NCBI RefSeq assembly: GCF_005771435.1
Contig: NZ_VANI01000011.1
Location: forward strand, 124,001 to 188,000
Length of the DNA stretch: 64,000 bases
From: Microbulbifer harenosus
GTDB taxonomy: Bacteria > Pseudomonadota > Gammaproteobacteria > Pseudomonadales > Cellvibrionaceae
Direction of reading: 5' to 3'
A program made the position numbers and the translations under genes. Below, piece by piece: positions 1-64,000 of the stretch. How positions within the stretch are numbered: the stretch's first letter is position 1; every line of letters starts with the position of its first letter. Under the pieces are notes generated by a model that was not told the DNA's origin, did no database searches, and worked only from the letters and a program-made list of their open reading frames with translations.

Positions 1-1039
1 CGCCGGACTCTTCACCGATCGCGGTCATCTGCACCAGCATATTGGGATACAACCCCGAATGATTCATCGCCGTGTTTAGTGGAATACCTGTGGCTACTGA
101 GTCGCGGATTTTCAATGTGGCTTCTTCATACACGACATTACCGGTAGCACCAGCTACTGACTTCAATGCATCAATGAGTGGAACACCGGCCGCAAATGTA
201 GTGGCGAGTGTGCGAGCATAGCGCGCAGCAATGGAGTTGTAGGTGATCAATCCCAGTACTGGGATCTTGAGCATCATTTTGTCAAAAAACTGGCTGACAT
301 TTTTGTTGCGCTTTTTGATCTCCAGTGTTCCCCCGATACTCACCGTCAACCCGAAAAAGGCAAGCAGCCAATACTCTTGCATCCATTCGGAAAGGCCCAG
401 AACAAATAGAGTGAATGCGGGTAGATCTGCGCCAAATCCGGCAAACGTTTGTGCAAATTGAGGTACGACTTTAATCAGCAGGATGGCCGTAACAATGACG
501 GCAACCAACACTACCGCGATAGGGTAGGTCATGGCCTTTTTGATTTTTTTCTTCAGGGATTCAGTTTTTTCTTTGTAGGTAGCGATCCGATCCAGCATGG
601 TTTCCAGCGCACCGGATTGTTCCCCGGACGAAACCAAGTTGCAAAAGAGATCATCGAATTGCAGCGGGTGCTTGCGCAGAGAGTCCGCAAATGATGTGCC
701 GGAAGCAACGTCATCCCGTATTTTCATCACCAGCTCTTTCACCCCTGCATTGTCAGAGCCGTCTGCAACAATTTCAAAACTCTGCACCAACGGCACACCG
801 GCTTTCATCATGGTGGCCAGCTGGCGGGTAAATAGTGCGATATCGCCGGGTTTGATTTTTTTTGAGCCGGAAAACAGTGATTTGGGTTTTTTCTGCACAC
901 GATTGGCAATAATTCCCTGGCGTCGCAGTTGCGCCTTGATCAGAGCCGGGTTAGAAGCAGTGATTTCCCCTTCGACCTTATTGCCCTTGGCATCCACACC
1001 TTTATATATGTAGGCAACTGCAGCGGCGGCTTTGGCCAT
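1..1039 (-). CDS. pilC: Type IV pilus inner-membrane platform protein PilC (3' end outside window)
   Basis: The frame starts at the ATG at 1039 and runs off the left edge, so about 346 residues of a family usually near 400 are visible. PilC is the polytopic inner-membrane platform on which the PilB and PilT motors act during pilin assembly and retraction. The N-terminus has the usual opening (AYIYKGVDAKGNKVEGEI), followed by the T2SSF-type cytoplasmic helical domain with the stretch QLATMMKAGVPLVQSFEI. A transmembrane segment follows (YPIAVVLVAVIVTAILLIKV), then the second, repeated F domain (YARTLATTFAAGVPLIDALK). It lies 55 bp downstream of pilB on the same strand, the normal pilB-pilC order, so the two are probably co-transcribed. 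Recognition is firm; only the C-terminus is missing. Confidence 0.95.
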   Translation of the reverse strand, partial: MAKAAAAVAYIYKGVDAKGNKVEGEITASNPALIKAQLRRQGIIANRVQKKPKSLFSGSKKIKPGDIALFTRQLATMMKAGVPLVQSFEIVADGSDNAGVKELVMKIRDDVASGTSFADSLRKHPLQFDDLFCNLVSSGEQSGALETMLDRIATYKEKTESLKKKIKKAMTYPIAVVLVAVIVTAILLIKVVPQFAQTFAGFGADLPAFTLFVLGLSEWMQEYWLLAFFGLTVSIGGTLEIKKRNKNVSQFFDKMMLKIPVLGLITYNSIAARYARTLATTFAAGVPLIDALKSVAGATGNVVYEEATLKIRDSVATGIPLNTAMNHSGLYPNMLVQMTAIGEESG

Positions 1040-1094
1040 GGTTTGATTCCCAATTTTTTAATCAATTCTTCAGGCTCGGTGCCTGTAGACTTAT

Positions 1095-2804
1095 TTAGTC
1101 TTTGGTTACCCGGTTGGCTTCTTCCAGGCTGGTAACCCCCATAACGACCTTGCGCAATGCGGAAATGCGCAGGTTGTTGAAGCCTTCTTTTTTCGCCTGG
1201 TCGGCAATCTGAATGGAATTACCGCCCTCCATTATAATGCGCGAAATTCCATCGGTAATGCGAACTACTTCATACACACCCACGCGCCCCTTGTAGCCCT
1301 TGGAGCAGTGCTCACAACCCACCGGCTGGTAGATCTGCCATTCGGATTTGGGGATGGTAACCGTATCGAAGCCTTCTGCCTTCAAAACCTCTTCAGGCAA
1401 ATCTGCAGGCTTCTTGCACTCCCCGCACAATCGTCGCGCCAGGCGCTGCGCAATAATCACGCTCACCGAAGTGGCAATGTTGAAGGTGGGAACTCCCATA
1501 TTCATTAATCGGGTCAGCGTTTCTGGGGCCGAGTTGGTGTGCAGGGTAGAGAGTACCAAGTGCCCGGTTTGCGCTGCCTTGATGGCGATCTCCGCCGTTT
1601 CCAGATCTCGGATCTCCCCCACCATTACGATATCCGGGTCTTGCCGCAGGAAAGAGCGCAGCGCCTCGGCAAAATTCAGCCCCACCTTGTTGGAGACGTT
1701 GACCTGGTTGACCCCCTCGAGGTTGATCTCCACCGGGTCTTCCGCGGTGGAGATATTGCGCTCCGCAGTGTTGAGGATATTCAGACCAGTGTAGAGTGAC
1801 ACGGTTTTACCGGAACCCGTAGGCCCGGTAACCAGAATCATCCCCTGAGGTTGTGCGAGCGCATCCATATAGATCTTTTTCTGGAATTCCTCGTAACCCA
1901 ATGCGTCAATGCCCAGCTTGGCAGAGGAAGGGTCCAGAATCCTCAACACGATCTTTTCTCCCCACAAGGTGGGCAGGCTGTTTACGCGGAAGTCTATGGC
2001 CTTGGTCTTGGACAGCTTCATCTTAATACGGCCATCCTGAGGTACACGTCGTTCGGAAATATCCATTTTCGACATGACCTTTAGACGCGCGGAGATACGG
2101 GTGGCGAGCTGGATGGGCGGGCGGGCGACCTCGTGCAGAATCCCGTCGGTGCGCAGCCGCACCCGGTAGAGCTTTTCGTAAGGTTCGAAGTGAATATCCG
2201 AGGCGCCGGTGCGAATCGCATCCAGCAACACCTTGTTTACAAATCGGACTACGGGTGCTTCGTCGCCGCCTGGCTCACTTTCGTCATCGCGGTGGGGCTC
2301 GCCAGACTCCACGTCTAGGCCGTCGAGACTGTCATCATCCAGACCTTGCAGGCCACCACCGACATCACTGTTATTCAGGTAGTTTTCAATGGCCTTGGCC
2401 AGCTTGTCTGTTTCAACCAGCACCGCATCGGTATTGAGGCCTGTGTTGAAGTTGATCTCGTCCAGCCCCGCCAGATTGGTCGGGTCCGCCACAGCGACAA
2501 ACAGCCGGTTGCCCCGCTTGTATAGAGGAAGGGCAAAATGCTTGGTGATCAGTTTTTCATCAACGATATCCTTGGGGAGCAAGTCGAAGTTATAGCTGGA
2601 GAGGTCGAACAGCGGCGAGCCAAATGCAGCGGAGGCAATATTGGCCAGCTCTCGGCTCTTGATCAGCTTTGCGTCCACCGCATGTTGGGCAAAACTGTGC
2701 CCCTCGCGCTTGGCCGCTTTGATGGCGGACTGGGCGGTGGCCTCATCCAGGGCTTTGTCGAGTACCAGCCGCTTGGCTAGGCCGCTCAGGGGAGTGCTGC
2801 TCAT
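1095..2804 (-). CDS. pilB: Type IV pilus extension ATPase PilB
   Basis: A 569-residue cytoplasmic hexameric ATPase that powers pilus extension. It has an N-terminal T2SSE_N/MshEN-like domain (about residues 1-150), an acidic linker rich in Asp and Gly (about 150-185), then the ATPase core. The Walker A motif GPTGSGKT sits near residue 326. The Walker B-like stretch LRQDPDIVMVGEIRD and the His box HTNSAPETLTRL follow. A tetracysteine zinc site near the C-terminus (CGECKK ... CEHCSKG) is typical of PilB and GspE and is absent from the retraction ATPase PilT. Length fits the family. It is followed by pilC and is divergent from pilA. Confidence 0.97.
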   Translation of the reverse strand: MSSTPLSGLAKRLVLDKALDEATAQSAIKAAKREGHSFAQHAVDAKLIKSRELANIASAAFGSPLFDLSSYNFDLLPKDIVDEKLITKHFALPLYKRGNRLFVAVADPTNLAGLDEINFNTGLNTDAVLVETDKLAKAIENYLNNSDVGGGLQGLDDDSLDGLDVESGEPHRDDESEPGGDEAPVVRFVNKVLLDAIRTGASDIHFEPYEKLYRVRLRTDGILHEVARPPIQLATRISARLKVMSKMDISERRVPQDGRIKMKLSKTKAIDFRVNSLPTLWGEKIVLRILDPSSAKLGIDALGYEEFQKKIYMDALAQPQGMILVTGPTGSGKTVSLYTGLNILNTAERNISTAEDPVEINLEGVNQVNVSNKVGLNFAEALRSFLRQDPDIVMVGEIRDLETAEIAIKAAQTGHLVLSTLHTNSAPETLTRLMNMGVPTFNIATSVSVIIAQRLARRLCGECKKPADLPEEVLKAEGFDTVTIPKSEWQIYQPVGCEHCSKGYKGRVGVYEVVRITDGISRIIMEGGNSIQIADQAKKEGFNNLRISALRKVVMGVTSLEEANRVTKD

Positions 2805-3302
2805 AGAACTTGTGATTACCGTGCGCCGGGAAGTTTTTACTTTTGTTTGAAGGTTGGGCGTAAGTATCTGGAAGCACAGGGAAAATTTGGTGCTGCCAGC
2901 TGGTAGGCCAATATAGCGAATATAGCCGCACCCGCCAATGATCCCTTTGAGCTCGATTCTCAGCCTTGTGAACTCGGTAGCCTGGCAATAAGGCGATGTC
3001 CAAAGAATAAATGCCCTGCGCGCTTAGATCCCAGGAAGCTTGTTCTCAGTCGGGCGCATATGAAAGGAGATTTCTGATCTCTTGGGTGAATCCCTGACAA
3101 ATTGCGTCACCGAACTTTGCCTTTTGAGCAATAAATAGGTTGTTCGCCTGTTTTTCATCCTTTTTTTGTATGGCTTTTCTCTCAAACTGGCTTTTCAGGG
3201 CAATTTTCACGCTTGCGCGATTTACCACATTGCGGGTATCGTAAATCCCGATTTCCTCACGGGATTCATCCAAAAACAACAGTCTGTATGGAGACGGTTA
3301 CA
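2805..3302. other. Divergent intergenic region between pilB and pilA
   Basis: About 500 bp with no convincing gene. It must hold the promoters of pilB (leftward) and pilA (rightward). pilA is often sigma-54 dependent, but I could not find a GG-N10-GC box with correct spacing. The nearest candidate, around 3190-3205 (TGGCTTTTCAGGGCAA), is one base short. Short open frames on the minus strand here have no recognisable protein character. Confidence 0.5.
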
Positions 3303-3833
3303 ATGAAAAAGCAACAGGGCTTTACTCTTATTGAATTGATGATCGTTGTTGCGATCATCGGTATTCTGGCTGCGGTAGCAATTCCGCAGTACCAGACTTA
3401 CGTGACTCGTTCAGAAGCGACTTCTGAAGCGACCAACGCTATGCGTTCACTGCAGGTGGCTGTTTCCGAGTACACCTCGCGCTACTCGAAAGTGCCGGCT
3501 GACTTCGCCGCCCTGTGTACCGATGTCGGGTTTTGTAAGGCGGATGGTAAACCTTTCGCAAAAGCTGACCTCGCAGTAGGCCGTGTTTCCGAAATAGATT
3601 GGACCAGAAGCAGCGATACTGCTGGTACATTCAGCATTAAATACACTACCTCTAATAAGAATCTGAATGATAAGATTCTTGTTGTCAGCGTTGCAGTGAA
3701 TGCTCAGGGTACCGTTTACTACTACACTGATAAGACCAAGCAAGGATCGGGTGGCATTGAGGCCCGTTACTTGCCGCAGATCGGTAAGGCACCGGCCTCT
3801 GGCTCCGGTGGCGGTGAAGGTGGCGAGGGATAA
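3303..3833 (+). CDS. pilA: Type IV major pilin PilA
   Basis: A 176-residue type IVa prepilin. The short basic leader MKKQQG is followed by the mature N-terminus [20 protein letters not shown], with Phe +1 and Glu +5 as required by the prepilin peptidase PilD. I start at the ATG at 3303, where GGAG lies 11 bp upstream; a longer in-frame start would bury the leader. The visible cysteines form a close pair (CTDVGFC, about residues 76-82) rather than the usual C-terminal disulfide loop. The protein ends in a flexible Gly/Ser/Glu tail ([10 protein letters not shown]). Both features are unusual and could affect surface glycosylation or flexibility. A strong terminator follows at 3919. It is transcribed alone, divergent from pilB-pilC. 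Confidence 0.95.
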
Positions 3834-3918
3834 TCTAGTCGTTTCAGGCTAGTCGAGGCTCCCTTAGATTTGATCTGCAGGTATTCAGCTCGCGATTCTT
3901 GTCTAGGAGCTGCTCCCT

Positions 3919-3955
3919 GAAAAAGCCCACATCATTTGATGTGGGCTTTTTTATT
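3919..3955 (+). terminator. Rho-independent terminator of pilA
   Basis: A perfect inverted repeat of at least 14 bp (AAAAGCCCACATCA at 3921-3934 and its complement at 3937-3950) with a TT turn, followed by a T run. A-tracts on one side and T-tracts on the other mean it can act in both directions, also serving the leftward acyltransferase gene. Confidence 0.92.
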
Positions 3956-4078
3956 TTCGCTGGACTGGGGCAAACGTAAAATGCAACGATTTTGCACCTA
4001 GCGACTGTGGCAGTATTTGAGGTTGATTTGAGTGTTCCAGCTGGCTCTGTATTTATTGGCTGTAGTAGCCTCGTGCGT

Positions 4079-5179
4079 TCAACGATCCAATTTCCACTGC
4101 CAGTGGTGCGTGAATAGGGAGCGGCAGATGGTTCGCCATCGTTCGAGAGGTCGCTCAAATGCTCCTGCAAACAGATAGCAGGTCGCTATTGTAATCAGCA
4201 GCAATATAGCATCGCTCGTCCAGCTGGAGTATTGGGGGAGAAATAATACGCAGAGGAGCTGCATTACAGGAAAGTGCACCAAATACAGCGAAAAACTGCC
4301 GCCGGAGAGCCAGGCGCTCACTGATCGGGAAAGCTTTGTCGGCTGGTAATTGCGTGTAAGCCCGGCCACTCCCATCAGATGTAAAGTAACCAGGAGTCCG
4401 AGGAAATTGTTCCACAGAGGCTCATCAGAAAACCTCAGATCAAAATAGGGATGGAGTGGATCTGTGTATTCCCGCAGCGTTGCGGGAAGGCTTGCGGCAA
4501 GAGCTGCTAGGTATATTACTGCTGTGCCAATCGAGAGTCCCAGAGAAGCGTTGCGACCAATTGTATTTCCATTTTTAATGAATGCGTACAGAGCAACACC
4601 CATTAACCAAGTGGGCATCAGTAACAGCACGTTGGGACCAAAAATCAATGTTCCCGCAGTCAGCAACAAGACTCTGCGCGTTCCGCGTAAATAAAGTGAC
4701 ACGGCAAACAGAGCGTAATAGGCGGCTTCATAACTGAGAGACCAGTAGGGACCGTTCGTTCCCATGCGGGTTACCATGCCCGTCCATTCGTTGGAAAAGG
4801 TGAGCCCTCGAAGCAGGGTTTCCGGCAGCGAGAGCGGGTTGTAGTACCAAAAATCGTAACCTTCCGGGGATATGTAGGCCCCGAGTCTGTCCAGGGCAAA
4901 ACCAAGAATCAGCGCCGGTAAAGCCACCGAAATCAACCGCGTAATCCGGTCGAATGAAAACTGTTTCAGGCTACCACTGGTTCTATCTGCAGCATGTGCG
5001 ATCAGTAAGCCGGAAAGTACAAAAAATACAATTACTGCATCGCTTCCCAGGTTGAAGTCCCGGACCCAGGCCCACCTCCCTTCACTGAAGCGCGGGTAGC
5101 CGAAGTGAGAGAGTAAAACGATAAGTGCGGCAGTAAATCGCAAGTAGTGGAGGTATACGGACAATCCTGTACTGATCAT
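4079..5179 (-). CDS. Acyltransferase-3 family integral membrane O-acyltransferase (OafA/YrhL-like)
   Basis: A 366-residue polytopic membrane protein of the acyltransferase-3 superfamily, which transfers acetyl or succinyl groups from acyl-CoA to sugars of lipopolysaccharide, exopolysaccharide or peptidoglycan. The diagnostic N-terminal stretch is present (LRFTAALIVLLSHFGYPRF, with the conserved Arg and the catalytic-type His in the first membrane helix). About ten hydrophobic segments follow, including the GPYWSLSYEAAYYALF stretch characteristic of the family. It lies next to pilA but on the opposite strand, and 19 bp downstream of a sterol-desaturase-like gene with which it probably forms an operon. 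The substrate cannot be read from sequence. Modification of a surface glycan or of a pilin glycan is possible but inferred only from position. Confidence 0.85.
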   Translation of the reverse strand: MISTGLSVYLHYLRFTAALIVLLSHFGYPRFSEGRWAWVRDFNLGSDAVIVFFVLSGLLIAHAADRTSGSLKQFSFDRITRLISVALPALILGFALDRLGAYISPEGYDFWYYNPLSLPETLLRGLTFSNEWTGMVTRMGTNGPYWSLSYEAAYYALFAVSLYLRGTRRVLLLTAGTLIFGPNVLLLMPTWLMGVALYAFIKNGNTIGRNASLGLSIGTAVIYLAALAASLPATLREYTDPLHPYFDLRFSDEPLWNNFLGLLVTLHLMGVAGLTRNYQPTKLSRSVSAWLSGGSFSLYLVHFPVMQLLCVLFLPQYSSWTSDAILLLITIATCYLFAGAFERPLERWRTICRSLFTHHWQWKLDR

Positions 5180-5198
5180 TCTATTTGAGCCTTGCGAG

Positions 5199-6182
5199 TC
5201 AGTTGCTTTTTTTGCCGGAAGAAAAATGCAGGCGAAGAATTTTGATTCTGATTTGTTTCAGCTGCTTGTAGCTATCCCGCAAGGGGATTATCAAGGCCGC
5301 AGTAAGGTTGCTATGGCGTTGATTTAGGGAGATTCCCGCACTGTTTGCGAGGCCAAACTTGAGTTCTTCCCGTTCTGGAGGGATATAAAGGGTGTTGAAA
5401 AGCCAGTCCCAGATTGCAAAAACCTCTCCATAGTTTTTATTGAAGTGCCTGGGATTTATGGAATGGTGAATCTGGTGTTGTGCTGGTGAAATAAAAATAT
5501 GCTCCAAAGTGCGGCCATAGCTTAGCCAGATGTGCGAGTGACGGAAGTTTGATCCAATCATATTGAACAGGAAGTAGCCAACATTGATCCCTAGGATCAT
5601 GGCATAATCCGCCGGGATCTGCAGTGCCAGATGCACGATCCCCTGGAAAATACCGATCAACACGCCTTTATTTATACTTGCGATCAAATCGTATACAGGG
5701 TGCTTTCGATATACGGTAATCGGGTTTAAAACCTCGGCTGAATGATGTAGTGAGTGGAACGGCCACAAAATACGGTTTTCGTGATGAACGCGATGCACTA
5801 TGTAGGTTGCTAAATCGGCTACTAGCAGTAACGCTATGGCCTGCACAAGCGGATGCAGGTAAACATCCTGGTTGGGACCGGGAGCGGCGGCCATCTGCAT
5901 TGCGATATGCGTATTCAAAAACGCGAGGTTAAAAAAACCAATGCCGGTGAGTAGCCTGTTCACCATGAACACTTTTAGGTCCACGAGCGTAGACGGGTGA
6001 CGGTATATGGATTTCGGCAGTAACCAAGAAAGAAATGGTTGTTTGATTTTTCTGTGGTGGTATATGGCGTACCCAATAAAAACCGTCGCTACTAGGTAAA
6101 GCGGCCATAAGCGTGTTTCCGGCCCGGCAACAATGTGTGAGATATTACTCCATATGTCGTACAGGTGGTTGAGTGTGGCCAT
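5199..6182 (-). CDS. Sterol desaturase / fatty acid hydroxylase superfamily membrane di-iron protein
   Basis: A 327-residue membrane protein with several hydrophobic segments and the three histidine clusters that bind a di-iron centre: HRVHH, HSLHH and, further on, HQIHH. These define the fatty acid hydroxylase superfamily (ERG3, ERG25, carotene hydroxylase relatives), which insert hydroxyls or double bonds in lipids using O2. It starts at ATG 6182 and ends 19 bp before the acyltransferase gene on the same strand. A two-step lipid or glycan modification by the pair (hydroxylation then acylation) is possible, but there is no direct evidence. The substrate is unknown. Confidence 0.88.
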   Translation of the reverse strand: MATLNHLYDIWSNISHIVAGPETRLWPLYLVATVFIGYAIYHHRKIKQPFLSWLLPKSIYRHPSTLVDLKVFMVNRLLTGIGFFNLAFLNTHIAMQMAAAPGPNQDVYLHPLVQAIALLLVADLATYIVHRVHHENRILWPFHSLHHSAEVLNPITVYRKHPVYDLIASINKGVLIGIFQGIVHLALQIPADYAMILGINVGYFLFNMIGSNFRHSHIWLSYGRTLEHIFISPAQHQIHHSINPRHFNKNYGEVFAIWDWLFNTLYIPPEREELKFGLANSAGISLNQRHSNLTAALIIPLRDSYKQLKQIRIKILRLHFSSGKKSN

Positions 6183-6260
6183 TTATTTTTCTCGGGTAAA
6201 GCACCGTGCAACATTTTTTCATTAAGGCCAAATGAATGCAATGTGAGTAGGAGTTAAGTG

Positions 6261-6790
6261 TAGGGGTCAAATCTTGGTGCGCCGAGCGAAGATCAGGCGC
6301 AGAGGCGGTCGAAAGATAGGGAAGTCATTTGACGGAAACTGTGCATCGGTTTCCCGTGGGTGCAAGTCCCACCCGGGCAAGGCTGGTCACCACCCGGAAG
6401 CGAGTCTTGGACTGCCACTGGCGACGCTGGTGGTTAAGCGTAGACAGCGAGCCAGTAGGCCATGGTGATTGAGCACCGAAATGACCCTCTCTGTGGGCGC
6501 CGATGGTTTCAAGATGACGGAAGGCACCAGCGGGCTCCTCGAGCCGACCTGAGGAGCCGGCCCACCGGTGTCTGAGAGCCTGGTATGCTGGCAAGGAAAC
6601 TCTGGGAACTCAGGAGATCTGTCCGTTCCTTGGCCTAGAGCCGCCTGAGGGCAGGCGCGAAAGAAATAAGTCCAGGCGCTACGCAGGGTACGGAGTGTAG
6701 CGAGCGAACGTAACCGCTCATTCTACGGAGCCATTGCCCCCAGTTAGGGGTCTGCCCCCAGTTAGGGTCACAGTTAGGGGTCAAATCTTG
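6261..6790. repeat. 16-bp direct repeat flanking the intron remnant
   Basis: The sequence TAGGGGTCAAATCTTG occurs at 6261-6276 and again at 6775-6790. The first copy ends exactly where the group II-like 5' end (GTGCG) begins. The second is directly followed by the leader of the transposase gene. Extra partial copies of CCAGTTAGGGGTC occur in tandem at about 6736-6780. The arrangement looks like a leader motif of the TnpA-REP element that was duplicated or split by the intron insertion and its later decay. Confidence 0.7.
6277..6731 (+). mobile_element. Probable group II intron remnant (5' RNA domain I part, no reverse transcriptase)
   Basis: The segment opens with GTGCG, the 5' consensus of group II introns. 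It contains structured stretches reminiscent of domain I of bacterial group II introns (GGGTGCAAGTCCCACCC at about 6358-6375, GAGTCTTGGACTGCCACTGG, GGTGATTGAGCACCGAAA and GGAAACTCTGGGAACTCAGG). No intron-encoded reverse transcriptase and no recognisable domain V hairpin follow, so this is a truncated, non-mobile relic about 450 bp long. It separates the sterol-desaturase-like gene from the TnpA-REP transposase. Identification rests on memory of the family consensus and needs a covariance search. Confidence 0.6.
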
Positions 6791-6821
6791 ACATAACAGT
6801 ATTCCGGTCTACTTTTACCCT

Positions 6822-7811
6822 ATGAGCAGACCTTTACGACTGGAATACCCCGGAGCCTGGTACCACGTGATGAATCGCGGTTTGGCCCGACAGAGCACAT
6901 TTCTCGACGCGGATTGCTATTCCGCGTTCCTCGATACTCTGGCAGAAGCGCACCGACGATTCTCCGTTCAGGTTCATGCCTATTGCTTGATGGGCAATCA
7001 CTACCATCTTTTATTGCATACCCCCGAAGGCAATCTCAGCCGCGCGATGCGGCATATCAATGGTGTGTATACCCAGCGTTTCAATCGCTTACAAAAGCGA
7101 GATGGGCCCTTGTTCCGCGGTCGATACAAGGCAATTGTGGTTGAAGCCGATAGTTATCTGCTTTCCCTTACCCGCTATATCCACCGCAACCCGGTGGAAA
7201 CGCGGACGCCATTGGTCGCATCGCTGCAAGAGTATCCGTGGTCCAGTTATCCCGCATACCTTAATAAAGCCCGTGCGCCGGAGTGGCTGTATCGCGATTT
7301 TACTTACGAAGCGCTGGGGCGTCGGGATAAATATCGCGGTTACAAGGCCTATGTGGAGCAGGGGGTGGATGAAGAACTGGCAGAGTTTTATGGCCGGCAG
7401 CGCAAGTATTCCGTGTTGGGGAGTGAGGTTTTTCGGGAGCGGCTTTTAGGCGGTGACAAGCTCGTGTCTGCGGAAGTGGCCAGTCGCGAACTGGTAGTTC
7501 GGCCACCGGTTTCGGGGGAGAATTTAGTCGAACAGGTGGCGCAGGTCTTTGGCTGTTCACCCGCTGAGATTCTTGCCCGGTCGAGGCCGGGCCGTAAGGG
7601 GTATAATCCGGCGAGATCGGTGGCGATGTGGCTGTGTCAGGATCGCGCGGGGCTCACGTTGCCGCAAATCGCTCGGCTGTTTGGTGGAATCCACTACAGT
7701 GCGGTTTCCCAGTCCGTTCGCCGTATAAAGACTCGGATGGCGGAAGATGAGGAGCTGCAGTCGCTGGTAGATCGGGTTAGTCGCGGAGTAATAGTTCGCT
7801 GCAATGCCTGA
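6822..7811 (+). CDS. REP-associated tyrosine transposase (TnpA-REP, Y1 HUH family)
   Basis: A 329-residue single-strand transposase of the IS200/IS605-related REP-associated class. The N-terminal Y1 domain shows RLEYPGAWYHVMNRG, the HUH-type metal site GNHYHLLLHT, and RYIHRNPVE, all typical of the family. The C-terminal part (about residues 230-325) carries a DnaA domain IV-like helix-turn-helix (AMWLCQDRAGLTLPQIARLFGG), seen in the longer subclass. Such proteins are domesticated enzymes that mobilise or maintain REP/BIME palindromes. Palindromic repeats do occur elsewhere in this window, but a match to this enzyme is unproven. Its 3' end overlaps the convergent hepT gene by 35 bp. It appears intact. 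Confidence 0.9.
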   Translation: MSRPLRLEYPGAWYHVMNRGLARQSTFLDADCYSAFLDTLAEAHRRFSVQVHAYCLMGNHYHLLLHTPEGNLSRAMRHINGVYTQRFNRLQKRDGPLFRGRYKAIVVEADSYLLSLTRYIHRNPVETRTPLVASLQEYPWSSYPAYLNKARAPEWLYRDFTYEALGRRDKYRGYKAYVEQGVDEELAEFYGRQRKYSVLGSEVFRERLLGGDKLVSAEVASRELVVRPPVSGENLVEQVAQVFGCSPAEILARSRPGRKGYNPARSVAMWLCQDRAGLTLPQIARLFGGIHYSAVSQSVRRIKTRMAEDEELQSLVDRVSRGVIVRCNA

Positions 7812-8190
7812 CGAACTGCCCGAGTTTCAGGTACTTCTTCTCAGTGATCACTTCCTGTATCAGCTCCCAGTCCAGGTTCAGATAGTCGTGGACAATGGCA
7901 TTGCGCATGCCTACGGCGCCTTTCATTTCTTGAGGGGTTACGTCGTCTAATGGCTGGTTTTCCAGTAACTGAATAATGCTGCTGGCAGCCTCGGTGCGTT
8001 CCGGGAGCTTGAGCTTTCTGCTGGTATGCTTGGCGGCACCAATGGCGGCTTCTACAAGAATTTGCAGGCTGCGTTCGGCAGCGGTGCGTTCCAGGAGCCC
8101 GAGGGTCTGCTTTTCACTGATCTGCTTTAGCAGCCTTGAGTGGATATCCACCTGTTCATTTATTGCATCGCAATAGGCTTGGTAGTTCAT
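7777..8190 (-). CDS. hepT: HepT-like HEPN RNase toxin (DUF86 family)
   Basis: A 137-residue HEPN-domain protein with the catalytic R-x4-H motif in RNAIVHDYLNLD near residue 105, typical of HepT/DUF86 toxins, which cleave RNA when not neutralised. Its start overlaps the end of the nucleotidyltransferase gene by 4 bp (ATGA), the standard translational coupling of HepT-MntA modules. In the characterised Shewanella system the partner antitoxin inactivates HepT by AMPylating a tyrosine next to the HEPN motif; a Tyr is present here (HDYLN). The gene ends inside the 3' end of the convergent transposase gene. Confidence 0.88.
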   Translation of the reverse strand: MNYQAYCDAINEQVDIHSRLLKQISEKQTLGLLERTAAERSLQILVEAAIGAAKHTSRKLKLPERTEAASSIIQLLENQPLDDVTPQEMKGAVGMRNAIVHDYLNLDWELIQEVITEKKYLKLGQFVRHCSELLLRD

Positions 8191-8624
8191 GCCTGCTTTT
8201 CCTTGTGCGTTTCCGCCTTATGCCAGCAGTGATCGTTCCAGAGTCCGTAAATTCGGTTGGTTTCCCGGCAGTAACGCAATTCATCCTTGATCAACACGGG
8301 ATGGCCATCTTCGAGAATATTGATGGCGAGGGGGATCGGGGCAAGGCTGATATCGACTACTTGCACGGGGTGCCCCAGTTGCGCGGTAAGGTCTTGTGCC
8401 ATGATTTCTGGCAGTAGGCGGCGTTCTGAGTAAGTTTTTTCGAAATTGTTGAGGGCGACGGCAATGTCAATATCGCTGTCGTCTCTGTATTCGCCGCGGG
8501 CCCGGGAACCGTAAAGCCAGGCTGCGGCGAGACCGTCTTGTTGCGACAGGAATCGGCGGATTTGTTCCAGGTATTCGTGCTGTCTGTCCCCGGTGCCTGT
8601 GGTCATATTGGCTGAGTCTTTCAT
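8187..8624 (-). CDS. mntA: MntA-like minimal nucleotidyltransferase antitoxin
   Basis: A 145-residue protein with the minimal nucleotidyltransferase signature GSRARGEYRDDSDIDIAV (GS...DxD) near residues 40-57. This is the fold of MntA antitoxins that AMPylate and silence HepT. It is the first gene of the pair, 4 bp overlapping hepT. A start at the internal ATG seven codons in is possible. A 6-5-6 inverted repeat lies 28 bp upstream of the start and may be the autoregulatory site. Confidence 0.87.
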   Translation of the reverse strand: MKDSANMTTGTGDRQHEYLEQIRRFLSQQDGLAAAWLYGSRARGEYRDDSDIDIAVALNNFEKTYSERRLLPEIMAQDLTAQLGHPVQVVDISLAPIPLAINILEDGHPVLIKDELRYCRETNRIYGLWNDHCWHKAETHKEKQA

Positions 8625-8651
8625 GGGTGGTGTTAGGGTGTTCTAGGGTAT

Positions 8652-8668
8652 TTGACCGTGCGGGTCAA
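8652..8668. promoter_or_regulatory. Inverted repeat upstream of mntA-hepT
   Basis: TTGACC-GTGCG-GGTCAA is a perfect 6-bp inverted repeat with a 5-bp spacer in the promoter region of the toxin-antitoxin pair. It is a plausible operator for autoregulation. Its half-sites resemble those of RutR boxes, but the spacer is one base longer. Confidence 0.4.
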
Positions 8669-8798
8669 GTCGAAAGGTGGTGGTCAAACTCTACCTCTGC
8701 CGTTTATTGTGTGTATTGAGCGGCTTTATCCTGTGGTTACTTGGTACCCGGAGACTACAATTCGTCGATGAAGCACCAATCACGAGGAGCTGCAGTCC

Positions 8799-9044
8799 AT
8801 GGCCATCCCCTCCCGCACTCTGGAAACCGAGTTTCCCGATCTCGCCGACAGTATCCGCCATCTGATTCAGGACAGTATTCAGTTCAAGAATAACCGCGAC
8901 GTTTACCACCGGCTGGATAAGGCTATCCGTGGGCTTGAGGAGCGCGGTGTGGCTACCGATGATGAGCATTTCCGCGAGCTGAAAACCCAGCGTGCGCGCT
9001 TGAAAGACCAGCTATATAGGCAGGCCAAGAATCATCGGCATTAG
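8799..9044 (+). CDS. YdcH family (DUF465) small protein
   Basis: An 81-residue, highly charged helical protein. The FKNNRDVYHRLDKAIRGLEERG stretch is split here as HRLDKAIRGLEERG, with a C-terminal LKTQRARLKDQLY; both match the DUF465/YdcH family of small coiled-coil proteins of unknown function, common in proteobacteria. GAGGAG lies well placed before the ATG. A GC-rich hairpin (GCCCGGC-TT-GCCGGGC, 9082-9097) follows and may act as a weak terminator. Confidence 0.8.
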   Translation: MAIPSRTLETEFPDLADSIRHLIQDSIQFKNNRDVYHRLDKAIRGLEERGVATDDEHFRELKTQRARLKDQLYRQAKNHRH

Positions 9045-9152
9045 TTGGACCGGGATCGACAACACGGGTCTATAAAGTAGAGCCCGGCTTGCCGGGCGGT
9101 TTGCCAGCCTATAACCTGCCAGAGCATTTTTTACCGCACCTGGCGCCTTTTT

Positions 9153-11009
9153 ATGGAAATAATTTTCTCGGACCCGATGGCACTGCTGGTGCTGGTGGGG
9201 ATTGCCTCAATTGCCTGTCAGTACCTTGCCTACAAGCTCAAGCTTCCCGCGATTCTCCCGCTGTTGTTGACCGGCCTCGCCCTCGGGCCTGTTGCCGGGG
9301 TGCTGGACCCGGATGCCCTGTTTGGCGACTTGTTGTTCCCGGTGGTGTCTCTGGCGGTGGCGGTCATCCTGTTTGAGGGGGCGCTGACACTCAAGTTTTC
9401 CGATATTGCCGGGCACGGCAGCATGGTGCGCAATCTTTGCTCGGTCGGTGTTCTTGTGACCTGGATGATCGCCACGCCCGCCGCTCACTATGCGCTGGGG
9501 ATGCCGCTGCATCTGGCGGCGCTGTTCGGGGCGATTGTCACGGTGACTGGGCCTACGGTGATTGTGCCGATGCTGCGCTCGGTGCGCCCGAATGCGCGCA
9601 TTTCCAATATCCTGCGGTGGGAGGGGATCGTGATTGATCCTGTGGGCGCGCTGCTGGCGGTACTGGTTTATGAGTACATCGTCGCGACCCACGGTGCGTT
9701 CGAGCATGCGTTGCTCACTTTCTTGAAGGTGATGATGATCGGCTTCGGGCTCGGTTCACTGATGGGCTATTTTCTGGGGGCGCTGCTCAGGAAAAACTGG
9801 GTACCGCACTACCTGCGCAATACGGCGGTGCTGACCCTGATGCTCGGTGCCTATGCCGCGTCCAACCTGATGACGGAGGAATCGGGCCTGCTCACGGTGA
9901 CGGTGATGGGCATCTGGATGGCGAATATGAAGAACCTGGATGTGGATGACATTCTGGAGTTCAAGGAAACCCTGAGTGTGCTGCTGATTTCCGCACTGTT
10001 TATCCTGCTGGCGGCGCGGCTCGAGTTTTTCACGCTTGCGCAGCTGGGTTGGGGTGCGCTGGTGGTACTGGCGGCGATTATATTTGTGGCGAGGCCTGTG
10101 GGGGTTTTCCTGTCGTCGCCCGGCTCCGGTCTGAGCTGGCGCGAGTTGGCGCTGCTCAGTTGGATTGCACCGCGGGGTATCGTGGCCGCGGCGGTTTCTG
10201 CGCTGTTTGCACTGAAGCTCGATACGCTCGGCCTGCCGAAATCCGAGTTGCTGGTGCCGCTGGTTTTTTTGGTAATTATTTCCACGGTTGTCCTGCAGAG
10301 CCTGACGTCCAAAACGGTAGCGAAGTTGCTTGGGGTGCGCGCGCCGTTCCCCAGCGGATACCTTATTTTTGGCGGCAGCAAGTTTGCGCGCATGTTGGCG
10401 AAAGACCTGCTGGACAAAGGGGTTCCGGTCAGGATTGCGGATACCAACTGGGATGCCATTCGCGAGGCGCGCATGGACAATATCCCCACCTATTACGGCA
10501 ATCCGGCTTCGGAGCACGCGAGCCTGACGATGGATATTTCCACGGTTGGCAAAGTGCTGGTGCTGTCGCCCTACCGGCAGCTCAATCCGCTGGTGACGTT
10601 CCATTTCGAGCATGTGCTGGGTAAGGATTCTGTGCTCGGTTTGCATGAGGGCGTGCAGGAGGAGCGGGCCAGTCATCGGATGTCGGATGAGTACGCGGAA
10701 AAACTCTCGCTGTTTTCCGAGCACGCGACCTATGGACGCCTTGCCAGTCTGGTGGCGAAAGGTGCGGTTATCCGCACCACGCATCTGACAGAAACATTCA
10801 CCCTTGACGATTACAACCACACCTACGGCAACCGCGCCACGCGCCTTTATGCGGTAGACCCGCAGGGGAAGATCCATATCTGTACTACCTCCCATGAGTT
10901 TGCCCCCAAGGCCGACTGGCGGATTGTCAGCCTGATTGTGCCGGAGGCCGAGCTGACGTCGCCCGAAAGCAGTGTGCCGCCGGCATTGAATGAAGCTGCC
11001 ACCGGGTGA
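9153..11009 (+). CDS. Cation:proton antiporter (CPA1/NhaP type) with C-terminal RCK/TrkA-N domain
   Basis: A 618-residue protein. The N-terminal two-thirds has about twelve hydrophobic segments typical of Na+/H+ or K+/H+ exchangers, including PAILPLLLTGLALGP, the FEGALTLKF stretch and the VTVTGPTVIVPML ion-site region. From about residue 400 a soluble domain begins with a Rossmann-like stretch (YLIFGGSKFARMLAKDLLD) resembling TrkA-N/RCK domains that sense nucleotides. It probably regulates cytoplasmic pH or monovalent cations at the inner membrane. The ribosome-binding site before ATG 9153 is weak, so the start is less certain. Confidence 0.85.
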   Translation: MEIIFSDPMALLVLVGIASIACQYLAYKLKLPAILPLLLTGLALGPVAGVLDPDALFGDLLFPVVSLAVAVILFEGALTLKFSDIAGHGSMVRNLCSVGVLVTWMIATPAAHYALGMPLHLAALFGAIVTVTGPTVIVPMLRSVRPNARISNILRWEGIVIDPVGALLAVLVYEYIVATHGAFEHALLTFLKVMMIGFGLGSLMGYFLGALLRKNWVPHYLRNTAVLTLMLGAYAASNLMTEESGLLTVTVMGIWMANMKNLDVDDILEFKETLSVLLISALFILLAARLEFFTLAQLGWGALVVLAAIIFVARPVGVFLSSPGSGLSWRELALLSWIAPRGIVAAAVSALFALKLDTLGLPKSELLVPLVFLVIISTVVLQSLTSKTVAKLLGVRAPFPSGYLIFGGSKFARMLAKDLLDKGVPVRIADTNWDAIREARMDNIPTYYGNPASEHASLTMDISTVGKVLVLSPYRQLNPLVTFHFEHVLGKDSVLGLHEGVQEERASHRMSDEYAEKLSLFSEHATYGRLASLVAKGAVIRTTHLTETFTLDDYNHTYGNRATRLYAVDPQGKIHICTTSHEFAPKADWRIVSLIVPEAELTSPESSVPPALNEAATG

Positions 11010-11061
11010 CCTGTATTTCTGGCAGTGTGTGGAGAGTGATTGGGCTTGGAATGCGCTGCCG

Positions 11062-14000
11062 TTAATGAAAATTTCTGATGCTCTGGATGTCTTCCCACGC
11101 CAGGCAGCGTAATTTCTGCCCCACAAGATGGATCACCGAAAGCTGTTGTTCTCCCGGGCTGGTACTGATCTGCAGACGGCCTTCTACCAATAGAATATTT
11201 CCTCCTTTGATCTCCGCTCTGTAGCGTTTCTGCACCTGCTCCCAGAGCACCACGTTCACTACACCGGTCTCATCCTCAATCGTCAGAAACATGACCCCCG
11301 ATGCGCTGCCGGGCCTCTGCCGGCAGGTGGTGAGGCCGAGGATTTTTACCGGCTGGCCATCCCTGCAGTTGGGCAGGTCGCAGGCCCTGATGAGATTGCG
11401 GTACTGGTGCTGTCTGCGCAGCAGGGCGATGGGGTGTTCATTTAAGGTAAGCCCGGTGCTCTGGTAGTCGCTGTAGGTGTTGTATTCGAGAGTGACCTCT
11501 GCGGGGAGACTGTGCGCTGCCAACTGGTCCAACTGTTGGCTGAGGGTATCCCAGGTGGTGTGCTGACGGTTTTGCGAGAGCCCCTGAAATGCATTGGCGC
11601 TGGCGAGAGCGGTGCGCTGTTCGGGATGCATGGGGACACGTTTGTGAAAGTCTTCCATGCTGGTGAACGGGGATTGTTCACGTGTGCTGGCGATGACTTC
11701 CGCGGTAGTTTCCTGCAGTGCGGGGATGAGACGCATACCCAGGTGCAGGTTTGGGGTGCCTTTTTCGTCATACCGGCGCATGCCGAGACGCATGTTTGGT
11801 GTCCCCTCATCGTTATACCGGCGTATGCCGGTATCCAGAGGGTGGGCCGGGGACTGGGGGCTGGATCCCGGCGTTCGCCGGGATGACGATGGGGGGAGTG
11901 CCGGGGCTGGTGGGGAGAATTCCAGGCTGTGGTGCCAGTGGCTGTGGCGCACATCGATGGGTAACACTTTGACGTGGTGGCGCTGTGCGTCGTACACCAG
12001 TTGTGCGGGGGCGTAGAAGCCCATGGGCTGGCTGTTCAGCAGTCCGCAGTAGAAGGCGGCCGGGTGGTGTTGTTTGATCCACGCGGAGAAGTAGGCGAGC
12101 AGGGCGAAGCTGGCGGAGTGGGATTCCGGGAAGCCGTAGGCTCCGAAACCTTTCATCTGCTCGAACAGCTGTTCCGCCAGTCTGCGGTCGTAGCCGTTGG
12201 CGAGCATGCCGTTGACCAGTTTCTCGCGGAATACCAGCAGGTTGCCATTTTTGCCCCAACTGGCCATGGCCCGGCGCAATTCGTCTGCCTCACCGCCGCT
12301 GAAGCCGGCGGCGATCATGGAGAGCTTGATGACCTGCTCTTGAAAAATCGGCACGCCGAGGGTGCGTTCCAGCACTGGTTTCAGGCTTTCATGGGGATAG
12401 CGCACGGGCTCCAGTTGCTGCTTGCGGCGCAGGTAGGGGTGCACCATCCCCCCCTGGATCGGACCCGGGCGGACAATGGCGATTTCAATCACCAGCTCGT
12501 AAAAGGTCTGCGGCTGCAGGCGTGGCAGCATACTCATTTGTGCGCGGGATTCGATCTGGAATACACCGACGGTGTCGGCGCGGCACATCATGTCATAGGT
12601 TGCTTTGCAGTCTGGGGGGATGTCCTGCAGCGTCATTTTCTGGCCGTACAGGGCCATATAAGTGAGGGACTTGCGCAGAGCGGTGAGCATACCGAGGGCG
12701 AGAATATCCACCTTCATCAGCTTCAGGTCTTCGATATCTTCCTTGTCCCACTGGATGATGGTGCGGTCTTCCATGGCGGCATTTTCCAGTGGTACCAGTT
12801 CGCTGAGCGGCTGCTGGGTGATGACGAAGCCGCCCACATGCTGGGACAGGTGCCGTGGGAATCCGTGAATCTGCTGCAGCAGGACGGGCAGCATTCTGCC
12901 CGCGGTGCCGGCAGGATCGACACCGGCTTTCTGCATCTGTGCGGGGAAGTCGTCCAGTGTGTCCCACCAGGTGCGCTCCGCCTGTAAGCGCTCGATGGTG
13001 GCGGCATTCAGCCCCAAGGCCTTGCCGATATCCCGCAGGGCGCTTTTGAAACGGTAGGTGATTTTGGTGGCGGCGAGGCCGGCGCGCTCGCGACCGTACT
13101 TGCGGTAAATGTACTGGATGACTTCCTCGCGCCGCTCGTGTTCGAAATCCACATCGATATCCGGTGGTTCGTTGCGCTCGCGGGAAATAAAACGCTCGAA
13201 CAGCAGGCCGATTTTGTGTGGGTCGATCTCGGTGATAAACAGGCAGTAACACACCACCGAATTGGCGGCGGAGCCTCGCCCCTGGTAGAGAATGTGCTGG
13301 CTGCGGGCATATTGAATGATGTCGTGAATGGTGAGGAAGTAGTGCTCGTAGCGCAGGTCTGCGATCAGTGCGAGTTCGGTCGCGATCTGTTGCTGGATAT
13401 GGGGGGCGGGGCCGTTGGGCCAGCGTATGTTAATGCCTTTTTCCACCAGTTCGCGCAGATACGCGCTGGCATTTTTTCCGGCGGGAAGTACTTCCGCGGG
13501 GTATTGGTAGCGCAGTTCCGATAGGCTGAAGTTGCAGCGCCTGGCGATGGCGGTGGTGTTGGCGATAGCCTCTCTCGGATACAGGCTGGCGATTTCTTCC
13601 AACGAGTGCAGGTAGCGCTCGGCATTCTGTTCCAGCCGGTAGCCCAGCGCATCCAGCGTACAGTTGTGGTAATTGGCATTGAGCACATCTTGTAGCGGTT
13701 TGCGGCTGCGGCTGTGCATCAGCACGGCATTGGTGGCGACCAGTGGCAGATTCTGAGCGTGAGCAAATTCGACCAGCTGCTGTTGCCGCAGGTTCTGTTG
13801 CGGCTGCAGACGGTTGTTGAGGGCGATGTAGAGTCGCTCATGGAAGTGCGCTTTCAGTGTCTGTGGAATTTCCAACGGCGTGGTGGATGGCAGCCACAGG
13901 CATAGGGTGTGTTTGCTGTGATTGAGTATGTCGTCGAGGCCAGTGTGGTATTGCCCTTTTTCCGCCCGCAGGCGCGAGGTGCTGATCAGCTGGCAGATTT

Positions 14001-14277
14001 CGCTGTAGGCGGCTTTGTCGGGCGCGAGCAGGACCAGTTGCTGACCGCCCTCTGCAAGCCGAAAGAAGCTGCCGCAGATGAGCTTTAGCCGGCTGCCTTC
14101 TGTCTCCAGCTTTTGCAGTTCGGTGTAGGCGCGCACTACGCCGGACATGGAGCACTCATCGGTAATGGCGATTGCCTGGTAACCGAGTGCATGGGCGGTG
14201 GCAATCAGCTCCTGTGGGTGGGAGGCACCCTGGAGGAAGGAGAAGTTGCTTTGACAGAAGAGTTCGGCGTACTGCAT
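11062..14277 (-). CDS. dnaE2: Error-prone DNA polymerase III alpha subunit DnaE2 (ImuC)
   Basis: A 1071-residue C-family polymerase of the SOS mutasome. The N-terminal PHP domain opens FCQSNFSFLQGASHPQEL. The polymerase core carries the PDIDVDFEHERREEV motif and KADEI-like QVIKLSMIAAGFSGGEADE. The C-terminal OB-fold (GVMFLTIEDETGVVNVVLW) completes the family order. It is the third element of the imuA-imuB-dnaE2 cassette but is separated from imuB by a GIY-YIG gene and a 127-bp tandem repeat array. Residues of about 797-837 are encoded by a genomic palindromic repeat inserted in frame, with a local duplication of GTPNxxLGMR. The reading frame stays open, so the protein may be functional. It should be damage-inducible through LexA. 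Confidence 0.95.
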   Translation of the reverse strand: MQYAELFCQSNFSFLQGASHPQELIATAHALGYQAIAITDECSMSGVVRAYTELQKLETEGSRLKLICGSFFRLAEGGQQLVLLAPDKAAYSEICQLISTSRLRAEKGQYHTGLDDILNHSKHTLCLWLPSTTPLEIPQTLKAHFHERLYIALNNRLQPQQNLRQQQLVEFAHAQNLPLVATNAVLMHSRSRKPLQDVLNANYHNCTLDALGYRLEQNAERYLHSLEEIASLYPREAIANTTAIARRCNFSLSELRYQYPAEVLPAGKNASAYLRELVEKGINIRWPNGPAPHIQQQIATELALIADLRYEHYFLTIHDIIQYARSQHILYQGRGSAANSVVCYCLFITEIDPHKIGLLFERFISRERNEPPDIDVDFEHERREEVIQYIYRKYGRERAGLAATKITYRFKSALRDIGKALGLNAATIERLQAERTWWDTLDDFPAQMQKAGVDPAGTAGRMLPVLLQQIHGFPRHLSQHVGGFVITQQPLSELVPLENAAMEDRTIIQWDKEDIEDLKLMKVDILALGMLTALRKSLTYMALYGQKMTLQDIPPDCKATYDMMCRADTVGVFQIESRAQMSMLPRLQPQTFYELVIEIAIVRPGPIQGGMVHPYLRRKQQLEPVRYPHESLKPVLERTLGVPIFQEQVIKLSMIAAGFSGGEADELRRAMASWGKNGNLLVFREKLVNGMLANGYDRRLAEQLFEQMKGFGAYGFPESHSASFALLAYFSAWIKQHHPAAFYCGLLNSQPMGFYAPAQLVYDAQRHHVKVLPIDVRHSHWHHSLEFSPPAPALPPSSSRRTPGSSPQSPAHPLDTGIRRYNDEGTPNMRLGMRRYDEKGTPNLHLGMRLIPALQETTAEVIASTREQSPFTSMEDFHKRVPMHPEQRTALASANAFQGLSQNRQHTTWDTLSQQLDQLAAHSLPAEVTLEYNTYSDYQSTGLTLNEHPIALLRRQHQYRNLIRACDLPNCRDGQPVKILGLTTCRQRPGSASGVMFLTIEDETGVVNVVLWEQVQKRYRAEIKGGNILLVEGRLQISTSPGEQQLSVIHLVGQKLRCLAWEDIQSIRNFH
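11767..11887. repeat. Dispersed palindromic repeat inserted within dnaE2
   Basis: This stretch begins GTCATACCGGCG and ends CCGGGATGAC, the same ends as the intergenic copies at 14.3-14.8 and 19.7 kb. It is read through as about 41 extra residues (SSRRTPGSS ... LDTGIRRYNDEG) in the polymerase. The segment GTATGCCGGTATCCAG ... CTGGATCCCGG marks the element core. Confidence 0.85.
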
Positions 14278-14282
14278 TACCG

Positions 14283-14791
14283 TTGAATATCTGAGTCGTC
14301 ATACTGGCAAGTGTGTGTCATACCGGCGCAAGCCGGTATCCAGTGGCTGGTGCTGTGGCTTCGTTGGCCTCTGCTGCTGGATCCCGGGTCGGGCCCGGGA
14401 TGACGGTGGTCGAGTATTTGAGCCGTCATAGTGGCGGATGTCCGTCATACCGGCGCAGGCCGGTATCCAGTGGTTGGTGCTGTGGCTTCGTTGGCCTCCA
14501 TTGCTGGATCCCGGGTCGAGCCCGGGATGACGGTGGTCGAGTATTTGAGCCGTCATAGTGGCGGATGTCCGTCATACCGGCGCAGGCCGGTATCCAGTGG
14601 TTGGTGTTGTGGCTTCGTTGGCCTCCATTGCTGGATCCCGGGTCGAGCCCGGGATGACGGTGGTCGAGTATTTGAGCCGTCATAGTGGCGGATGTCCGTC
14701 ATACCGGCGCAGGCCGGTATCCAGTGGCTGGTGCTGTGGCTTCGTTGGCCTCCATTGCTGGATCCCGGGTCGGGCCCGGGATGACGGTGGT
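14283..14791. repeat. Tandem array: four copies of a 127-bp palindromic repeat unit
   Basis: The marker GTCATACCGGCGCA occurs at 14317, 14444, 14571 and 14698, an exact 127-bp period. Each unit holds a left hairpin (ACCGGCGCAGGCCGGT) and a right hairpin (CCCGGGTCGAGCCCGGG) whose outer ends GTCAT and ATGAC are inverted. Copies are nearly identical, with a few substitutions (for example CTGGTGCTG versus TTGGTGTTG, GGGCC versus GAGCC), which implies recent expansion. The array lies directly upstream of dnaE2. Frames across it encode the WIPACAGMT-type peptide seen in many genomes with such repeats; they are not genes. Confidence 0.92.
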
Positions 14792-14803
14792 GAGTAGTGC
14801 GCG

Positions 14804-15112
14804 CTAAATAATGTCGTAGTAGATGTCTCTCCAATCCGGGTTTTGGCTCTCTATCAGGTTTAACTTCCAGCTTCGGCGCCAGTTCTTAATGGCCTTTTCT
14901 CTCCGGATAGCTTCTTCCATAGAACTGTGCATCTCAAACCAGACCAGAGTTTTGACTCCATATTTCAGGGTAAATCCCTCTACAAATCCTTCTTTGTGTT
15001 GCCAGATGCGCTGTATCAAATTCGATGTGACACCGGTATAGAGCGTGCCATTACGCTGGCTGGCAAGCAGGTAGACGCAGGGCTGCTTGGCCTGGTTATG
15101 AATAAACCCCAT
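14804..15112 (-). CDS. GIY-YIG nuclease family protein
   Basis: A 102-residue single-domain protein with the GIY-YIG core in divergent form (CVYLLASQRNGTLYTGVTSN), then the conserved Arg (LIQRIWQHK), and EEAIRREKAIKNWRR as in the small UPF0213/YhbQ-like group. These small proteins are probable structure-specific nucleases of unknown role. Its 5' end overlaps the 3' end of imuB by 17 bp, so it could be translated from the SOS transcript. It sits between imuB and the repeats before dnaE2, so it appears to be a later insertion into the mutasome cassette. Confidence 0.85.
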   Translation of the reverse strand: MGFIHNQAKQPCVYLLASQRNGTLYTGVTSNLIQRIWQHKEGFVEGFTLKYGVKTLVWFEMHSSMEEAIRREKAIKNWRRSWKLNLIESQNPDWRDIYYDII

Positions 15113-16601
15113 GCAGAAACCAGTCCTCCGACGTCAGATCCTGAAACACCCAGTACAAGCTCCCCTGGGGGCCGCGGGCGATGTAGTAGTCGCGGGCGTG
15201 GCGGTGGTGTTGCCACCAGTAGCCGTCGATGCGCTCGGGGCCTTGCAGCAGTTGCAGCTCGCCGTCGTAAAACAGGCTGTGATCCCGCTGCTGGATTCGG
15301 TCGGGCCGCGACAGCAGCCAGTTGGGGCGGGGAGCGTTGATCGGATGCAGCTGGTGCCCGCGCGGTTTGCTCTGTAGGTTGAGACTGTCGGCGCTGGCCC
15401 AGGCTTGCTCCGGCAGGTAGCTTTCCTTGAGGGTGACGCCGGAAAGGGCCTGGTGGCCGAGGCGGGCCTTGAGTTTGTCGATCAGCTGGTAACTCTCGTG
15501 CTGGTTGCCGCTCTCCTCAAAAAAATCCTCCCGCAACATCGTTGTTTCCAGTGGGCGCAGCTGTTTGCAGCGCAGTGCCAATGCCTGCACCGGCTCCTTC
15601 AGTTCTACCCGCTCCAGTTGCAGTTTGGTCAGCGCAATCAGCCGTTGGGGATCGAACAGCGGACGCGAAAGTTCCACGTTGACTACCTCGGCCCCGCGGC
15701 TGCCGTAGTCCAGTATCCAGTACAGGGTCGGGCTGTACAGCTGGCGCCGCTGCAGCTGCCGGCAGAGTTCCCGCACCAGGCGGCCGGCGGGGAACAGCAG
15801 CTGTTCGCTATTATCCAGTGGGCTTGGGAAAAAGAGTTCGCTGTGAAATTCTGCGGGCGGCTGGTAGCCGGGCACCGGGTCCGGGCGCGAGCCGTTGAGG
15901 CGGGCGAGGTAGTCGATAAAGTCGCGTCCGAAGCGGTTGCCTACTTCCGAGAGGGGAATGGCGAGCAGTTGGCTGACCCGTTTTATGCCGCAGGCATAGA
16001 GTTTGGCGATGGCCTTGTTGCTACAGTCGAGCAGTTTGCTGGGGGCGAAGCTGATCCACTGCTTCCATTGCTGGGGGCTGGGTGGAGTGCGGGTCTCCGC
16101 CAGCCACTGGCGGTGCTCCGGCAGCTGGCTGAGCAGGTGGGCGGCACTGGGGCTGTGGCCGAGGCCCATCCGGTGGGTGATGCGCATTTTGTGCAGTTCC
16201 TTGCCGAGCTGTTGCAGCAGGGGGGCGAGGCCGCCCTGGGCCTTGAGACTGCCACCGAGTTCCAGGAACAGGCAGGCAGGGCCTTCGCTCAGGGCCTTGC
16301 TGTCGGGATTGCCAATACGGGGTGAGACCACGGGAGTAAAACCGTAGGCCCACTGGGCCAGTTGCTGCAGCAGCTGGGCCTCCCGCTCGGTATCCCGCTC
16401 CAGTAGCTGCAGGCCCGGGCAATAGGCACAGGCGGTGGCGATGCTGAGTCCCGGTTCTATGTTGAGGGCGTGGGCGGCGAGGTTGGCTTCTATGATGAGA
16501 TTGCTCTGGGATACGGCCACGGGTGCCGTGTCACCGGCGCGGTGGGCGCGGGTGAGGGCCTCGAGGGAGAGTTTGGGCAGTTGGATGCAGAGCCAGAGCA
16601 T
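15096..16601 (-). CDS. imuB: ImuB, Y-family polymerase-like mutasome scaffold
   Basis: A 501-residue protein of the Y-family-like ImuB group. It opens MLWLCIQLPKLSLEALTRAH and contains the little-finger-like region and a C-terminal domain ending in the characteristic DYYIARGPQGSLYWVFQD and WFLHGVYS. The N-terminus lacks the metal-binding Asp of active Y-family enzymes, as known for ImuB, which acts as a beta-clamp-binding scaffold joining ImuA and DnaE2 in translesion synthesis. It lies downstream of imuA with a 108-bp gap holding a palindromic repeat, and upstream of the GIY-YIG gene. Confidence 0.93.
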   Translation of the reverse strand: MLWLCIQLPKLSLEALTRAHRAGDTAPVAVSQSNLIIEANLAAHALNIEPGLSIATACAYCPGLQLLERDTEREAQLLQQLAQWAYGFTPVVSPRIGNPDSKALSEGPACLFLELGGSLKAQGGLAPLLQQLGKELHKMRITHRMGLGHSPSAAHLLSQLPEHRQWLAETRTPPSPQQWKQWISFAPSKLLDCSNKAIAKLYACGIKRVSQLLAIPLSEVGNRFGRDFIDYLARLNGSRPDPVPGYQPPAEFHSELFFPSPLDNSEQLLFPAGRLVRELCRQLQRRQLYSPTLYWILDYGSRGAEVVNVELSRPLFDPQRLIALTKLQLERVELKEPVQALALRCKQLRPLETTMLREDFFEESGNQHESYQLIDKLKARLGHQALSGVTLKESYLPEQAWASADSLNLQSKPRGHQLHPINAPRPNWLLSRPDRIQQRDHSLFYDGELQLLQGPERIDGYWWQHHRHARDYYIARGPQGSLYWVFQDLTSEDWFLHGVYS

Positions 16602-16623
16602 TGTCGATTCCTGATTCGCACTT

Positions 16624-16691
16624 GTAGGAGCCTGCTTCAGGCGAAGGGCTACTGCGTACTTCTCTTGTTCGCCTGCAAGGCAGGCTCCTAC
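16624..16691. repeat. REP-like double palindrome between imuA and imuB
   Basis: The outer arms GTAGGAGCCTGC (16624-16635) and GCAGGCTCCTAC (16680-16691) are perfectly complementary. Inner arms CAGGCGAA and TTCGCCTG (16638-16645, 16668-16675) pair as well. It could form a long hairpin inside the imuAB transcript and affect downstream expression. A related shorter palindrome is at 19443-19496. Confidence 0.85.
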
Positions 16692-16709
16692 GGGTGGTTG
16701 GTGGTTCTG

Positions 16710-17426
16710 TCAGTGCAACGGTTGGTCCCGGCGGGTCAGATCCGGGTTGCGGGCCAGGTGCAGGCGCTGGCCGGATTTGCCATTCAGTTGCTTCAGCAGC
16801 TGCAGGGCCAGCTGTTTGCCGTCGCTGTGCAATTGCAGGCGCAGAGCGGCGGGTGAGGGTGTGCTGGCGCTGGAGCCGGGGCGGAAGTGGAAGTGCAGGC
16901 CGCCCCCCTCTCGGGCGGCGAGCTGCAGGCGGCGCAGATCTTTGTCGGCTAACGTCTCCCGGCCCTGCCAGCTGACCAGCGCACCACAGGCACCGGACTG
17001 CAGGGCCTGTTCTGCCGCCCACAGCTGATCCCGCTGCCCCCGGGGGTGAAGCAGCAGCAGTTTTTCCAACTGTACCCCGGCCTGTGCCAGTGCCGGCGCA
17101 TAGGGGATGTGGGGTGGGTTGAGCAGGATCACCAGGCGGTTCTGCCGGGTCATTTCCGCCAACGCTGGCAGGATCAGGCTGACCTCGCCGATACCGGCCT
17201 TGTCGACCAGCAGCTCGGTACTGGCGCCGCGGGGCCATCCGTGGCTGGCGAGCAGTGCGTCGAGACCGCGGTAGCCGGTGCTGATACCGGTGCGGGGTTG
17301 GCGCTGGCGGCTGGCCAGCTGCCAGATATCCGGCCGGGTCAGCAGCTGTTGCAACGGTTGTGCTGGGTGAGCGGCGGTCTGCTCACTTAACGGCTTGTTT
17401 TGCATGAAGTTTTCGGCGTTGTTCAC
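16710..17426 (-). CDS. imuA: ImuA, RecA/SulA-like SOS mutagenesis protein
   Basis: A 238-residue protein of the ImuA (SulA/RecA-like) family. It opens with leader-like QNKPLSEQ, then TGYRGLDALLASHGWPRGAS, which is the RecA-like entry into a degenerate P-loop region, followed by GEVSLILPALAEMTRQNRLVILLNPPHIPYAPAL. ImuA works with ImuB and DnaE2 in damage-induced mutagenesis. It is the first gene of the leftward cassette, and a consensus LexA box lies 62 bp upstream of its start. Confidence 0.92.
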   Translation of the reverse strand: MNNAENFMQNKPLSEQTAAHPAQPLQQLLTRPDIWQLASRQRQPRTGISTGYRGLDALLASHGWPRGASTELLVDKAGIGEVSLILPALAEMTRQNRLVILLNPPHIPYAPALAQAGVQLEKLLLLHPRGQRDQLWAAEQALQSGACGALVSWQGRETLADKDLRRLQLAAREGGGLHFHFRPGSSASTPSPAALRLQLHSDGKQLALQLLKQLNGKSGQRLHLARNPDLTRRDQPLH

Positions 17427-17487
17427 GATCGGCTCGCTCCGCGCTGGCTGTTCAATCCTGGGTTACTGGTTGTCCATACAGTGAATA

Positions 17488-17503
17488 CTGTCAATTTATA
17501 CAG
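17488..17503. promoter_or_regulatory. LexA (SOS) box of the imuA operon
   Basis: CTGT-CAATTTAT-ACAG matches the gammaproteobacterial LexA consensus CTGT-N8-ACAG exactly, with an AT-rich core. A second small inverted repeat (ACAGT-GAAT-ACTGT, 17478-17491) overlaps it. It sits upstream of imuA on the minus strand and about 145 bp upstream of dcd on the plus strand; SOS control of imuA is expected. Confidence 0.88.
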
Positions 17504-17647
17504 TAGTTGTTCGGGAGCGGCAAGTGGGGATAGCAGGAGGAATACCGGGGGCGGTTGCAATGGCTGACACTTTTTTGCACAGGGCAAAACGGCTATGATT
17601 CGGCCTCTTTTTTATGACCAGACATTTGTGCAAATCGAGGGGGTAGG

Positions 17648-18217
17648 GTGAGTATCAAATCCGACAAGTGGATTCGCCGTATGGCTGAAAGCGAGGGCAT
17701 GATTGAGCCCTTTGAACCGGGTCAGGTTCGCCACGGGACATCCGGAGACCGGCTGATCTCCTACGGCACGTCCAGTTACGGTTACGATGTACGCTGCGCC
17801 AACGAATTCAAGATTTTCACCAACGTACACTCCGCTACTGTCGATCCGAAGGCATTCGACCAGGACAGCTTTGTGGATGTGGAAGGCGATTACTGCATCA
17901 TCCCTCCGAACTCCTTCGCTCTGGCCCGCACCGTGGAGTACTTCCGTATCCCGCGTTCGGTACTGACCATCTGCCTGGGTAAGTCCACCTACGCGCGCTG
18001 CGGTATCATCGTGAACGTGACCCCGCTGGAGCCTGAGTGGGAAGGGCATGTGACCCTGGAGTTCTCGAACACCACCAACCTGCCGGCGAAGATCTACGCT
18101 AACGAAGGCGTGGCGCAGATGCTGTTCTTCGAATCCGACGAGATCTGCGATGTGTCCTACAAGGACCGCGGCGGCAAGTACCAGGGCCAGCGCGGCGTGA
18201 CCCTGCCAAAGACCTGA
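17648..18217 (+). CDS. dcd: dCTP deaminase
   Basis: A 189-residue enzyme that converts dCTP to dUTP and ammonia, feeding dTTP synthesis. It begins at a GTG ([12 protein letters not shown] is typical) and carries the trimeric dUTPase-like fold motifs [29 protein letters not shown], split here as [20 protein letters not shown] and [14 protein letters not shown], with catalytic Glu in the latter. Length matches the monofunctional family. It is followed 12 bp later by a flavoprotein gene on the same strand, probably co-transcribed. Confidence 0.96.
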
Positions 18218-18229
18218 TCTTAAAATTCC

Positions 18230-19426
18230 ATGACCGACTTCCCCACCCAGGCCGATGTACTGATCATCGGCGCCGGCGCCGCCGGCCTGATGTGCGCTTC
18301 GGTGGCGGGCAAGCGCGGCCGCAGTGTGCTGGTGCTGGACCACGCCAACAAGGTCGGCAAGAAAATCCTGATGTCCGGTGGCGGCCGCTGCAATTTCACC
18401 AATCTGTATACCGCGCCGGACAACTTCTACAGTGCAAACCCCCACTTCTGTAAATCCGCCCTGGCCCGCTATACCCAGTGGGACTTTATCGCGCTGGTGG
18501 AAAAACACGGAATTCCCTATCACGAGAAAACCCTCGGCCAGCTGTTCTGCGACAACAAGTCCCGCGACATCGTCGACCTGCTACTGGCGGAGTGCCGCGA
18601 GGCGAAAGCACAGATCCGTACCCGCTGTGAGATACAGCGTATTGAACCACTGCAGACGACGGGGTTCGAGGTGCACACCTCGCTTGGCAAAGTGGTGTGC
18701 GAATCCCTGGTGATTGCCACCGGCGGCCTGTCGATCCCCACCATGGGTGCCACCGGTTTTGGCTACGAGGTTGCCCGCCAGTTCGGCCACAGCATTGTTC
18801 CCACCCGCGCGGCGCTGGTGCCGTTTACCCTGAATAAACGTTCACTGGAGCGGCAGCAGGAGTTGCCGGGTACTTCACTGGCAGTCACCGCCCGTTGTGG
18901 CGCAGGCAGTTTTCACGAGCAGATGCTGTTTACCCACAAGGGGCTCTCGGGGCCTTCTGTATTGCAGATTTCCAGCCATTGGAAAGAGGGGATGCCCGTG
19001 GCGTTCGACCTGGTACCGGGGTTGGATTTGTCCGAGTGGCTCATGGAACAGCGCGGTAAAAAACAGGAGAGCTTTTTGCATACAGTACTGAGCGAGTTCT
19101 GGAGCAAAAAGCTGGTGCAGTTCTTCCTGCTGAGAAATGGCCTGCAGAGCAAACCGCTGAAGCACTACGGTGACAGTGAATTGCGTATGGTGGGAGAGAA
19201 ACTCCAGACCTGGACATTGATTCCCGAGGGTACCGAAGGCTACCGCACCGCGGAGGTAACTCTGGGGGGGGTAGATACCAATGAGGTGTCGTCGCGCAGC
19301 ATGGAAAGCATGAAACAACCGGGACTGTATTTCATCGGCGAAGTGCTCGATGTGACTGGTTGGCTCGGCGGTTTCAATTTCCAGTGGGCCTGGGCTTCCG
19401 CCCATGCGGCTGGTGGTGAAGTATAA
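18230..19426 (+). CDS. NAD(P)/FAD-dependent oxidoreductase, HI0933/YhiN (BaiN-like) family
   Basis: A 398-residue flavoprotein. The N-terminal dinucleotide-binding motif is GAGAAGLMCASVAG, followed by family hallmarks GKKILMSGGGRCNFTN, VIATGGLSIPTMGATGFGY and, near the C-terminus, GLYFIGEVLDVTGWLGGFNFQWA. This is the HI0933-like family, whose physiological substrate is generally unassigned; one relative (BaiN) acts on bile acids. It starts 12 bp after dcd. Confidence 0.93.
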   Translation: MTDFPTQADVLIIGAGAAGLMCASVAGKRGRSVLVLDHANKVGKKILMSGGGRCNFTNLYTAPDNFYSANPHFCKSALARYTQWDFIALVEKHGIPYHEKTLGQLFCDNKSRDIVDLLLAECREAKAQIRTRCEIQRIEPLQTTGFEVHTSLGKVVCESLVIATGGLSIPTMGATGFGYEVARQFGHSIVPTRAALVPFTLNKRSLERQQELPGTSLAVTARCGAGSFHEQMLFTHKGLSGPSVLQISSHWKEGMPVAFDLVPGLDLSEWLMEQRGKKQESFLHTVLSEFWSKKLVQFFLLRNGLQSKPLKHYGDSELRMVGEKLQTWTLIPEGTEGYRTAEVTLGGVDTNEVSSRSMESMKQPGLYFIGEVLDVTGWLGGFNFQWAWASAHAAGGEV

Positions 19427-19442
19427 ATTCGGTTTGGTAGAA

Positions 19443-19496
19443 GCCTGCTTGCGGGTAAATATTGTCGGAGCTCGATGGGTTCGCTTGCAAGCAGGC
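19443..19496. repeat. REP-like palindrome upstream of a small gene
   Basis: Perfect 10-bp arms GCCTGCTTGC and GCAAGCAGGC (19443-19452, 19487-19496), with the extended context AGAAGCCTGCTTGCGGG ... CTTGCAAGCAGGCCCCC. It is related in sequence to the palindrome between imuA and imuB, so both may belong to one REP family. Confidence 0.75.
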
Positions 19497-19527
19497 CCCC
19501 AGAAAAGCTCGTAACGGGAATCCGGGT

Positions 19528-19713
19528 ATGGGTGATGTCATTCCTTTCAAAAAGAAAACAGCGTGGGAGAAGCACAAAGGCAGTAGCCTGTGTCGCGACG
19601 GTTTCCACAAATGGAAGGTGGTGACCGAGCGTAAGTTCGATGTGAAACAGGGAAAGCTGGTAACGGAATACCGCTGTCAGCGGTGTGGACAAACCAAGAC
19701 CAAATTACTCTAG
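19528..19713 (+). CDS. Small zinc-ribbon-like hypothetical protein
   Basis: A 61-residue protein (MGDVIPFKKKTAWEKHKG...) with a C-terminal CQRCGQTKTKLL and an upstream SLCRDGFHKWK. The Cys/His set could bind one zinc ion. I start at ATG 19528 because the longer frame (from 19462) would translate the preceding palindrome. Function unknown; it could be a small nucleic-acid-binding or regulatory protein. Confidence 0.6.
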   Translation: MGDVIPFKKKTAWEKHKGSSLCRDGFHKWKVVTERKFDVKQGKLVTEYRCQRCGQTKTKLL

Positions 19714-19720
19714 ACTTCCC

Positions 19721-19814
19721 GTCATACCGGCGCAGGCCGGTATCCAGTAATGTAATAGGGCAGAAAGCATCGAGACCTTTCTGCCGCTGGATCCCGGATC
19801 AGATCCGGGATGAC
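19721..19814. repeat. Dispersed palindromic repeat, single copy
   Basis: It begins GTCATACCGGCGCAGGCCGG and ends GATCCGGGATGAC, the same ends as the 14.3-14.8 kb array, but with a different centre and 94 bp long. It lies between the zinc-ribbon gene and the convergent S46 peptidase gene, where it could act as a bidirectional transcription boundary. Confidence 0.88.
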
Positions 19815-19858
19815 GGGGAATTTTCTACACAGGTTTTGAGCGCCGTTTACGCTTTCGT

Positions 19859-22171
19859 TTACTGAGTGTTATTTTCCTTCGGCGCGGCAACACCCATTTC
19901 TTCAAGCAGATTATCTGCGTGGTCCACCTTCTCCATCACCCACAGCATATATGCCACGTCCACATGGATGGCGCGGGTGTTGTCGTTGAAGTCCCAGTCG
20001 GCATTGATACTGTCGTAGGTGCCGTCGAATACCAGGCCGATCAGTTCACCTTTACCATTCATGGTGGCGGAGCCCGAATTGCCGCCGGTGATGTCCACGG
20101 TGCTGAGGAAGTTCACCGGTACCGAGTTCAGGCTCTCTTTGTAGAATCGGCCGTAATCCTGGTTCTTGATGGCATCCAGCAGTGCCTGGGGAGCATCGAA
20201 CGGGTCTTCGCCAGTGTACTTAGCCTCGATGCCGCGCAGGGTGGTGAAGGGCACAAAGCTATCTTTACCGTCATTGCCATCGGCGGGGCCTTTAATGGTG
20301 CCAGCGGGTGGGGTGTAACCTTTTACCAGGCCGTAAGTGAGACGTAGGGAGCTGTTGGCATCCGGGTATACCGGTTTTCCCTGCTCGTTATAGTAGGCGA
20401 TCAGGAGGTCCATATATTTCGGGCGAACTTCGGCAAACTCTCCATCCATCGCCTTGGTACGCTGTTCGATCGCATAGCGTTCGTCGTAAGTGGCGACTGC
20501 CAGCTTGATGAACGGATCGTCGCTCGCGCGAAACTCCTCCGGTGATTTTTTCATCCACGCCAGACGGGTTTTGGTGTCCGTAAGGCCGGTTTTTTCGTAC
20601 ATGGCTGCGAGCTTCTGTTGCAGTGCATCACCGCTCAGGTCGCCAGCGAAATACTCATCGAAACTCTTCAGACGCTGATCCTGCGGCAGCGCGTTGTAAC
20701 GATCGATAAAATAGGTCCAGATGACCTGATCCACCGCCGGTGTAAAGTTGCGTTCGATACGCTGAAGGCTTTCGGTAAAGCGCGTCATATCGCGATCCTG
20801 GTATCCCGGCTCTCGCTCCATATCCGGTTTCTGCTTCTCCAGGCTCAGACGGTACAAACGCTGTGCGGTGCTGAGCATGGCGGAGCGATTCATGTAACCG
20901 AGTAGCAGGTCGCGCTCTTGTGTCGACTGCTCTTCGTTGATCAGCTTTTTCAGATCGCTGATAACGGAAGCGTATTTTTTCTTCGCTTCCGGGTTGGCTT
21001 CGATCCACGCCTGCAGATCTTTTTCCAGCTGTTGCTTGCGGGCGAGAAGATCGCTGCGGTTATAACCCTCCATCATACCGGTGAAGTTTTTGGCGTAGTT
21101 ATTCAGACCCGCCACCAGGCTTGCATATTTAAGCGCGGCATCCTTGTCGTTCTCGGTGGCTTTGCTTATCACTTCCGACCATTCCGCCAGTACTTTCTGC
21201 ATGGTGGGGTAGTACCAGCTGAAGTTGTTGCTGACTTCTTCCGCGGTGCGGTAGCGGTTGGTGCTGCCCGGGTAACCGGCCACCATCACAAAATCGCCTT
21301 CATCCGGCCCCTTGGTGGCCACTTTCAGGAAATGTTTCGGCTTGTAGGGCACGTTGTCTTTGGAAAAGTCCGCAGGTTTGCCTTCCGGGCTGACATAGGC
21401 GCGCAGGAAGGAGTAGTCGCCGGTATGGCGGGGCCACATCCAGTTGTCGATATCGCCACCGAACTTACCGATGGACGCCGCCGGCGCGTGTACCAGGCGC
21501 ACGTCGCGAATCGCCAGTTGCTTGATCAGGTAATAGCTGGCGCCGCCGTAGTAGCTGTATACCTCGCAGCGGTGGCCCGGGTCGGATTCGCAATCGGCCA
21601 CCAGGGCTTTCTGTGCGTCTTCAATAGCCTTGAAGCGGGTGGCGCCGTCCATGTCGTCGCTGAGTTTGCTGTTGATCTTATCGGTGACTTCATTCATGTC
21701 CACGGTGACATAAACACGGGAGCCGGGGGCCGCGGGCAGTTCCTCCTCCAGTGTCTTGGCGAGGAAGCCGTTGGTTAGCAGATCGTTGTCTTCGGTGGAG
21801 TTATAGGAAATGGAGCCGTAGGCGCAGTGGTGGTTAGTGGCCACCAGGCCCTGCGGCGAAACGAAGGATGCGGAACAGCCGCCGAGGCTCACCACGGCAT
21901 TCATCGGGAACTGGGTGAGATCCGTCATGGTTTTGGGATCGAGTTCCAGTCCGAGGCTTTGCAGCTTATCGCCGAGTTCTGGCAACTGGCGGGGCATCCA
22001 CATGCCCTCGGTAGATACGTTGTCTGGTGTACTGGCGACCGTGCTTTTTGTTGCGGTAGAGGGAGTGGAACCGCGGGATGACGTGTCGTTGTCCGCGGGT
22101 TTGCCACAGGCGGCCAGCAGGGCGATGCTGAGAGCCAGCCCGAGTTTGTGGGTGATTTTGTTGTCTGTCAC
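19859..22171 (-). CDS. S46 family dipeptidyl peptidase (DPP7/DPP11-like), lipoprotein
   Basis: A 770-residue serine exopeptidase that removes dipeptides from oligopeptides in the periplasm or outer membrane. The catalytic His lies in GLVATNHHCAYGSI and the Ser in TGGNSGSATMNGKGELIG, both diagnostic of S46. I start at the GTG at 22171, where GAAGGAAT lies upstream and a lipoprotein signal follows (LGLALSIALLAAC, Cys about residue 22); the frame extends upstream to an ATG at 22243, which would bury the signal. S46 enzymes are best known from Bacteroidetes and Xanthomonadales; here it fits a protein-scavenging lifestyle. Confidence 0.93.
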   Translation of the reverse strand: MTDNKITHKLGLALSIALLAACGKPADNDTSSRGSTPSTATKSTVASTPDNVSTEGMWMPRQLPELGDKLQSLGLELDPKTMTDLTQFPMNAVVSLGGCSASFVSPQGLVATNHHCAYGSISYNSTEDNDLLTNGFLAKTLEEELPAAPGSRVYVTVDMNEVTDKINSKLSDDMDGATRFKAIEDAQKALVADCESDPGHRCEVYSYYGGASYYLIKQLAIRDVRLVHAPAASIGKFGGDIDNWMWPRHTGDYSFLRAYVSPEGKPADFSKDNVPYKPKHFLKVATKGPDEGDFVMVAGYPGSTNRYRTAEEVSNNFSWYYPTMQKVLAEWSEVISKATENDKDAALKYASLVAGLNNYAKNFTGMMEGYNRSDLLARKQQLEKDLQAWIEANPEAKKKYASVISDLKKLINEEQSTQERDLLLGYMNRSAMLSTAQRLYRLSLEKQKPDMEREPGYQDRDMTRFTESLQRIERNFTPAVDQVIWTYFIDRYNALPQDQRLKSFDEYFAGDLSGDALQQKLAAMYEKTGLTDTKTRLAWMKKSPEEFRASDDPFIKLAVATYDERYAIEQRTKAMDGEFAEVRPKYMDLLIAYYNEQGKPVYPDANSSLRLTYGLVKGYTPPAGTIKGPADGNDGKDSFVPFTTLRGIEAKYTGEDPFDAPQALLDAIKNQDYGRFYKESLNSVPVNFLSTVDITGGNSGSATMNGKGELIGLVFDGTYDSINADWDFNDNTRAIHVDVAYMLWVMEKVDHADNLLEEMGVAAPKENNTQ

Positions 22172-22376
22172 GGTGATTCCTTCGCTGTAGGCGGGATTAA
22201 ACGTGTTGCGTTCAAAAAATGTACGGCCGAAACTTGCGACCATGTATCCAGGATGCTGCCACAGAAATTACTGTGTAAGAATCCTTGTTGAGATTGGGGG
22301 TGAACTCAACGGGATAAGTCATCAGCCCACAGTGTAGAATGTGTACCGAGTTGTGGTGAGAAACGCGGGGAGCGGA

Positions 22377-22592
22377 ATGATGTTCGAAAAGCAGGATTTA
22401 CTGGATATCGCCCGTACGCCCATGCCATTTGGCAAATACTCCGGACGTCCCCTGATCGACCTGCCGGAAGAATATCTGCTGTGGTTTGCGAAAAAAGGCT
22501 TTCCTGGCGGGAGGCTCGGTCACCTGATGGCGATGACGCTGGAAGTCAAAATCGAGGGGCTGGAAGGACTGATCAAACCCCTTAAGGTCTAG
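22377..22592 (+). CDS. DUF3820 family small protein
   Basis: A 71-residue protein (MMFEKQDLLDIARTPMPFGK...) with TPMPFGKYSGRPLIDLPEEYLLWF, split here as TPMPFGKYSGRPLIDLP and EEYLLWFAKKGFPGG, the signature of the DUF3820/putative quorum-sensing-regulated virulence factor family. Function unknown. ATG 22377 is preferred to the upstream start at 22341 because GGGGAGCGGA precedes it and family members begin here. Confidence 0.8.
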   Translation: MMFEKQDLLDIARTPMPFGKYSGRPLIDLPEEYLLWFAKKGFPGGRLGHLMAMTLEVKIEGLEGLIKPLKV

Positions 22593-22603
22593 TGAGTAGA
22601 TGT

Positions 22604-22632
22604 GCAGTGAGCCCGTCACGCGGGCCCACTGC
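22604..22632. terminator. Hairpin between convergent genes
   Basis: GCAGTGAGCCCG at 22604-22615 pairs with CGGGCCCACTGC at 22621-22632 except for one A/C mismatch. There is no T run, so it is a weak or factor-assisted terminator. It separates the DUF3820 gene from the leftward glycine-zipper gene. Confidence 0.4.
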
Positions 22633-22648
22633 TGACAGTACTGAACGC

Positions 22649-22918
22649 CTAGCGTTCGTAAACGCGACGACCGCGGCTGTCGTAGTAATAGCGTCTTTTC
22701 TTCTCGCGGTCATACAGCCAACCGCCGACGCCACCCAGTGCCGCACCCACGGCGGTACCGCCGGGACTACCAGAGATCAGCGCACCGGTTACCGCGCCGA
22801 TGCCGATACCTGTGCCCACACGGCGGTCGGTATCGCTCATGTTGGCACAGCCCGCACCGGTGAGGCTGGTTGCCAGTACCGTCACCAGTCCCAAGCGTTT
22901 GATTGATTGCATCTGCAT
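22649..22918 (-). CDS. Glycine-zipper lipoprotein (YMGG-like)
   Basis: An 89-residue protein (MQMQSIKRLGLVTVLATSL...) with a lipobox LTGAGC, followed by glycine-zipper repeats GTGIGIGAVTGALISGSPGG and AVGAALGGVGGWLYD, then a basic tail RREKKRRYYY-like (YDREKKRRYYYDSRGRRVYE). Such proteins are osmotically induced outer-membrane lipoproteins of unclear role. Two ATGs (22918 and 22912) are candidate starts. Confidence 0.78.
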   Translation of the reverse strand: MQMQSIKRLGLVTVLATSLTGAGCANMSDTDRRVGTGIGIGAVTGALISGSPGGTAVGAALGGVGGWLYDREKKRRYYYDSRGRRVYER

Positions 22919-23158
22919 AAATACCCCTTCACTGCGATCATTTGAGGACCAGCGAGAATGGTCTTCGACCACTCTTCAGCCTGATCGACTGACGTTAGTC
23001 GGAATCAGTGTATGGTCGCGTTTTCGCCACCACAAAAATCTTTGCGGTAGATATTTAGCGTATGTCGCGCGGCGACGATGGGGTAAGCTCGCCCATGCCG
23101 GGTCCGGGCGGGGCTTGGAAATGTAGTGAAACGTTGTCGGGAAGAATGGAAAAACGCT

Positions 23159-23794
23159 ATGTCGCAACCTGATCTCACGCTTGTACAGGTGCCAGAGCCG
23201 AGCCAGGTTCGCAGCCGCCAGGCCCTGGAAAGGCTGTTGATGGCCGGTGAAGAGCTGCTTGCCACCAATCAGTTTGAAGAAGCCAGTGTGGCGGAAATTG
23301 CGACTCGGGCGGAGTCTTCCGTGGGGACTTTTTACCGGCTGCTGGGCGACAAAGACACTCTCTCACAGCTGTTGCTGCAACGGTTCATGCAGCGGCTTGC
23401 GGATGCCACCGCGTCACTGCGCGGAGCCGGCGCAGACTGCCGTGACCTTGCCGAGGCAGTGCGTCTGCTGACAGACACCTATATTGATGTCTATACCGGG
23501 CGCCGCGGAGTGCTGCGTGCGGTCATATTACGGGCCTCCCGCAGCGCGGCTTTTCGCGACCGGGTACATCAACTCAATACTCATATTTCTTCGATGGCCT
23601 GCGATTGCCTCGCGCCGTTCATGGATCAGGTGCTGCACGACAATCCCCGCCAGGCCGTGGCCTCCGGCGTGCAAATGGTGCTGGGGGCGCTGAACCAGCA
23701 TACCGTAACCGGGACTCTTGGCGAATTGCCGGCGGAATCTCTGCGGCGGGAAATCGCCCGGCTGCTGCTGGGCTATCTGCGCGGCCCGCGCTAA
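23159..23794 (+). CDS. TetR family transcriptional regulator
   Basis: About 211 residues. The N-terminal helix-turn-helix is clear (RQALERLLMAGEELLATNQF, then EASVAEIATRAESSVGTFYR and LLGDKDTLSQLLLQ). The C-terminal ligand domain is divergent, so the ligand is unknown. I use ATG 23159; an in-frame GTG at 23126 is the alternative. It is followed by an ester/lipid gene group, and a 20-bp palindrome at 23932 lies between it and the hydrolase gene, making a local repressor role likely but inferred. Confidence 0.85.
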   Translation: MSQPDLTLVQVPEPSQVRSRQALERLLMAGEELLATNQFEEASVAEIATRAESSVGTFYRLLGDKDTLSQLLLQRFMQRLADATASLRGAGADCRDLAEAVRLLTDTYIDVYTGRRGVLRAVILRASRSAAFRDRVHQLNTHISSMACDCLAPFMDQVLHDNPRQAVASGVQMVLGALNQHTVTGTLGELPAESLRREIARLLLGYLRGPR

Positions 23795-23931
23795 CGCTTT
23801 CCCGCGTCTTTTATTGATCCGGCATTGATCCGGCAAGACATGTCGCCGGATTAACGTGGCAGGCGCAAATCTCCACCTTTGATGAATTGCTCCCGCTTGC
23901 ATAGGGCGAGCCGGTGGAGTAATCTTTCGGT

Positions 23932-23951
23932 ATCGGAATTCGTATTCCGAT
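23932..23951. promoter_or_regulatory. 20-bp palindrome upstream of the hydrolase-TonB receptor genes
   Basis: ATCGGAAT-TCGT-ATTCCGAT, a perfect 8-bp inverted repeat with a 4-bp centre. Its size and position (145 bp before the hydrolase start, after the TetR gene) suit an operator for that TetR regulator. The intervening 23795-24096 region otherwise holds no gene. Confidence 0.45.
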
Positions 23952-24096
23952 TTCGTTTTTGGGGTGACCTTAAATGGATAGCCCCAGCGAGAGGAGGCCA
24001 CCGCGGCCATCGGTCGAAACGAAGCGCTACAGGCGAGACATGGCCGGGGCACACAAGCCTCGTATAAGAATAACAACCGTGATGTGAGACCAATCC

Positions 24097-24924
24097 ATGC
24101 CGTATTTTTTCCGTGACGGTCGCAAGCTGCAGTTCTCCGACACCAGGGGGCAGGGCGAGCCCCTGTTGTTGCTGCATGGTCTGGGTTCCAGAGGCTCTGA
24201 CTGGCAGCCGCAAATAGCAAGCCTTGCCAGTGAGTTCCGCATACTGACCCTCGACTTTCCCGGACACGGTGAAAGTGCCCCCGCGGCGGGACTTGTCACC
24301 ATGGAGGTTCTCGCCGCCGATGTGCTGGCACTGCTGGATCATCTCGCTGTTGATCGCGCCCATGTGGCCGGGCTCTCCCTCGGTGGCATGGTGACGCTGC
24401 AACTGGTGGCCAGCCACCCGCACCGTCTGCGCACGGTAACCGTAATCAACTCCGGGCCCGGCATGAAATCCGGGCGCTGGCGGCTGTGGCTGCTGATAGC
24501 GCTGCGCGCCTTGCTGATCCGCAGCTGCGGATTGACGGCGCTGGCGAAACGCATCGCACCGAAACTGTTTCCCAACCCCGCGCAGCAGGCGCTGCGGGAA
24601 GAGTTCCTGCAGAGTATTGCCGTCGCTGACAGAGGCACCTATCTCAAGATCCTGCGAGCGATCGGGCGTTTCAACGTCTGGCCGGGCATAGCCGGCAGTT
24701 CGGTACCTGCTTTGATTCTGTCGGCAGACCGGGATTACACACCGATTGCCTACAAGGCTGCCTACACCGCCGCGATGGGAAATGCGCAACTTACCGTTAT
24801 CGAAAATTCCGGCCACGCCTCACCGATGGATGCACCGGACCAGTGCAATCTGAACATCCGCACATTTCTGCGCACACACACTGCGAAGGAGGGCGCTGTG
24901 ATAGCGCAGGTGACCGCCAACTGA
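24097..24924 (+). CDS. Alpha/beta hydrolase
   Basis: A 275-residue alpha/beta-hydrolase fold enzyme. The oxyanion-hole region is LLLLHGLGSRGSDW, the nucleophile elbow is GLSLGG (Ser near residue 92), and the C-terminal acid/His region is LILSADRDYTPI ... ENSGHASPMDAP. Substrate not identifiable; the esterase or C-C hydrolase branch is likely. It ends 35 bp before a TonB receptor gene and probably shares its transcript. Confidence 0.88.
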   Translation: MPYFFRDGRKLQFSDTRGQGEPLLLLHGLGSRGSDWQPQIASLASEFRILTLDFPGHGESAPAAGLVTMEVLAADVLALLDHLAVDRAHVAGLSLGGMVTLQLVASHPHRLRTVTVINSGPGMKSGRWRLWLLIALRALLIRSCGLTALAKRIAPKLFPNPAQQALREEFLQSIAVADRGTYLKILRAIGRFNVWPGIAGSSVPALILSADRDYTPIAYKAAYTAAMGNAQLTVIENSGHASPMDAPDQCNLNIRTFLRTHTAKEGAVIAQVTAN

Positions 24925-24959
24925 TTTCAATCATAAAAATAGCGAGAGAGGAATTGGGT

Positions 24960-27254
24960 ATGACTGATAAAAATAATGCAGTACCTGGATTTCAAAGAAA
25001 CGTGCTGCCCCTGGCCATTGCCGGCCTCGGCTGCATTAGTGCGATGGGCGCTCCTAAGGTCTGGGCTCAGAGCGGCCTTGATACGCAGAAGAATGTACAG
25101 GCAATCGAGGAGATCGTGGTTTCCGCGCGCCGGCGCGATGAATCTCTACAGGAAGTGCCTCAGGCAGTCAGCGCCATCAGTGGTAGCGACATGCTGATTG
25201 CCGGCATTTCCGACCTGACTGACCTGCAATCCCAGGTGCCGGGACTCACCGTCTATCCGGCCCGCGCCACCAGCTCCACGGTAACAGCATATATTCGCGG
25301 CGTAGGACAGTCGGATCCCCTTTGGGGAGTCGAACCCGGGGTGGGAATTTACGTGGATGACGTCTACCTGGCGCGCCCTCAGGGAGCACTGCTGGAAATG
25401 TTGGACGTAGAGCGCGTGGAAGTTCTGCGCGGTCCTCAGGGTACGCTTTACGGGCGCAATACCATCGGCGGCGCTATCAAATATGTCAGCCGTCCCATTG
25501 GTGAGGACACGGAATTTGCGTTGCGGACGGCACTCGGCAGCTATAACCAGCGGGATATTGCCGCGTCAGTCAGTACACCGGTGACAGAAACGCTTTACGC
25601 AAGCCTGGCAGTGGGATCGTTCGAGCGCGACGGATTTGGCAAAAACCGTCTCACCGGTGTCGAAGTCTCCGACAAACAGCTGTACGCCGGTCGCGCGGTG
25701 CTGGAGTGGCGTCCCGACGCACACTGGTCTGTGAACCTGGCTCACGACGTGGTCTATGATCGTTCTGCGGTACCCGGCGCCCAGCGCATGCTGGCGAATG
25801 GCATTGAGTCTTTCTTCAGTGGTGAAGCGCCGCTGCCGGTCAGCGATCATCGTTACGATGTGGATAACGGCTTCGCCAATCAGAGTAATGATACCGACAA
25901 TTCCGGGACCGCTGTGACCGTCAGTTGGCAGGGCAACGACCGCTGGTCATTTAAATCCATCACCGCGTACCGCGAAGGTGAATTCAAACAGGCCATAGAT
26001 TTTGACCTGGGCCCCTATCCAATCGCCGATGTGGATGGGGAACAATGCGACGATCAGCTGAGTCAGGAATTCCAGTGGCAATACAGCAACGACGGGCTGA
26101 GTGGAGTGTTCGGGCTCTATCTGCTGGATGCCTCTGCCGGTGGTGAGATCCGCAATCGCTTCGGGTTGCCAACCGTACTGGTCGCACCGGGATTTGAGTC
26201 CATCATCGGGCCGACCGTCGCGCTCTACGGCGCCAGTGGCGGCAATGTGGACACAGACGCGGCAGCGTTGTTCGGAGACCTCAGCTATGACCTGACCGAC
26301 AGCACTGCACTCAATCTGGGGGGACGCTTCAACCGGGAGAAGAAGCGGGCGGTAGTGCTCAACCAGAATATGGCGGATGCAGACTTCACCACTCCCAACG
26401 GACAGGTCACTGCAGATTTCGACGCGGCAGAAACCTGGACGGATTTTTCTCCGCGCATCGGTCTGGACCACCAGTTAAACGAAACTACGCTGGTTTACGC
26501 CAGCTACAGTGAGGGGTTCAAGAGCGGTGGTTTCAATATCCGTGCGAACACCGCACAGGTGCCAGACTCAAAAAATCCCTATAAGCCGGAGGAGGTCGCC
26601 AGTTATGAGTTCGGTATCAAAGCCGATATCAGCGAATCCCTGCGTGTGAACGCCGCGGCCTTTTATAGCGATTACGAGAATATTCAGCTCAGTATCTTTA
26701 CTGGAGTGGATACCACCGGTGACGGTAACAAAGACAGCTTTTTCGGCGATTTTACCAATGCCGGCGCCGGTGTGATCCGCGGTGCGGAACTGGAATACCA
26801 ATGGGTACCGAGTAGCTATTTTGCCCTGAGTGGCAACGCCACCTGGCTGGATGCCTATTACCAGGAATACATTTCCGCGGACGTGAACGTGGCCGATGAA
26901 CAGAAGTTTACCAACACCCCCGAACTCGCCTACACAATCAATGGTGACTTCAGCTTTGCCGTCACCACGTGGGGAAACATCGACGCACGCTTGAGCTACA
27001 GCTACCGCGATGACGTCTATCCGACCACGGATCTCAGCGACATGGTATTTCAGAAAGCTTACGGGCTCTGGAACGCGACGGTGGTATTTACTCCCGTGTC
27101 GGAAGGCTGGCAACTCGCCCTTGAGGGCCGAAACCTGAGCGACGAGGAATATCTCAATACCGGTTACGACCTGCGGCCTTCGGGCTTCCCCATCGTGAGT
27201 GGTTTCTACGGTGACCCTCGGGTGTGGGCGCTGCGCCTGAGCATCGACCTCTGA
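24960..27254 (+). CDS. TonB-dependent outer-membrane receptor
   Basis: A 764-residue receptor. It has a signal region (RNVLPLAIAGLGCISAMGAP), a TonB box-like EEIVVSARRRDESLQEVP, a plug domain with YIRGVGQSDPLWGVEPGVGIYVDDVY, VLRGPQGTLYGRNTIGGAI, and a beta-barrel ending in WALRLSIDL. It imports a small substrate across the outer membrane using TonB energy. Neighbours (a hydrolase, an acyl-CoA synthetase fragment, a carboxylesterase) point to an ester, terpenoid, steroid or lipid-like substrate; this is inference. I start at ATG 24960 with GAGAGAGGAA upstream; the frame upstream overlaps the hydrolase gene. Confidence 0.93.
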   Translation: MTDKNNAVPGFQRNVLPLAIAGLGCISAMGAPKVWAQSGLDTQKNVQAIEEIVVSARRRDESLQEVPQAVSAISGSDMLIAGISDLTDLQSQVPGLTVYPARATSSTVTAYIRGVGQSDPLWGVEPGVGIYVDDVYLARPQGALLEMLDVERVEVLRGPQGTLYGRNTIGGAIKYVSRPIGEDTEFALRTALGSYNQRDIAASVSTPVTETLYASLAVGSFERDGFGKNRLTGVEVSDKQLYAGRAVLEWRPDAHWSVNLAHDVVYDRSAVPGAQRMLANGIESFFSGEAPLPVSDHRYDVDNGFANQSNDTDNSGTAVTVSWQGNDRWSFKSITAYREGEFKQAIDFDLGPYPIADVDGEQCDDQLSQEFQWQYSNDGLSGVFGLYLLDASAGGEIRNRFGLPTVLVAPGFESIIGPTVALYGASGGNVDTDAAALFGDLSYDLTDSTALNLGGRFNREKKRAVVLNQNMADADFTTPNGQVTADFDAAETWTDFSPRIGLDHQLNETTLVYASYSEGFKSGGFNIRANTAQVPDSKNPYKPEEVASYEFGIKADISESLRVNAAAFYSDYENIQLSIFTGVDTTGDGNKDSFFGDFTNAGAGVIRGAELEYQWVPSSYFALSGNATWLDAYYQEYISADVNVADEQKFTNTPELAYTINGDFSFAVTTWGNIDARLSYSYRDDVYPTTDLSDMVFQKAYGLWNATVVFTPVSEGWQLALEGRNLSDEEYLNTGYDLRPSGFPIVSGFYGDPRVWALRLSIDL

Positions 27255-27279
27255 CACTATCCCCGGACCCGCGCAGGTC

Positions 27280-28008
27280 ATGGGGGCGAAACTGGTATTG
27301 CCAGGAGCGAAAATGGGGTGTGGCGAAACCCTGTGCACCTTGATTCGTGAAGAGCAGGTTAATGCGGCCGCAGGAGTGCCGACAGTTTGGTTGGCGCTGC
27401 TGCAGTACCTGCGCGAAACCGGTCTGGACATTCCGAGCCTGCAGCGTGTCATTGTTGGCGGTGCGGCATGTCCATGGTTGATCATGCAGGAGTTTGAAGA
27501 GCGGCATGGAGTCTACACCCACCATGCCTGGGGTATGACGGAAACGAGCCCGGTGGGTACCTTCAATGGCTGGCTGCCGGAGAGTCTTCCACCGGAAGAG
27601 CGAAAAGCCCGTCGGCTAAAACAGGGGCGCGCCGCATTCGGGGTGGAAATGCGTATTGTCGACGACGGCGGCAAACGCTTGCCCCACGACGGCATAGCTT
27701 TCGGCGCATTGCAGGTACGGGGCCCTTGGATTTGCGAGCGCTACTTCAAATCGGAAGTTTCCGCACTCACCGCCGACGGTTGGTTTGATACGGGCGATGT
27801 GGCCACCATTGATCCCGATGGTTACCTGGGAATTACCGACAGAACCAAGGATGTTATCAAGTGCCCGCATAGACGCGTCCATATCCAATCAACCAGTGGT
27901 CATCTGACAACGTGTTGCCGGATGACCACATCACTTCTGCGAGAAAAGCACCAGGCAACTTTCGGAATTTTCTGCCGTCGCAGGGAAATCGAAACGAGGA
28001 AAAAATAA
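27280..28008 (+). pseudogene. Acyl-CoA synthetase (AMP-dependent, AlkK-like) internal fragment
   Basis: The frame encodes only the middle of an AMP-forming acyl-CoA ligase: GAKLVLPGAKM, AAGVPTVWLALLQYL, VIVGGAACPWLIM, the adenylate motif HHAWGMTETSPVGTFN, ADGWFDTGDVATIDPDGYLG and ITDRTKDVIK. The N-terminal 200 or so residues with the P-loop-like motif are missing, and homology stops right after DVIK, before the catalytic lysine domain; the remaining frame to the stop is unrelated. Both ends are therefore deleted and the product cannot be active. It is the relic of a ligase that presumably activated the acid released by the flanking esterases. Its stop overlaps the start of the next gene by one base. 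Confidence 0.82.
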
Positions 28009-29786
28009 TGAATACCTTCCCAGTTGCACCTCAATGGATGTATCGCTTAGCCTTACGAGTGATAAAGACACTTATATTCATTGGTTTATTCTATGGCAAC
28101 AGCCAAATAGTCAATGCTGCAGACAGTCAGGCTTTATTGCGCAATATTTCCTCCTTGGGTGGTGCGCAGGTTCAGGGTGTTGCCGATGAACACAATACCC
28201 AGTCATGGCGGGGAATCCCATTTGCTCAGGCGCCAACAGGGGACTTGCGCTGGCGCGCACCGAGAGACCCGGTTCCCTGGAGCGGTGTTCGCGACGCGAG
28301 TCAATTCGGCAGCCTATGCCCGCAGCTCGGCAGCTTCTTTGGCGACCCGGACCCCGCAACCTTTGACCAGCCAATCGGCAGCGAGGACTGTCTTTATCTC
28401 AACGTATGGCGGCCGAAAAGCAGCGCCGACAATCTACCAGTACTGTTCTGGATTCACGGCGGTTCCAACCGATTTGGTGCCGGATCCGAGGTGCTCTATC
28501 ACGGCGCCAGTTTTGCACAAAAGGCCAATGCGGTGGTGGTTACCATCAATTATCGGGTTGGCAGTCTCGGTTGGTTCTACAACAGCGCACTGGCAGAAGG
28601 GAACCCGAAGGACGACTCGGGCAATTTCACCACCTTGGACTTGATCAAGGGGCTGGAGTGGGTTCGCGACAATATCGAGGAATTTGGCGGCAATCCGAAC
28701 AGTGTCACCATTGCCGGTCAGTCTGCCGGATGCATCAATGCCTGGGGGTTGTTGCAATCGCCGCTGGCCGATGCACTGGTGGATCGCATGCTTTGCATGT
28801 CCGGCTTACCAAACGCCTACCCGAAAGCGTTGGGACAAGTGCAATCCAACGATGTGATTGACCGGCTGCTCATAGAGAATGGATACGCGGTGGACAAGTC
28901 GTCTGCTGTACAGTTTCGTCTGCTCCAGAGTGATGCCTGGATTCGGGAATTTCTTCGCAGTCTGCCGGCAGAAGCCGTTGTGCGGCATACACCAAGCCCA
29001 GTGGTGATGGGGCATTTCACCGATGGGCATGTAATTCCGTGGGCCGGTTATGCGGATCTGATCGCCGGTGGCTACCACAAGGTACCCATGATCCTCGGCA
29101 CGACCGGCGATGAGGGAACGCTGTTTGCGGGCGCACTCGCCGGCTATCTGAAACCCTCGCTGGCAGAACTCTGGGACATGGCTATTTACCAGAATCCGGA
29201 AAACCTAACGGTAACGGATATTATCGAGCCTGATCTCTACCCCACGTATTATCCGGTCCATCGCACCCTGAGCTTGGCGGTCGATCTGACTATCGACAAT
29301 ATCTGCCGCTATCTGCGCTTGATGCAGGGCGATATCTATCGTTACAACTTTGAATGGGACGACGCGCCGCCGCCATGGAAAGAGAGTTTCGGTGCCATTC
29401 ATGGCATGGATCTTCCGTTCCTGTTTGGCAATTTTCCCGGTCCCGATCAACCCGACTTTATGCGCTATATGATCACCGCTGAAAATCAGGCGCAAAGACA
29501 GCAGCTATCCGATAAATTCATCCGCTACATTGCCCAGTTCATGCGAACCGGGAATCCAAACAAATGGTTTGATGGGCTGCCTGAATGGTATGACTGGTCC
29601 AACTTCTGGATTTACCAGAAACGTCTGATTCTCGACAACAACTTGCATACGAATTCTCACGATTTTTGGCTCTCCGACGTAAACAATGCGCTAAACGAGC
29701 TTGGTCAGGCCGAGCGGCAGCAGGCTGAGAGTCTGATGTCACATTTCCAGGTACAACTGGAAGAAGCGAACGTAACTTACCAATAG
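28008..29786 (+). CDS. Type-B carboxylesterase/lipase family protein, secreted
   Basis: A 592-residue esterase. A signal or membrane anchor (LALRVIKTLIFIGLFYGNSQIV) leads into the type-B fold: WRGIPFAQAPTGDLRWRAP, EDCLYLNVWRP, FWIHGGSNRFGAG (oxyanion hole), and the nucleophile elbow TIAGQSAGCINAWG, with Gln in place of the usual Glu before the Ser. The acid and His come later (FGAIHGMDLPFLFG contains the His). It hydrolyses carboxylic esters in the periplasm or outside. It follows the ligase remnant directly. Confidence 0.9.
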   Translation: MNTFPVAPQWMYRLALRVIKTLIFIGLFYGNSQIVNAADSQALLRNISSLGGAQVQGVADEHNTQSWRGIPFAQAPTGDLRWRAPRDPVPWSGVRDASQFGSLCPQLGSFFGDPDPATFDQPIGSEDCLYLNVWRPKSSADNLPVLFWIHGGSNRFGAGSEVLYHGASFAQKANAVVVTINYRVGSLGWFYNSALAEGNPKDDSGNFTTLDLIKGLEWVRDNIEEFGGNPNSVTIAGQSAGCINAWGLLQSPLADALVDRMLCMSGLPNAYPKALGQVQSNDVIDRLLIENGYAVDKSSAVQFRLLQSDAWIREFLRSLPAEAVVRHTPSPVVMGHFTDGHVIPWAGYADLIAGGYHKVPMILGTTGDEGTLFAGALAGYLKPSLAELWDMAIYQNPENLTVTDIIEPDLYPTYYPVHRTLSLAVDLTIDNICRYLRLMQGDIYRYNFEWDDAPPPWKESFGAIHGMDLPFLFGNFPGPDQPDFMRYMITAENQAQRQQLSDKFIRYIAQFMRTGNPNKWFDGLPEWYDWSNFWIYQKRLILDNNLHTNSHDFWLSDVNNALNELGQAERQQAESLMSHFQVQLEEANVTYQ

Positions 29787-30277
29787 GGCAGTTGCCGGAA
29801 ATTTCATGACCTTCTCCGGGCTAGAGAGCTTGCCCATGGCCCGGAGCTATTGGGAGATTGGAGCTGAAGTTCCTATTTCCTCAAGAAGGGCGCCGAGCGC
29901 CATTCATTCCCATCCCCAAATATTCCAGACAACATATTTATCTTCGCTCTTAATTTCACCATTCAAAAGACGACAGAGCATGATAAAAGCGTCATTCACC
30001 ACATAAATACATCCCTCATAAAAAAATACTTACTAACCTAGATGTGATTTTCTCCCAAGAAAGGCATCGTTAAGTCTATTTCTGTCATGTTTTTCATTGG
30101 AACGGGTTTTTAAGGTGGTTGATGTGCCAGCCGAGGCTTCGGTTGACGGACTGCCGGACGGTTCAACTGAAAATGTACTGGAAATGCATTGCGTTGGCGT
30201 GGGCTTTTCTAAAGTCGTACCTATTTCAGGTGAAGTAAGAAACATTCAAATAGTGAGGTGTGAGATCGGTGAGCAGG
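29787..30277. other. Intergenic region upstream of the Asp-Ala repeat protein
   Basis: About 490 bp of AT-richer sequence. No clear terminator or gene is visible; a short plus-strand frame (30097-30297) and a minus-strand one (30033-30245) have no family signature. It presumably contains the promoter of the large surface protein. Confidence 0.4.
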
Positions 30278-33200
30278 ATGCAAGCCCATTACATTGAAAA
30301 GGCCAGTGGTGAATTTGTTTCTATAGACGCAAACAACATTGTATTGAATTCGCCCGGGCTGATTAAGTTGCCACTCTCAAAGGAAGAGATAGAAGTCTTC
30401 TTTCGCTCCGGAGATGATCTGGTCATTTACCTTGAGTCTGGTGAAGAAATAACCATCGCAAACTTCTTTTCGACAAGTGACGCTGGGTTAAGAAGCGACT
30501 TGTTTCTAGAAGATCCCCAGACCGGAGAGCTACAACTTGCGAGTTACTCCGCAGACGGAACTGTCTTCTCACTGGCCCAGGCCAGTGGCGCAGACATTGC
30601 CAATACCCTCACTCAGGAAGAAGAGGAAGACGATGATCCCTTAATCCCATTCTGGCTTTGGGGAGGATTATCGGCCCTCGGAATTTACGGAATTAAGGAA
30701 GCTGTCGACGACGACTCATCCAGTGCACCACCTTTTGAACCTTACATACCTCCACCTGAACCTATTGATCCACCTCCAGCGCCGCCTCCCGTAGACGGTG
30801 ATGCGGATGCAGATTCCGACGCTGACGCGGACGCGGATACTGACGCCGATGCCGATGCCGATGCCGATGCCGATGCGGACGCCGATGCGGACGCGGATGC
30901 CGACGCGGATGCGGACGCGGATGCCGATGCAGACGCCGATGCCGATGCTGACGCGGATGCGGATGCGGATGCGGATGCAGACGCGGATGCCGATGCGGAT
31001 GCAGACGCGGATGCAGACGCGGATGCCGATGCCGACGCCGACGCGGATGCCGATGCGGACGCCGACGCCGACGCCGATGCGGACGCAGATGCCGATGCCG
31101 ACGCGGATGCCGACGCGGATGCCGATGCGGATGCCGATGCCGATGCGGACGCCGACGCGGATGCCGATGCCGATGCCGATGCGGATGCCGATGCCGATGC
31201 GGATGCCGACGCCGATGCGGACGCGGATGCCGACGCCGATGCGGATGCGGACGCCGACGCAGATGCCGATGCCGATGCCGATGCTGACGCGGATGCGGAT
31301 GCGGATGCGGATGCGGATGCGGATGCCGACGCCGATGCGGACGCCGACGCAGATGCCGATGCCGATGCGGACGCCGACGCAGATGCCGATGCGGACGCCG
31401 ACGCAGATGCCGATGCGGATGCCGATGCGGATGCCGACGCCGACGCCGATGCGGATGCGGACGCCGACGCAGATGCCGATGCCGACGCGGATGCCGATGC
31501 CGATGCCGATGCCGATGCCGATGCCGACGCCGACGCAGATGCGGACGCCGACGCAGATGCCGATGCCGACGCGGATGCTGACGCCGATGCCGATGCCGAT
31601 GCCGACGCCGATGCCGACGCCGATGCCGACGCCGATGCCGACGCCGATGCGGACGCCGACGCAGATGCCGATGCCGATGCCGATGCCGATGCGGACGCGG
31701 ATGCCGATGCGGATGCGGACGCCGACGCAGATGCCGATGCCGACGCGGATGCTGACGCCGATGCTGATGCCGATGCCGATGCCGATGCCGATGCCGATGC
31801 GGACGCCGATGCGGACGCAGATGCAGATGCCGACGCAGATGCTGACGCGGATGCTGACGCGGATGCGGATGCGGATGCGGATGCGGATGCGGATGCGGAT
31901 GCGGATGCCGACGCCGATGCTGACGCGGATGCCGATGCCGATGCGGACGCGGATGCCGATGCCGATGCGGACGCGGATGCCGATGCCGATGCCGATGCGG
32001 ATGCCGACGCCGACGCGGATGCGGACGCAGATGTCGATGCATTCGATGACTTAGCCACGGCGATAGTCAATCTCATTCCGACTTCGACGAGTGTCGACCA
32101 CGGCAGTGTTGAGTATCTACTCGGAGCTGGTGTTTCCCTTGCAAGCCTGGATCTGCAGGCTACCGTGCTGGGAACAAATTCGCTCAGCTTTGAAGTGGTC
32201 CCGGGGCACGAGCAGGATCTGACGTTCACATTCGATGCATTACTTGATGTCAGTCTGCTGGGCGATTACCAGGTCGTTGTTCAGAAGTGGGACGAACAAG
32301 CAAATGAATGGACCACGATTGATGGTTCCTCACCTGGGGCGACAGTTCTGTCGATCGGTGTTCTGGATGACGATTCGTTCGGTGTTGAACAAGAGCTGGA
32401 TGCTGGGCTGTACCGCGCCTTCCTGACGTATGAAGGGGTTGGAGTCTCGGTATTGAGTTCCCTGTCAGTCGCGGGAACGGATTACAACTACACGGAAATC
32501 GCAGGTTATGAAACCGAGGTGGCAGCCGGAAATGTGATTACCGATGTAAACCCCGACGGTGAAGTGGATGTCGTCACCCCGAATACGGTAGTCCAGAGTG
32601 TCAACGGAACCAATGTGACGGGCGATGCGACCAACATTGTTGGACTTTATGGAACGCTCAGTATTGATCCAGACGGCGACTACGTCTACACACCAAATGA
32701 GAGTGCGGATGGTATCGGTCAGGTGGATCAGTTCGAGTACACGCTGTATGACCCGGACAGTGACACTACCGCTACGGCGACTCTTTATGTCAGGATCGAT
32801 AGTGAAAGTGTGGAGCTGACCTGGGACGAGGTCGAGTGGCGTGATCCGGCTACGGTACAATTCTCAGTTGTCGATGATTCTTCCTCCGCAAGTATCGAGT
32901 GGCAGAATGTTACCGATGACGAGTACTTCGACGAGACTGGCTCGTTGCTGCTCAGTGGTGGTCTGGGGCAAACAAGCACCTACACCAGTGATAGCTTCGA
33001 AATCACGGATGACATGTTGGTTGCCGGTAGCATTGATGTATCCGTCCTGCTCGCGGCGCTATCAAATGGTGAGGTCTTCCTGGAAAGGGAGGTCAGCCCT
33101 GGAAACTGGGAAGTAGTAGCCAGTGATAGTTTCAACATTATCGTTGGCGGTCTCGGGGTGGTGGCTTCAATTGACTTGTCAAATGTCGCCTTCACCGCAG

Positions 33201-34048
33201 GTACTTATCAGGTTCGGGCGACGTTAAGTGGTACGCTTGTTAACGTCTCGGCTGATGTCATAACAAACGTTGATGTTACCTACCTCGATGAGTATGTGGT
33301 CACTGATACAACTTCCTCTGAAGGCAACCTGCTCACAAACGACGAGCTTGGGTCTCCATTTACCATACTGCAAGTGTCCGAAGATGGCGTCGGCAACTTT
33401 GTGGATGTGACCGGTACGGATGTTGTAGAGGTTACAGGTACCTATGGAACCTTGTCCGTTACCGCCGATGGCAACTATGTCTATACGCCAAGTACGTCTG
33501 CTGCGTACTTTACTGAGCCGTATGACGAAGTGTTTGTCTATCGTCTGTTGCTCCCGACTGGGGAAACCGCGACAGGGCAGCTTACGGTAACGGTCGATCC
33601 GGAAGGTGTGGGCATTGCAAGTCTGATAGAACCGCTCTCGTCGGATTCCATGTCTATGGCGCTCGTCGATGATACTGAGGCATCAACCGACGACGATTTT
33701 GCGCTACAAAGCAGCGAATCCGGTCTGGAGACGCTCTACTGGCAAGGCGGTGAAGGTGTTGTTGCTCTGGGAGACTATGGTGGCGACTTCAGTGGTATCC
33801 AGGCTGTGGATCTTGATCAGGATAATGCCGTAACGCTTTCGGTTGGTCTTGAAGATCTGCTTGCTATTTCCGGTGGAGAGCAAGTTCCGCTCTACATTAC
33901 CGGCAATAGTGAGGATACAGTGGATACGCTGGGTAACTGGACCGCATCGCAAGCAGGTTCTGCGCACGGTATCGACTATGACATCTACGTGTCTGAGGAC
34001 GATCCAACGCAGGAACTTTGGGTGCAAACCGGCATCAGCGTCGTCTGA
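30278..34048 (+). CDS. BapA-prefix-like surface protein with giant Asp-Ala repeat
   Basis: About 1256 residues. The N-terminus (about residues 1-120) resembles the BapA prefix-like domain of large biofilm adhesins ([53 protein letters not shown]), followed by a membrane-like stretch [17 protein letters not shown] and a Pro-rich linker. Residues of about 175-588 are almost pure Asp-Ala. The C-terminal half has Ig/VCBS-like repeats ([39 protein letters not shown]) and ends without an obvious RTX motif. It is likely a secreted, acidic, calcium-binding surface protein exported by type I secretion, but no exporter genes are in the window. Start ATG 30278 or GTG 30260; the difference is six residues. 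Confidence 0.75.
30800..32041 (+). repeat. Asp-Ala dipeptide repeat tract (about 206 units)
   Basis: About 1.24 kb of consecutive GAY-GCN hexamers encoding about 206 Asp-Ala dipeptides, with rare substitutions (Ser and Thr at the start, Val near the end). Third codon positions vary between units (GAT/GAC, GCC/GCG/GCA/GCT), so amino acid sequence is conserved far more than DNA sequence. The tract is hexameric, so slippage keeps the frame and can change length. Confidence 0.95.
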
Positions 34049-34060
34049 TTGCCGCACATT

Positions 34061-34092
34061 AAAAAGCCGGGCCTAATGGCCCGGCTTTTTTT
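34061..34092 (+). terminator. Rho-independent terminator after the Asp-Ala repeat protein
   Basis: A perfect stem of 13 bp (AAAAAGCCGGGCC at 34061-34073 and its complement at 34078-34090) around TAAT, followed by T residues. It ends the surface protein transcript and can also stop leftward transcription. Confidence 0.93.
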
Positions 34093-34130
34093 TGCTTCGT
34101 TGTTTTTTGCTAGTTCAGTTTCACGATGTC

Positions 34131-34165
34131 AGTTCAGTTCAGTTCAGTTCAGTTCAGTTCAGTTC
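34131..34165. repeat. Pentanucleotide tandem repeat (7 x AGTTC)
   Basis: Seven head-to-tail AGTTC units lie at the 3' end of the leftward MurF-like gene, which takes its stop codon (TGA on the minus strand) from the repeat. Length changes would hardly alter the protein, since the stop is in the first unit crossed. Confidence 0.9.
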
Positions 34166-37100
34166 GCTGGCTCTGGTTCCAGCAGTTCTTTGACCAGCAA
34201 GTGCAGGCCGCTGCCATGGGAGCCTTTAAAGAAAAGGAGGTCTTCGTCGTCAATGGAATTTAGGATTTCATGTTTGAGCTGTGATGAATCCTGATAGGCA
34301 GCGCTATTTATTCCTTGTTCTATTAGGGTTTCATTGATGCTCCCGATTTCCTGGCCCAGCAAGAGCACCCGATCTGCACCTGTTTCTGTGATGTGGGGGA
34401 CTAAATCATGGTGAAATTGTTTTGACTGCTTACCCAATTCGCGCATATCTCCGAGAACCAGTATTTTTTTTGCGGTATGGCGCGATAATTTTGTTTCCCC
34501 GGCGAGGCGTAATGCGGCCTTCATGGATGCGGGGTTGGCATTGTAGGCCTCGTCAATGAGATGGACCTGTTTCCCTTGTATTTGTACCCGAGAAAAATCA
34601 CCGCGCCCGGGCAAAGGTTTGAACAGGGGCAGTAATGGCAGTGCTACTTCAATATTCAGCCCAAGCGTATGGATGGCGGTAAGGCATGCGAGGCTGTTAA
34701 TGGCCATATGCCGCCCGCGGGCCCCGGGAGTGAACTCAATGTCTCTACCGTTCGCACTTATGACGGTTCTCCCTGTATCTGCTGTGTAGTCCTTTAGCCG
34801 AAAGTGGCTATGAGGGTGCTCGCCAAAGGTGGCCACCCTTAGCTGGTGTTTACGCGCTTCGGCTTCGATGATTGGCCACTCTGGAATATCCCTGTTGATA
34901 ACGGCAATACCGCCGGGTTTCATTCCCGAGAAAATACGGCTTTTTTTTCTGGCTATTTCTTCCGTATTGTTGTGGTACTCAAGGTGGGCGGGGTGGATGT
35001 TGGTGATCATTGCCACGTCGGGCCTGGCGATGGCAGAGTTCAGTTGCATGTTGCCTACCGCCATTTCCAGTACAGTAAATGGTGCATTCCATGGGATGGA
35101 GGCCAGGTTCCAGGATATGCCTAGGGGAAGATTGGCATTGTGCTCGGTTTTTCCGATGGTTCCCCAGGCACGTAGCAGGTGATGAAGCAGCGCGACCGTG
35201 GTGGTTTTACCGGAGCTGCCGGTAATACCTATTATCTTCCCTTGGATCTGGCTTCTTGCGTAGCGGCCCATATTCAGAATGGCATTTCTCAGGTCGGGAA
35301 CCCGCAGTATTGGCGTCGAGTCTGGGAGAGAAAATTCCGGGTCATCGGTAATGACTGCCTGCGGTTTATACGAAAGTGTATTCAGGCGATGTGGGGGAAT
35401 GAATCTGTCTCCATTTTTCGGCCTCACTACCACGATATTCCCGGGGCGCATGCCTGGGGGGAATATACAAAGACCAGTGGCTCGCCAGGTGGGCGATTGG
35501 GGCGGTGTTATCCAGCTGCCCGAGGTTGCGCTTACGAGATTTTCCGTATTCCAGTTGTCCGATACTGTTGCGAATCCAGTTTGACTTGCTGTGGATATAG
35601 CGCGTGTGGCGTTTTGTGTGCACTTGTTCTGGAGATAATTTCGATAGGCGACGAACCCAGAAAGGTAATGCTCCACATCATCAATTCGGACGCGGAAAGC
35701 GTGGTGTCTGATAAAGAAACTACCAAGAATCTTTCCTGGTTTTTCGAAGTACATGGCGTATTCCGGCCAGAAGTGGCCGTTTAGCAGATAGTGGGCTCGA
35801 TACTCAAGGGCCGCATGAAATTTTTCCAGGTCAACGCGGGCGAGTAGATGGCTGAACGTATTCTTCTGCTGCATTCGGGTCAGCATGCGCTCGGCGGCCA
35901 TCATCAATTCCAGAAGTGTTGGGAATGTGGTGATGCGCTCCAGCACAAAATCCAGATACTCGGAGAAATTATCTATGCCGAACTGGAAATATTTTTCCTC
36001 CGGCCGATAGAGTGTCAGCTCATTGACGCAGTAGCTCAGCCAGTGATCATGTGCTCGCCAGTGCTTGGCTTTGATAAAGTGCTCAAACGCCTTTTCCACA
36101 GCGGTGAGCCAGCGGTCGTCTCTTGTCAGTCCGTAGAGCCTCATTAACCCAAAGGCGGCCTCACCGTCGTAGTAGATAATGCGAAACTTTTCCTTGACCG
36201 CAAGTGAAGGGTATTCCAGCACGTGAACAAATTTTCCGCTCTGAGGGTCCTGCATGTGGCAGATTCCCAGCGCCAGTTGTTCCATCAGGGTGAGAAATGC
36301 GTCATCGCCGGTCAATGTGGTGTACTTTACGAGTGCGAGAAGGCAAACGCCATTACCTCCCAGCTTTATCTCTCTGCTGCTCTCGACTAAAAATGCGGCG
36401 GTGGAGCCGTTGGGAAGTCGTGCGGTTTTGATCAATCGGCTAGTTAGATATTCCAGCGCCTGAAGAATGGCTGACTTGAGACCTTCGTCGCCGGTGACTT
36501 CCCAGGCTTCCAGCATCGAGTAGATACTGCTGGCGTGACGGAGGTTGTTATAGGCCGCAATCGGTCGGTCGAAACAGGGGTGCCAGCCATAGCGGAATTG
36601 ACCGTTCTTTTTCACTTGGCTGGCGAGGTATGTGCTGCTGTCTCTGATTAGCCGGTATACACAGTCTTCATCGAGTTCCTGGATGATTCTGCGCCCCGCA
36701 TCGCGATTTGGTCCGTTGAGTGGTAAAGGTCCTTCTGTGTTGCTGCAAAAGATTCCTCTGGTAAACAGCAGGTACACCGCTCTCTCAGGAGAAAAATCCA
36801 GCTTTATTTCCGATCCATAACGCTTCTTTGCGTAAATGATGAAATTCTTTTCATTGATGATGGCATGAGTGATCTGGTTGCCACCATAGAGCATCGCATT
36901 GGCATTCAACTCTGGTTCGAGAAAGCTGAATTTGAAGTCTGGATCAAGTGCGATACCGCGGCGGAAATAATTGCGCTTGGTTATCTCCAGTACATCTTTT
37001 AGTTGCCTCCAGGTGGATTCCCGGCTAGTGAAAACCCAGTCAACCCGCAGCCAGCAAACATCAAGCTTCTCGGTTTCCGCCAGTTCCAACGCGCAGGCCT

Positions 37101-37266
37101 GGCCTTCCTCCCAGGCCTGGAGAAAGCTTTGCCCTTGTACGTGGACGACGCTTGCCCGACGTTGGCTGTCACAAAGGGAAAAATACAGGGTATAGGGTGG
37201 GCGCAGTCTGGAAAGTTCCTGCTCTACGGAGGGACGAATGCGGGTGAGTAGTTCTGTTAATGACAT
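34159..37266 (-). CDS. Two-part protein: N-terminal helical (alpha/alpha-toroid-like) region fused to a MurF-type ligase
   Basis: A 1035-residue protein. The first 570 or so residues do not match a family I can name. They include DCVYRLIRDSSTYLASQVKK, RYGWHPCFDRPIAAYNNLRH, SIYSMLEAWEVTGDEGL, FRIIYYDGEAAFGLMRLYG and KHWRAHDHWLSYCVNELTLY, spaced like the repeated helical hairpins of six-hairpin glycosidase/epimerase-type toroids. From about residue 600 a complete Mur ligase follows: GITGSSGKTTTV P-loop (about 695), TNIHPAHLEYHNN, VINRD, LIDEAYNANPASMKAAL and VLGDMRELG. It therefore probably ligates an amino acid or peptide to a carboxylate using ATP, perhaps on a glycan handled by the N-terminal half. 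This is not the housekeeping MurF, which is usually about 450 residues and lies in the dcw cluster. Function is unknown. Confidence 0.72.
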   Translation of the reverse strand: MSLTELLTRIRPSVEQELSRLRPPYTLYFSLCDSQRRASVVHVQGQSFLQAWEEGQACALELAETEKLDVCWLRVDWVFTSRESTWRQLKDVLEITKRNYFRRGIALDPDFKFSFLEPELNANAMLYGGNQITHAIINEKNFIIYAKKRYGSEIKLDFSPERAVYLLFTRGIFCSNTEGPLPLNGPNRDAGRRIIQELDEDCVYRLIRDSSTYLASQVKKNGQFRYGWHPCFDRPIAAYNNLRHASSIYSMLEAWEVTGDEGLKSAILQALEYLTSRLIKTARLPNGSTAAFLVESSREIKLGGNGVCLLALVKYTTLTGDDAFLTLMEQLALGICHMQDPQSGKFVHVLEYPSLAVKEKFRIIYYDGEAAFGLMRLYGLTRDDRWLTAVEKAFEHFIKAKHWRAHDHWLSYCVNELTLYRPEEKYFQFGIDNFSEYLDFVLERITTFPTLLELMMAAERMLTRMQQKNTFSHLLARVDLEKFHAALEYRAHYLLNGHFWPEYAMYFEKPGKILGSFFIRHHAFRVRIDDVEHYLSGFVAYRNYLQNKCTQNATRAISTASQTGFATVSDNWNTENLVSATSGSWITPPQSPTWRATGLCIFPPGMRPGNIVVVRPKNGDRFIPPHRLNTLSYKPQAVITDDPEFSLPDSTPILRVPDLRNAILNMGRYARSQIQGKIIGITGSSGKTTTVALLHHLLRAWGTIGKTEHNANLPLGISWNLASIPWNAPFTVLEMAVGNMQLNSAIARPDVAMITNIHPAHLEYHNNTEEIARKKSRIFSGMKPGGIAVINRDIPEWPIIEAEARKHQLRVATFGEHPHSHFRLKDYTADTGRTVISANGRDIEFTPGARGRHMAINSLACLTAIHTLGLNIEVALPLLPLFKPLPGRGDFSRVQIQGKQVHLIDEAYNANPASMKAALRLAGETKLSRHTAKKILVLGDMRELGKQSKQFHHDLVPHITETGADRVLLLGQEIGSINETLIEQGINSAAYQDSSQLKHEILNSIDDEDLLFFKGSHGSGLHLLVKELLEPEPAN

Positions 37267-37360
37267 GGCTTCCCTGCCTTTTATTTACATTTTTATTCAC
37301 TGGTACGCGGCTACAGGCGCAACTTCGCACATCGCGTCTATTATAGTTCCTGCTCTGTAT

Positions 37361-37599
37361 TTGGACGGGAGTGGCGCGAAACTATACTTGTATTGTCCCG
37401 GGAAGACTCCCCCATCGCGAGACGAGGTGGAGTGCCAAGAAGAAGCGGTCCGTAACGGAGACTGAACATGACCGTAAATAGACCCACAGCGGGTAACCAC
37501 TGGTCTGAGATTGATTTCAGCGAGTGAAAAAGCGGGAAGTTTCAGTCAGCTTGATTGGGTAAATGGGGTGAGCGGTCGATATTTATCGGCCGCTTTTCT
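37361..37599 (+). ncRNA. Candidate small RNA with promoter-like boxes and terminator
   Basis: The 730-bp gap between the MurF-like gene and chiA contains a promoter-like pair (TTGGAC at 37361-37366 and TATACT at 37383-37388, 16-bp spacer) and about 200 bp later an interrupted hairpin (AGCGG-T-CGAT/ATCG-G-CCGCT, 37571-37593) followed by TTTTCTTTT. No convincing protein is encoded between them. Several GGA triplets (GGGAAGAC, GTGGAGTG, ACGGAGAC, GCGGGAAG) recall RsmY/CsrB-type RNAs, but this is weak. The class is unknown and transcription is unproven. Confidence 0.35.
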
Positions 37600-37770
37600 T
37601 TTGGCGTCATCTTATGGCTGCTATATAGGGGATCGATGCCCAGGCACGATCTGGGTCCGATTTCGCGAGAACTACCGCGCCACAAGCCGGCTTCCGGGTG
37701 TGACTTACCTCTCAGGACTGCCTTAGAAGGCTGGTCAACACGACCTGTACCGGAGTATTGTGAAAACTTG

Positions 37771-37815
37771 ATGACATCGCTGTCATTTTCTTGATAAAAA
37801 TGACAGCGATGTCAT
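37771..37815. promoter_or_regulatory. Double NagR-type (LacI family) operator upstream of chiA
   Basis: Two 14-bp sites, TGACATCGCTGTCA (37772-37785) and TGACAGCGATGTCA (37801-37814), both fit TGACANCGNTGTCA, the operator recorded for NagR-type regulators of chitin and N-acetylglucosamine genes in Shewanella and relatives. Centres are 29 bp apart. The two sites are mutually inverted, so the region also forms a long hairpin. The chitinase gene starts 188 bp downstream. Induction by GlcNAc or chitobiose is expected from the family; the regulator gene is outside the window. Confidence 0.82.
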
Positions 37816-37996
37816 TGTGCCCGGGTCACAGCGGGCACCAGAGGTACCTGTTCTCAGAACAGACAAGAAGTACCGGCATGGAGGTAGTTATGCCGTTCAA
37901 TCGGGGGCAGCGAAGCCCGTTGAGGTATGACGGAACAACACTTCGTTGCTCTCATTGATATAGATCCTGATCAATACAAAGATAACGACAAGGTGA

Positions 37997-40879
<2,883 letters not shown>

Positions 40880-40911
40880 GCCCTTTATGTAAACGTGTGG
40901 TATTGCAGTAC

Positions 40912-40943
40912 ACAGGGGGCGCATTCGCGCCCTCTGTTTTTCT
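40912..40943 (+). terminator. Terminator after chiA
   Basis: ACAGGGGGCGC at 40912-40922 pairs with GCGCCCTCTGT at 40927-40937 (one G-U pair) around ATTC, followed by TTTTCT. It would attenuate read-through into the second chitinase gene, so that gene may have its own promoter or rely on partial read-through. Confidence 0.85.
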
Positions 40944-40976
40944 TTCAGCGAATAACTCAAATAAAAGGAACACATC

Positions 40977-42545
40977 ATGAAAAGAAGTCTGCTGAGTATT
41001 GTCGCCCTCGGGCTGCTTGCCGCAGAGGCCGCTGCGGTGGACTGCAGCGCGCGCCCGAACTGGGAGAGCAGTGCGATCTATGTGGGCGGGAATGCCGTTC
41101 AGCATCTGGGCAACGGCTACACCGCCAATTACTGGACCCAGAACAATAACCCCGTGACCAACTCCGGAACCTGGGCGCACTGGAAATACGATGGTGCCTG
41201 TGACGGTAGCTCGTCCAGCTCCTCGTCCAGTTCTTCCAGTTCGTCATCGAGTTCCTCCAGTTCGTCTTCCTCCAGCTCCTCCTCCTCCAGTTCCAGCGGT
41301 GGTTCCGGCGGCGGCTTGTGTACCTCGCTGCAGTATGTTGCTGGTACCAGTTACACCGCCGGTCAGCAGGTGCAGAACGTGGGGCTCGAATTCCAGTGCA
41401 ATATTGCCGGCTGGTGTTCATCTTCCGCGGCCTGGGCCTACGAGCCGGGTGTGGGAATGCACTGGCAGGATGCCTGGAGTCAGGTTGGGGATTGCGCCGG
41501 CTCATCCTCCAGCTCATCTTCCAGCAGTAGCGGGGCTAGCTCGTCCTCCGGTTCCTCTTCCTCTGGCGGTAGCTCGTCAGGTGGCAACAGCGGCCTGCTG
41601 CCAAAACACGCGCTGGTCGGTTACTGGCACAACTTCGACAATGGCTCTGGCCTGTACCGCATCAGCGACGTGTCCGATGTGTGGGATGTGATTGTTGTGG
41701 CTTTTGTGGACGACGCAGGTAACGGCAACATTGCATTTAATCTGGATCCGGGCCTCGACAAGCAACAGTTCATTGCCGATATTGCGGCCAAGCGCGCTGC
41801 CGGCAAGATCGTCATTGCCTCTTACGGTGGTGAGAAGGGCACTGTGACGCTGAACACCGATGAGAATGTGGCTAACTTTGTCAGCAGCACCGCCGCGATG
41901 ATTGACGAGTACGGTTTCGACGGTATCGACATCGATCTGGAATCCGGCGCGGGCGTGATGCACGGTGCACCGGTGATCCAGAACATGGTGAAGGCGGTCA
42001 AACAGTTGAAGCAGCTCTATCCCGGCATGTACCTGTCCATGGCGCCAGAACACCCCTATGTTCAGGGTGGCTACGTGTCCTACACCGGCATCTGGGGTGC
42101 CTACCTGCCGATGATCGATCAACTGCGCGACGATCTGGATTTACTGCATGTACAGCTTTATAACAACGGCGGTCTTGCCACGCCTTACAATGGCTCGGCC
42201 TACGCGGCGGGCTCAGTGGACATGATGGTGGCGTCCGCTTTAATGCTGATTGAGGGCTTCCCGCTGGGTTACGGTAGTGCGGGTTTCTTCGAAGGGTTGC
42301 GACCGGATCAAGTTGGTCTGGCGTTGCCATCCGGACCCAGCGCCGCAGGTAGTGGCTTTGCCACCACTGCGGATATCAACCGTGCACTGGACTGCCTGAC
42401 CCAACAGCTGAACTGCGCAACTCTGACACCAAGCCAGGCCTATCCATCCTTCAATGGTGTGATGACCTGGTCTATCAATTGGGACATGCACGATGGTGGT
42501 ATTTTCTCCGGCCCCGTGGGCAGCCATGTGCACAACCTGCCGTAA
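40977..42545 (+). CDS. GH18 chitinase with two CBM5/12 modules and poly-Ser linkers
   Basis: A 522-residue secreted chitinase. Signal peptide MKRSLLSIVALGLLAAEAAA; a first CBM5/12 (PNWESSAIYVGGNAVQHLGN ... YWTQNNNPV, about residues 25-75); a poly-Ser linker of about 30 residues; a second, divergent chitin-binding-like module with QYVAGTSYTAGQQVQNVGLE and paired cysteines; a second poly-Ser/Gly linker; then a compact GH18 catalytic domain (about 205-520) with the DxxDxDxE motif FDGIDIDLESGAG and SMAPEHPYVQGG. It resembles the ChiC/ChiD type of endo-chitinase. Poly-Ser linkers of this length are typical of Cellvibrionales secreted hydrolases. GGAACACATC upstream of ATG 40977 gives the start. 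Confidence 0.93.
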   Translation: MKRSLLSIVALGLLAAEAAAVDCSARPNWESSAIYVGGNAVQHLGNGYTANYWTQNNNPVTNSGTWAHWKYDGACDGSSSSSSSSSSSSSSSSSSSSSSSSSSSSSSGGSGGGLCTSLQYVAGTSYTAGQQVQNVGLEFQCNIAGWCSSSAAWAYEPGVGMHWQDAWSQVGDCAGSSSSSSSSSSGASSSSGSSSSGGSSSGGNSGLLPKHALVGYWHNFDNGSGLYRISDVSDVWDVIVVAFVDDAGNGNIAFNLDPGLDKQQFIADIAAKRAAGKIVIASYGGEKGTVTLNTDENVANFVSSTAAMIDEYGFDGIDIDLESGAGVMHGAPVIQNMVKAVKQLKQLYPGMYLSMAPEHPYVQGGYVSYTGIWGAYLPMIDQLRDDLDLLHVQLYNNGGLATPYNGSAYAAGSVDMMVASALMLIEGFPLGYGSAGFFEGLRPDQVGLALPSGPSAAGSGFATTADINRALDCLTQQLNCATLTPSQAYPSFNGVMTWSINWDMHDGGIFSGPVGSHVHNLP

Positions 42546-42573
42546 TCGAGTGTTGTGATTACGCCGATGTGTT

Positions 42574-42608
42574 AAAAAAATCCCCGCACCAGTATGCCGG
42601 TGCGGGGA
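42574..42608 (-). terminator. Terminator of the S1/P1 nuclease gene
   Basis: TCCCCGCACC at 42581-42590 pairs perfectly with GGTGCGGGGA at 42599-42608, and the A7 run at 42574-42580 becomes a T run when transcribed leftward. It therefore ends the minus-strand nuclease transcript. Confidence 0.88.
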
Positions 42609-42644
42609 TGGATGTATGCTCTCATGCCACGGGCACCCCGTCGG

Positions 42645-43457
42645 TCAGTGTTCGCGGGCGCCAAGAGCTCGATTGATGACGCCCGCCAGTCTAACGCCGC
42701 CCTGGCGCAGGCGCTGTTCAACAAAGGCCCGGTTGCGCTGGTAGTAGTCTTCCCCCAGAAATTTCTCCGCTGTGTACGCATAACTGTGTGCCAACGCGTG
42801 GGACTCTGCCGCCCACTCTTCGCTATGGCTGCGCTGCCAGGCTGAACGCTGCGCCTCGGTGATTTCCCATTGTTGCCGTTGGGCATACTTCCTCCAGTCT
42901 TCTGCAAAACCGGCGGGTAAATAGACGTCCCATAACGCATGCAGATTGGTGGGGAATCCGAAGAACTGCACTTCTATATCATTGCCACCGCGGTCCTCCC
43001 GCAGTCCGGTGTGCATCGGTTGGTGCAGGTCGCCCACAAAATGGGCAACAAACAACAAGGCCTCTGCGCGCTCGCTCTCTGTGGTATCCGGGCTGCGCAA
43101 AATTTCTTCATATTTCTCCAGTGCTTTCACAATACAGCCCGCGGGCGGGCAGTCTCTGGCTTCCACGTAGCCGTGCCAGTCGCGTGGAAGGTTGATGTAG
43201 TGCAGTGGTGCCGTCCATTTGTATTGCTCATCGTGGCGAATACGGTCGGCCCAGGTACTGGCTTCGGCCAGCCCAGGTTCCCCGGCAATCTGCAGCAGTT
43301 CAGTTACCCGGGATTTCACCTCCGGTTGCAGAAAGCCCCAGGCAATTTCTCCCACAATCTGGTGGCCATTGTCACCCCACGCCTGCGCATTCGCAGCGCT
43401 CAGAAGCAGAGAGAGGTTGAGGAGTATCCCGGCCAGGAAACGTTTTTCTGACTTCAC
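42645..43457 (-). CDS. Secreted S1/P1-type single-strand nuclease
   Basis: A 270-residue protein with a signal peptide (LAGILLNLSLLLSAANAQA) whose cleavage leaves the mature N-terminal Trp that binds zinc in this family (WGDNGHQIVGEIAW). Other zinc ligands are visible: ASTWADRIRH, WTAPLHYINLP, LFVAHFVGDLHQPMH and NDIEVQFFGFPTNLHALWD. S1/P1 nucleases cut single-stranded RNA and DNA to 5'-mononucleotides and also remove 3'-phosphates. It is divergent from the large TonB receptor, with two RutR-like sites between, so it is a good candidate for the extracellular step of nucleic-acid feeding. Confidence 0.93.
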   Translation of the reverse strand: MKSEKRFLAGILLNLSLLLSAANAQAWGDNGHQIVGEIAWGFLQPEVKSRVTELLQIAGEPGLAEASTWADRIRHDEQYKWTAPLHYINLPRDWHGYVEARDCPPAGCIVKALEKYEEILRSPDTTESERAEALLFVAHFVGDLHQPMHTGLREDRGGNDIEVQFFGFPTNLHALWDVYLPAGFAEDWRKYAQRQQWEITEAQRSAWQRSHSEEWAAESHALAHSYAYTAEKFLGEDYYQRNRAFVEQRLRQGGVRLAGVINRALGAREH

Positions 43458-43516
43458 TTTGCGCCCCCTTTGTCATTTTTGGATTCCCTATATTACTCGC
43501 ATTCCGTCATAAAAAG

Positions 43517-43532
43517 CTGAACAAGCGGACAG
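43517..43532. promoter_or_regulatory. RutR-like operator, nuclease-proximal site
   Basis: CTGAACAAGCGGACAG matches 9 of the 14 defined bases of the RutR box TTGACCA-NN-TGGTCAA. It shares the flank AAAAAGCTGA with the site at 51632. It lies 60 bp upstream of the nuclease start. Confidence 0.5.
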
Positions 43533-43567
43533 GTTTTTGGCATGAAAGTTGCTGGATCATTTTTATG

Positions 43568-43583
43568 TTGTCCTATTGGTCAA
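43568..43583. promoter_or_regulatory. RutR-like operator, receptor-proximal site
   Basis: TTGTCCTATTGGTCAA matches 12 of the 14 defined bases of the RutR box TTGACCA-NN-TGGTCAA, the best match in the window. It lies 155 bp upstream of the TonB receptor and 110 bp upstream of the nuclease gene. Confidence 0.65.
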
Positions 43584-43738
43584 CATTCTGGAAGTTTTAA
43601 CGTCGGTGTCACATTTCTCGCCGAGAATCTCGCCACACCGACTTCCGCCGCCAACGGTGACGACGGATACGGATAACGACAAACATCGAATTACAACGAC
43701 GGTCGTTGTTAAGGCCATCTGACAATGAGGAGAACTTC

Positions 43739-46700
43739 ATGAAACGCAGTCTTTTCCCACATGGACTTTTGTCTGTCGCCGTGATGTCGGCGATGGGTGT
43801 GGCGCCGATGGCCATTGCTCAGGAAACCAGCACCGCCATTCGCGGTATCGTGACCGGTGCGGATGGCCAGCCAGTGGATAATGCCAAGGTCATCGCCATT
43901 CATACCCCGTCCAACAGCCGTCGTGAAATTCTCTCCAGTGAATCCGGCCGCTTCAGTCTGAATGGCCTGCGTGTGGGTGGGCCCTACACTATCCGCGTGG
44001 AGTCGGACGAGGGCGAAGAGGTTCTGAATGACATCTACCTGAGCCTGGGCTCACCGCTGACTCTTCCCATTGACCTGGGTGCGTCAGGCCCTGAATTGAA
44101 TGCGGTTGAAGAGGTGGTCGTGGTTGGCGAGGTTCAGACTTACACCAACCGCGGTTCCAGTGGTGTCTTTGGTGAAGATCAGATTGCGAACACCGCCACT
44201 TTCAGTCGTGACATCAAAGAGGTGATTCGCGCCAATCCGCTGGCGTCAGTCAGCCCTGATGGCGTCGAGCTGAGCATCGCCGGCAGCAATCCACGCTACA
44301 ACTCCATCACCATCGACAGCGTGGGCATCAACGATACCTTCGGCCTCAACTACAGTGGTTATCCTACCACCCGTCCACCCATTGCCCTGGATTCCGTGGA
44401 GCAGCTCTCCGTTGAGTACGCGCCCTTCAATGCGCGCAAGGGCAAGTTTTCCGGTGGCAATATCAATGCCGTAACCAAGTCCGGTACCAATGAGTTCCAT
44501 GGCAGTGCATTCTTCGAATCCGTGCCCTGGACTGGAACTGCGAAAGACGACAAATTGTCAGAAGACGGCTCGGTAACTGAGTACGATATCGACAACGAAG
44601 AGGAAACTGTGGGCCTCACGTTCAGCGGCCCCATCCTTCAGGACAAACTGTTCTTTTTCACTTCCTATGAAAAATGGGAAGAGGAACTGGTGTTCAATTA
44701 CGACCTGGACTCGCTGGCCGGACACCAGGTTACTACCGCAGAGCGGGACCGGGTTCTGCAGATTATGCAGGATGTATACGGCGTGAGCGACGGCATCGGC
44801 GCGGCGCCATCTCCCGATAGCGACGAAAAACTGCTGGTAAAACTTGACTGGAACATCAGCGACGACCACCGCGCCGACTTCACTTACAACAAGCAGGAAG
44901 GCAAGGCCGGTCGCAACTACACCGATGACAATGGAACTCTCCGCCTCTCGTCCAACTTCCGCGTAGCCGCGGAGGACAACACCTTCTACTCGGCACACCT
45001 TTTTTCCGATTGGAGCGATGCCTTCAGTACCGAGGTGAATCTTTCCTACAAGGACTATGCGCGCAGTTCCGTGAACAGTTCCAACTGGGGAGAAATCAAT
45101 ATCCAGACCGAGGACGGCAGTATTGTTGCCGGCCAGGACGACAGTTACCAGGCGAATGAACTGGCCAACGAGGTCTGGACCTTCGGTGTGCATGGCACCT
45201 ATCTGGCGGGTGATGTCCAGTACCGTTTTGGTGCGGAAATGGAAGACACCTGGAACTACAACCTCTACGGCCGCAATGCCGACGGTACCTGGTACTTCGA
45301 TAGCATCGACGATTTTGAAAATCAGGTTATCGGCGACTTCACCTATGGCAATGCCTACACCAATGATATTCAGGACATAGCCTACGACGTCAGCGCTACC
45401 ACTTACGCCCTCTACGGCGAGGCTACTCTGGAACCCTTCGCCGGTTTCGAACTGGTGGCCGGTTTGCGCTATGAAACCCAGTCTGTCGACAGCACCCCGG
45501 GTCTGAACCAGAACTTCCTGGATACCTACGGTTATGCGAATACCGAGAACCTGGACGGCCGCGATATCTGGCTGCCGCGTGTCGGCTTCACCTGGGACCT
45601 GCGCGACGATCTGACCCTGCGCGGCGGGGTGGGTCGATACAGTGGCGGTACGCCGTTGGTGTGGATTTCCAATGCCTACACCAACGATGGCACCACGCTG
45701 GACTCCGTTACTCTCAGCAGCCTGGATCCGGGTTTGGTGGATTTTACGCGTGTGCCCCAGTTGGCCATGGACGCCTTGGCCGCCGGTACCGGTAGCACCA
45801 ACAACATAGATCCCAACTTTGAGCTGCCATCGGACTGGCGCTATCAGTTGGCCGCGGACTACGCCTTCGATATTCCCGGCGTGGGCGAGGATTTCAACTG
45901 GACGACGGAACTGACCTACACGGACCGCCAGGACTCCGTGTACTGGCGCGACCTGTCGCGGGTAGACAGCGGCAACAGAACCGTGGACGGGCGCATTATC
46001 TGGGACAATGTCTACACCGGCACTGAGCTTGAAGGCAACTACGATCTGGAACTGACCAACGTGGACGATGGTGGCCGGAGCATCATCTGGACCACCTCAC
46101 TGGATAAGGCCTTCGACAACGGTCTCTCTTTCAACCTGTCCTATACCAATCAGGACATTACCGAGGTCAACCCGGGCACCAGTTCCACCGCCACATCCAA
46201 CTACCAGTACGAGGTGACGGAGAACCGCAACGAACCGCTCGAGGGTACGGCCTACTACGAAGTAGAACATCGCTTTGTGCTGAACCTGGGCTACCGCACG
46301 GAATTTGTGCCTGGTTACGCCACCAACTTTAACCTGTTCTGGGAGCGCCGCTCCGGGCGCCCATTCTCCTGGGTGCTGGGTTCTTATCGGGATGACGATC
46401 TCGGCGACCAGAGCGCGTTCTACCAGTCTGACGTCTACCTGCCCTATATCCCCACTGGCGCGGACGATCCCGCGGTGGATTTCGCCAGCGGTCTGAGCTA
46501 CGAGGAGATCATGGCATTTGCGGAGGCGGCAGGTGTGGCTGGTTATGCCGGTGGTTATGTCGACAAGTACTCCGGCACCCAACCCTGGGTAACCACCATG
46601 GACCTGGCCATTACTCAGGAAGTGCCTGGGTTCCTGCCGGAGCACCGCGGTATCCTTTACTTCACCATCGACAATTTCGCTAACCTGCTGAACGATGACT

Positions 46701-46897
46701 GGGGTAAGGTTTACGACCTCGAGTTTCCGCAAAAGCTGCTGTATGACTACGACGTAAACGCGAATGGTCAGTACGTCTACCATGCACCCTTTGGTGGCAC
46801 GAATGATGATGGTTCCCTGAATGCCAACAACTATGGCCGGTTCCGCGCCGAGCAATCCACCTGGCGTGTGAAACTGGGCCTGAAATACAACTTCTGA
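43739..46897 (+). CDS. Large TonB-dependent receptor with carboxypeptidase-like N-terminal domain (Oar-like)
   Basis: A 1052-residue receptor. Signal peptide (LLSVAVMSAMGVAPMAIAQ); a carboxypeptidase D regulatory-like domain (AIRGIVTGADGQPVDNAKVI, about residues 30-115); a plug with RANPLASVSPDGVELSIAGS and RKGKFSGGNINAVTKSGTNE; then a long barrel ending WRVKLGLKYNF. This architecture is common among receptors importing oligomers. I start at ATG 43739 with GAGGAG upstream. The RutR-like sites upstream, the divergent nuclease and the 5'-nucleotidase downstream suggest import of nucleosides, bases or oligonucleotides rather than chito-oligosaccharides, despite the nearby chitinases. Substrate is inferred. 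Confidence 0.9.
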   Translation: MKRSLFPHGLLSVAVMSAMGVAPMAIAQETSTAIRGIVTGADGQPVDNAKVIAIHTPSNSRREILSSESGRFSLNGLRVGGPYTIRVESDEGEEVLNDIYLSLGSPLTLPIDLGASGPELNAVEEVVVVGEVQTYTNRGSSGVFGEDQIANTATFSRDIKEVIRANPLASVSPDGVELSIAGSNPRYNSITIDSVGINDTFGLNYSGYPTTRPPIALDSVEQLSVEYAPFNARKGKFSGGNINAVTKSGTNEFHGSAFFESVPWTGTAKDDKLSEDGSVTEYDIDNEEETVGLTFSGPILQDKLFFFTSYEKWEEELVFNYDLDSLAGHQVTTAERDRVLQIMQDVYGVSDGIGAAPSPDSDEKLLVKLDWNISDDHRADFTYNKQEGKAGRNYTDDNGTLRLSSNFRVAAEDNTFYSAHLFSDWSDAFSTEVNLSYKDYARSSVNSSNWGEINIQTEDGSIVAGQDDSYQANELANEVWTFGVHGTYLAGDVQYRFGAEMEDTWNYNLYGRNADGTWYFDSIDDFENQVIGDFTYGNAYTNDIQDIAYDVSATTYALYGEATLEPFAGFELVAGLRYETQSVDSTPGLNQNFLDTYGYANTENLDGRDIWLPRVGFTWDLRDDLTLRGGVGRYSGGTPLVWISNAYTNDGTTLDSVTLSSLDPGLVDFTRVPQLAMDALAAGTGSTNNIDPNFELPSDWRYQLAADYAFDIPGVGEDFNWTTELTYTDRQDSVYWRDLSRVDSGNRTVDGRIIWDNVYTGTELEGNYDLELTNVDDGGRSIIWTTSLDKAFDNGLSFNLSYTNQDITEVNPGTSSTATSNYQYEVTENRNEPLEGTAYYEVEHRFVLNLGYRTEFVPGYATNFNLFWERRSGRPFSWVLGSYRDDDLGDQSAFYQSDVYLPYIPTGADDPAVDFASGLSYEEIMAFAEAAGVAGYAGGYVDKYSGTQPWVTTMDLAITQEVPGFLPEHRGILYFTIDNFANLLNDDWGKVYDLEFPQKLLYDYDVNANGQYVYHAPFGGTNDDGSLNANNYGRFRAEQSTWRVKLGLKYNF

Positions 46898-46920
46898 TCA
46901 CGGTATCCGTCATTGCTTCA

Positions 46921-46948
46921 AAGCCGGCGCATCAGCGCCGGCTTTTTT
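46921..46948 (+). terminator. Terminator after the large TonB receptor
   Basis: AAGCCGGCGC at 46921-46930 pairs perfectly with GCGCCGGCTT at 46935-46944 around ATCA, followed by T residues. It separates the receptor from the nucleotidase gene. Confidence 0.93.
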
Positions 46949-47028
46949 GCTTGAATCCCTGCAGGGACCGCACGGTTCCAGCTTCTTAACATTCCGCATC
47001 AGAAAATCACAACCATTCCGGAGCAACC

Positions 47029-48624
47029 ATGGCCAAACAGAAACTACATTCGCAAGGCATCGGTTTTTACACAGCATTGCTGGTGGCACTGCTACTGATT
47101 TCCGGTTGCACACCTGAAACGCCCGCAGCGCAATCCGACGAGCCTGTGCGCCTCACCCTGTTGCACACCAACGACAATCACGGCCGCTTCTGGCCCAACC
47201 AGTACGGCGAGTACGGTATGGCCGCGCGCAAGACCCTGATCGACAGAATTCGCGCGGAAGTGGAGGCGGATGGAGGCTACACCCTGCTGTTGTCCGGTGG
47301 CGATGTGAATACCGGTGTGCCGGAGTCCGACATGCAGGATGCCGAACCGGATTTCAGAGGCATGAGCCGCATGGGGTACGACGCCATGGCGGTGGGCAAC
47401 CACGAGTTTGATAATCCACTCGAGGTCATCAGGAAACAGCAGACGTGGTCCAGTTTTGATTTTCTGTCAGCGAATATTTACGACGGCAGTGGCGAGCGTC
47501 TGTTCAAACCCTACCGGATTTTCAATAAAGGTGGTGTACGTATCGCGGTCGTCGGACTGATTACCGAGTCCACCCGTTTTATCGGCAACCCGGAATACGT
47601 CGAGGGGCTTGAATTTGTCTTACCGGAAAAAGAGATGGCCACGCTGTTGCCAGAACTGAAGCGCCAGGCGGACGTGGTGATCGCGCTCACTCATATGGGG
47701 CACGAGATGCAATCCATCGGTACAGATGTCGCCCTCGCCAAAGCCGTCGATGGCATCGACCTTATCGTCGGCGGCCATTCACAGCAGCCGGTGTGCACCG
47801 ATAGCGAGGGCGCGTTGCTTGCGGATTATCAACCGGGAGCGCCCTGCAAGCCCGACTTCGAAAACGGCACCTGGATCATGCAGGCGCACGAATGGGGAAA
47901 ATATGTCGGCCGCGCGGACCTGGTCATCGAAAAGGACTCTGTTCAGCTCGTCGATTACCAGTTGATTCCCGTCAACCTGAAAACCGGGCGAGATGAACAT
48001 GCGGAAATGGTCCAGGCCAGTATCCCTCCGGATGCGGAATTGCAGGCCTTTCTTCAGGACTTTCAAGACAAAGGCGGCGAAGCCTTGCGCCAGGTCATTA
48101 CCCGTGCGGAAGCAACCTTTGACCGCCGCGACAAACGCCGTCCCTCCAACGTCAGCCCGCTGGGCAGCCTGATCACCCAGGCATTCAGGCAGTTTTCCCG
48201 CGCGGATATCGCCATTACCAACAGCGGTGGTATTCGAGACAACCTGTATGAGGGCGATGTCACGGTCAAATCGCTGATGCAGGTCATGCCCTTTGCCAAT
48301 ACCGTCGGTTATGTGGACTTAAATGGCGAAGAGCTACAGCAGTATTTCGAGGCGATCGGACTGTCGGGTGGCAACCAGCGTGGCATACAGTTTTCCGGTA
48401 TGTCGTTTACAACCGATGGAGACATTATTGTCGGCGATGAAAACCAGCCGCTGGACCCGGCAAAGATATACCGACTGGCGACAAACAGTTTCCTCGCCGC
48501 CGGCGGTGATGGTTATCCGTCTCTATTGGATAAGCCAACCTATGTGAACAGCGGGGTTGTGGACTTTACCACGGTGCAGCAACTGCTGGCCGGAAGGGAG
48601 AGTATATCGCCGGCACAATTCTGA
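47029..48624 (+). CDS. 5'-nucleotidase / UshA-like metallophosphatase, lipoprotein
   Basis: A 531-residue protein. A lipoprotein signal (FYTALLVALLLISGC, Cys near residue 26) leads into the metallophosphoesterase domain: LLHTNDNHGRFW, LSGGDVNTGVPES, AVGNHEFDNPLE, ALTHMGHEM and GGHSQQPVC. The C-terminal substrate-binding domain follows (NVSPLGSLITQAFRQFSRAD, IAITNSGGIRDNL and NSFLAAGGDGYPSL). It removes phosphate from 5'-nucleotides to give nucleosides at the cell surface or in the periplasm. It follows the TonB receptor on the same strand and would act on the products of the S1/P1 nuclease. Confidence 0.93.
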   Translation: MAKQKLHSQGIGFYTALLVALLLISGCTPETPAAQSDEPVRLTLLHTNDNHGRFWPNQYGEYGMAARKTLIDRIRAEVEADGGYTLLLSGGDVNTGVPESDMQDAEPDFRGMSRMGYDAMAVGNHEFDNPLEVIRKQQTWSSFDFLSANIYDGSGERLFKPYRIFNKGGVRIAVVGLITESTRFIGNPEYVEGLEFVLPEKEMATLLPELKRQADVVIALTHMGHEMQSIGTDVALAKAVDGIDLIVGGHSQQPVCTDSEGALLADYQPGAPCKPDFENGTWIMQAHEWGKYVGRADLVIEKDSVQLVDYQLIPVNLKTGRDEHAEMVQASIPPDAELQAFLQDFQDKGGEALRQVITRAEATFDRRDKRRPSNVSPLGSLITQAFRQFSRADIAITNSGGIRDNLYEGDVTVKSLMQVMPFANTVGYVDLNGEELQQYFEAIGLSGGNQRGIQFSGMSFTTDGDIIVGDENQPLDPAKIYRLATNSFLAAGGDGYPSLLDKPTYVNSGVVDFTTVQQLLAGRESISPAQF

Positions 48625-48685
48625 AGCATGTTGCCGCCGATGGCTTTGAGCGGAGGTCCCGCGAGCGCGGGGCTTCTCTATGCTG

Positions 48686-50104
48686 TCAGACGGCGGCCAG
48701 CTCTTTACCCAATGCATCCGGTTCCCGGGCGGTAAAGCCGCGGGTTTCCAGTGCAAAGGCAACTCGCAGGCACAGGTCTTCCCGCCAGGGCGCAGCGATG
48801 ATCTGAACACCAATCGGCAGGCCGCTTTCTTCATCCAGCGTTGGCACCACACAACTCGGCAGACCGGCAGCGGAAATGGGCTGGGTAAAGTAACCCAGGT
48901 TCGCACGCAGGGGTTGTGCTTCGCCCTGGATGGTCAGGATTTTTTCACCCATGCGGGGCGCCACACAGGGCGTGGCCGCGGCGACAATCACATCCACATC
49001 ACGGAATACTTCCGCCGCTTTTCTGGCGTACCAGTGCCGCACCTGTTGTGCGCGTGCATACCAGCTGGCCGGCAGCAGGGCGCCGGCGATAAAACGATCG
49101 CGGGTATCCGGATCAAAGTCCTGGGGGCGAGTGCGCAGACGCGGCAAATGCAGACGGCTGCCCTCCACATTGGTAATCAGGTAGGCCGCACAGCGGCCCT
49201 CCTGGGTGCCGGGTATCTCCACCTCCGATGTGCAATTCAGCGCGCGGCAGACTTTGTCTACCGCACGCGCCGCCGGGGGATAGCTTTCCAGAGAAAAGTA
49301 GCCGCCGGCGCGTCTGATTCTCAGGTTTTCCAGGCCTCGCTCCAGTGCGCCGATACAGTCCAGTGCCGGCCGGTCGGCACAGGCGTGGTCACTGTTGCTG
49401 TAGCCTTGCATTACGTCGAACGCGAGGGCCAGATCGCGGCTGGTACGCGCCATGGGTCCCAGGTGATCGAGACTGTCGCTGAAAGGATAGGTGCCGCTGC
49501 GGGGCAGGCGGCCGTATGTGGGTTTGAGGCCGAAAATTCCGCAGAAAGAGGCGGGCACACGGATCGATCCGTTGGTGTCGGACCCCAGTGCCAAAGGCAC
49601 CAGCGTGCCACCCAGCGCGCTGCCGGATCCGGAGGACGAGCCTCCGCTCATACGCGCGGTGTCCCAGGGGTTGGCGCAGTTGCCGTAGTGCGCGTTTTCG
49701 CCGGTAAAGTCGTAGGCGTATTCCCCCATGCCGAGGGCGCCGATCAGTATTGCCCCCTCCGCTTCCAGGCGGCGGATCAATAGCGCATCGTCCCGTGCGG
49801 GCGCGTGGTCGGCATTGATGGCGGAGCCTGCGAGCGTGGGGAGGCCGCAGATGTCGAACAGATTTTTTACCGCGAAGGGGACGCCGGCGAGCCTCCCCGG
49901 CTTTTTTCCCCGCGCCAGTTGCGCGTCGATGTGTGCTGCCCGCGCCGTCGCCCGCTCCGCCAGCACGGCGGTAAAGGCGTTCAACGCAGGGTTCATTCGG
50001 GCGATGCGCGCGAGGAACATATTCACCACTTCGCGCGCACTGAAGTGGCCGGCGCTGACCCCTGCGGCAATATCTCCTGCGCTGGACAACGGTAGATCAC
50101 TCAC
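48686..50104 (-). CDS. hpxY: AtzE/HpxY-type amidohydrolase (amidase signature family)
   Basis: A 472-residue amidase-signature enzyme. The catalytic Ser-cisSer-Lys triad is visible: Lys in GVPFAVKNLFDICG and the Ser pair in MSGGSSSGSGSALGG. Its start overlaps hpxX by 4 bp (ATGA), the order known for the oxalurate-utilising hpxXY pair of Klebsiella and for atzG-atzE. It is the last gene of the leftward puuE operon. Role at the oxalurate step is inferred from this pairing and from the neighbouring ureide genes. A relative, AtzE, hydrolyses carboxybiuret-type compounds. Confidence 0.88.
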   Translation of the reverse strand: MSDLPLSSAGDIAAGVSAGHFSAREVVNMFLARIARMNPALNAFTAVLAERATARAAHIDAQLARGKKPGRLAGVPFAVKNLFDICGLPTLAGSAINADHAPARDDALLIRRLEAEGAILIGALGMGEYAYDFTGENAHYGNCANPWDTARMSGGSSSGSGSALGGTLVPLALGSDTNGSIRVPASFCGIFGLKPTYGRLPRSGTYPFSDSLDHLGPMARTSRDLALAFDVMQGYSNSDHACADRPALDCIGALERGLENLRIRRAGGYFSLESYPPAARAVDKVCRALNCTSEVEIPGTQEGRCAAYLITNVEGSRLHLPRLRTRPQDFDPDTRDRFIAGALLPASWYARAQQVRHWYARKAAEVFRDVDVIVAAATPCVAPRMGEKILTIQGEAQPLRANLGYFTQPISAAGLPSCVVPTLDEESGLPIGVQIIAAPWREDLCLRVAFALETRGFTAREPDALGKELAAV

Positions 50105-50334
50105 GATGTGGTCTCGGTAGTTGTGCGCTCCCCACCGCTATCCGGCGTGAACGTGCCGGCCAGCACCAGGCTGTCCGGGTCCAGGTCGGCGGCCTCGATA
50201 ATATCCGCCATACGCGCTGCATTCGCCAGGTGCAGGCAGACACCGGCTTTCCACTCCTCGCGCACGGGAATATCTAGGATTGTCTGCATTAATTCCAGGT
50301 AGGCCGGCGGATCAATAGCATTTTTATTCGGCAT
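50101..50334 (-). CDS. hpxX: HpxX/AtzG-like (DUF4089) accessory subunit
   Basis: A 77-residue protein (MPNKNAIDPPAYLELMQTIL...) with the DUF4089 pattern DPPAYLELMQTILDIPVREEW and CLHLANAARMADIIEAADLD. Such proteins are partner subunits of AtzE-type amidohydrolases (AtzG with AtzE; HpxX with HpxY). It overlaps hpxY by 4 bp, consistent with a 1:1 complex. Its usual length is 60-80 residues, so this is full. Confidence 0.85.
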   Translation of the reverse strand: MPNKNAIDPPAYLELMQTILDIPVREEWKAGVCLHLANAARMADIIEAADLDPDSLVLAGTFTPDSGGERTTTETTS

Positions 50335-50355
50335 GATTTTGTCCTTTGCGGTGAA

Positions 50356-50649
50356 TCAATCCACGCCATCGCACAGCAACATATCGCACTGATAGCTGTT
50401 GTTCCGCCGCATATTGTGAATATCCGCAAGCGCGGGGTCCGCGAGCCAGGCCTGGGCCCTTTCGCGGCTCGGATACTGCATGATCACAATGCGCTCGGAA
50501 GACCAATCGCCGTCCAGCGTCTGCGGTTTACCGCCGCGTACCAGGTAGCGGCCGCCGTAATGCGCAACCGATGGGGTGATCAGCTCGATATAGCGACGGT
50601 ACTCGTCCGGATTCCTGATTTTGATATCCACGATAACGAATGCGCTCAC
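50356..50649 (-). CDS. DUF1330 family protein
   Basis: A 97-residue ferredoxin-like-fold protein (VSAFVIVDIKIRNPDEYRRY...) with YGGRYLVRGGKPQTLDGDWS and ERIVIMQYPSRERAQAWLAD, the DUF1330 signature. I choose the GTG at 50649, with AAGGAG six bases upstream; a longer frame to 50757 would overlap puuE. It lies between puuE (10 bp upstream) and hpxX (21 bp downstream). In the Klebsiella hpx cluster this place goes to HpxZ of another family, so DUF1330 may substitute for it. Function unknown. Confidence 0.82.
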   Translation of the reverse strand: MSAFVIVDIKIRNPDEYRRYIELITPSVAHYGGRYLVRGGKPQTLDGDWSSERIVIMQYPSRERAQAWLADPALADIHNMRRNNSYQCDMLLCDGVD

Positions 50650-50659
50650 AGCGGTCTCC

Positions 50660-51583
50660 TTAACGTACTTCGCCGCAGCGCGACGGGTGATGGTGCTTGT
50701 GCCAGTGTCGGGCGACGTCCTCGCGCCGGCAGACCCAGACTGCGGACTTTTCCCCAATGTATTGCAGGAAGCGCTTCAGCCCCTGCAGCCGCCCGGGGCG
50801 GCCGGCAAGGCGACAGTGCAGGCCTATATTCAGCATTCTGGGATGGCTGGCTCCCTCTTCGTAAAGGGTGTCGAAAGCGTCCTTCAGGTAGGTGAAGAAC
50901 TGTTCACCGGTATGGAGTCCCTGTGCGGTGGCGAAACGCATGTCATTGCAGTCCAGGGTGTAGGGAATTACCAGGTGAGAACCATGGGCCCCGGGCGTCC
51001 AGTAGGGCAGATCATCGGCGTAAGAATCGGAGTCGTACAGAAAGCCGCCCTGTTCCTGAATCAGGCGGCGGGTATTCGGGCTGTCGCGTCCGGTGTACCA
51101 GCCCAGCGGACGGCTGCCAGTGACCCGCTGGTGTGTTTCAATCGCCAAGGCGATCTGCGCGCGCTCTGTTTCCTCTCCCATAAACTGGTGGTCGATCCAG
51201 CGGTAACCATGGCTGGCAATTTCCCACCCCGCGTTCAGCATGGCGTCCACCGCCTGTGGGTTGCGCGCCAGTGCCATGGCGACGCCAAAAACCGTGACCG
51301 GAAAATCAAAATCAAGGAACAGCCGCCACAGGCGCCAGAAGCCGGCGCGGCTCCCGTACTCATACACGGATTCCATACTCATGTGGCGCATGGGATAGGC
51401 GCGGGCACCTATGATTTCCGAGAGAAAGGTTTCGGAGTGTGTGTCACCGTGCAGTACGCAGTTCTCCGCCCCCTCTTCGTAGTTGACGACAAACTGCACC
51501 GCAATACGGGCGCTACCCGGCCAGCGCACCAATGGGGGCTCGATGCCATAGCCGATCAAATCGCGCGGGTAGGGGCTGTTCAT
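50660..51583 (-). CDS. puuE: Allantoinase PuuE (polysaccharide-deacetylase fold)
   Basis: A 307-residue protein of the PuuE type, cofactor-independent allantoinase of the NodB fold, which hydrolyses allantoin to allantoate. It opens YPRDLIGYGIEPPLVRWPGS and carries AVQFVVNYEEGAENCVLHGD, the MSMESVYEYGSRAGFWRLWR stretch, ASHGYRWIDHQFM and GLHCRLAGRPGR. It is the first gene of the leftward puuE-DUF1330-hpxX-hpxY operon and divergent from hpxW, with RutR-like sites between them. Confidence 0.93.
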   Translation of the reverse strand: MNSPYPRDLIGYGIEPPLVRWPGSARIAVQFVVNYEEGAENCVLHGDTHSETFLSEIIGARAYPMRHMSMESVYEYGSRAGFWRLWRLFLDFDFPVTVFGVAMALARNPQAVDAMLNAGWEIASHGYRWIDHQFMGEETERAQIALAIETHQRVTGSRPLGWYTGRDSPNTRRLIQEQGGFLYDSDSYADDLPYWTPGAHGSHLVIPYTLDCNDMRFATAQGLHTGEQFFTYLKDAFDTLYEEGASHPRMLNIGLHCRLAGRPGRLQGLKRFLQYIGEKSAVWVCRREDVARHWHKHHHPSRCGEVR

Positions 51584-51631
51584 GAGGTGGCTCCAAATCC
51601 ACGTTTACGCTGATAGACCGAATGCAAAAAG

Positions 51632-51647
51632 CTGACCAAGTGGATAA
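51632..51647. promoter_or_regulatory. RutR-like operator upstream of puuE
   Basis: CTGACCAAGTGGATAA matches 11 of the 14 defined bases of the RutR box. The flank GCAAAAAGCTGA closely resembles that of the sites at 43517 and 60965. It lies 48 bp upstream of puuE. Confidence 0.62.
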
Positions 51648-51839
51648 TTTTTTTACGCAGGCTCACTCGTATTGTAGAAGAGCGACCGGGCGGCTTCGTG
51701 GTGCCGGAGCGGCGGATGTGGCATTGTTGTGCATCGCCTGCTACAGCGTCTTGTTCCTGTGCGTGGGGGCGGCCATTCGAAGCGGCGCCGTGGTGCGTGA
51801 TCAGCGGCGTTGCAACGTCGATCCTCAGCAACAGAAAAG

Positions 51840-51855
51840 TTAACCGTTTGGACAG
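51840..51855. promoter_or_regulatory. RutR-like operator upstream of hpxW
   Basis: TTAACCGTTTGGACAG matches 10 of the 14 defined bases of the RutR box. It lies 92 bp upstream of hpxW, on the other side of the divergent region from the puuE site. Confidence 0.48.
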
Positions 51856-51947
51856 GATTTGGCGCAAATGTTGCAGCCTGCAACAAAGCACAAACTCGCG
51901 CAGCGTATACAGAAAGGCAGCCAAATGGAAATCGTTGGGAATTATTC

Positions 51948-53501
51948 ATGACAGAAATTGCCTTCACTGCCCCGCACTTCAAAGCGACCGAAGCGGGAAT
52001 GGAAATTCTGCGGCGCGGTGGCTCGGCGGTGGATGCGATGGTGGCCGCCGCGGCCGCCGTCGCGGTGCACTACCCGCACATGAACAGTCTTGGCGGCGAT
52101 GGTTTCTGGTTGATCCAGCGCAAGGGCGAAGCGCCCGTAGCCATCGATGCCGCCGGTTGTGCGGCCGCGGCCGTCGATCCTCAGTGGACCCCGCCGTACC
52201 GCGGCGCCGGCGCCGCGTTTACCTCTGCGGGCACCGTAGCCGGTTGGGAAGTGGCGCGGACTTATATCGGGCAATTTACCCAGCTTGAGCCGTTGGAAAC
52301 CCTTTTTGCCGAGGCGCGCCGGGGCTGTGAGAACGGCATCGAGGTGACCGACAGCCTGGCTACTGCACTGCGAATATGTGAGGGTGAGGGCTGCGGGGAT
52401 ATACGACAACTTTATTACCCCGATGGAAAACTTCCGTCTGTGGGCGCGCGGCTGTGCAATCCGCGCCTGGGACAACTTTTCGAACGGCTCGCGGCGGAGG
52501 GGCTGGACGGCTTTTACCGCGGCACGCTGGCAGAGGATATCGGCGCGGCGCTTGAGTGTGCCGGCAGTTTATTGCGGGCAACAGACTTCTACGATTACCG
52601 CGCCCGCCTGCAATCACCCCTCAGTGTACAGATCTCGCGCGCGCAGTTGTTCAATCTCGGGGCGCCCACTCAGGGTATTGCATCGCTGCTGACTCTCGCG
52701 ATTTACGACCAGCTGTATAAGGCATCCTGGAGTGAACTGCAGCGGGTACACCACCTGATTGAGGCCACCAAACAGGCCTTCCGGGTGCGCGATCGCGAAG
52801 TGGCTGATCCGGCCTGCCTGAGCGAACAGTGGGATCAGCTGTTGCAGCCCGGGTATATCCGCGGGTTGGCCGCGGAGATCCGGGGGGACAGGGCGCAACC
52901 CTGGGGCAAAGTGGCGGAGCCCGGCGATACCGTATGGATGGGAGCGCTGGACGGCGACGGCACACTGGTAAGTTTTATCCAGAGTATCTACTGGGAGTTT
53001 GGCTCCGGGCTGGTGCTGCCGGAACTGGGGCTGGTATGGAACAACCGCGGCCTGGGCTTTTCCCGCGATCCTTCTTCCCGCAATTGTCTAGCGCCGGGGA
53101 AAAAACCATTCCACACACTGAACCCGGCGATGGCAAATTTCGCCGATGGCGGTCGCGCGGTCTACGGCACCATGGGGGGCGAGGGGCAACCGCAGACCCA
53201 GGCAGCCGTTTTTACCCGCCGTTTTTATCAGGGGCTGCCGCTGGCGGACGCCATAGCCGAGAGCCGCTGGTTGTTAGGGCGGACCTGGGGCGAGGCGTCT
53301 GTGGATCTGAAAATGGAACAGGCGCTCTACCAGCGGATCGGGCCGCAGCTTGCGGCATTGGGGCACGAGATACGGCCGGTGTCGAATTGCAATGAAATGA
53401 TGGGGCACGCCGGCGGTATTTACATTGATGCCAGCGGTCGCGTCGAATGTGCCACAGATCCGCGCAGCGATGGCCTGGCACTCTGTGAAACCCTGGGTTA
53501 G
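51948..53501 (+). CDS. hpxW: HpxW-like oxamate amidohydrolase (gamma-glutamyltransferase family)
   Basis: A 517-residue Ntn-hydrolase of the gamma-glutamyltransferase fold that should self-cleave to two subunits. The nucleophile is the Thr of GDTVWMGALDGDGTLVSFIQ at about residue 328, and the N-terminal domain shows GMEILRRGGSAVDAMVAAAA and HMNSLGGDGFWLI. Use of Thr-Val-Trp rather than Thr-Thr-His at the cleavage site, no signal peptide, and the neighbours hpxX, hpxY and puuE favour the oxamate amidohydrolase HpxW over a glutathione-degrading enzyme. I start at ATG 51948; the frame is open further upstream but without protein character. Confidence 0.87.
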   Translation: MTEIAFTAPHFKATEAGMEILRRGGSAVDAMVAAAAAVAVHYPHMNSLGGDGFWLIQRKGEAPVAIDAAGCAAAAVDPQWTPPYRGAGAAFTSAGTVAGWEVARTYIGQFTQLEPLETLFAEARRGCENGIEVTDSLATALRICEGEGCGDIRQLYYPDGKLPSVGARLCNPRLGQLFERLAAEGLDGFYRGTLAEDIGAALECAGSLLRATDFYDYRARLQSPLSVQISRAQLFNLGAPTQGIASLLTLAIYDQLYKASWSELQRVHHLIEATKQAFRVRDREVADPACLSEQWDQLLQPGYIRGLAAEIRGDRAQPWGKVAEPGDTVWMGALDGDGTLVSFIQSIYWEFGSGLVLPELGLVWNNRGLGFSRDPSSRNCLAPGKKPFHTLNPAMANFADGGRAVYGTMGGEGQPQTQAAVFTRRFYQGLPLADAIAESRWLLGRTWGEASVDLKMEQALYQRIGPQLAALGHEIRPVSNCNEMMGHAGGIYIDASGRVECATDPRSDGLALCETLG

Positions 53502-53590
53502 AGAAAAGACGGTTAGATTGATGTCGAAAAAAATATTTTCCATTTTCTCAGCGGGAATAATTTACCGCGCAGCCATGGCATGAGTACTCA

Positions 53591-54832
53591 GTGATGTGGA
53601 ATCCCGGCAAGCAGAATATGAACGGCTTCGTGCCTCCGCCCCGGCTGCTGATGGGCCCCGGGCCCATTAGCTGTCATCCGCGCGTACTGCAGGCCATGTC
53701 ACAGCAATTGGTGGGCCAGTTCGATCCGTCCATGACCGCGTGCATGAACGACACCATGGCTCTCTACCGCGATGTATTCCGCACCCGAAACCACTGGACG
53801 TTTATGGTGGACAGCACCGCCCGCGGTGGCATAGAGGCGGCGCTGGTGTCTTTGCTGAAACCTGGCGAGCGTGTGCTGGTACCGGTAATTGGCCGTTTCG
53901 GCCTACTGCTGAAGGAAATTGCCGAGCGCGTCGGCGCCGAGGTGCATTGCATCGATGTCGAGTGGGGGCGTGTCGCCGAGCCCGGGCAGGTGGCAGCGGC
54001 CATTGATCGTTTCAAACCTCAGCTAGTTGCGCTGGTACAGGGAGACACGTCCACAACCATGTGCCAGCCACTTGCGGAAATTGGCCAACTATGCCGGGAG
54101 AAGGGGCTGCTCAGTTATTGCGATGCCACGGCGTCCATCGGAGGCAACCGGTTCCTGACCGACGAGTGGGGTATTTCCGCGGTGTCTGCCGGCCTACAGA
54201 AATGTCTCGGTGGCCCGTCCGGCATTGCGCCCATCACTCTCAATATAGACGCGGTGGAAAGAATCAACCGCCGCCGTCATGTCGAGGCGGGGATACGCGC
54301 CAGCCACCACCGCAATGCCGCCGGTGCGCGTATCGGCTCGAACTATTTTGACCTGGCGATGATCATGGATTACTGGGGGGAGGAGCGGCTCAATCATCAC
54401 ACGGAGGCAACCAGCATGCTGTACGCCGCGCGGGAGTGCGCGCGCCTGTGGCTGGAAGAGGGGGGCGACAACGTCATCGCTCGACACCAGCGCGCCGGCG
54501 CCGCCATGGCTGCTGGTCTTGAAGCCATGGGGCTGCGGTTGTTCGGCGACTCGCATTACCGCATGAACAACGTGACGGGCGTCTATATTCCACTGGGTGT
54601 GGATGGCGAAAAAGTCCGCGCGCAACTGCTGCAGGAGTTTGCTATAGAAATCGGAACCTCCTTCGGGCCGCTGCACGGGCGCATCTGGCGCATCGGCACC
54701 ATGGGCTACAATGCGCGCATTGACGCGGTGCTGCAGACACTGGCGTGCCTGGAACAGGTGCTGCTCCTGAACCGGGTAACGGTCAATGCCGGCGATGCCG
54801 TTGCCGCGGCCCTGGATATTTTCAAATCGTAG
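53591..54832 (+). CDS. hpxJ: (S)-Ureidoglycine-glyoxylate aminotransferase (HpxJ/PucG type)
   Basis: About 413 residues of a class V PLP aminotransferase. It opens PPRLLMGPGPISCHPRVLQA and carries VDSTARGGIEAALVSLLKPG, the PLP-binding Asp in YCDATASIGGNRFLTDEWG and Lys in AGLQKCLGGPSGIAPIT. This combination, with Gln-Lys before the PLP lysine, fits PucG/HpxJ, which moves the amino group of ureidoglycine to glyoxylate, giving oxalurate and glycine. The start could be the GTG at 53591, ATG 53594 or ATG 53618. Downstream of hpxW on the same strand. Confidence 0.82.
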   Translation: MMWNPGKQNMNGFVPPPRLLMGPGPISCHPRVLQAMSQQLVGQFDPSMTACMNDTMALYRDVFRTRNHWTFMVDSTARGGIEAALVSLLKPGERVLVPVIGRFGLLLKEIAERVGAEVHCIDVEWGRVAEPGQVAAAIDRFKPQLVALVQGDTSTTMCQPLAEIGQLCREKGLLSYCDATASIGGNRFLTDEWGISAVSAGLQKCLGGPSGIAPITLNIDAVERINRRRHVEAGIRASHHRNAAGARIGSNYFDLAMIMDYWGEERLNHHTEATSMLYAARECARLWLEEGGDNVIARHQRAGAAMAAGLEAMGLRLFGDSHYRMNNVTGVYIPLGVDGEKVRAQLLQEFAIEIGTSFGPLHGRIWRIGTMGYNARIDAVLQTLACLEQVLLLNRVTVNAGDAVAAALDIFKS

Positions 54833-54912
54833 AACCTGCCTGCCGTGGACCCGGCAAGCAAAGATTTCGTCTGCAGGGGGATGGCCACAAGTTGCGTGTT
54901 TTTTAGGAAACC

Positions 54913-55941
54913 ATGATGATAAGCGAACAAAACCGTTTTGAAGATTGGCTCCGTGCTGCGCCCAAAGCAGAACTGCACCTGCACCTGGACGGTACCCTGG
55001 GAGCGGGTCGCCTGCTGCAATTGGCGGATAAAAACAATGTGCCGCTGCCCTACAACACACTGCAAGAACTGGAAGCGGCCTATCATTTTGAAAACCTGCA
55101 GAGCTTCCTCGATCTCTATTATCTCGGTGCTTCCGTGCTGCGCGAGGAAGAGGATTTCTATGCGCTGATGATGGATTATCTGCTGCGCTGCCGGAAAAAC
55201 AATATCGTGCATACGGAAATCATGATCGAACCGCAGACCTACCTGCCCAACGGTATCGACTTCCCGGTGTTCATGGCCGGATTCCAACGCGCGGTGATGG
55301 AGGCCCGCAGCCGCTGGGGGCAGTCGGTGCAACTGATCCTCAGTTTCCTGCGTCACCTGCCGGAGTCGGCGGCTCTGGATGTGCTGGACAAGGCCGAAAA
55401 CTACCGCGATGACTTTGTCGCCATCGGTCTCGCCAGCAGCGAGCAGGGCAACCCACCACAGAAATTTACCGAACTCTATCGCCGTGCCCGGGAGCGCGGC
55501 TATCGTCTCACCGCTCACGCCGGAGAGGAGGGGCCGCCCGCATTTATCCGCTCTGCACTGGAAGACCTGACGGTAGAGCGTATCGACCACGGTGTGCGTT
55601 GCCTGGAGGACGACACATTGGTGGAGGTGCTGCGTGAGCGACGCATTCCTCTCACTGTCTGTCCGCTCTCCAATGTGCGCCTTTGCGTGTTTCCCACAAT
55701 GAAGCAGCACAACATCCTGCAGCTGTTGGCGCGCGGATTGGTGGTGACAGTCAATTCCGATGACCCGGCCTATTTCGGTGGCTATTTGAACGACAACTTC
55801 ATCGCTCTCCACCGTGCGCTGAATCTCAACCGCAGCCAGGCACTGCAGATGTTGCGCAATGGCTTTGAGGCGAGCTTCCTTGCGACGGCGGAAAAGTCGG
55901 AACGGTTGAAAAAACTCAACGACTTTGCGGAGGCGTCGTGA
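54913..55941 (+). CDS. Adenine deaminase of the adenosine-deaminase-like family
   Basis: A 342-residue TIM-barrel amidohydrolase (MMISEQNRFEDWLRAAPKAEL...). Metal ligands lie in KAELHLHLDGTLG and in TAHAGEEGPPAFI; VNSDDPAYFGGY carries the catalytic Asp pair. The sub-family marks SFLDLYYLGASVLREEEDFY, MIEPQTYLPNGI, GLASSEQGNPPQKF and ERIDHGVRCLEDD resemble the bacterial adenine deaminase group (for example PA0148 of Pseudomonas) more than classical adenosine deaminases. It would turn adenine into hypoxanthine. Its stop overlaps the GTG start of the next gene by 4 bp. Confidence 0.85.
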   Translation: MMISEQNRFEDWLRAAPKAELHLHLDGTLGAGRLLQLADKNNVPLPYNTLQELEAAYHFENLQSFLDLYYLGASVLREEEDFYALMMDYLLRCRKNNIVHTEIMIEPQTYLPNGIDFPVFMAGFQRAVMEARSRWGQSVQLILSFLRHLPESAALDVLDKAENYRDDFVAIGLASSEQGNPPQKFTELYRRARERGYRLTAHAGEEGPPAFIRSALEDLTVERIDHGVRCLEDDTLVEVLRERRIPLTVCPLSNVRLCVFPTMKQHNILQLLARGLVVTVNSDDPAYFGGYLNDNFIALHRALNLNRSQALQMLRNGFEASFLATAEKSERLKKLNDFAEAS

Positions 55942-57158
55942 GTGTCGGGCGACTACTGCAACGCTGTGAACTGCTCGCATCCATTACCGCTATCGAAGGT
56001 GGTATTTGTCGCACCTACCTCACGGAAGAGCATCGCCGCTGCAACCGGCAGGTGATGCAATGGATGCGGGAGGCCGGTATGGAAACTCATACCGACGCCG
56101 CCGGCAACTGCTGGGGCCACTATGCGGGCAGCGATATGGATGGGCAGACTCTGTTGCTCGGGTCGCATCTGGACACGGTTCCAGGGGCCGGCCGTTACGA
56201 CGGTATCCTCGGTGTGCTGGCAGCCATCGAGGTCGTTGCGCGTTTCCATCGTCGCGGCAGGCGCTTTCCTTTTCATATCGATGTGGTGGGATTTGCCGAC
56301 GAGGAGGGGAGTCGCTTCGGTGCCACCCTGTTGGGCAGTCGCGCCGTCGCCGGTCTGTGGGATTCAGCACTGTTGGCGCTGTGTGACGCTGAGGGTGTAT
56401 CCATGGCCGAAGCGTTCGTCGAGTTTGGTCTCGACCCCGCAAAGGTTGCCACGACCTCCCGCGCTGGCGCGCGGCTGCTGGGATACTGGGAGCTGCATAT
56501 CGAACAGGGACCGGTGCTAGAGGAACTCGATTTGCCACTGGGGGTGGTGAGCGCCATCGCCGGCGCGCGACGATGCCTGTTTACACTGCAAGGCAGCGCC
56601 GGTCATGCCGGTACGGTGCCTATGACTATGCGCCGCGATGCGCTATTGGCGGCGGCGGGTGCCGTGCAACTTGTCGACGCGGTCGCGCGCCGCTGTGGCG
56701 TGGTGGCAACCGTTGGAAACATCGAGGTGTGGCCGGGTGTGGTCAACGTGATTCCCGGGCGCTGCGAGTTTACTTTGGATATCCGCAGTGGCGAAGACCA
56801 GCTTCGCGACCGCGCACTGGCGGAAATCATAGACGGCATTGATGCCCTCTGTGATCGCTCGCAGGTGGCGGTGACGTATCGCGAGATTCACAGCGCAGCT
56901 GCGGTGGCTTGCGCTGCGCGGCTGCGCGAGGCCGGCAGCCGCGCCCTGGCACGCTGTGGGCTTCAGGACTTTTCCCTGCCCAGTGGCGCCGGGCACGATG
57001 CCATGGCCATGGCAGCCATAACCGATGTGGGTATGCTGTTTTTACGCTGTGCGGGGGGAGTCAGCCACCACCCGGAGGAATCCGTCGACGCCGCCGATGT
57101 GGCGTTGGCACTGGATGTGCTCGAGGCGGCGGTGGAGGAGACGTGGGAGCACGCCTGA
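55938..57158 (+). CDS. Allantoate amidohydrolase / M20 family ureide hydrolase
   Basis: A 406-residue M20-type enzyme (AllC/HpxK-like). Dinuclear metal ligands lie in LLLGSHLDTVPGAGRYDG (His and Asp), GFADEEGSRFG (Glu pair), GYWELHIEQGPVLEE (His) and AGGVSHHPEESVDA (His). AGTVPMTMRRDALL and AGHDAMAMAAITDVGMLF are typical. It hydrolyses allantoate to ureidoglycine. The start is a GTG overlapping the preceding stop (GTGA), so it is translationally coupled to the adenine deaminase. It follows the aminotransferase and completes allantoin to oxalurate with puuE and hpxJ. Confidence 0.9.
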   Translation: MSVGRLLQRCELLASITAIEGGICRTYLTEEHRRCNRQVMQWMREAGMETHTDAAGNCWGHYAGSDMDGQTLLLGSHLDTVPGAGRYDGILGVLAAIEVVARFHRRGRRFPFHIDVVGFADEEGSRFGATLLGSRAVAGLWDSALLALCDAEGVSMAEAFVEFGLDPAKVATTSRAGARLLGYWELHIEQGPVLEELDLPLGVVSAIAGARRCLFTLQGSAGHAGTVPMTMRRDALLAAAGAVQLVDAVARRCGVVATVGNIEVWPGVVNVIPGRCEFTLDIRSGEDQLRDRALAEIIDGIDALCDRSQVAVTYREIHSAAAVACAARLREAGSRALARCGLQDFSLPSGAGHDAMAMAAITDVGMLFLRCAGGVSHHPEESVDAADVALALDVLEAAVEETWEHA

Positions 57159-57180
57159 TCTCTTGCGCCGAGGTGAATTG

Positions 57181-57816
57181 CTATTTGAGAACGCCATGCA
57201 GGATCAGGCGAATTACATCCTCGATTGCTTCTTCCCGTTGCACTTTTGTCAGGCGCTTGTTGTCGTTCAGAATCCGGATTTGGTAGTCGTAGTCGGCGTA
57301 GTATTGCGTCGTTGCCCAGATCATATTCAAAAGGCTCTGCGGACTGACCGCCTGGATTCTGCCTTCGTCGATCCAGGACTGTATCCGCTGAAGCACGGTG
57401 ACATCGCAGGAAATCAGCGCCTTGCGGATCTCTTTGCCCATTACCGGGCCGCCCTGAATAACCTCGAGCGCCCACATCCGGGAGCCCTTGGGGCGAGAAA
57501 AGGAGTGCTCCATTTTTGCTCGAATATAAGAGCGCAGCACTTCCTCCGGGTCTGATGAGTGATTGAATATCTCTGCATCCTTCTCCCAGCCTTCGAGAAC
57601 ATCCCGCAGTACCACGGTATAGAGATCGGCCTTGGTCTTGAAGTAGTAGTGCACATTTGCCTTGGGCAGACCGGCCTTGTCGGCGATTTCCTGGGTGGAT
57701 GTTCCGTTAAACCCTTTTTCCGAAAAGAGCACTTCTGCCGCGGCGATAATCTGGCGGGTGTTGGCTTCGCGAATGTCTGATTTTCTTGCAGTGCCGGGCT
57801 TTTTTCTGTCGGGCAT
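57181..57816 (-). CDS. RutR-like TetR family regulator
   Basis: A 211-residue regulator, the same length as E. coli RutR (212). HTH: NTRQIIAAAEVLFSEKGFNG and TSTQEIADKAGLPKANVHYY, FKTKADLY. The C-terminal part (YIRAKMEHSFSRPKGSRMWA, MIWATTQYYADYDYQIRIL) matches the RutR/YcdC C-terminal domain. RutR senses uracil and thymine and controls pyrimidine and purine genes. I start at ATG 57816; the open frame upstream would overlap upp. It is the last gene of the leftward nupC-cdd-upp-regulator group, and RutR-like boxes occur at the divergent promoters nearby, so it is the natural candidate for their regulator. Confidence 0.85.
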   Translation of the reverse strand: MPDRKKPGTARKSDIREANTRQIIAAAEVLFSEKGFNGTSTQEIADKAGLPKANVHYYFKTKADLYTVVLRDVLEGWEKDAEIFNHSSDPEEVLRSYIRAKMEHSFSRPKGSRMWALEVIQGGPVMGKEIRKALISCDVTVLQRIQSWIDEGRIQAVSPQSLLNMIWATTQYYADYDYQIRILNDNKRLTKVQREEAIEDVIRLILHGVLK

Positions 57817-57877
57817 AAATGTCTGGCCATACTGGGAAATGATAGCGGGCCATTCTCTCACAAGCGCCCGCAAGCGG

Positions 57878-58513
57878 CTATTTGGTGGTGCCGAACAGGC
57901 GATCCCCCGCGTCGCCAATGCCAGGCAGGATATACCCTTTGCTGTTGAGCTCCCGGTCCAGGGCCGCCGCGTAAACGGTGACGTCCGGATGTCTTTCCGC
58001 GAGTACGGTCAGCCCTTCGGGAGACGCCAGCAGGCAGATAAAACGGATGTTCTTCGCTCCGTGGCGCTTGATTTTGTCGATGGCAGCACAGGCGGAGTGG
58101 CCTGTGGCCAGCATTGGATCCACTACCAGGCAGAGTCGGCTGGATAATTGCTTGGGCGCCTTGAAAAAATATTCCACCGCTTCCAGTGTCTCGCTGTCCC
58201 GGTAGAGGCCGATATGACCGATGCGCGCGGAGGGCACCAGTTCCAACAGTCCGGACAACAGCCCGTCGCCGGCGCGCAGGATGGAAAAAAAGCACAGTTT
58301 CTTGCCCGAAAGCGTGGGCGCTTCCATTTCTTCCAGCGGCGTCTCGATGTTTTTGCTGCTGAGCGGCAGGTCTCTTGTTGCCTCATAACCCATCAGCAGG
58401 CTGATTTCTTTCAGCAGAAGGCGGAATTTTCCGGATGTCGTCTCGCGATCCCGCATGATAGTCAGTTTGTGCTGAATAAGCGGGTGGTCGATCAGTACGA
58501 AATTATTGTTCAT
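57878..58513 (-). CDS. upp: Uracil phosphoribosyltransferase
   Basis: A 211-residue type I phosphoribosyltransferase making UMP from uracil and [26 protein letters not shown], split here as [13 protein letters not shown] and [14 protein letters not shown], is diagnostic. The PRPP loop is [18 protein letters not shown], and the uracil-binding C-terminus is [19 protein letters not shown]. It starts 63 bp after cdd. Confidence 0.97.
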
Positions 58514-58576
58514 TTGTGTATGCCCCTTGTTATTCCAGTTTATCTCGGGCCGGCAGCCAGGCGGGTCGCCGGAGCG

Positions 58577-59548
58577 TCAAACGGTGATTATCCGGGCCGG
58601 GTAGTATTCGGGCGCCACCCCCGGTGCAATAGAGGATAGCAGGGTGGTCACCATCGCCCGTTGACTGATTGTCGCGGCGGACTCTACCAGTGCACAACGT
58701 GCAAGCTTGCGGGAAATATCCTGTGCGGCGCCGGGGCCGCATGCCATGCGGAAATTGGACAGCGCGGCGTGTAACGGCGACAGGCCGGGATTGTGCGCGG
58801 CATTTTCCGCATAGCTGCCGGAAAATATTGAGCCATCTTTGAACTGCAAGGCACAACCGGAATGGTTGCCGGTATAGGGCGCATAGGAAAAACACGCCGC
58901 GTCCAGTGCCCTTAGAATCAGGTGGTCGCGGTTATCTCTTTGCAGCCTCAGCGGTTGAGGCGTGCTGGTCGCCGCCATCATATTGCCCTTCTGGCCGAGA
59001 TCCATGGGGCCGAATGCGCCGGGAAGCAGTTCGGAAATATCCAGTTCGCAGTGATTATTTCGGGGGCCGCCGGGAAAGAGAATGCTCAGGGTGCCGCAAC
59101 CGTGCAGTTCGTAAAGAAACTGCCGGCAGTGACCGCAGGGCGGAGCGGATACTGCCAGGCTGGTCAGGCCGGGTTCGCGATTCGTCCAGGCGTTGGCTAC
59201 CGCGGCCTGCTCCGCGTGGAGGCTGTAGCACAGCGCCTGCTGTGGGAATTCCATGTTGGCCCCCAGGTAGAGCGCGGAAAATCCATTGCTGTTGCGCCGC
59301 TGGCCACGGGCAACGGCGCCGACACGGAAACTGGAGACCGGCGCCACCCCAAAAGCCGCCGCCAATGGCACCAGCTTCAGCATCAGGGTTTCGCTGTCTA
59401 TGTCCAGATCCTCGCAGATACGGAATACCTGATCCGCGCGCATGACTCCGCTGCCGGCTACCTGTCGCAATTCCATGTGAAGCCGCGGGGGGAACTCGTT
59501 TAGTGCTGCCCCGATACTCGGGCAGTTATCTTGCCAGTTGGTTTGCAT
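58577..59548 (-). CDS. cdd: Cytidine deaminase (two-domain type)
   Basis: A 323-residue protein, slightly longer than the 294-residue E. coli enzyme. The catalytic domain holds the zinc motif CYSLHAEQAAVANAW and APPCGHCRQFLYELHGC; the second, inactive domain follows (ALDAACFSYAPYTGNHSGCA, AENAAHNPGLSPLHAALSNF). It converts cytidine and deoxycytidine to uridine and deoxyuridine. It starts 13 bp after nupC and precedes upp. Confidence 0.95.
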   Translation of the reverse strand: MQTNWQDNCPSIGAALNEFPPRLHMELRQVAGSGVMRADQVFRICEDLDIDSETLMLKLVPLAAAFGVAPVSSFRVGAVARGQRRNSNGFSALYLGANMEFPQQALCYSLHAEQAAVANAWTNREPGLTSLAVSAPPCGHCRQFLYELHGCGTLSILFPGGPRNNHCELDISELLPGAFGPMDLGQKGNMMAATSTPQPLRLQRDNRDHLILRALDAACFSYAPYTGNHSGCALQFKDGSIFSGSYAENAAHNPGLSPLHAALSNFRMACGPGAAQDISRKLARCALVESAATISQRAMVTTLLSSIAPGVAPEYYPARIITV

Positions 59549-59561
59549 GTCGCTGTCGGAA

Positions 59562-60770
59562 TTACAGGGAGGTAAAAAATCCGGCGAGCGCTGCGCTCAT
59601 CAGATTGGCGAGGGTGCCAGCCAGGACGGCTTTCAGCCCCAGCCGCGCGATTTCCGGCCGGCGCAATGGCGCCAGGCTGCCGAGACCACCGAGCAATATG
59701 GCGATGGAGGAAAAGTTGGCAAAGCCGCACAAGGCAAAAGTCACTACAACCTGAGCGTGGGGAGACAGTGCCTCTTTGTGACTGACGAAATCCGCATAGG
59801 CGACGAATTCATTAAGTACCAGCTTTTGCCCGATCAGACTGCCGGAAGTGATGCTTTCCGACCAGGGAATCCCGAGGATATAGGCAATGGGTGAAAAAAC
59901 GGCGCCGAGGATGCCCTGCAAAGTCACTTCGGGCAGACCGAACCAACTGAAAACACCTCCGATGGCACCGTTAATCAATGCGATCAGCGCGATAAAGGCG
60001 ATCAACATGGCGCCGATATTGAGTGCCAGTTGCATGCCACTCAGCGCACCGCTGGCTGCGGCATCAATGACATTGGCAGGGCGATCGCGCTCGTCAAAGA
60101 CAATGTCCCGCGGCGTATCCCGCAGACTCTCCTCCTCCGGAATCATCAGCTTTGCCATCAGCAGACCGCCCGGTGCGGCCATGAAGCTGGCGGCGATCAG
60201 GTATTTCAGATCGACGCCCATATTGGCGTAGCCCACCAGCAGCGAGCCCGCGATAGAGGCCATTCCTCCCACCATCACCGCAAACAACTCTGAGCGTGTC
60301 ATTCCGGCAATATAGGGTCGGATAATCAGGGGAGCCTCGGTCTGACTGACAAATATATTGGCGGTGGCGGATAGGGATTCGGTATGCCCGGTGCCCAATA
60401 CGCGGTAAAAGAAGGTGCCGATAACGCCCACAATCTTCTGCATGATGCCCAGGTAGTAGAGAACGGCTACAAGCGACGAGAAAAAAATCAGAACCGGGAG
60501 CACGTTAAAGGCAAAAATAAAACCGAGTTTCTGCTTGCCCAGATCACCGAACAGAAAGCCGATGCCGGCGTCCGCGTAGTTGATGACATGCTGGACGCCC
60601 TCAGACAGCGATGCGAGGGCGGATTGCCCAGCGGGTATATAGAGTACAAGGGCGGCAAAACCGGCCTGTATGGCGAAGGCTCCACCGACGGTGCGTAGCT
60701 TGATGGCTTTTCGGTTTTCCGAAAACAGAACTGCGATCACCACCAGGGCAAACATGCCGATCACACTCAT
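59562..60770 (-). CDS. nupC: Concentrative nucleoside transporter (NupC/CNT family)
   Basis: A 402-residue polytopic inner-membrane nucleoside:cation symporter. CNT hallmarks: [81 protein letters not shown] and [20 protein letters not shown]. It brings nucleosides from the periplasm into the cytoplasm. It is the first gene of the leftward operon with cdd, upp and the regulator, divergent from deoA. Confidence 0.95.
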
Positions 60771-60964
60771 ATACGTGCCTGCTGGAGCTGCCTGATGCCA
60801 CTTTACTCTGGTTCCAGAGCGGGGAGCAGACAGCTCAGGTTATTGATTATTTTGACCTTGGTGTGGACGCCGAAATTAGCAAAAGCGGATTATCCGGTCA
60901 ATTTTCCAGGTTTCGCAAGGGCTCTGTGATCACTCGCGGAACTCCGTACTGAAAATGCAAAAAG

Positions 60965-60980
60965 TGGACCAGTTGGTTAG
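60965..60980. promoter_or_regulatory. RutR-like operator between nupC and deoA
   Basis: TGGACCAGTTGGTTAG matches 11 of the 14 defined bases of the RutR box, preceded by TGCAAAAAG as at the 51.6 kb site. It lies 85 bp upstream of deoA and 195 bp upstream of nupC. A half-site TTGACC also occurs at 60852-60857, nearer nupC. Confidence 0.58.
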
Positions 60981-61064
60981 GATTGAACTATGATGTTCGG
61001 GCCGAGAAAAAAGCTGCAGTAAAACTGTAACAAACAGGGATCGAACAACAGGGATCATACGAAG

Positions 61065-62399
61065 ATGCTGGCCCAGGAAATCATTCACGCGAAACGCGAA
61101 GGTAGTGCCCTGTCTGCGCGGCAAATCGATTTTTTTGTCAAAGGCATGATGAATGAAAGCATTACCGAAGGCCAGGTGGCGGCATTGGCGATGGCGGTTT
61201 TCTTTCGCGGTCTAGAACGTCCCGAAGCGGTTGCGCTGACACGGGCCCTGCAGCATTCCGGCACCACGCTGGACTGGTCGGCTCTGGACCTGCCAGGGCC
61301 GGTGGTCGACAAACATTCTTCCGGCGGTGTCGGGGATAAAGTCAGCCTGATGCTGGCGCCGATGCTCGCCGCTTGCGGTACTTTTGTGCCGATGATCTCC
61401 GGCCGCGGCCTCGGCCATACCGGGGGCACCCTGGATAAAATGGACAGTATTCCCGGTTATAACACCAGTCCGGACATACCCACGTTCCAGCGGGTGGTCC
61501 AGCGGGCCGGCTGTGCCATTGTCGGCCAGACAGCGGAACTGGCTCCCGCGGACAAACGTCTCTACGGTATCCGCGATGTAACCGCTACGGTGGAATCTGT
61601 ACCCCTGATTACCGCGTCCATTCTTTCCAAAAAACTCTCCGCCGGCCTCGACAGTCTGGTAATGGATATCAAAACCGGCAGTGGTGCATTCGCGGACAAC
61701 TTCCCCATGGCGATAGAACTGGCTACCAGTATCGTCGAGGTAGGTCGCGGGTTGGGGTTGCCGATTTCGGCACTGATTACCGATATGTCCCAGGTTCTCG
61801 GCCCAACCGCCGGTAATGCACTGGAAGTGCGCGAAGTCGTCGATTACCTGCGCGGCGATTTTCGCGATCCGCGTCTCCACCAGGTGGTCATTGCACTCGG
61901 CGCCGAGCTGCTGCAGTTGAGCGGTCGCGCCGACGGACTTGGAGAAGGGGCTGAAATGATGGAGCGGACGTTGGAAAGCGGTGCCGCCTGCGAATACTTC
62001 GCTAAGATGGTGGTGGAGCTGGGAGGCCCGCCGGACTTGCTGGATCGCCCCGATAAACATCTGGCCTGCGCGCCAGTCGTAGTGCCCGTATTTTCTCAAG
62101 ATGTTGGCAGCATTGTTGAAATTGACGTGCGCGCTATTGGCAATACCGTGGTCGAACTGGGTGGCGGTCGCCGTCGCGCCTGTGATCCAGTGGATCACCG
62201 GGTCGGCCTGAGCGACATTCGCGCCCTCGGCGACACCATTGATGCCGGCACACCGCTGGCGATGATCCACGCGGCCAGCGAAGCAGACGCGGAAAGAGCC
62301 CGGTTACGTCTGTGCCGCGCGTTCCGTTTGGGCGAGCGCACCGATGTGAAGCAACAGCCGGTGATCCTGGAGCGGCTCGCCGGGTGCGGAGTCTGTTGA
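61065..62399 (+). CDS. deoA: Thymidine phosphorylase
   Basis: A 444-residue enzyme splitting thymidine and deoxyuridine with phosphate into base and deoxyribose-1-phosphate. Family motifs: AQEIIHAKREGSALSARQID, VDKHSSGGVGDKVSLMLAPM, MISGRGLGHTGGTLDKMDSI and the KTGSGAF phosphate region (VMDIKTGSGAFADN). It starts at ATG 61065 and ends one base before deoB, as the first gene of the deoABC operon. Confidence 0.97.
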   Translation: MLAQEIIHAKREGSALSARQIDFFVKGMMNESITEGQVAALAMAVFFRGLERPEAVALTRALQHSGTTLDWSALDLPGPVVDKHSSGGVGDKVSLMLAPMLAACGTFVPMISGRGLGHTGGTLDKMDSIPGYNTSPDIPTFQRVVQRAGCAIVGQTAELAPADKRLYGIRDVTATVESVPLITASILSKKLSAGLDSLVMDIKTGSGAFADNFPMAIELATSIVEVGRGLGLPISALITDMSQVLGPTAGNALEVREVVDYLRGDFRDPRLHQVVIALGAELLQLSGRADGLGEGAEMMERTLESGAACEYFAKMVVELGGPPDLLDRPDKHLACAPVVVPVFSQDVGSIVEIDVRAIGNTVVELGGGRRRACDPVDHRVGLSDIRALGDTIDAGTPLAMIHAASEADAERARLRLCRAFRLGERTDVKQQPVILERLAGCGVC

Positions 62400-62400
62400 T

Positions 62401-63690
62401 ATGTCCGCGATCGCACCGGCCCAGGCTGGCGAGGCACCGCGCGCGTTTATTCTGGTGATGGACTCCGTGGGCATCGGCGCAACGGCCGACGCCGACCAGT
62501 TTGGCGATGCCGGTGCCAACACCCTGGGGCATATTATTGCCGGTTGCCGCCGCGGGCAGGGCGATCGGGAAGGTCTGCGCCAAGGCCCGTTGGCTATCCC
62601 CAATTTGTTGCGTCTTGGACTGGGGCATGCCCTGAAAGAGTGCGGCGGTGCCGCCGTCGCCGATATTGAATTGCCTCCCGCCGTCGCCGCGGCCTACGGC
62701 CATTGCGCCGAAGTCAGCGCCGGCAAGGACACGCCAAGCGGCCACTGGGAAATAGCCGGCCTGCCGGTAACCTTCGACTGGACCTGTTTCCCCGACACTG
62801 TGCCCGCTTTCCCAACGACACTGACGGATGAGCTGATCCGCCGCGGTGGTCTCCCCGGCATTCTCGGCAACTGCCACGCTTCTGGCACCGCGATTCTTCG
62901 GGAATTGGGTGAGGCGCATATTCAAAGCGGTAAGCCAATCGTGTACACCTCGGCGGATTCGGTCGTGCAGATCGCCGCCCATGAAATTCATTTCGGTCTT
63001 GATCGCCTGCTGTCGCTGTGTGAAACGGCGCGTGTGTTGGTGGACCCGCTGAATGTTGGCCGCGTCATTGCACGCCCCTTTGTCGGCGACAGTGCCGACG
63101 CGTTTGCACGCACTGGCAATCGCCGCGATTACACCACACCGCCGCACGGGACCACGCTGCTGGATCAGTTGCAGTGCAGCGGCGGTCAAGTCGTGGCGGT
63201 GGGCAAAATCAGTGATATTTTCGCCGGAAGGGGAATCGGAAGAAGTATCAAGGCGCACGGCAACATGGCCCTGTTCGACGCCACCCTTGAAGCTGCGGAC
63301 GAGCCGCCGGAGAAACCGACACTGGTGTTCACCAATTTTGTCGACTTCGACACCCTCTACGGCCACCGCCGCGACCTGCCGGGTTATGCTGCTGCCTTGG
63401 AGGAACTGGACCGCCGTTTACCGGAACTGGAAGCGCGGTTGCGCCCCGGCGATATTGCGGTGATTACCGCCGACCACGGTTGCGATCCCACCTGGCCCGG
63501 CAGCGATCACACCCGCGAGCATGTCCCCGCACTCTTTTTTGGCCCTGGTATCAGTCCCGTCCGCCTTGGGCGGCGGCACAGCTTTGCGGACATTGGCCAG
63601 ACCCTGGCAGAGTTTTTCCGGCTGCCACCTCTCAGCAGCGGCTGCTCTTTTTACTCACGCTTGAATTCGAGCGGAAGGCAACACGGATGA
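62401..63690 (+). CDS. deoB: Phosphopentomutase
   Basis: A 429-residue enzyme of the alkaline phosphatase superfamily converting deoxyribose-1-phosphate to the 5-phosphate (and the ribose equivalent). Motifs: ILVMDSVGIGATADADQFGD, GANTLGHI, SAGKDTPSGHWEIAGLP and the metal site VITADHGCDPTWPGSDHTRE. It begins one base after deoA and its stop overlaps the next start (ATGA). Confidence 0.97.
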   Translation: MSAIAPAQAGEAPRAFILVMDSVGIGATADADQFGDAGANTLGHIIAGCRRGQGDREGLRQGPLAIPNLLRLGLGHALKECGGAAVADIELPPAVAAAYGHCAEVSAGKDTPSGHWEIAGLPVTFDWTCFPDTVPAFPTTLTDELIRRGGLPGILGNCHASGTAILRELGEAHIQSGKPIVYTSADSVVQIAAHEIHFGLDRLLSLCETARVLVDPLNVGRVIARPFVGDSADAFARTGNRRDYTTPPHGTTLLDQLQCSGGQVVAVGKISDIFAGRGIGRSIKAHGNMALFDATLEAADEPPEKPTLVFTNFVDFDTLYGHRRDLPGYAAALEELDRRLPELEARLRPGDIAVITADHGCDPTWPGSDHTREHVPALFFGPGISPVRLGRRHSFADIGQTLAEFFRLPPLSSGCSFYSRLNSSGRQHG

Positions 63691-64000
63691 GTCAGAAAAT
63701 GGCATCCACTCCAGACCCACACTGTTTTGCCAACCCGGGTGTACCGTTCAATCCCGAGTGGCTGGCGGATATCCATATAAACCGAAGCGCTGTGGAGCGT
63801 CGCACAGCTTGCCTTGTCGCGCGCCGTTCACTGACAAATCAATGGCAGACGGCCTGGCTGTTGAAAGCAATCAGCTGCATCGATCTGACGACACTGTCTG
63901 GCCAGGATACACCCGGCCGCGTGCGCCGCCTCTGTACCCGGGCGCGAGCACCGCTACCGGAAGTCTTGCAGAAAGCATTGGCTGTTGAATCGCTACCGCT
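63687..64000 (+). CDS. deoC: Deoxyribose-phosphate aldolase (3' end outside window)
   Basis: The frame starts at the ATG at 63687, overlapping the deoB stop by 4 bp, and runs off the right edge after about 104 residues. WQTAWLLKAISCIDLTTLSG, with QDTPGRVRRLCTRARAPLPE following, matches the N-terminus of the long-form DeoC proteins. The enzyme splits deoxyribose-5-phosphate into acetaldehyde and glyceraldehyde-3-phosphate. It completes a deoA-deoB-deoC operon. Confidence 0.92.
   Translation, partial: MSQKMASTPDPHCFANPGVPFNPEWLADIHINRSAVERRTACLVARRSLTNQWQTAWLLKAISCIDLTTLSGQDTPGRVRRLCTRARAPLPEVLQKALAVESLP

Follow-up and report, generated by a model that had tools for sequence, protein, structure and literature searches.

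A stretch of about 36 kb in the genome of Microbulbifer harenosus probably (at roughly 0.7) constitutes a nucleic-acid utilization locus, the functional counterpart of a polysaccharide utilization locus (PUL), in which three modules that also occur apart have been joined, apparently under a RutR-like regulator. A depolymerase, an outer-membrane importer, catabolic genes, and a regulator lie together here, with the roles in secretion and import being predicted ones. PULs of the SusCD type and of the gammaproteobacterial TonB-receptor type likewise unite a depolymerase, a TonB receptor, an inner-membrane transporter, catabolic enzymes, and a local regulator, whereas here the polymer would be nucleic acid, no SusD was found among the profile-annotated locus genes, and the modules are found apart elsewhere. 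The enzymes are known; the role predicted for the receptor and the regulon shared by the modules appear to be new, and no description of such a receptor or locus was found in the open-licence PMC literature, supplements aside.

In the proposed pathway, an EndI-CBM DNase and an S1/P1 nuclease would cut extracellular DNA and RNA, and the TonB receptor would bring the resulting oligonucleotides, nucleotides, or nucleosides through the outer membrane, with UshA removing phosphate and NupC importing nucleosides. Pyrimidine deoxynucleosides would yield uracil or thymine, glyceraldehyde-3-phosphate, and acetate via Cdd, DeoA, DeoB, DeoC, and an aldehyde dehydrogenase, with Upp salvaging uracil. Purine bases would enter via NCS2 and be degraded to oxalurate by adenine/guanine deaminase, xanthine dehydrogenase, PuuD, HIU hydrolase, OHCU decarboxylase, PuuE, allantoate amidohydrolase, and ureidoglycine aminotransferase; HpxXY would then turn oxalurate into oxamate, from which HpxW would release oxalate and ammonia. 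The RutR-like protein would control all four divergent promoters and respond to a pyrimidine.

Extracellular DNA is a large pool of carbon, nitrogen, and phosphorus in the sea, and the passage of DNA pieces through Gram-negative outer membranes is mostly put down to diffusion or Tsx-type channels. If the receptor acts as predicted, its family, found beside nucleases, nupC, and uridine kinase, would serve as a marker to count DNA-consuming bacteria in genome and metatranscriptome data, and the receptor itself would be a protein amenable to deletion and testing. The form described here would exemplify how a single type of operator can join three catabolic modules.

Extent and conservation of the locus

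The window, i.e., the whole stretch analysed, spans 64,000 nt (positions 124,001-188,000 of contig NZ_VANI01000011.1, assembly GCF_005771435.1); coordinates are positions within it, and numbers above 64000 continue past its end. The locus comprises 28 genes, from the S1/P1 nuclease at 42645 to a purine permease ending near 78425, 14.4 kb beyond the window. Every gene that the first-pass annotation had named in 42645..64000 is present according to profile and PDB sequence searches. That annotation had placed the steps from hypoxanthine to allantoin elsewhere; instead, these genes adjoin, starting 4.4 kb past the window end, and once the additional 14.4 kb are included, profile annotation gives a complete gene set that runs through urate and allantoin as far as oxalurate and includes the hpx genes. 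Its proposal that the nuclease and the genes for base and sugar breakdown form a single physical locus is borne out by this full gene set, by collinearity in relatives, and by a common predicted operator.

G019 and G025 keep all 28 genes in collinear order (26 in the synteny comparison, with HIU hydrolase and OHCU decarboxylase placed separately), so the arrangement is more than chance. These are two of the four relatives with a close HpxW orthologue; the block there also holds a nucleoside hydrolase and a second NCS2 permease, plus a second EndI in G019. Conservation is partial in G016, G022, and G033: G016 has the receptor, ushA, and deo genes and lacks the purine genes, G022 carries the purine module alone, and in G022 and G033 the nuclease/receptor pair is separated from the purine genes, either by 2.2 Mb or by lying on a different contig. 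In other relatives, the block is split into nuclease/TonB receptor, pyrimidine/deoxyribose, and purine modules. In 22 of the 24 Microbulbifer genomes that carry the nuclease, its gene sits next to that of the receptor in divergent orientation. With the three linked genomes set apart, the pair stands alone in 16/16 others examined, no other locus gene occurring in the 20-40 kb read (20 kb for G014, 29 kb for G003; the count leaves out G008, G010, and G018). Synteny, which the first-pass annotation had proposed as a check on its single feeding pathway, is thus not broken in all relatives; it is broken in more of them than keep it, and the idea of the locus as a fixed unit is not supported.

Breakdown and catabolic genes

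The genes with predicted roles in extracellular breakdown and uptake are as follows (signal peptides judged by eye):

42645..43457, minus strand: S1/P1 nuclease (PF02265, 236 bits against a cut-off of 29.5; signal-like N-terminus, then WGDNGH)
43739..46897, plus strand: TonB-dependent receptor, 1052 aa, predicted importer of nucleic-acid digestion products
47029..48624, plus strand: UshA-type 5'-nucleotidase lipoprotein (NF007109, 626 bits against 600; lipobox ISGC, also by eye)
66918-68375, minus strand, past the window: DNase (EndI + CBM4_9; profile match)

The nuclease is assigned by profile and by its WGDNGH and HxxxDxHQPMH motifs, the zinc-ligand motifs of S1/P1 nucleases. The same enzymatic logic underlies DNA feeding in Shewanella, Vibrio, and Pseudomonas, with secreted nucleases, a 5'-nucleotidase, and NupC; the genes there appear to be scattered, and no TonB receptor is known to be assigned.

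The purine branch consists of:

48686..50104, minus strand: HpxY, AtzE-family amidohydrolase, predicted oxalurate amidohydrolase (NF006631, 660 bits against 461; best PDB match 6c62)
50101..50334, minus strand: HpxX, AtzG-like small subunit (PF13318, 33.6 bits against 24)
50356..50643, minus strand: DUF1330 protein, missed by the first-pass annotation (PF07045, 86.5 bits, in ORF 50356-50757)
50660..51583, minus strand: PuuE allantoinase (TIGR03212, 514 bits against 424.6)
51942..53501, plus strand: HpxW oxamate amidohydrolase, GGT family (PF01019; best PDB match 5hft)
53591..54832, plus strand: ureidoglycine-glyoxylate aminotransferase (best PDB match 3nnk, so named, E 2.8e-161, then 3isl PucG)
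54913..55941, plus strand: adenine or adenosine deaminase (NF006850, 464 bits against 419; best PDB match 3ou8)
55938..57158, plus strand: allantoate amidohydrolase (NF006775, 545 bits against 479)
68446-69690, minus strand, past the window: PuuD urate oxidase, with a C-terminal CQGCH motif
69847-71202, minus strand, past the window: guanine deaminase
71263-71574, minus strand, past the window: HIU hydrolase
71644-72090, minus strand, past the window: OHCU decarboxylase
72117-76880, minus strand, past the window: XdhC, XdhB, XdhA
77106-78425, plus strand, past the window: NCS2 permease

This set shares the ureidoglycine aminotransferase, allantoate amidohydrolase, HpxW, HpxX, and HpxY with the Klebsiella hpx cluster (compare PDB 5hft, in which the second chain starts at the residue matching Thr330 of the HpxW described here), but here XdhABC and the membrane urate oxidase PuuD are present, and the genes are merged with deo and nuclease/receptor genes. 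HpxXY are related to the 1-carboxybiuret hydrolase AtzE/AtzG (PDB 6c62, 6c6g) and contain the VKN lysine of amidases (residue 80) as well as a GGSSSGS motif, although the context here is oxalurate rather than s-triazine. Since no AllG-type oxamic transcarbamylase (PF06545) was found in any of six genomes, the window's included (the E. coli control was positive), HpxXY would be expected to hydrolyse oxalurate. The gene first annotated as an adenine deaminase does encode a deaminase, and adenine is its likely substrate by similarity: NCBIfam and the PDB label of 3ou8 read adenosine deaminase, while 3ou8 itself is probably an adenine deaminase. The DUF1330 protein was considered as a filler for a missing HIU/OHCU step and rejected, both enzymes being present past the window.

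The pyrimidine and deoxyribose branch consists of:

57878..58513, minus strand: Upp uracil phosphoribosyltransferase (PF14681, 251 bits)
58577..59548, minus strand: Cdd cytidine deaminase (PF08211, PF00383)
59562..60770, minus strand: NupC nucleoside symporter (TIGR00804, 479 bits against 442)
61065..62399, plus strand: DeoA thymidine phosphorylase (TIGR02643, 626 bits against 570.7)
62401..63690, plus strand: DeoB phosphopentomutase (PF01676, 138 bits), between deoA and deoC
about 63780 to about 64667, plus strand, running past the window: DeoC deoxyribose-phosphate aldolase (TIGR00126, 143 bits against 117)

The earlier idea that nucleosides feed the purine branch leaves a gap. A profile search for PF01048 phosphorylases, positive in 13 of 14 control genomes, found none in the window's genome (G000) or in three of four relatives searched (G019, G025, and G016; present in G022), and the nucleoside hydrolase that G019 and G025 have in their blocks is missing from the window's own block. 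With no classical purine nucleoside phosphorylase found, the purine branch may be fed by bases. Alternatively, the locus as a whole may serve only to obtain nitrogen from purine bases and to salvage pyrimidines, extracellular nucleic acid not being its main food. The missing phosphorylase would fit, as would the NCS2 permease, from a family taking bases, and a purine route that ends in oxalate, yielding nitrogen rather than carbon; we nevertheless consider this unlikely, given that the EndI DNase, S1/P1 nuclease, and UshA lie within the locus, that deoABC and the aldehyde dehydrogenase would yield carbon from deoxyribose, and that relatives carry a nucleoside hydrolase.

The receptor and its family

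The receptor is 1052 residues long counted from its ATG, as first reported, and is assigned by profile and by a model with the plug-plus-barrel TonB-receptor fold (mean pLDDT 85.9). A fold search returned generic TonB receptors, including siderophore, cobalamin, and protein ones, and is uninformative on substrate; by sequence, the receptor profile matched no PDB chain at E 0.001. Its operator and the genes beside the family's members, in other marine bacteria too, suggest import of nucleic-acid fragments.

Among the best 80 of 217 receptor-family loci (14 of these 80 in Microbulbifer, with others in Alteromonas, Pseudoalteromonas, Idiomarina, Rheinheimera, Shewanella, and Colwellia relatives), 75 have, in several layouts, an S1/P1 nuclease, an EEP-family phosphodiesterase, or nupC within about 10 kb; outside Microbulbifer the figure is 62/66. 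Within the same 80, ushA occurs in 18 loci and uridine kinase in 22, and nupC, udk, and deo genes are associated with the family outside Microbulbifer as well; RutR-like genes and deoA also recur beside it in different layouts. Neighbour clusters were built from ORFs of at least 90 aa. nupC is single-copy in 21 of 24 genomes searched that have such loci, and among the TonB receptors listed (part of those in four genomes), none from G058, G070, or G075 is found within 10 kb of nupC. On a FastTree phylogeny of these loci (81 rows, one receptor per locus, long branches flagged), the fewest label changes were 8 for S1P1, 7 for EEP only, 6 for nupC only, and 8 for EEP with nupC. Alignment A2 covers 38 of the 80 loci and the window. 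S1P1 and EEP never flank the same receptor (0 of the best 80 of 217 loci). A simple replacement of S1P1 by EEP was rejected: 16 of 20 searched genomes with an S1P1-free receptor locus hold S1P1 elsewhere, and the two, EEP being a putative nuclease, may not be interchangeable.

These patterns make it somewhat better than an even bet that the receptor family serves specifically to import what is released when nucleic acids are digested outside the cell and that, with nucleases, it forms nucleic-acid utilization loci, some under a RutR-like regulator, of which the window's form would be unusually complete (taking the polymer all the way to oxalate and acetate within a single predicted regulon). 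The first-pass suggestion that NupC takes up what arrives through the receptor cannot be a general rule, as 16 of 22 genomes with the nuclease/receptor pair have no NupC-family match. This retention of the pair without NupC is also what one would expect if the receptor took up something other than nucleic-acid pieces, e.g., another phosphodiester compound or a cofactor, on which its nuclease-like neighbours work. EEP proteins include non-nucleases, a PDB search with the EEP neighbour gave no relative at E 0.01, and the generic fold matches are also compatible with such a substrate. However, it appears a doubtful reading when S1/P1 nucleases, nupC, uridine kinase, ushA, deoA, and RutR-like genes all recur near the receptor in varied layouts.

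A RutR-like regulator and its predicted operators

The regulator and the RutR-type predicted operators in the window are:

57181..57918, minus strand, true start probably near 57820: RutR-like TetR regulator (PF08362, 144 bits; best PDB match 3loc, RutR)
43568..43583: predicted operator, nuclease/receptor promoter region, TTGTCCTATTGGTCAA (2 mismatches)
51632..51647: predicted operator, puuE-hpxW, CTGACCAAGTGGATAA (3 mismatches)
60965..60980: predicted operator, nupC-deoA, TGGACCAGTTGGTTAG (3 mismatches)

Mismatches are counted against the consensus of the E. coli RutR regulon, TTGACCANNTGGTCAA. PF08362 and PF00440 both score above cut-off, identifying a TetR protein with a YcdC-like C-terminal domain, and the locus operators resemble that consensus. 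In contrast to the E. coli regulon, no rut gene is found among the locus genes, the regulator falls below the RutR equivalog (152 bits against a TIGR03613 cut-off of 368), and the predicted targets are nuclease/receptor, nupC/deoA, puuE/hpxW, and xdhA/ncs2.

At three or fewer mismatches, the operator occurs in each of the four divergent promoter regions of this locus and, when four species are taken together, in 12 of 14 such regions, these 14 being orthologous copies of four and thus at most four independent; the 629 other permutations of the half-site reach at most 3/14. For this count, the region boundaries in G016 were chosen by hand, and in G019 and G025 the region at ncs2 was limited to 400 bases. 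The nuclease/receptor and nupC/deoA regions are matched in G019, G025, and G016, and the two misses are the puuE/hpxW regions of G019 and G025 (best 4 mismatches). Four of the six sites within the locus fall in intergenic bases (2311 of 35880; binomial P 2.3e-4), as do 8/11 in G019 (P 4.5e-4) and 4/6 in G025 (P 0.011), where the intergenic bases include then-unannotated genes. The PurR pattern gave 0 matches. The locus is apparently under one RutR-like switch.

This common operator, present at all four divergent promoters including the receptor's, together with full collinearity in two relatives and the association of the family with nupC, udk, and deo genes outside Microbulbifer, makes it the least likely reading that a purine-nitrogen scavenging cluster and a nucleoside (deo) cluster are mere neighbours with a separate phosphate-acquisition unit, the nuclease/receptor pair, at their edge, even though the modules occur apart in relatives, a phosphonate-binding-like protein (c3) occurs in 26 of the best 80 of 217 receptor loci, and UshA, S1/P1, and EEP families can all release phosphate.

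Sites resembling CTGTCCANNTGGACAG were also seen in the regions of rutR2, a second regulator, and xdhA in G019, G025, and G022, an exploratory observation from orthologous regions without a control that is not used here.

Among the best 80 of 217 loci, a receptor-upstream operator accompanies 10 of 23 nupC-linked loci versus 3 of 57 others (Fisher p 1.1e-4, ignoring relatedness, with locus lists entered by hand). The background is 3.75% in 826 control upstreams, which is too high if anything, as the set includes genes sharing the receptor promoter region. Of the lone pairs examined in Microbulbifer, 14/16 have no operator upstream of the receptor. The window's own EndI gene has no site upstream, and sites do precede both EndI copies of G019 and the EndI gene of G025.

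Extent of the locus and its putative pathways

Profile searches confirmed every gene family that the first-pass annotation had named for positions 42645..64000. The steps from hypoxanthine to allantoin, which it had placed elsewhere, were found instead in a continuation of the locus: searches of the contig past the window (G000:C2:124001-188000, in a host genome of 4.67 Mb and 67 contigs) recovered 14.4 kb more. The locus therefore runs from ~42645 to 78425 in window-style coordinates and holds 28 genes.

Features of the locus and its right flank
42645-43457 (-): S1/P1 nuclease (PF02265)
43739-46897 (+): 1052-residue TonB-dependent receptor
Beyond the window's end: aldehyde dehydrogenase; Endonuclease I (EndI) with a CBM4_9 domain and signal-like N-terminus; membrane urate oxidase PuuD with a CxxCH motif; guanine deaminase; HIU hydrolase; OHCU decarboxylase; XdhC; XdhB; XdhA; NCS2 permease
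Right flank: Tll0287-like gene, multiheme cytochrome, redox enzyme

Farther right, after the redox enzyme, the size and order of the genes look like those of the citrate-cycle core. The left flank (34159-42545), immediately preceding the nuclease, contains a gene for a 1035-residue protein with Mur-ligase domains, perhaps a cyanophycin synthetase, and two genes of the GH18 family, of which one also carries PKD and CBM5/12 domains. The 1262-residue protein encoded at 30260-34048 has a BapA-type domain at its N-terminus and may be a surface adhesin. Inside the locus, a DUF1330 gene (50356-50643) sits in the puuE-hpxXY strand group; it is kept in the relatives' genomes G019 and G025 (88%) and was not found in the regions read of G022 and G033.

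The purine route would lead from adenine and guanine deaminases through xanthine dehydrogenase, PuuD, HIU hydrolase, and OHCU decarboxylase, then onward via PuuE, allantoate amidohydrolase, and ureidoglycine aminotransferase (top PDB match 3nnk) to oxalurate. HpxXY, which is an AtzE/AtzG pair, may hydrolyze oxalurate to oxamate, and HpxW would hydrolyze oxamate to oxalate; both chains of 5hft, which we take to be Klebsiella oxamate amidohydrolase, align to HpxW, the second starting at Thr330. AllG was absent from all six genomes searched; one part of PMC11326118 describes it as a component of the oxamic transcarbamylase that splits oxalurate in E. coli. PMC12625717 uses two names for HpxY, oxalurate amidohydrolase in the text and oxamate carbamoyltransferase in the legend to a figure, so the naming is not settled. 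The portion of PMC4016543 consulted deals with another purine route. Pyrimidines and sugar would be processed by NupC, Cdd, Upp, DeoA, DeoB, DeoC, and the aldehyde dehydrogenase.

Bases rather than nucleosides may feed the purine branch, which qualifies the earlier proposal of nucleoside import: a profile search found no PF01048 phosphorylase in G000 (the window's genome), nor in G019, G025, or G016, and one in G022. A nucleoside hydrolase (PF01156, 187 bits, signal-like N-terminus) lies inside the same block of G019 and G025 and is absent from the window's stretch.

Modular organization in relatives

The locus is built up as a mosaic, its modules either joined in the window's lineage or split apart in others. 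Of the 36 other genus genomes searched, 4 have a close HpxW orthologue (76-85% identity). In G019 and G025, all 28 genes are present in the same order, with extra genes interspersed. Both genomes add a second RutR-like gene (rutR2), the nucleoside hydrolase, another NCS2 permease, and a TauE permease; G019 also has a second EndI. In G022, the purine module and the nuclease/receptor pair are on different contigs, no deo genes lie near the purine module (80 kb read), and the allantoate amidohydrolase gene adjoins puuD, whereas the deo block separates these two genes in the window's locus. G033 has a reduced purine module (hpxXY, hpxW, ade, guaD, HIU hydrolase, and ncs2 at G033:C1:3589000-3601500); the 80 kb read there showed no puuE, ureidoglycine aminotransferase or allantoate amidohydrolase gene, puuD, or xdhABC, and no OHCU decarboxylase was found in the genome. 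The G016 block comprises the receptor, ushA, a rutR-like gene, upp, cdd, nupC, deoABC, aldehyde dehydrogenase, and EndI but no purine genes. It lies beside a chitinase and the right-flank genes described above, and the G016 nuclease is on another contig. The earlier observation was right, and its interpretation as a single feeding pathway from nuclease to base and sugar catabolism was largely right, with two corrections: the modules lie apart in most relatives examined, and bases may be what feeds the purine branch.

PF02265 matches occurred in 24 of 37 genus genomes (the window's own included), and in 22 of these 24 the nuclease and a receptor homologue are divergent and no more than ~0.6 kb apart, with receptor identities of 40-79% outside the window. 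The exceptions are G012, with a nuclease remnant containing stops beside a short receptor fragment, and G016, whose PF02265 match has no adjoining receptor. In G045, from another family, the two genes are in tandem. No other locus gene was near the pair in any of the 16 pair genomes examined besides G000, G019, and G025 (20-40 kb read), and a NupC-family match was absent from 16 of the 22 pair genomes. Two deep receptor paralogues (69-75% versus 37-40% identity to the window's) alternate between Microbulbifer species at apparently one site (loci L108-L113 versus L142, L144, L145, L147, and L149), as if by reciprocal loss from a tandem pair.

Neighborhoods of the receptor family

The receptor, confidently modeled as a TonB receptor, belongs to the family that we consider most deserving of a bench test. 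A search with a ten-sequence alignment supplied 80 loci (the best 80 of 217, from named contigs; 14 from Microbulbifer), whose neighboring genes were grouped by unbiased clustering and by Pfam. The neighbors were an EEP-family protein with a signal-like N-terminus (32 loci), S1P1 (31), a phosphonate-binding-like protein (26), an unnamed protein (25), nupC (23), uridine kinase (22), a 2OG-Fe(II) oxygenase (19), and ushA (18). S1P1, EEP, or nupC was present at 75 of the 80 loci (62/66 outside Microbulbifer), and S1P1 and EEP never occurred together (0/80). Layouts included a divergent S1P1 (Microbulbifer), co-directional ushA..S1P1-receptor (Pseudoalteromonas), a divergent nupC-udk operon (Alteromonas), downstream udk-nupC (Rheinheimera), and EEP with a RutR-like gene and deo genes (Thalassomonas, Litorilituus). 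The occurrence of nupC within 10 kb of the receptor does not reflect high copy number, because the gene is single-copy in 21 of 24 genomes searched. The receptor tree has two deep clades, each containing all of the S1P1, EEP-only, nupC-only, and EEP+nupC labels, and the fewest label changes are 8, 7, 6, and 8, respectively; neighbor labels cluster by kinship, yet a single common origin would not account for all of them. Marine-bacterial nupC, nucleases, and TonB receptors are reported in portions of PMC9870897 and PMC8630151, where they are not linked together.

The oxygenase gene belongs to the receptor-proximal nupC-udk operon (L114, L116, L117, L173, and 15 more loci); its nearest PDB chain is 3on7 and its relatives include thymine dioxygenase. 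A speculative role for it would be the hydroxylation of thymine or deoxynucleosides in salvage. The phosphonate-binding-like protein (c3) and the unnamed one (c4), which has no Pfam match, are both encoded upstream of the receptor and are perhaps a sensor pair (examples, L184:7963-8856 and L166:7078-8037).

A predicted RutR-type regulon

The operator pattern was the E. coli RutR consensus, fixed before promoter sequences were inspected; the only other pattern tried was PurR. Allowing ≤3 mismatches, the window contains 8 sites versus 2.5 expected, a total attained in 1 of 100 shuffles. Each of the locus's three divergent intergenic regions has one of them, and the remaining five fall within deoA or outside the locus. 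The fourth divergent region, xdhA/ncs2, past the window, also has a site. Across the four species with the RutR-like gene, whose product in the locus scores below the RutR equivalog cut-off, 12 of 14 regions carry a predicted operator, the misses being puuE/hpxW of G019 and G025. Because the 14 regions represent four orthologous sets, the 12 matches are not 12 independent events; however, the 629 other permutations of the half-site carry the same relatedness and reached at best 3/14.

Further predicted sites precede both EndI genes in G019 and that of G025; the window's own EndI has none upstream. Among receptor upstreams, 17/113 had a site versus 31/826 controls, and sites were found at 10/23 nupC-linked loci versus 3/57 others. 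The Alteromonas-type upstreams matched with 0 mismatches (L115, L156) or 1 (L178), and lone pairs of other Microbulbifer had a 3-mismatch site in 2 of 16. The portion of PMC5343134 consulted describes RutR regulons as mosaic, with taxon-specific motif changes, and reports no nucleoside receptor.

The second RutR-like gene, rutR2, is not present at 124001-220000 on the window's contig and adjoins xdhA in G019, G025, and G022 (L036:6169-6861, L040:3261-3950, L044:10357-11022). Its closest kin among the fetched loci (49-53%) adjoin the receptor in Thalassomonas and Litorilituus.
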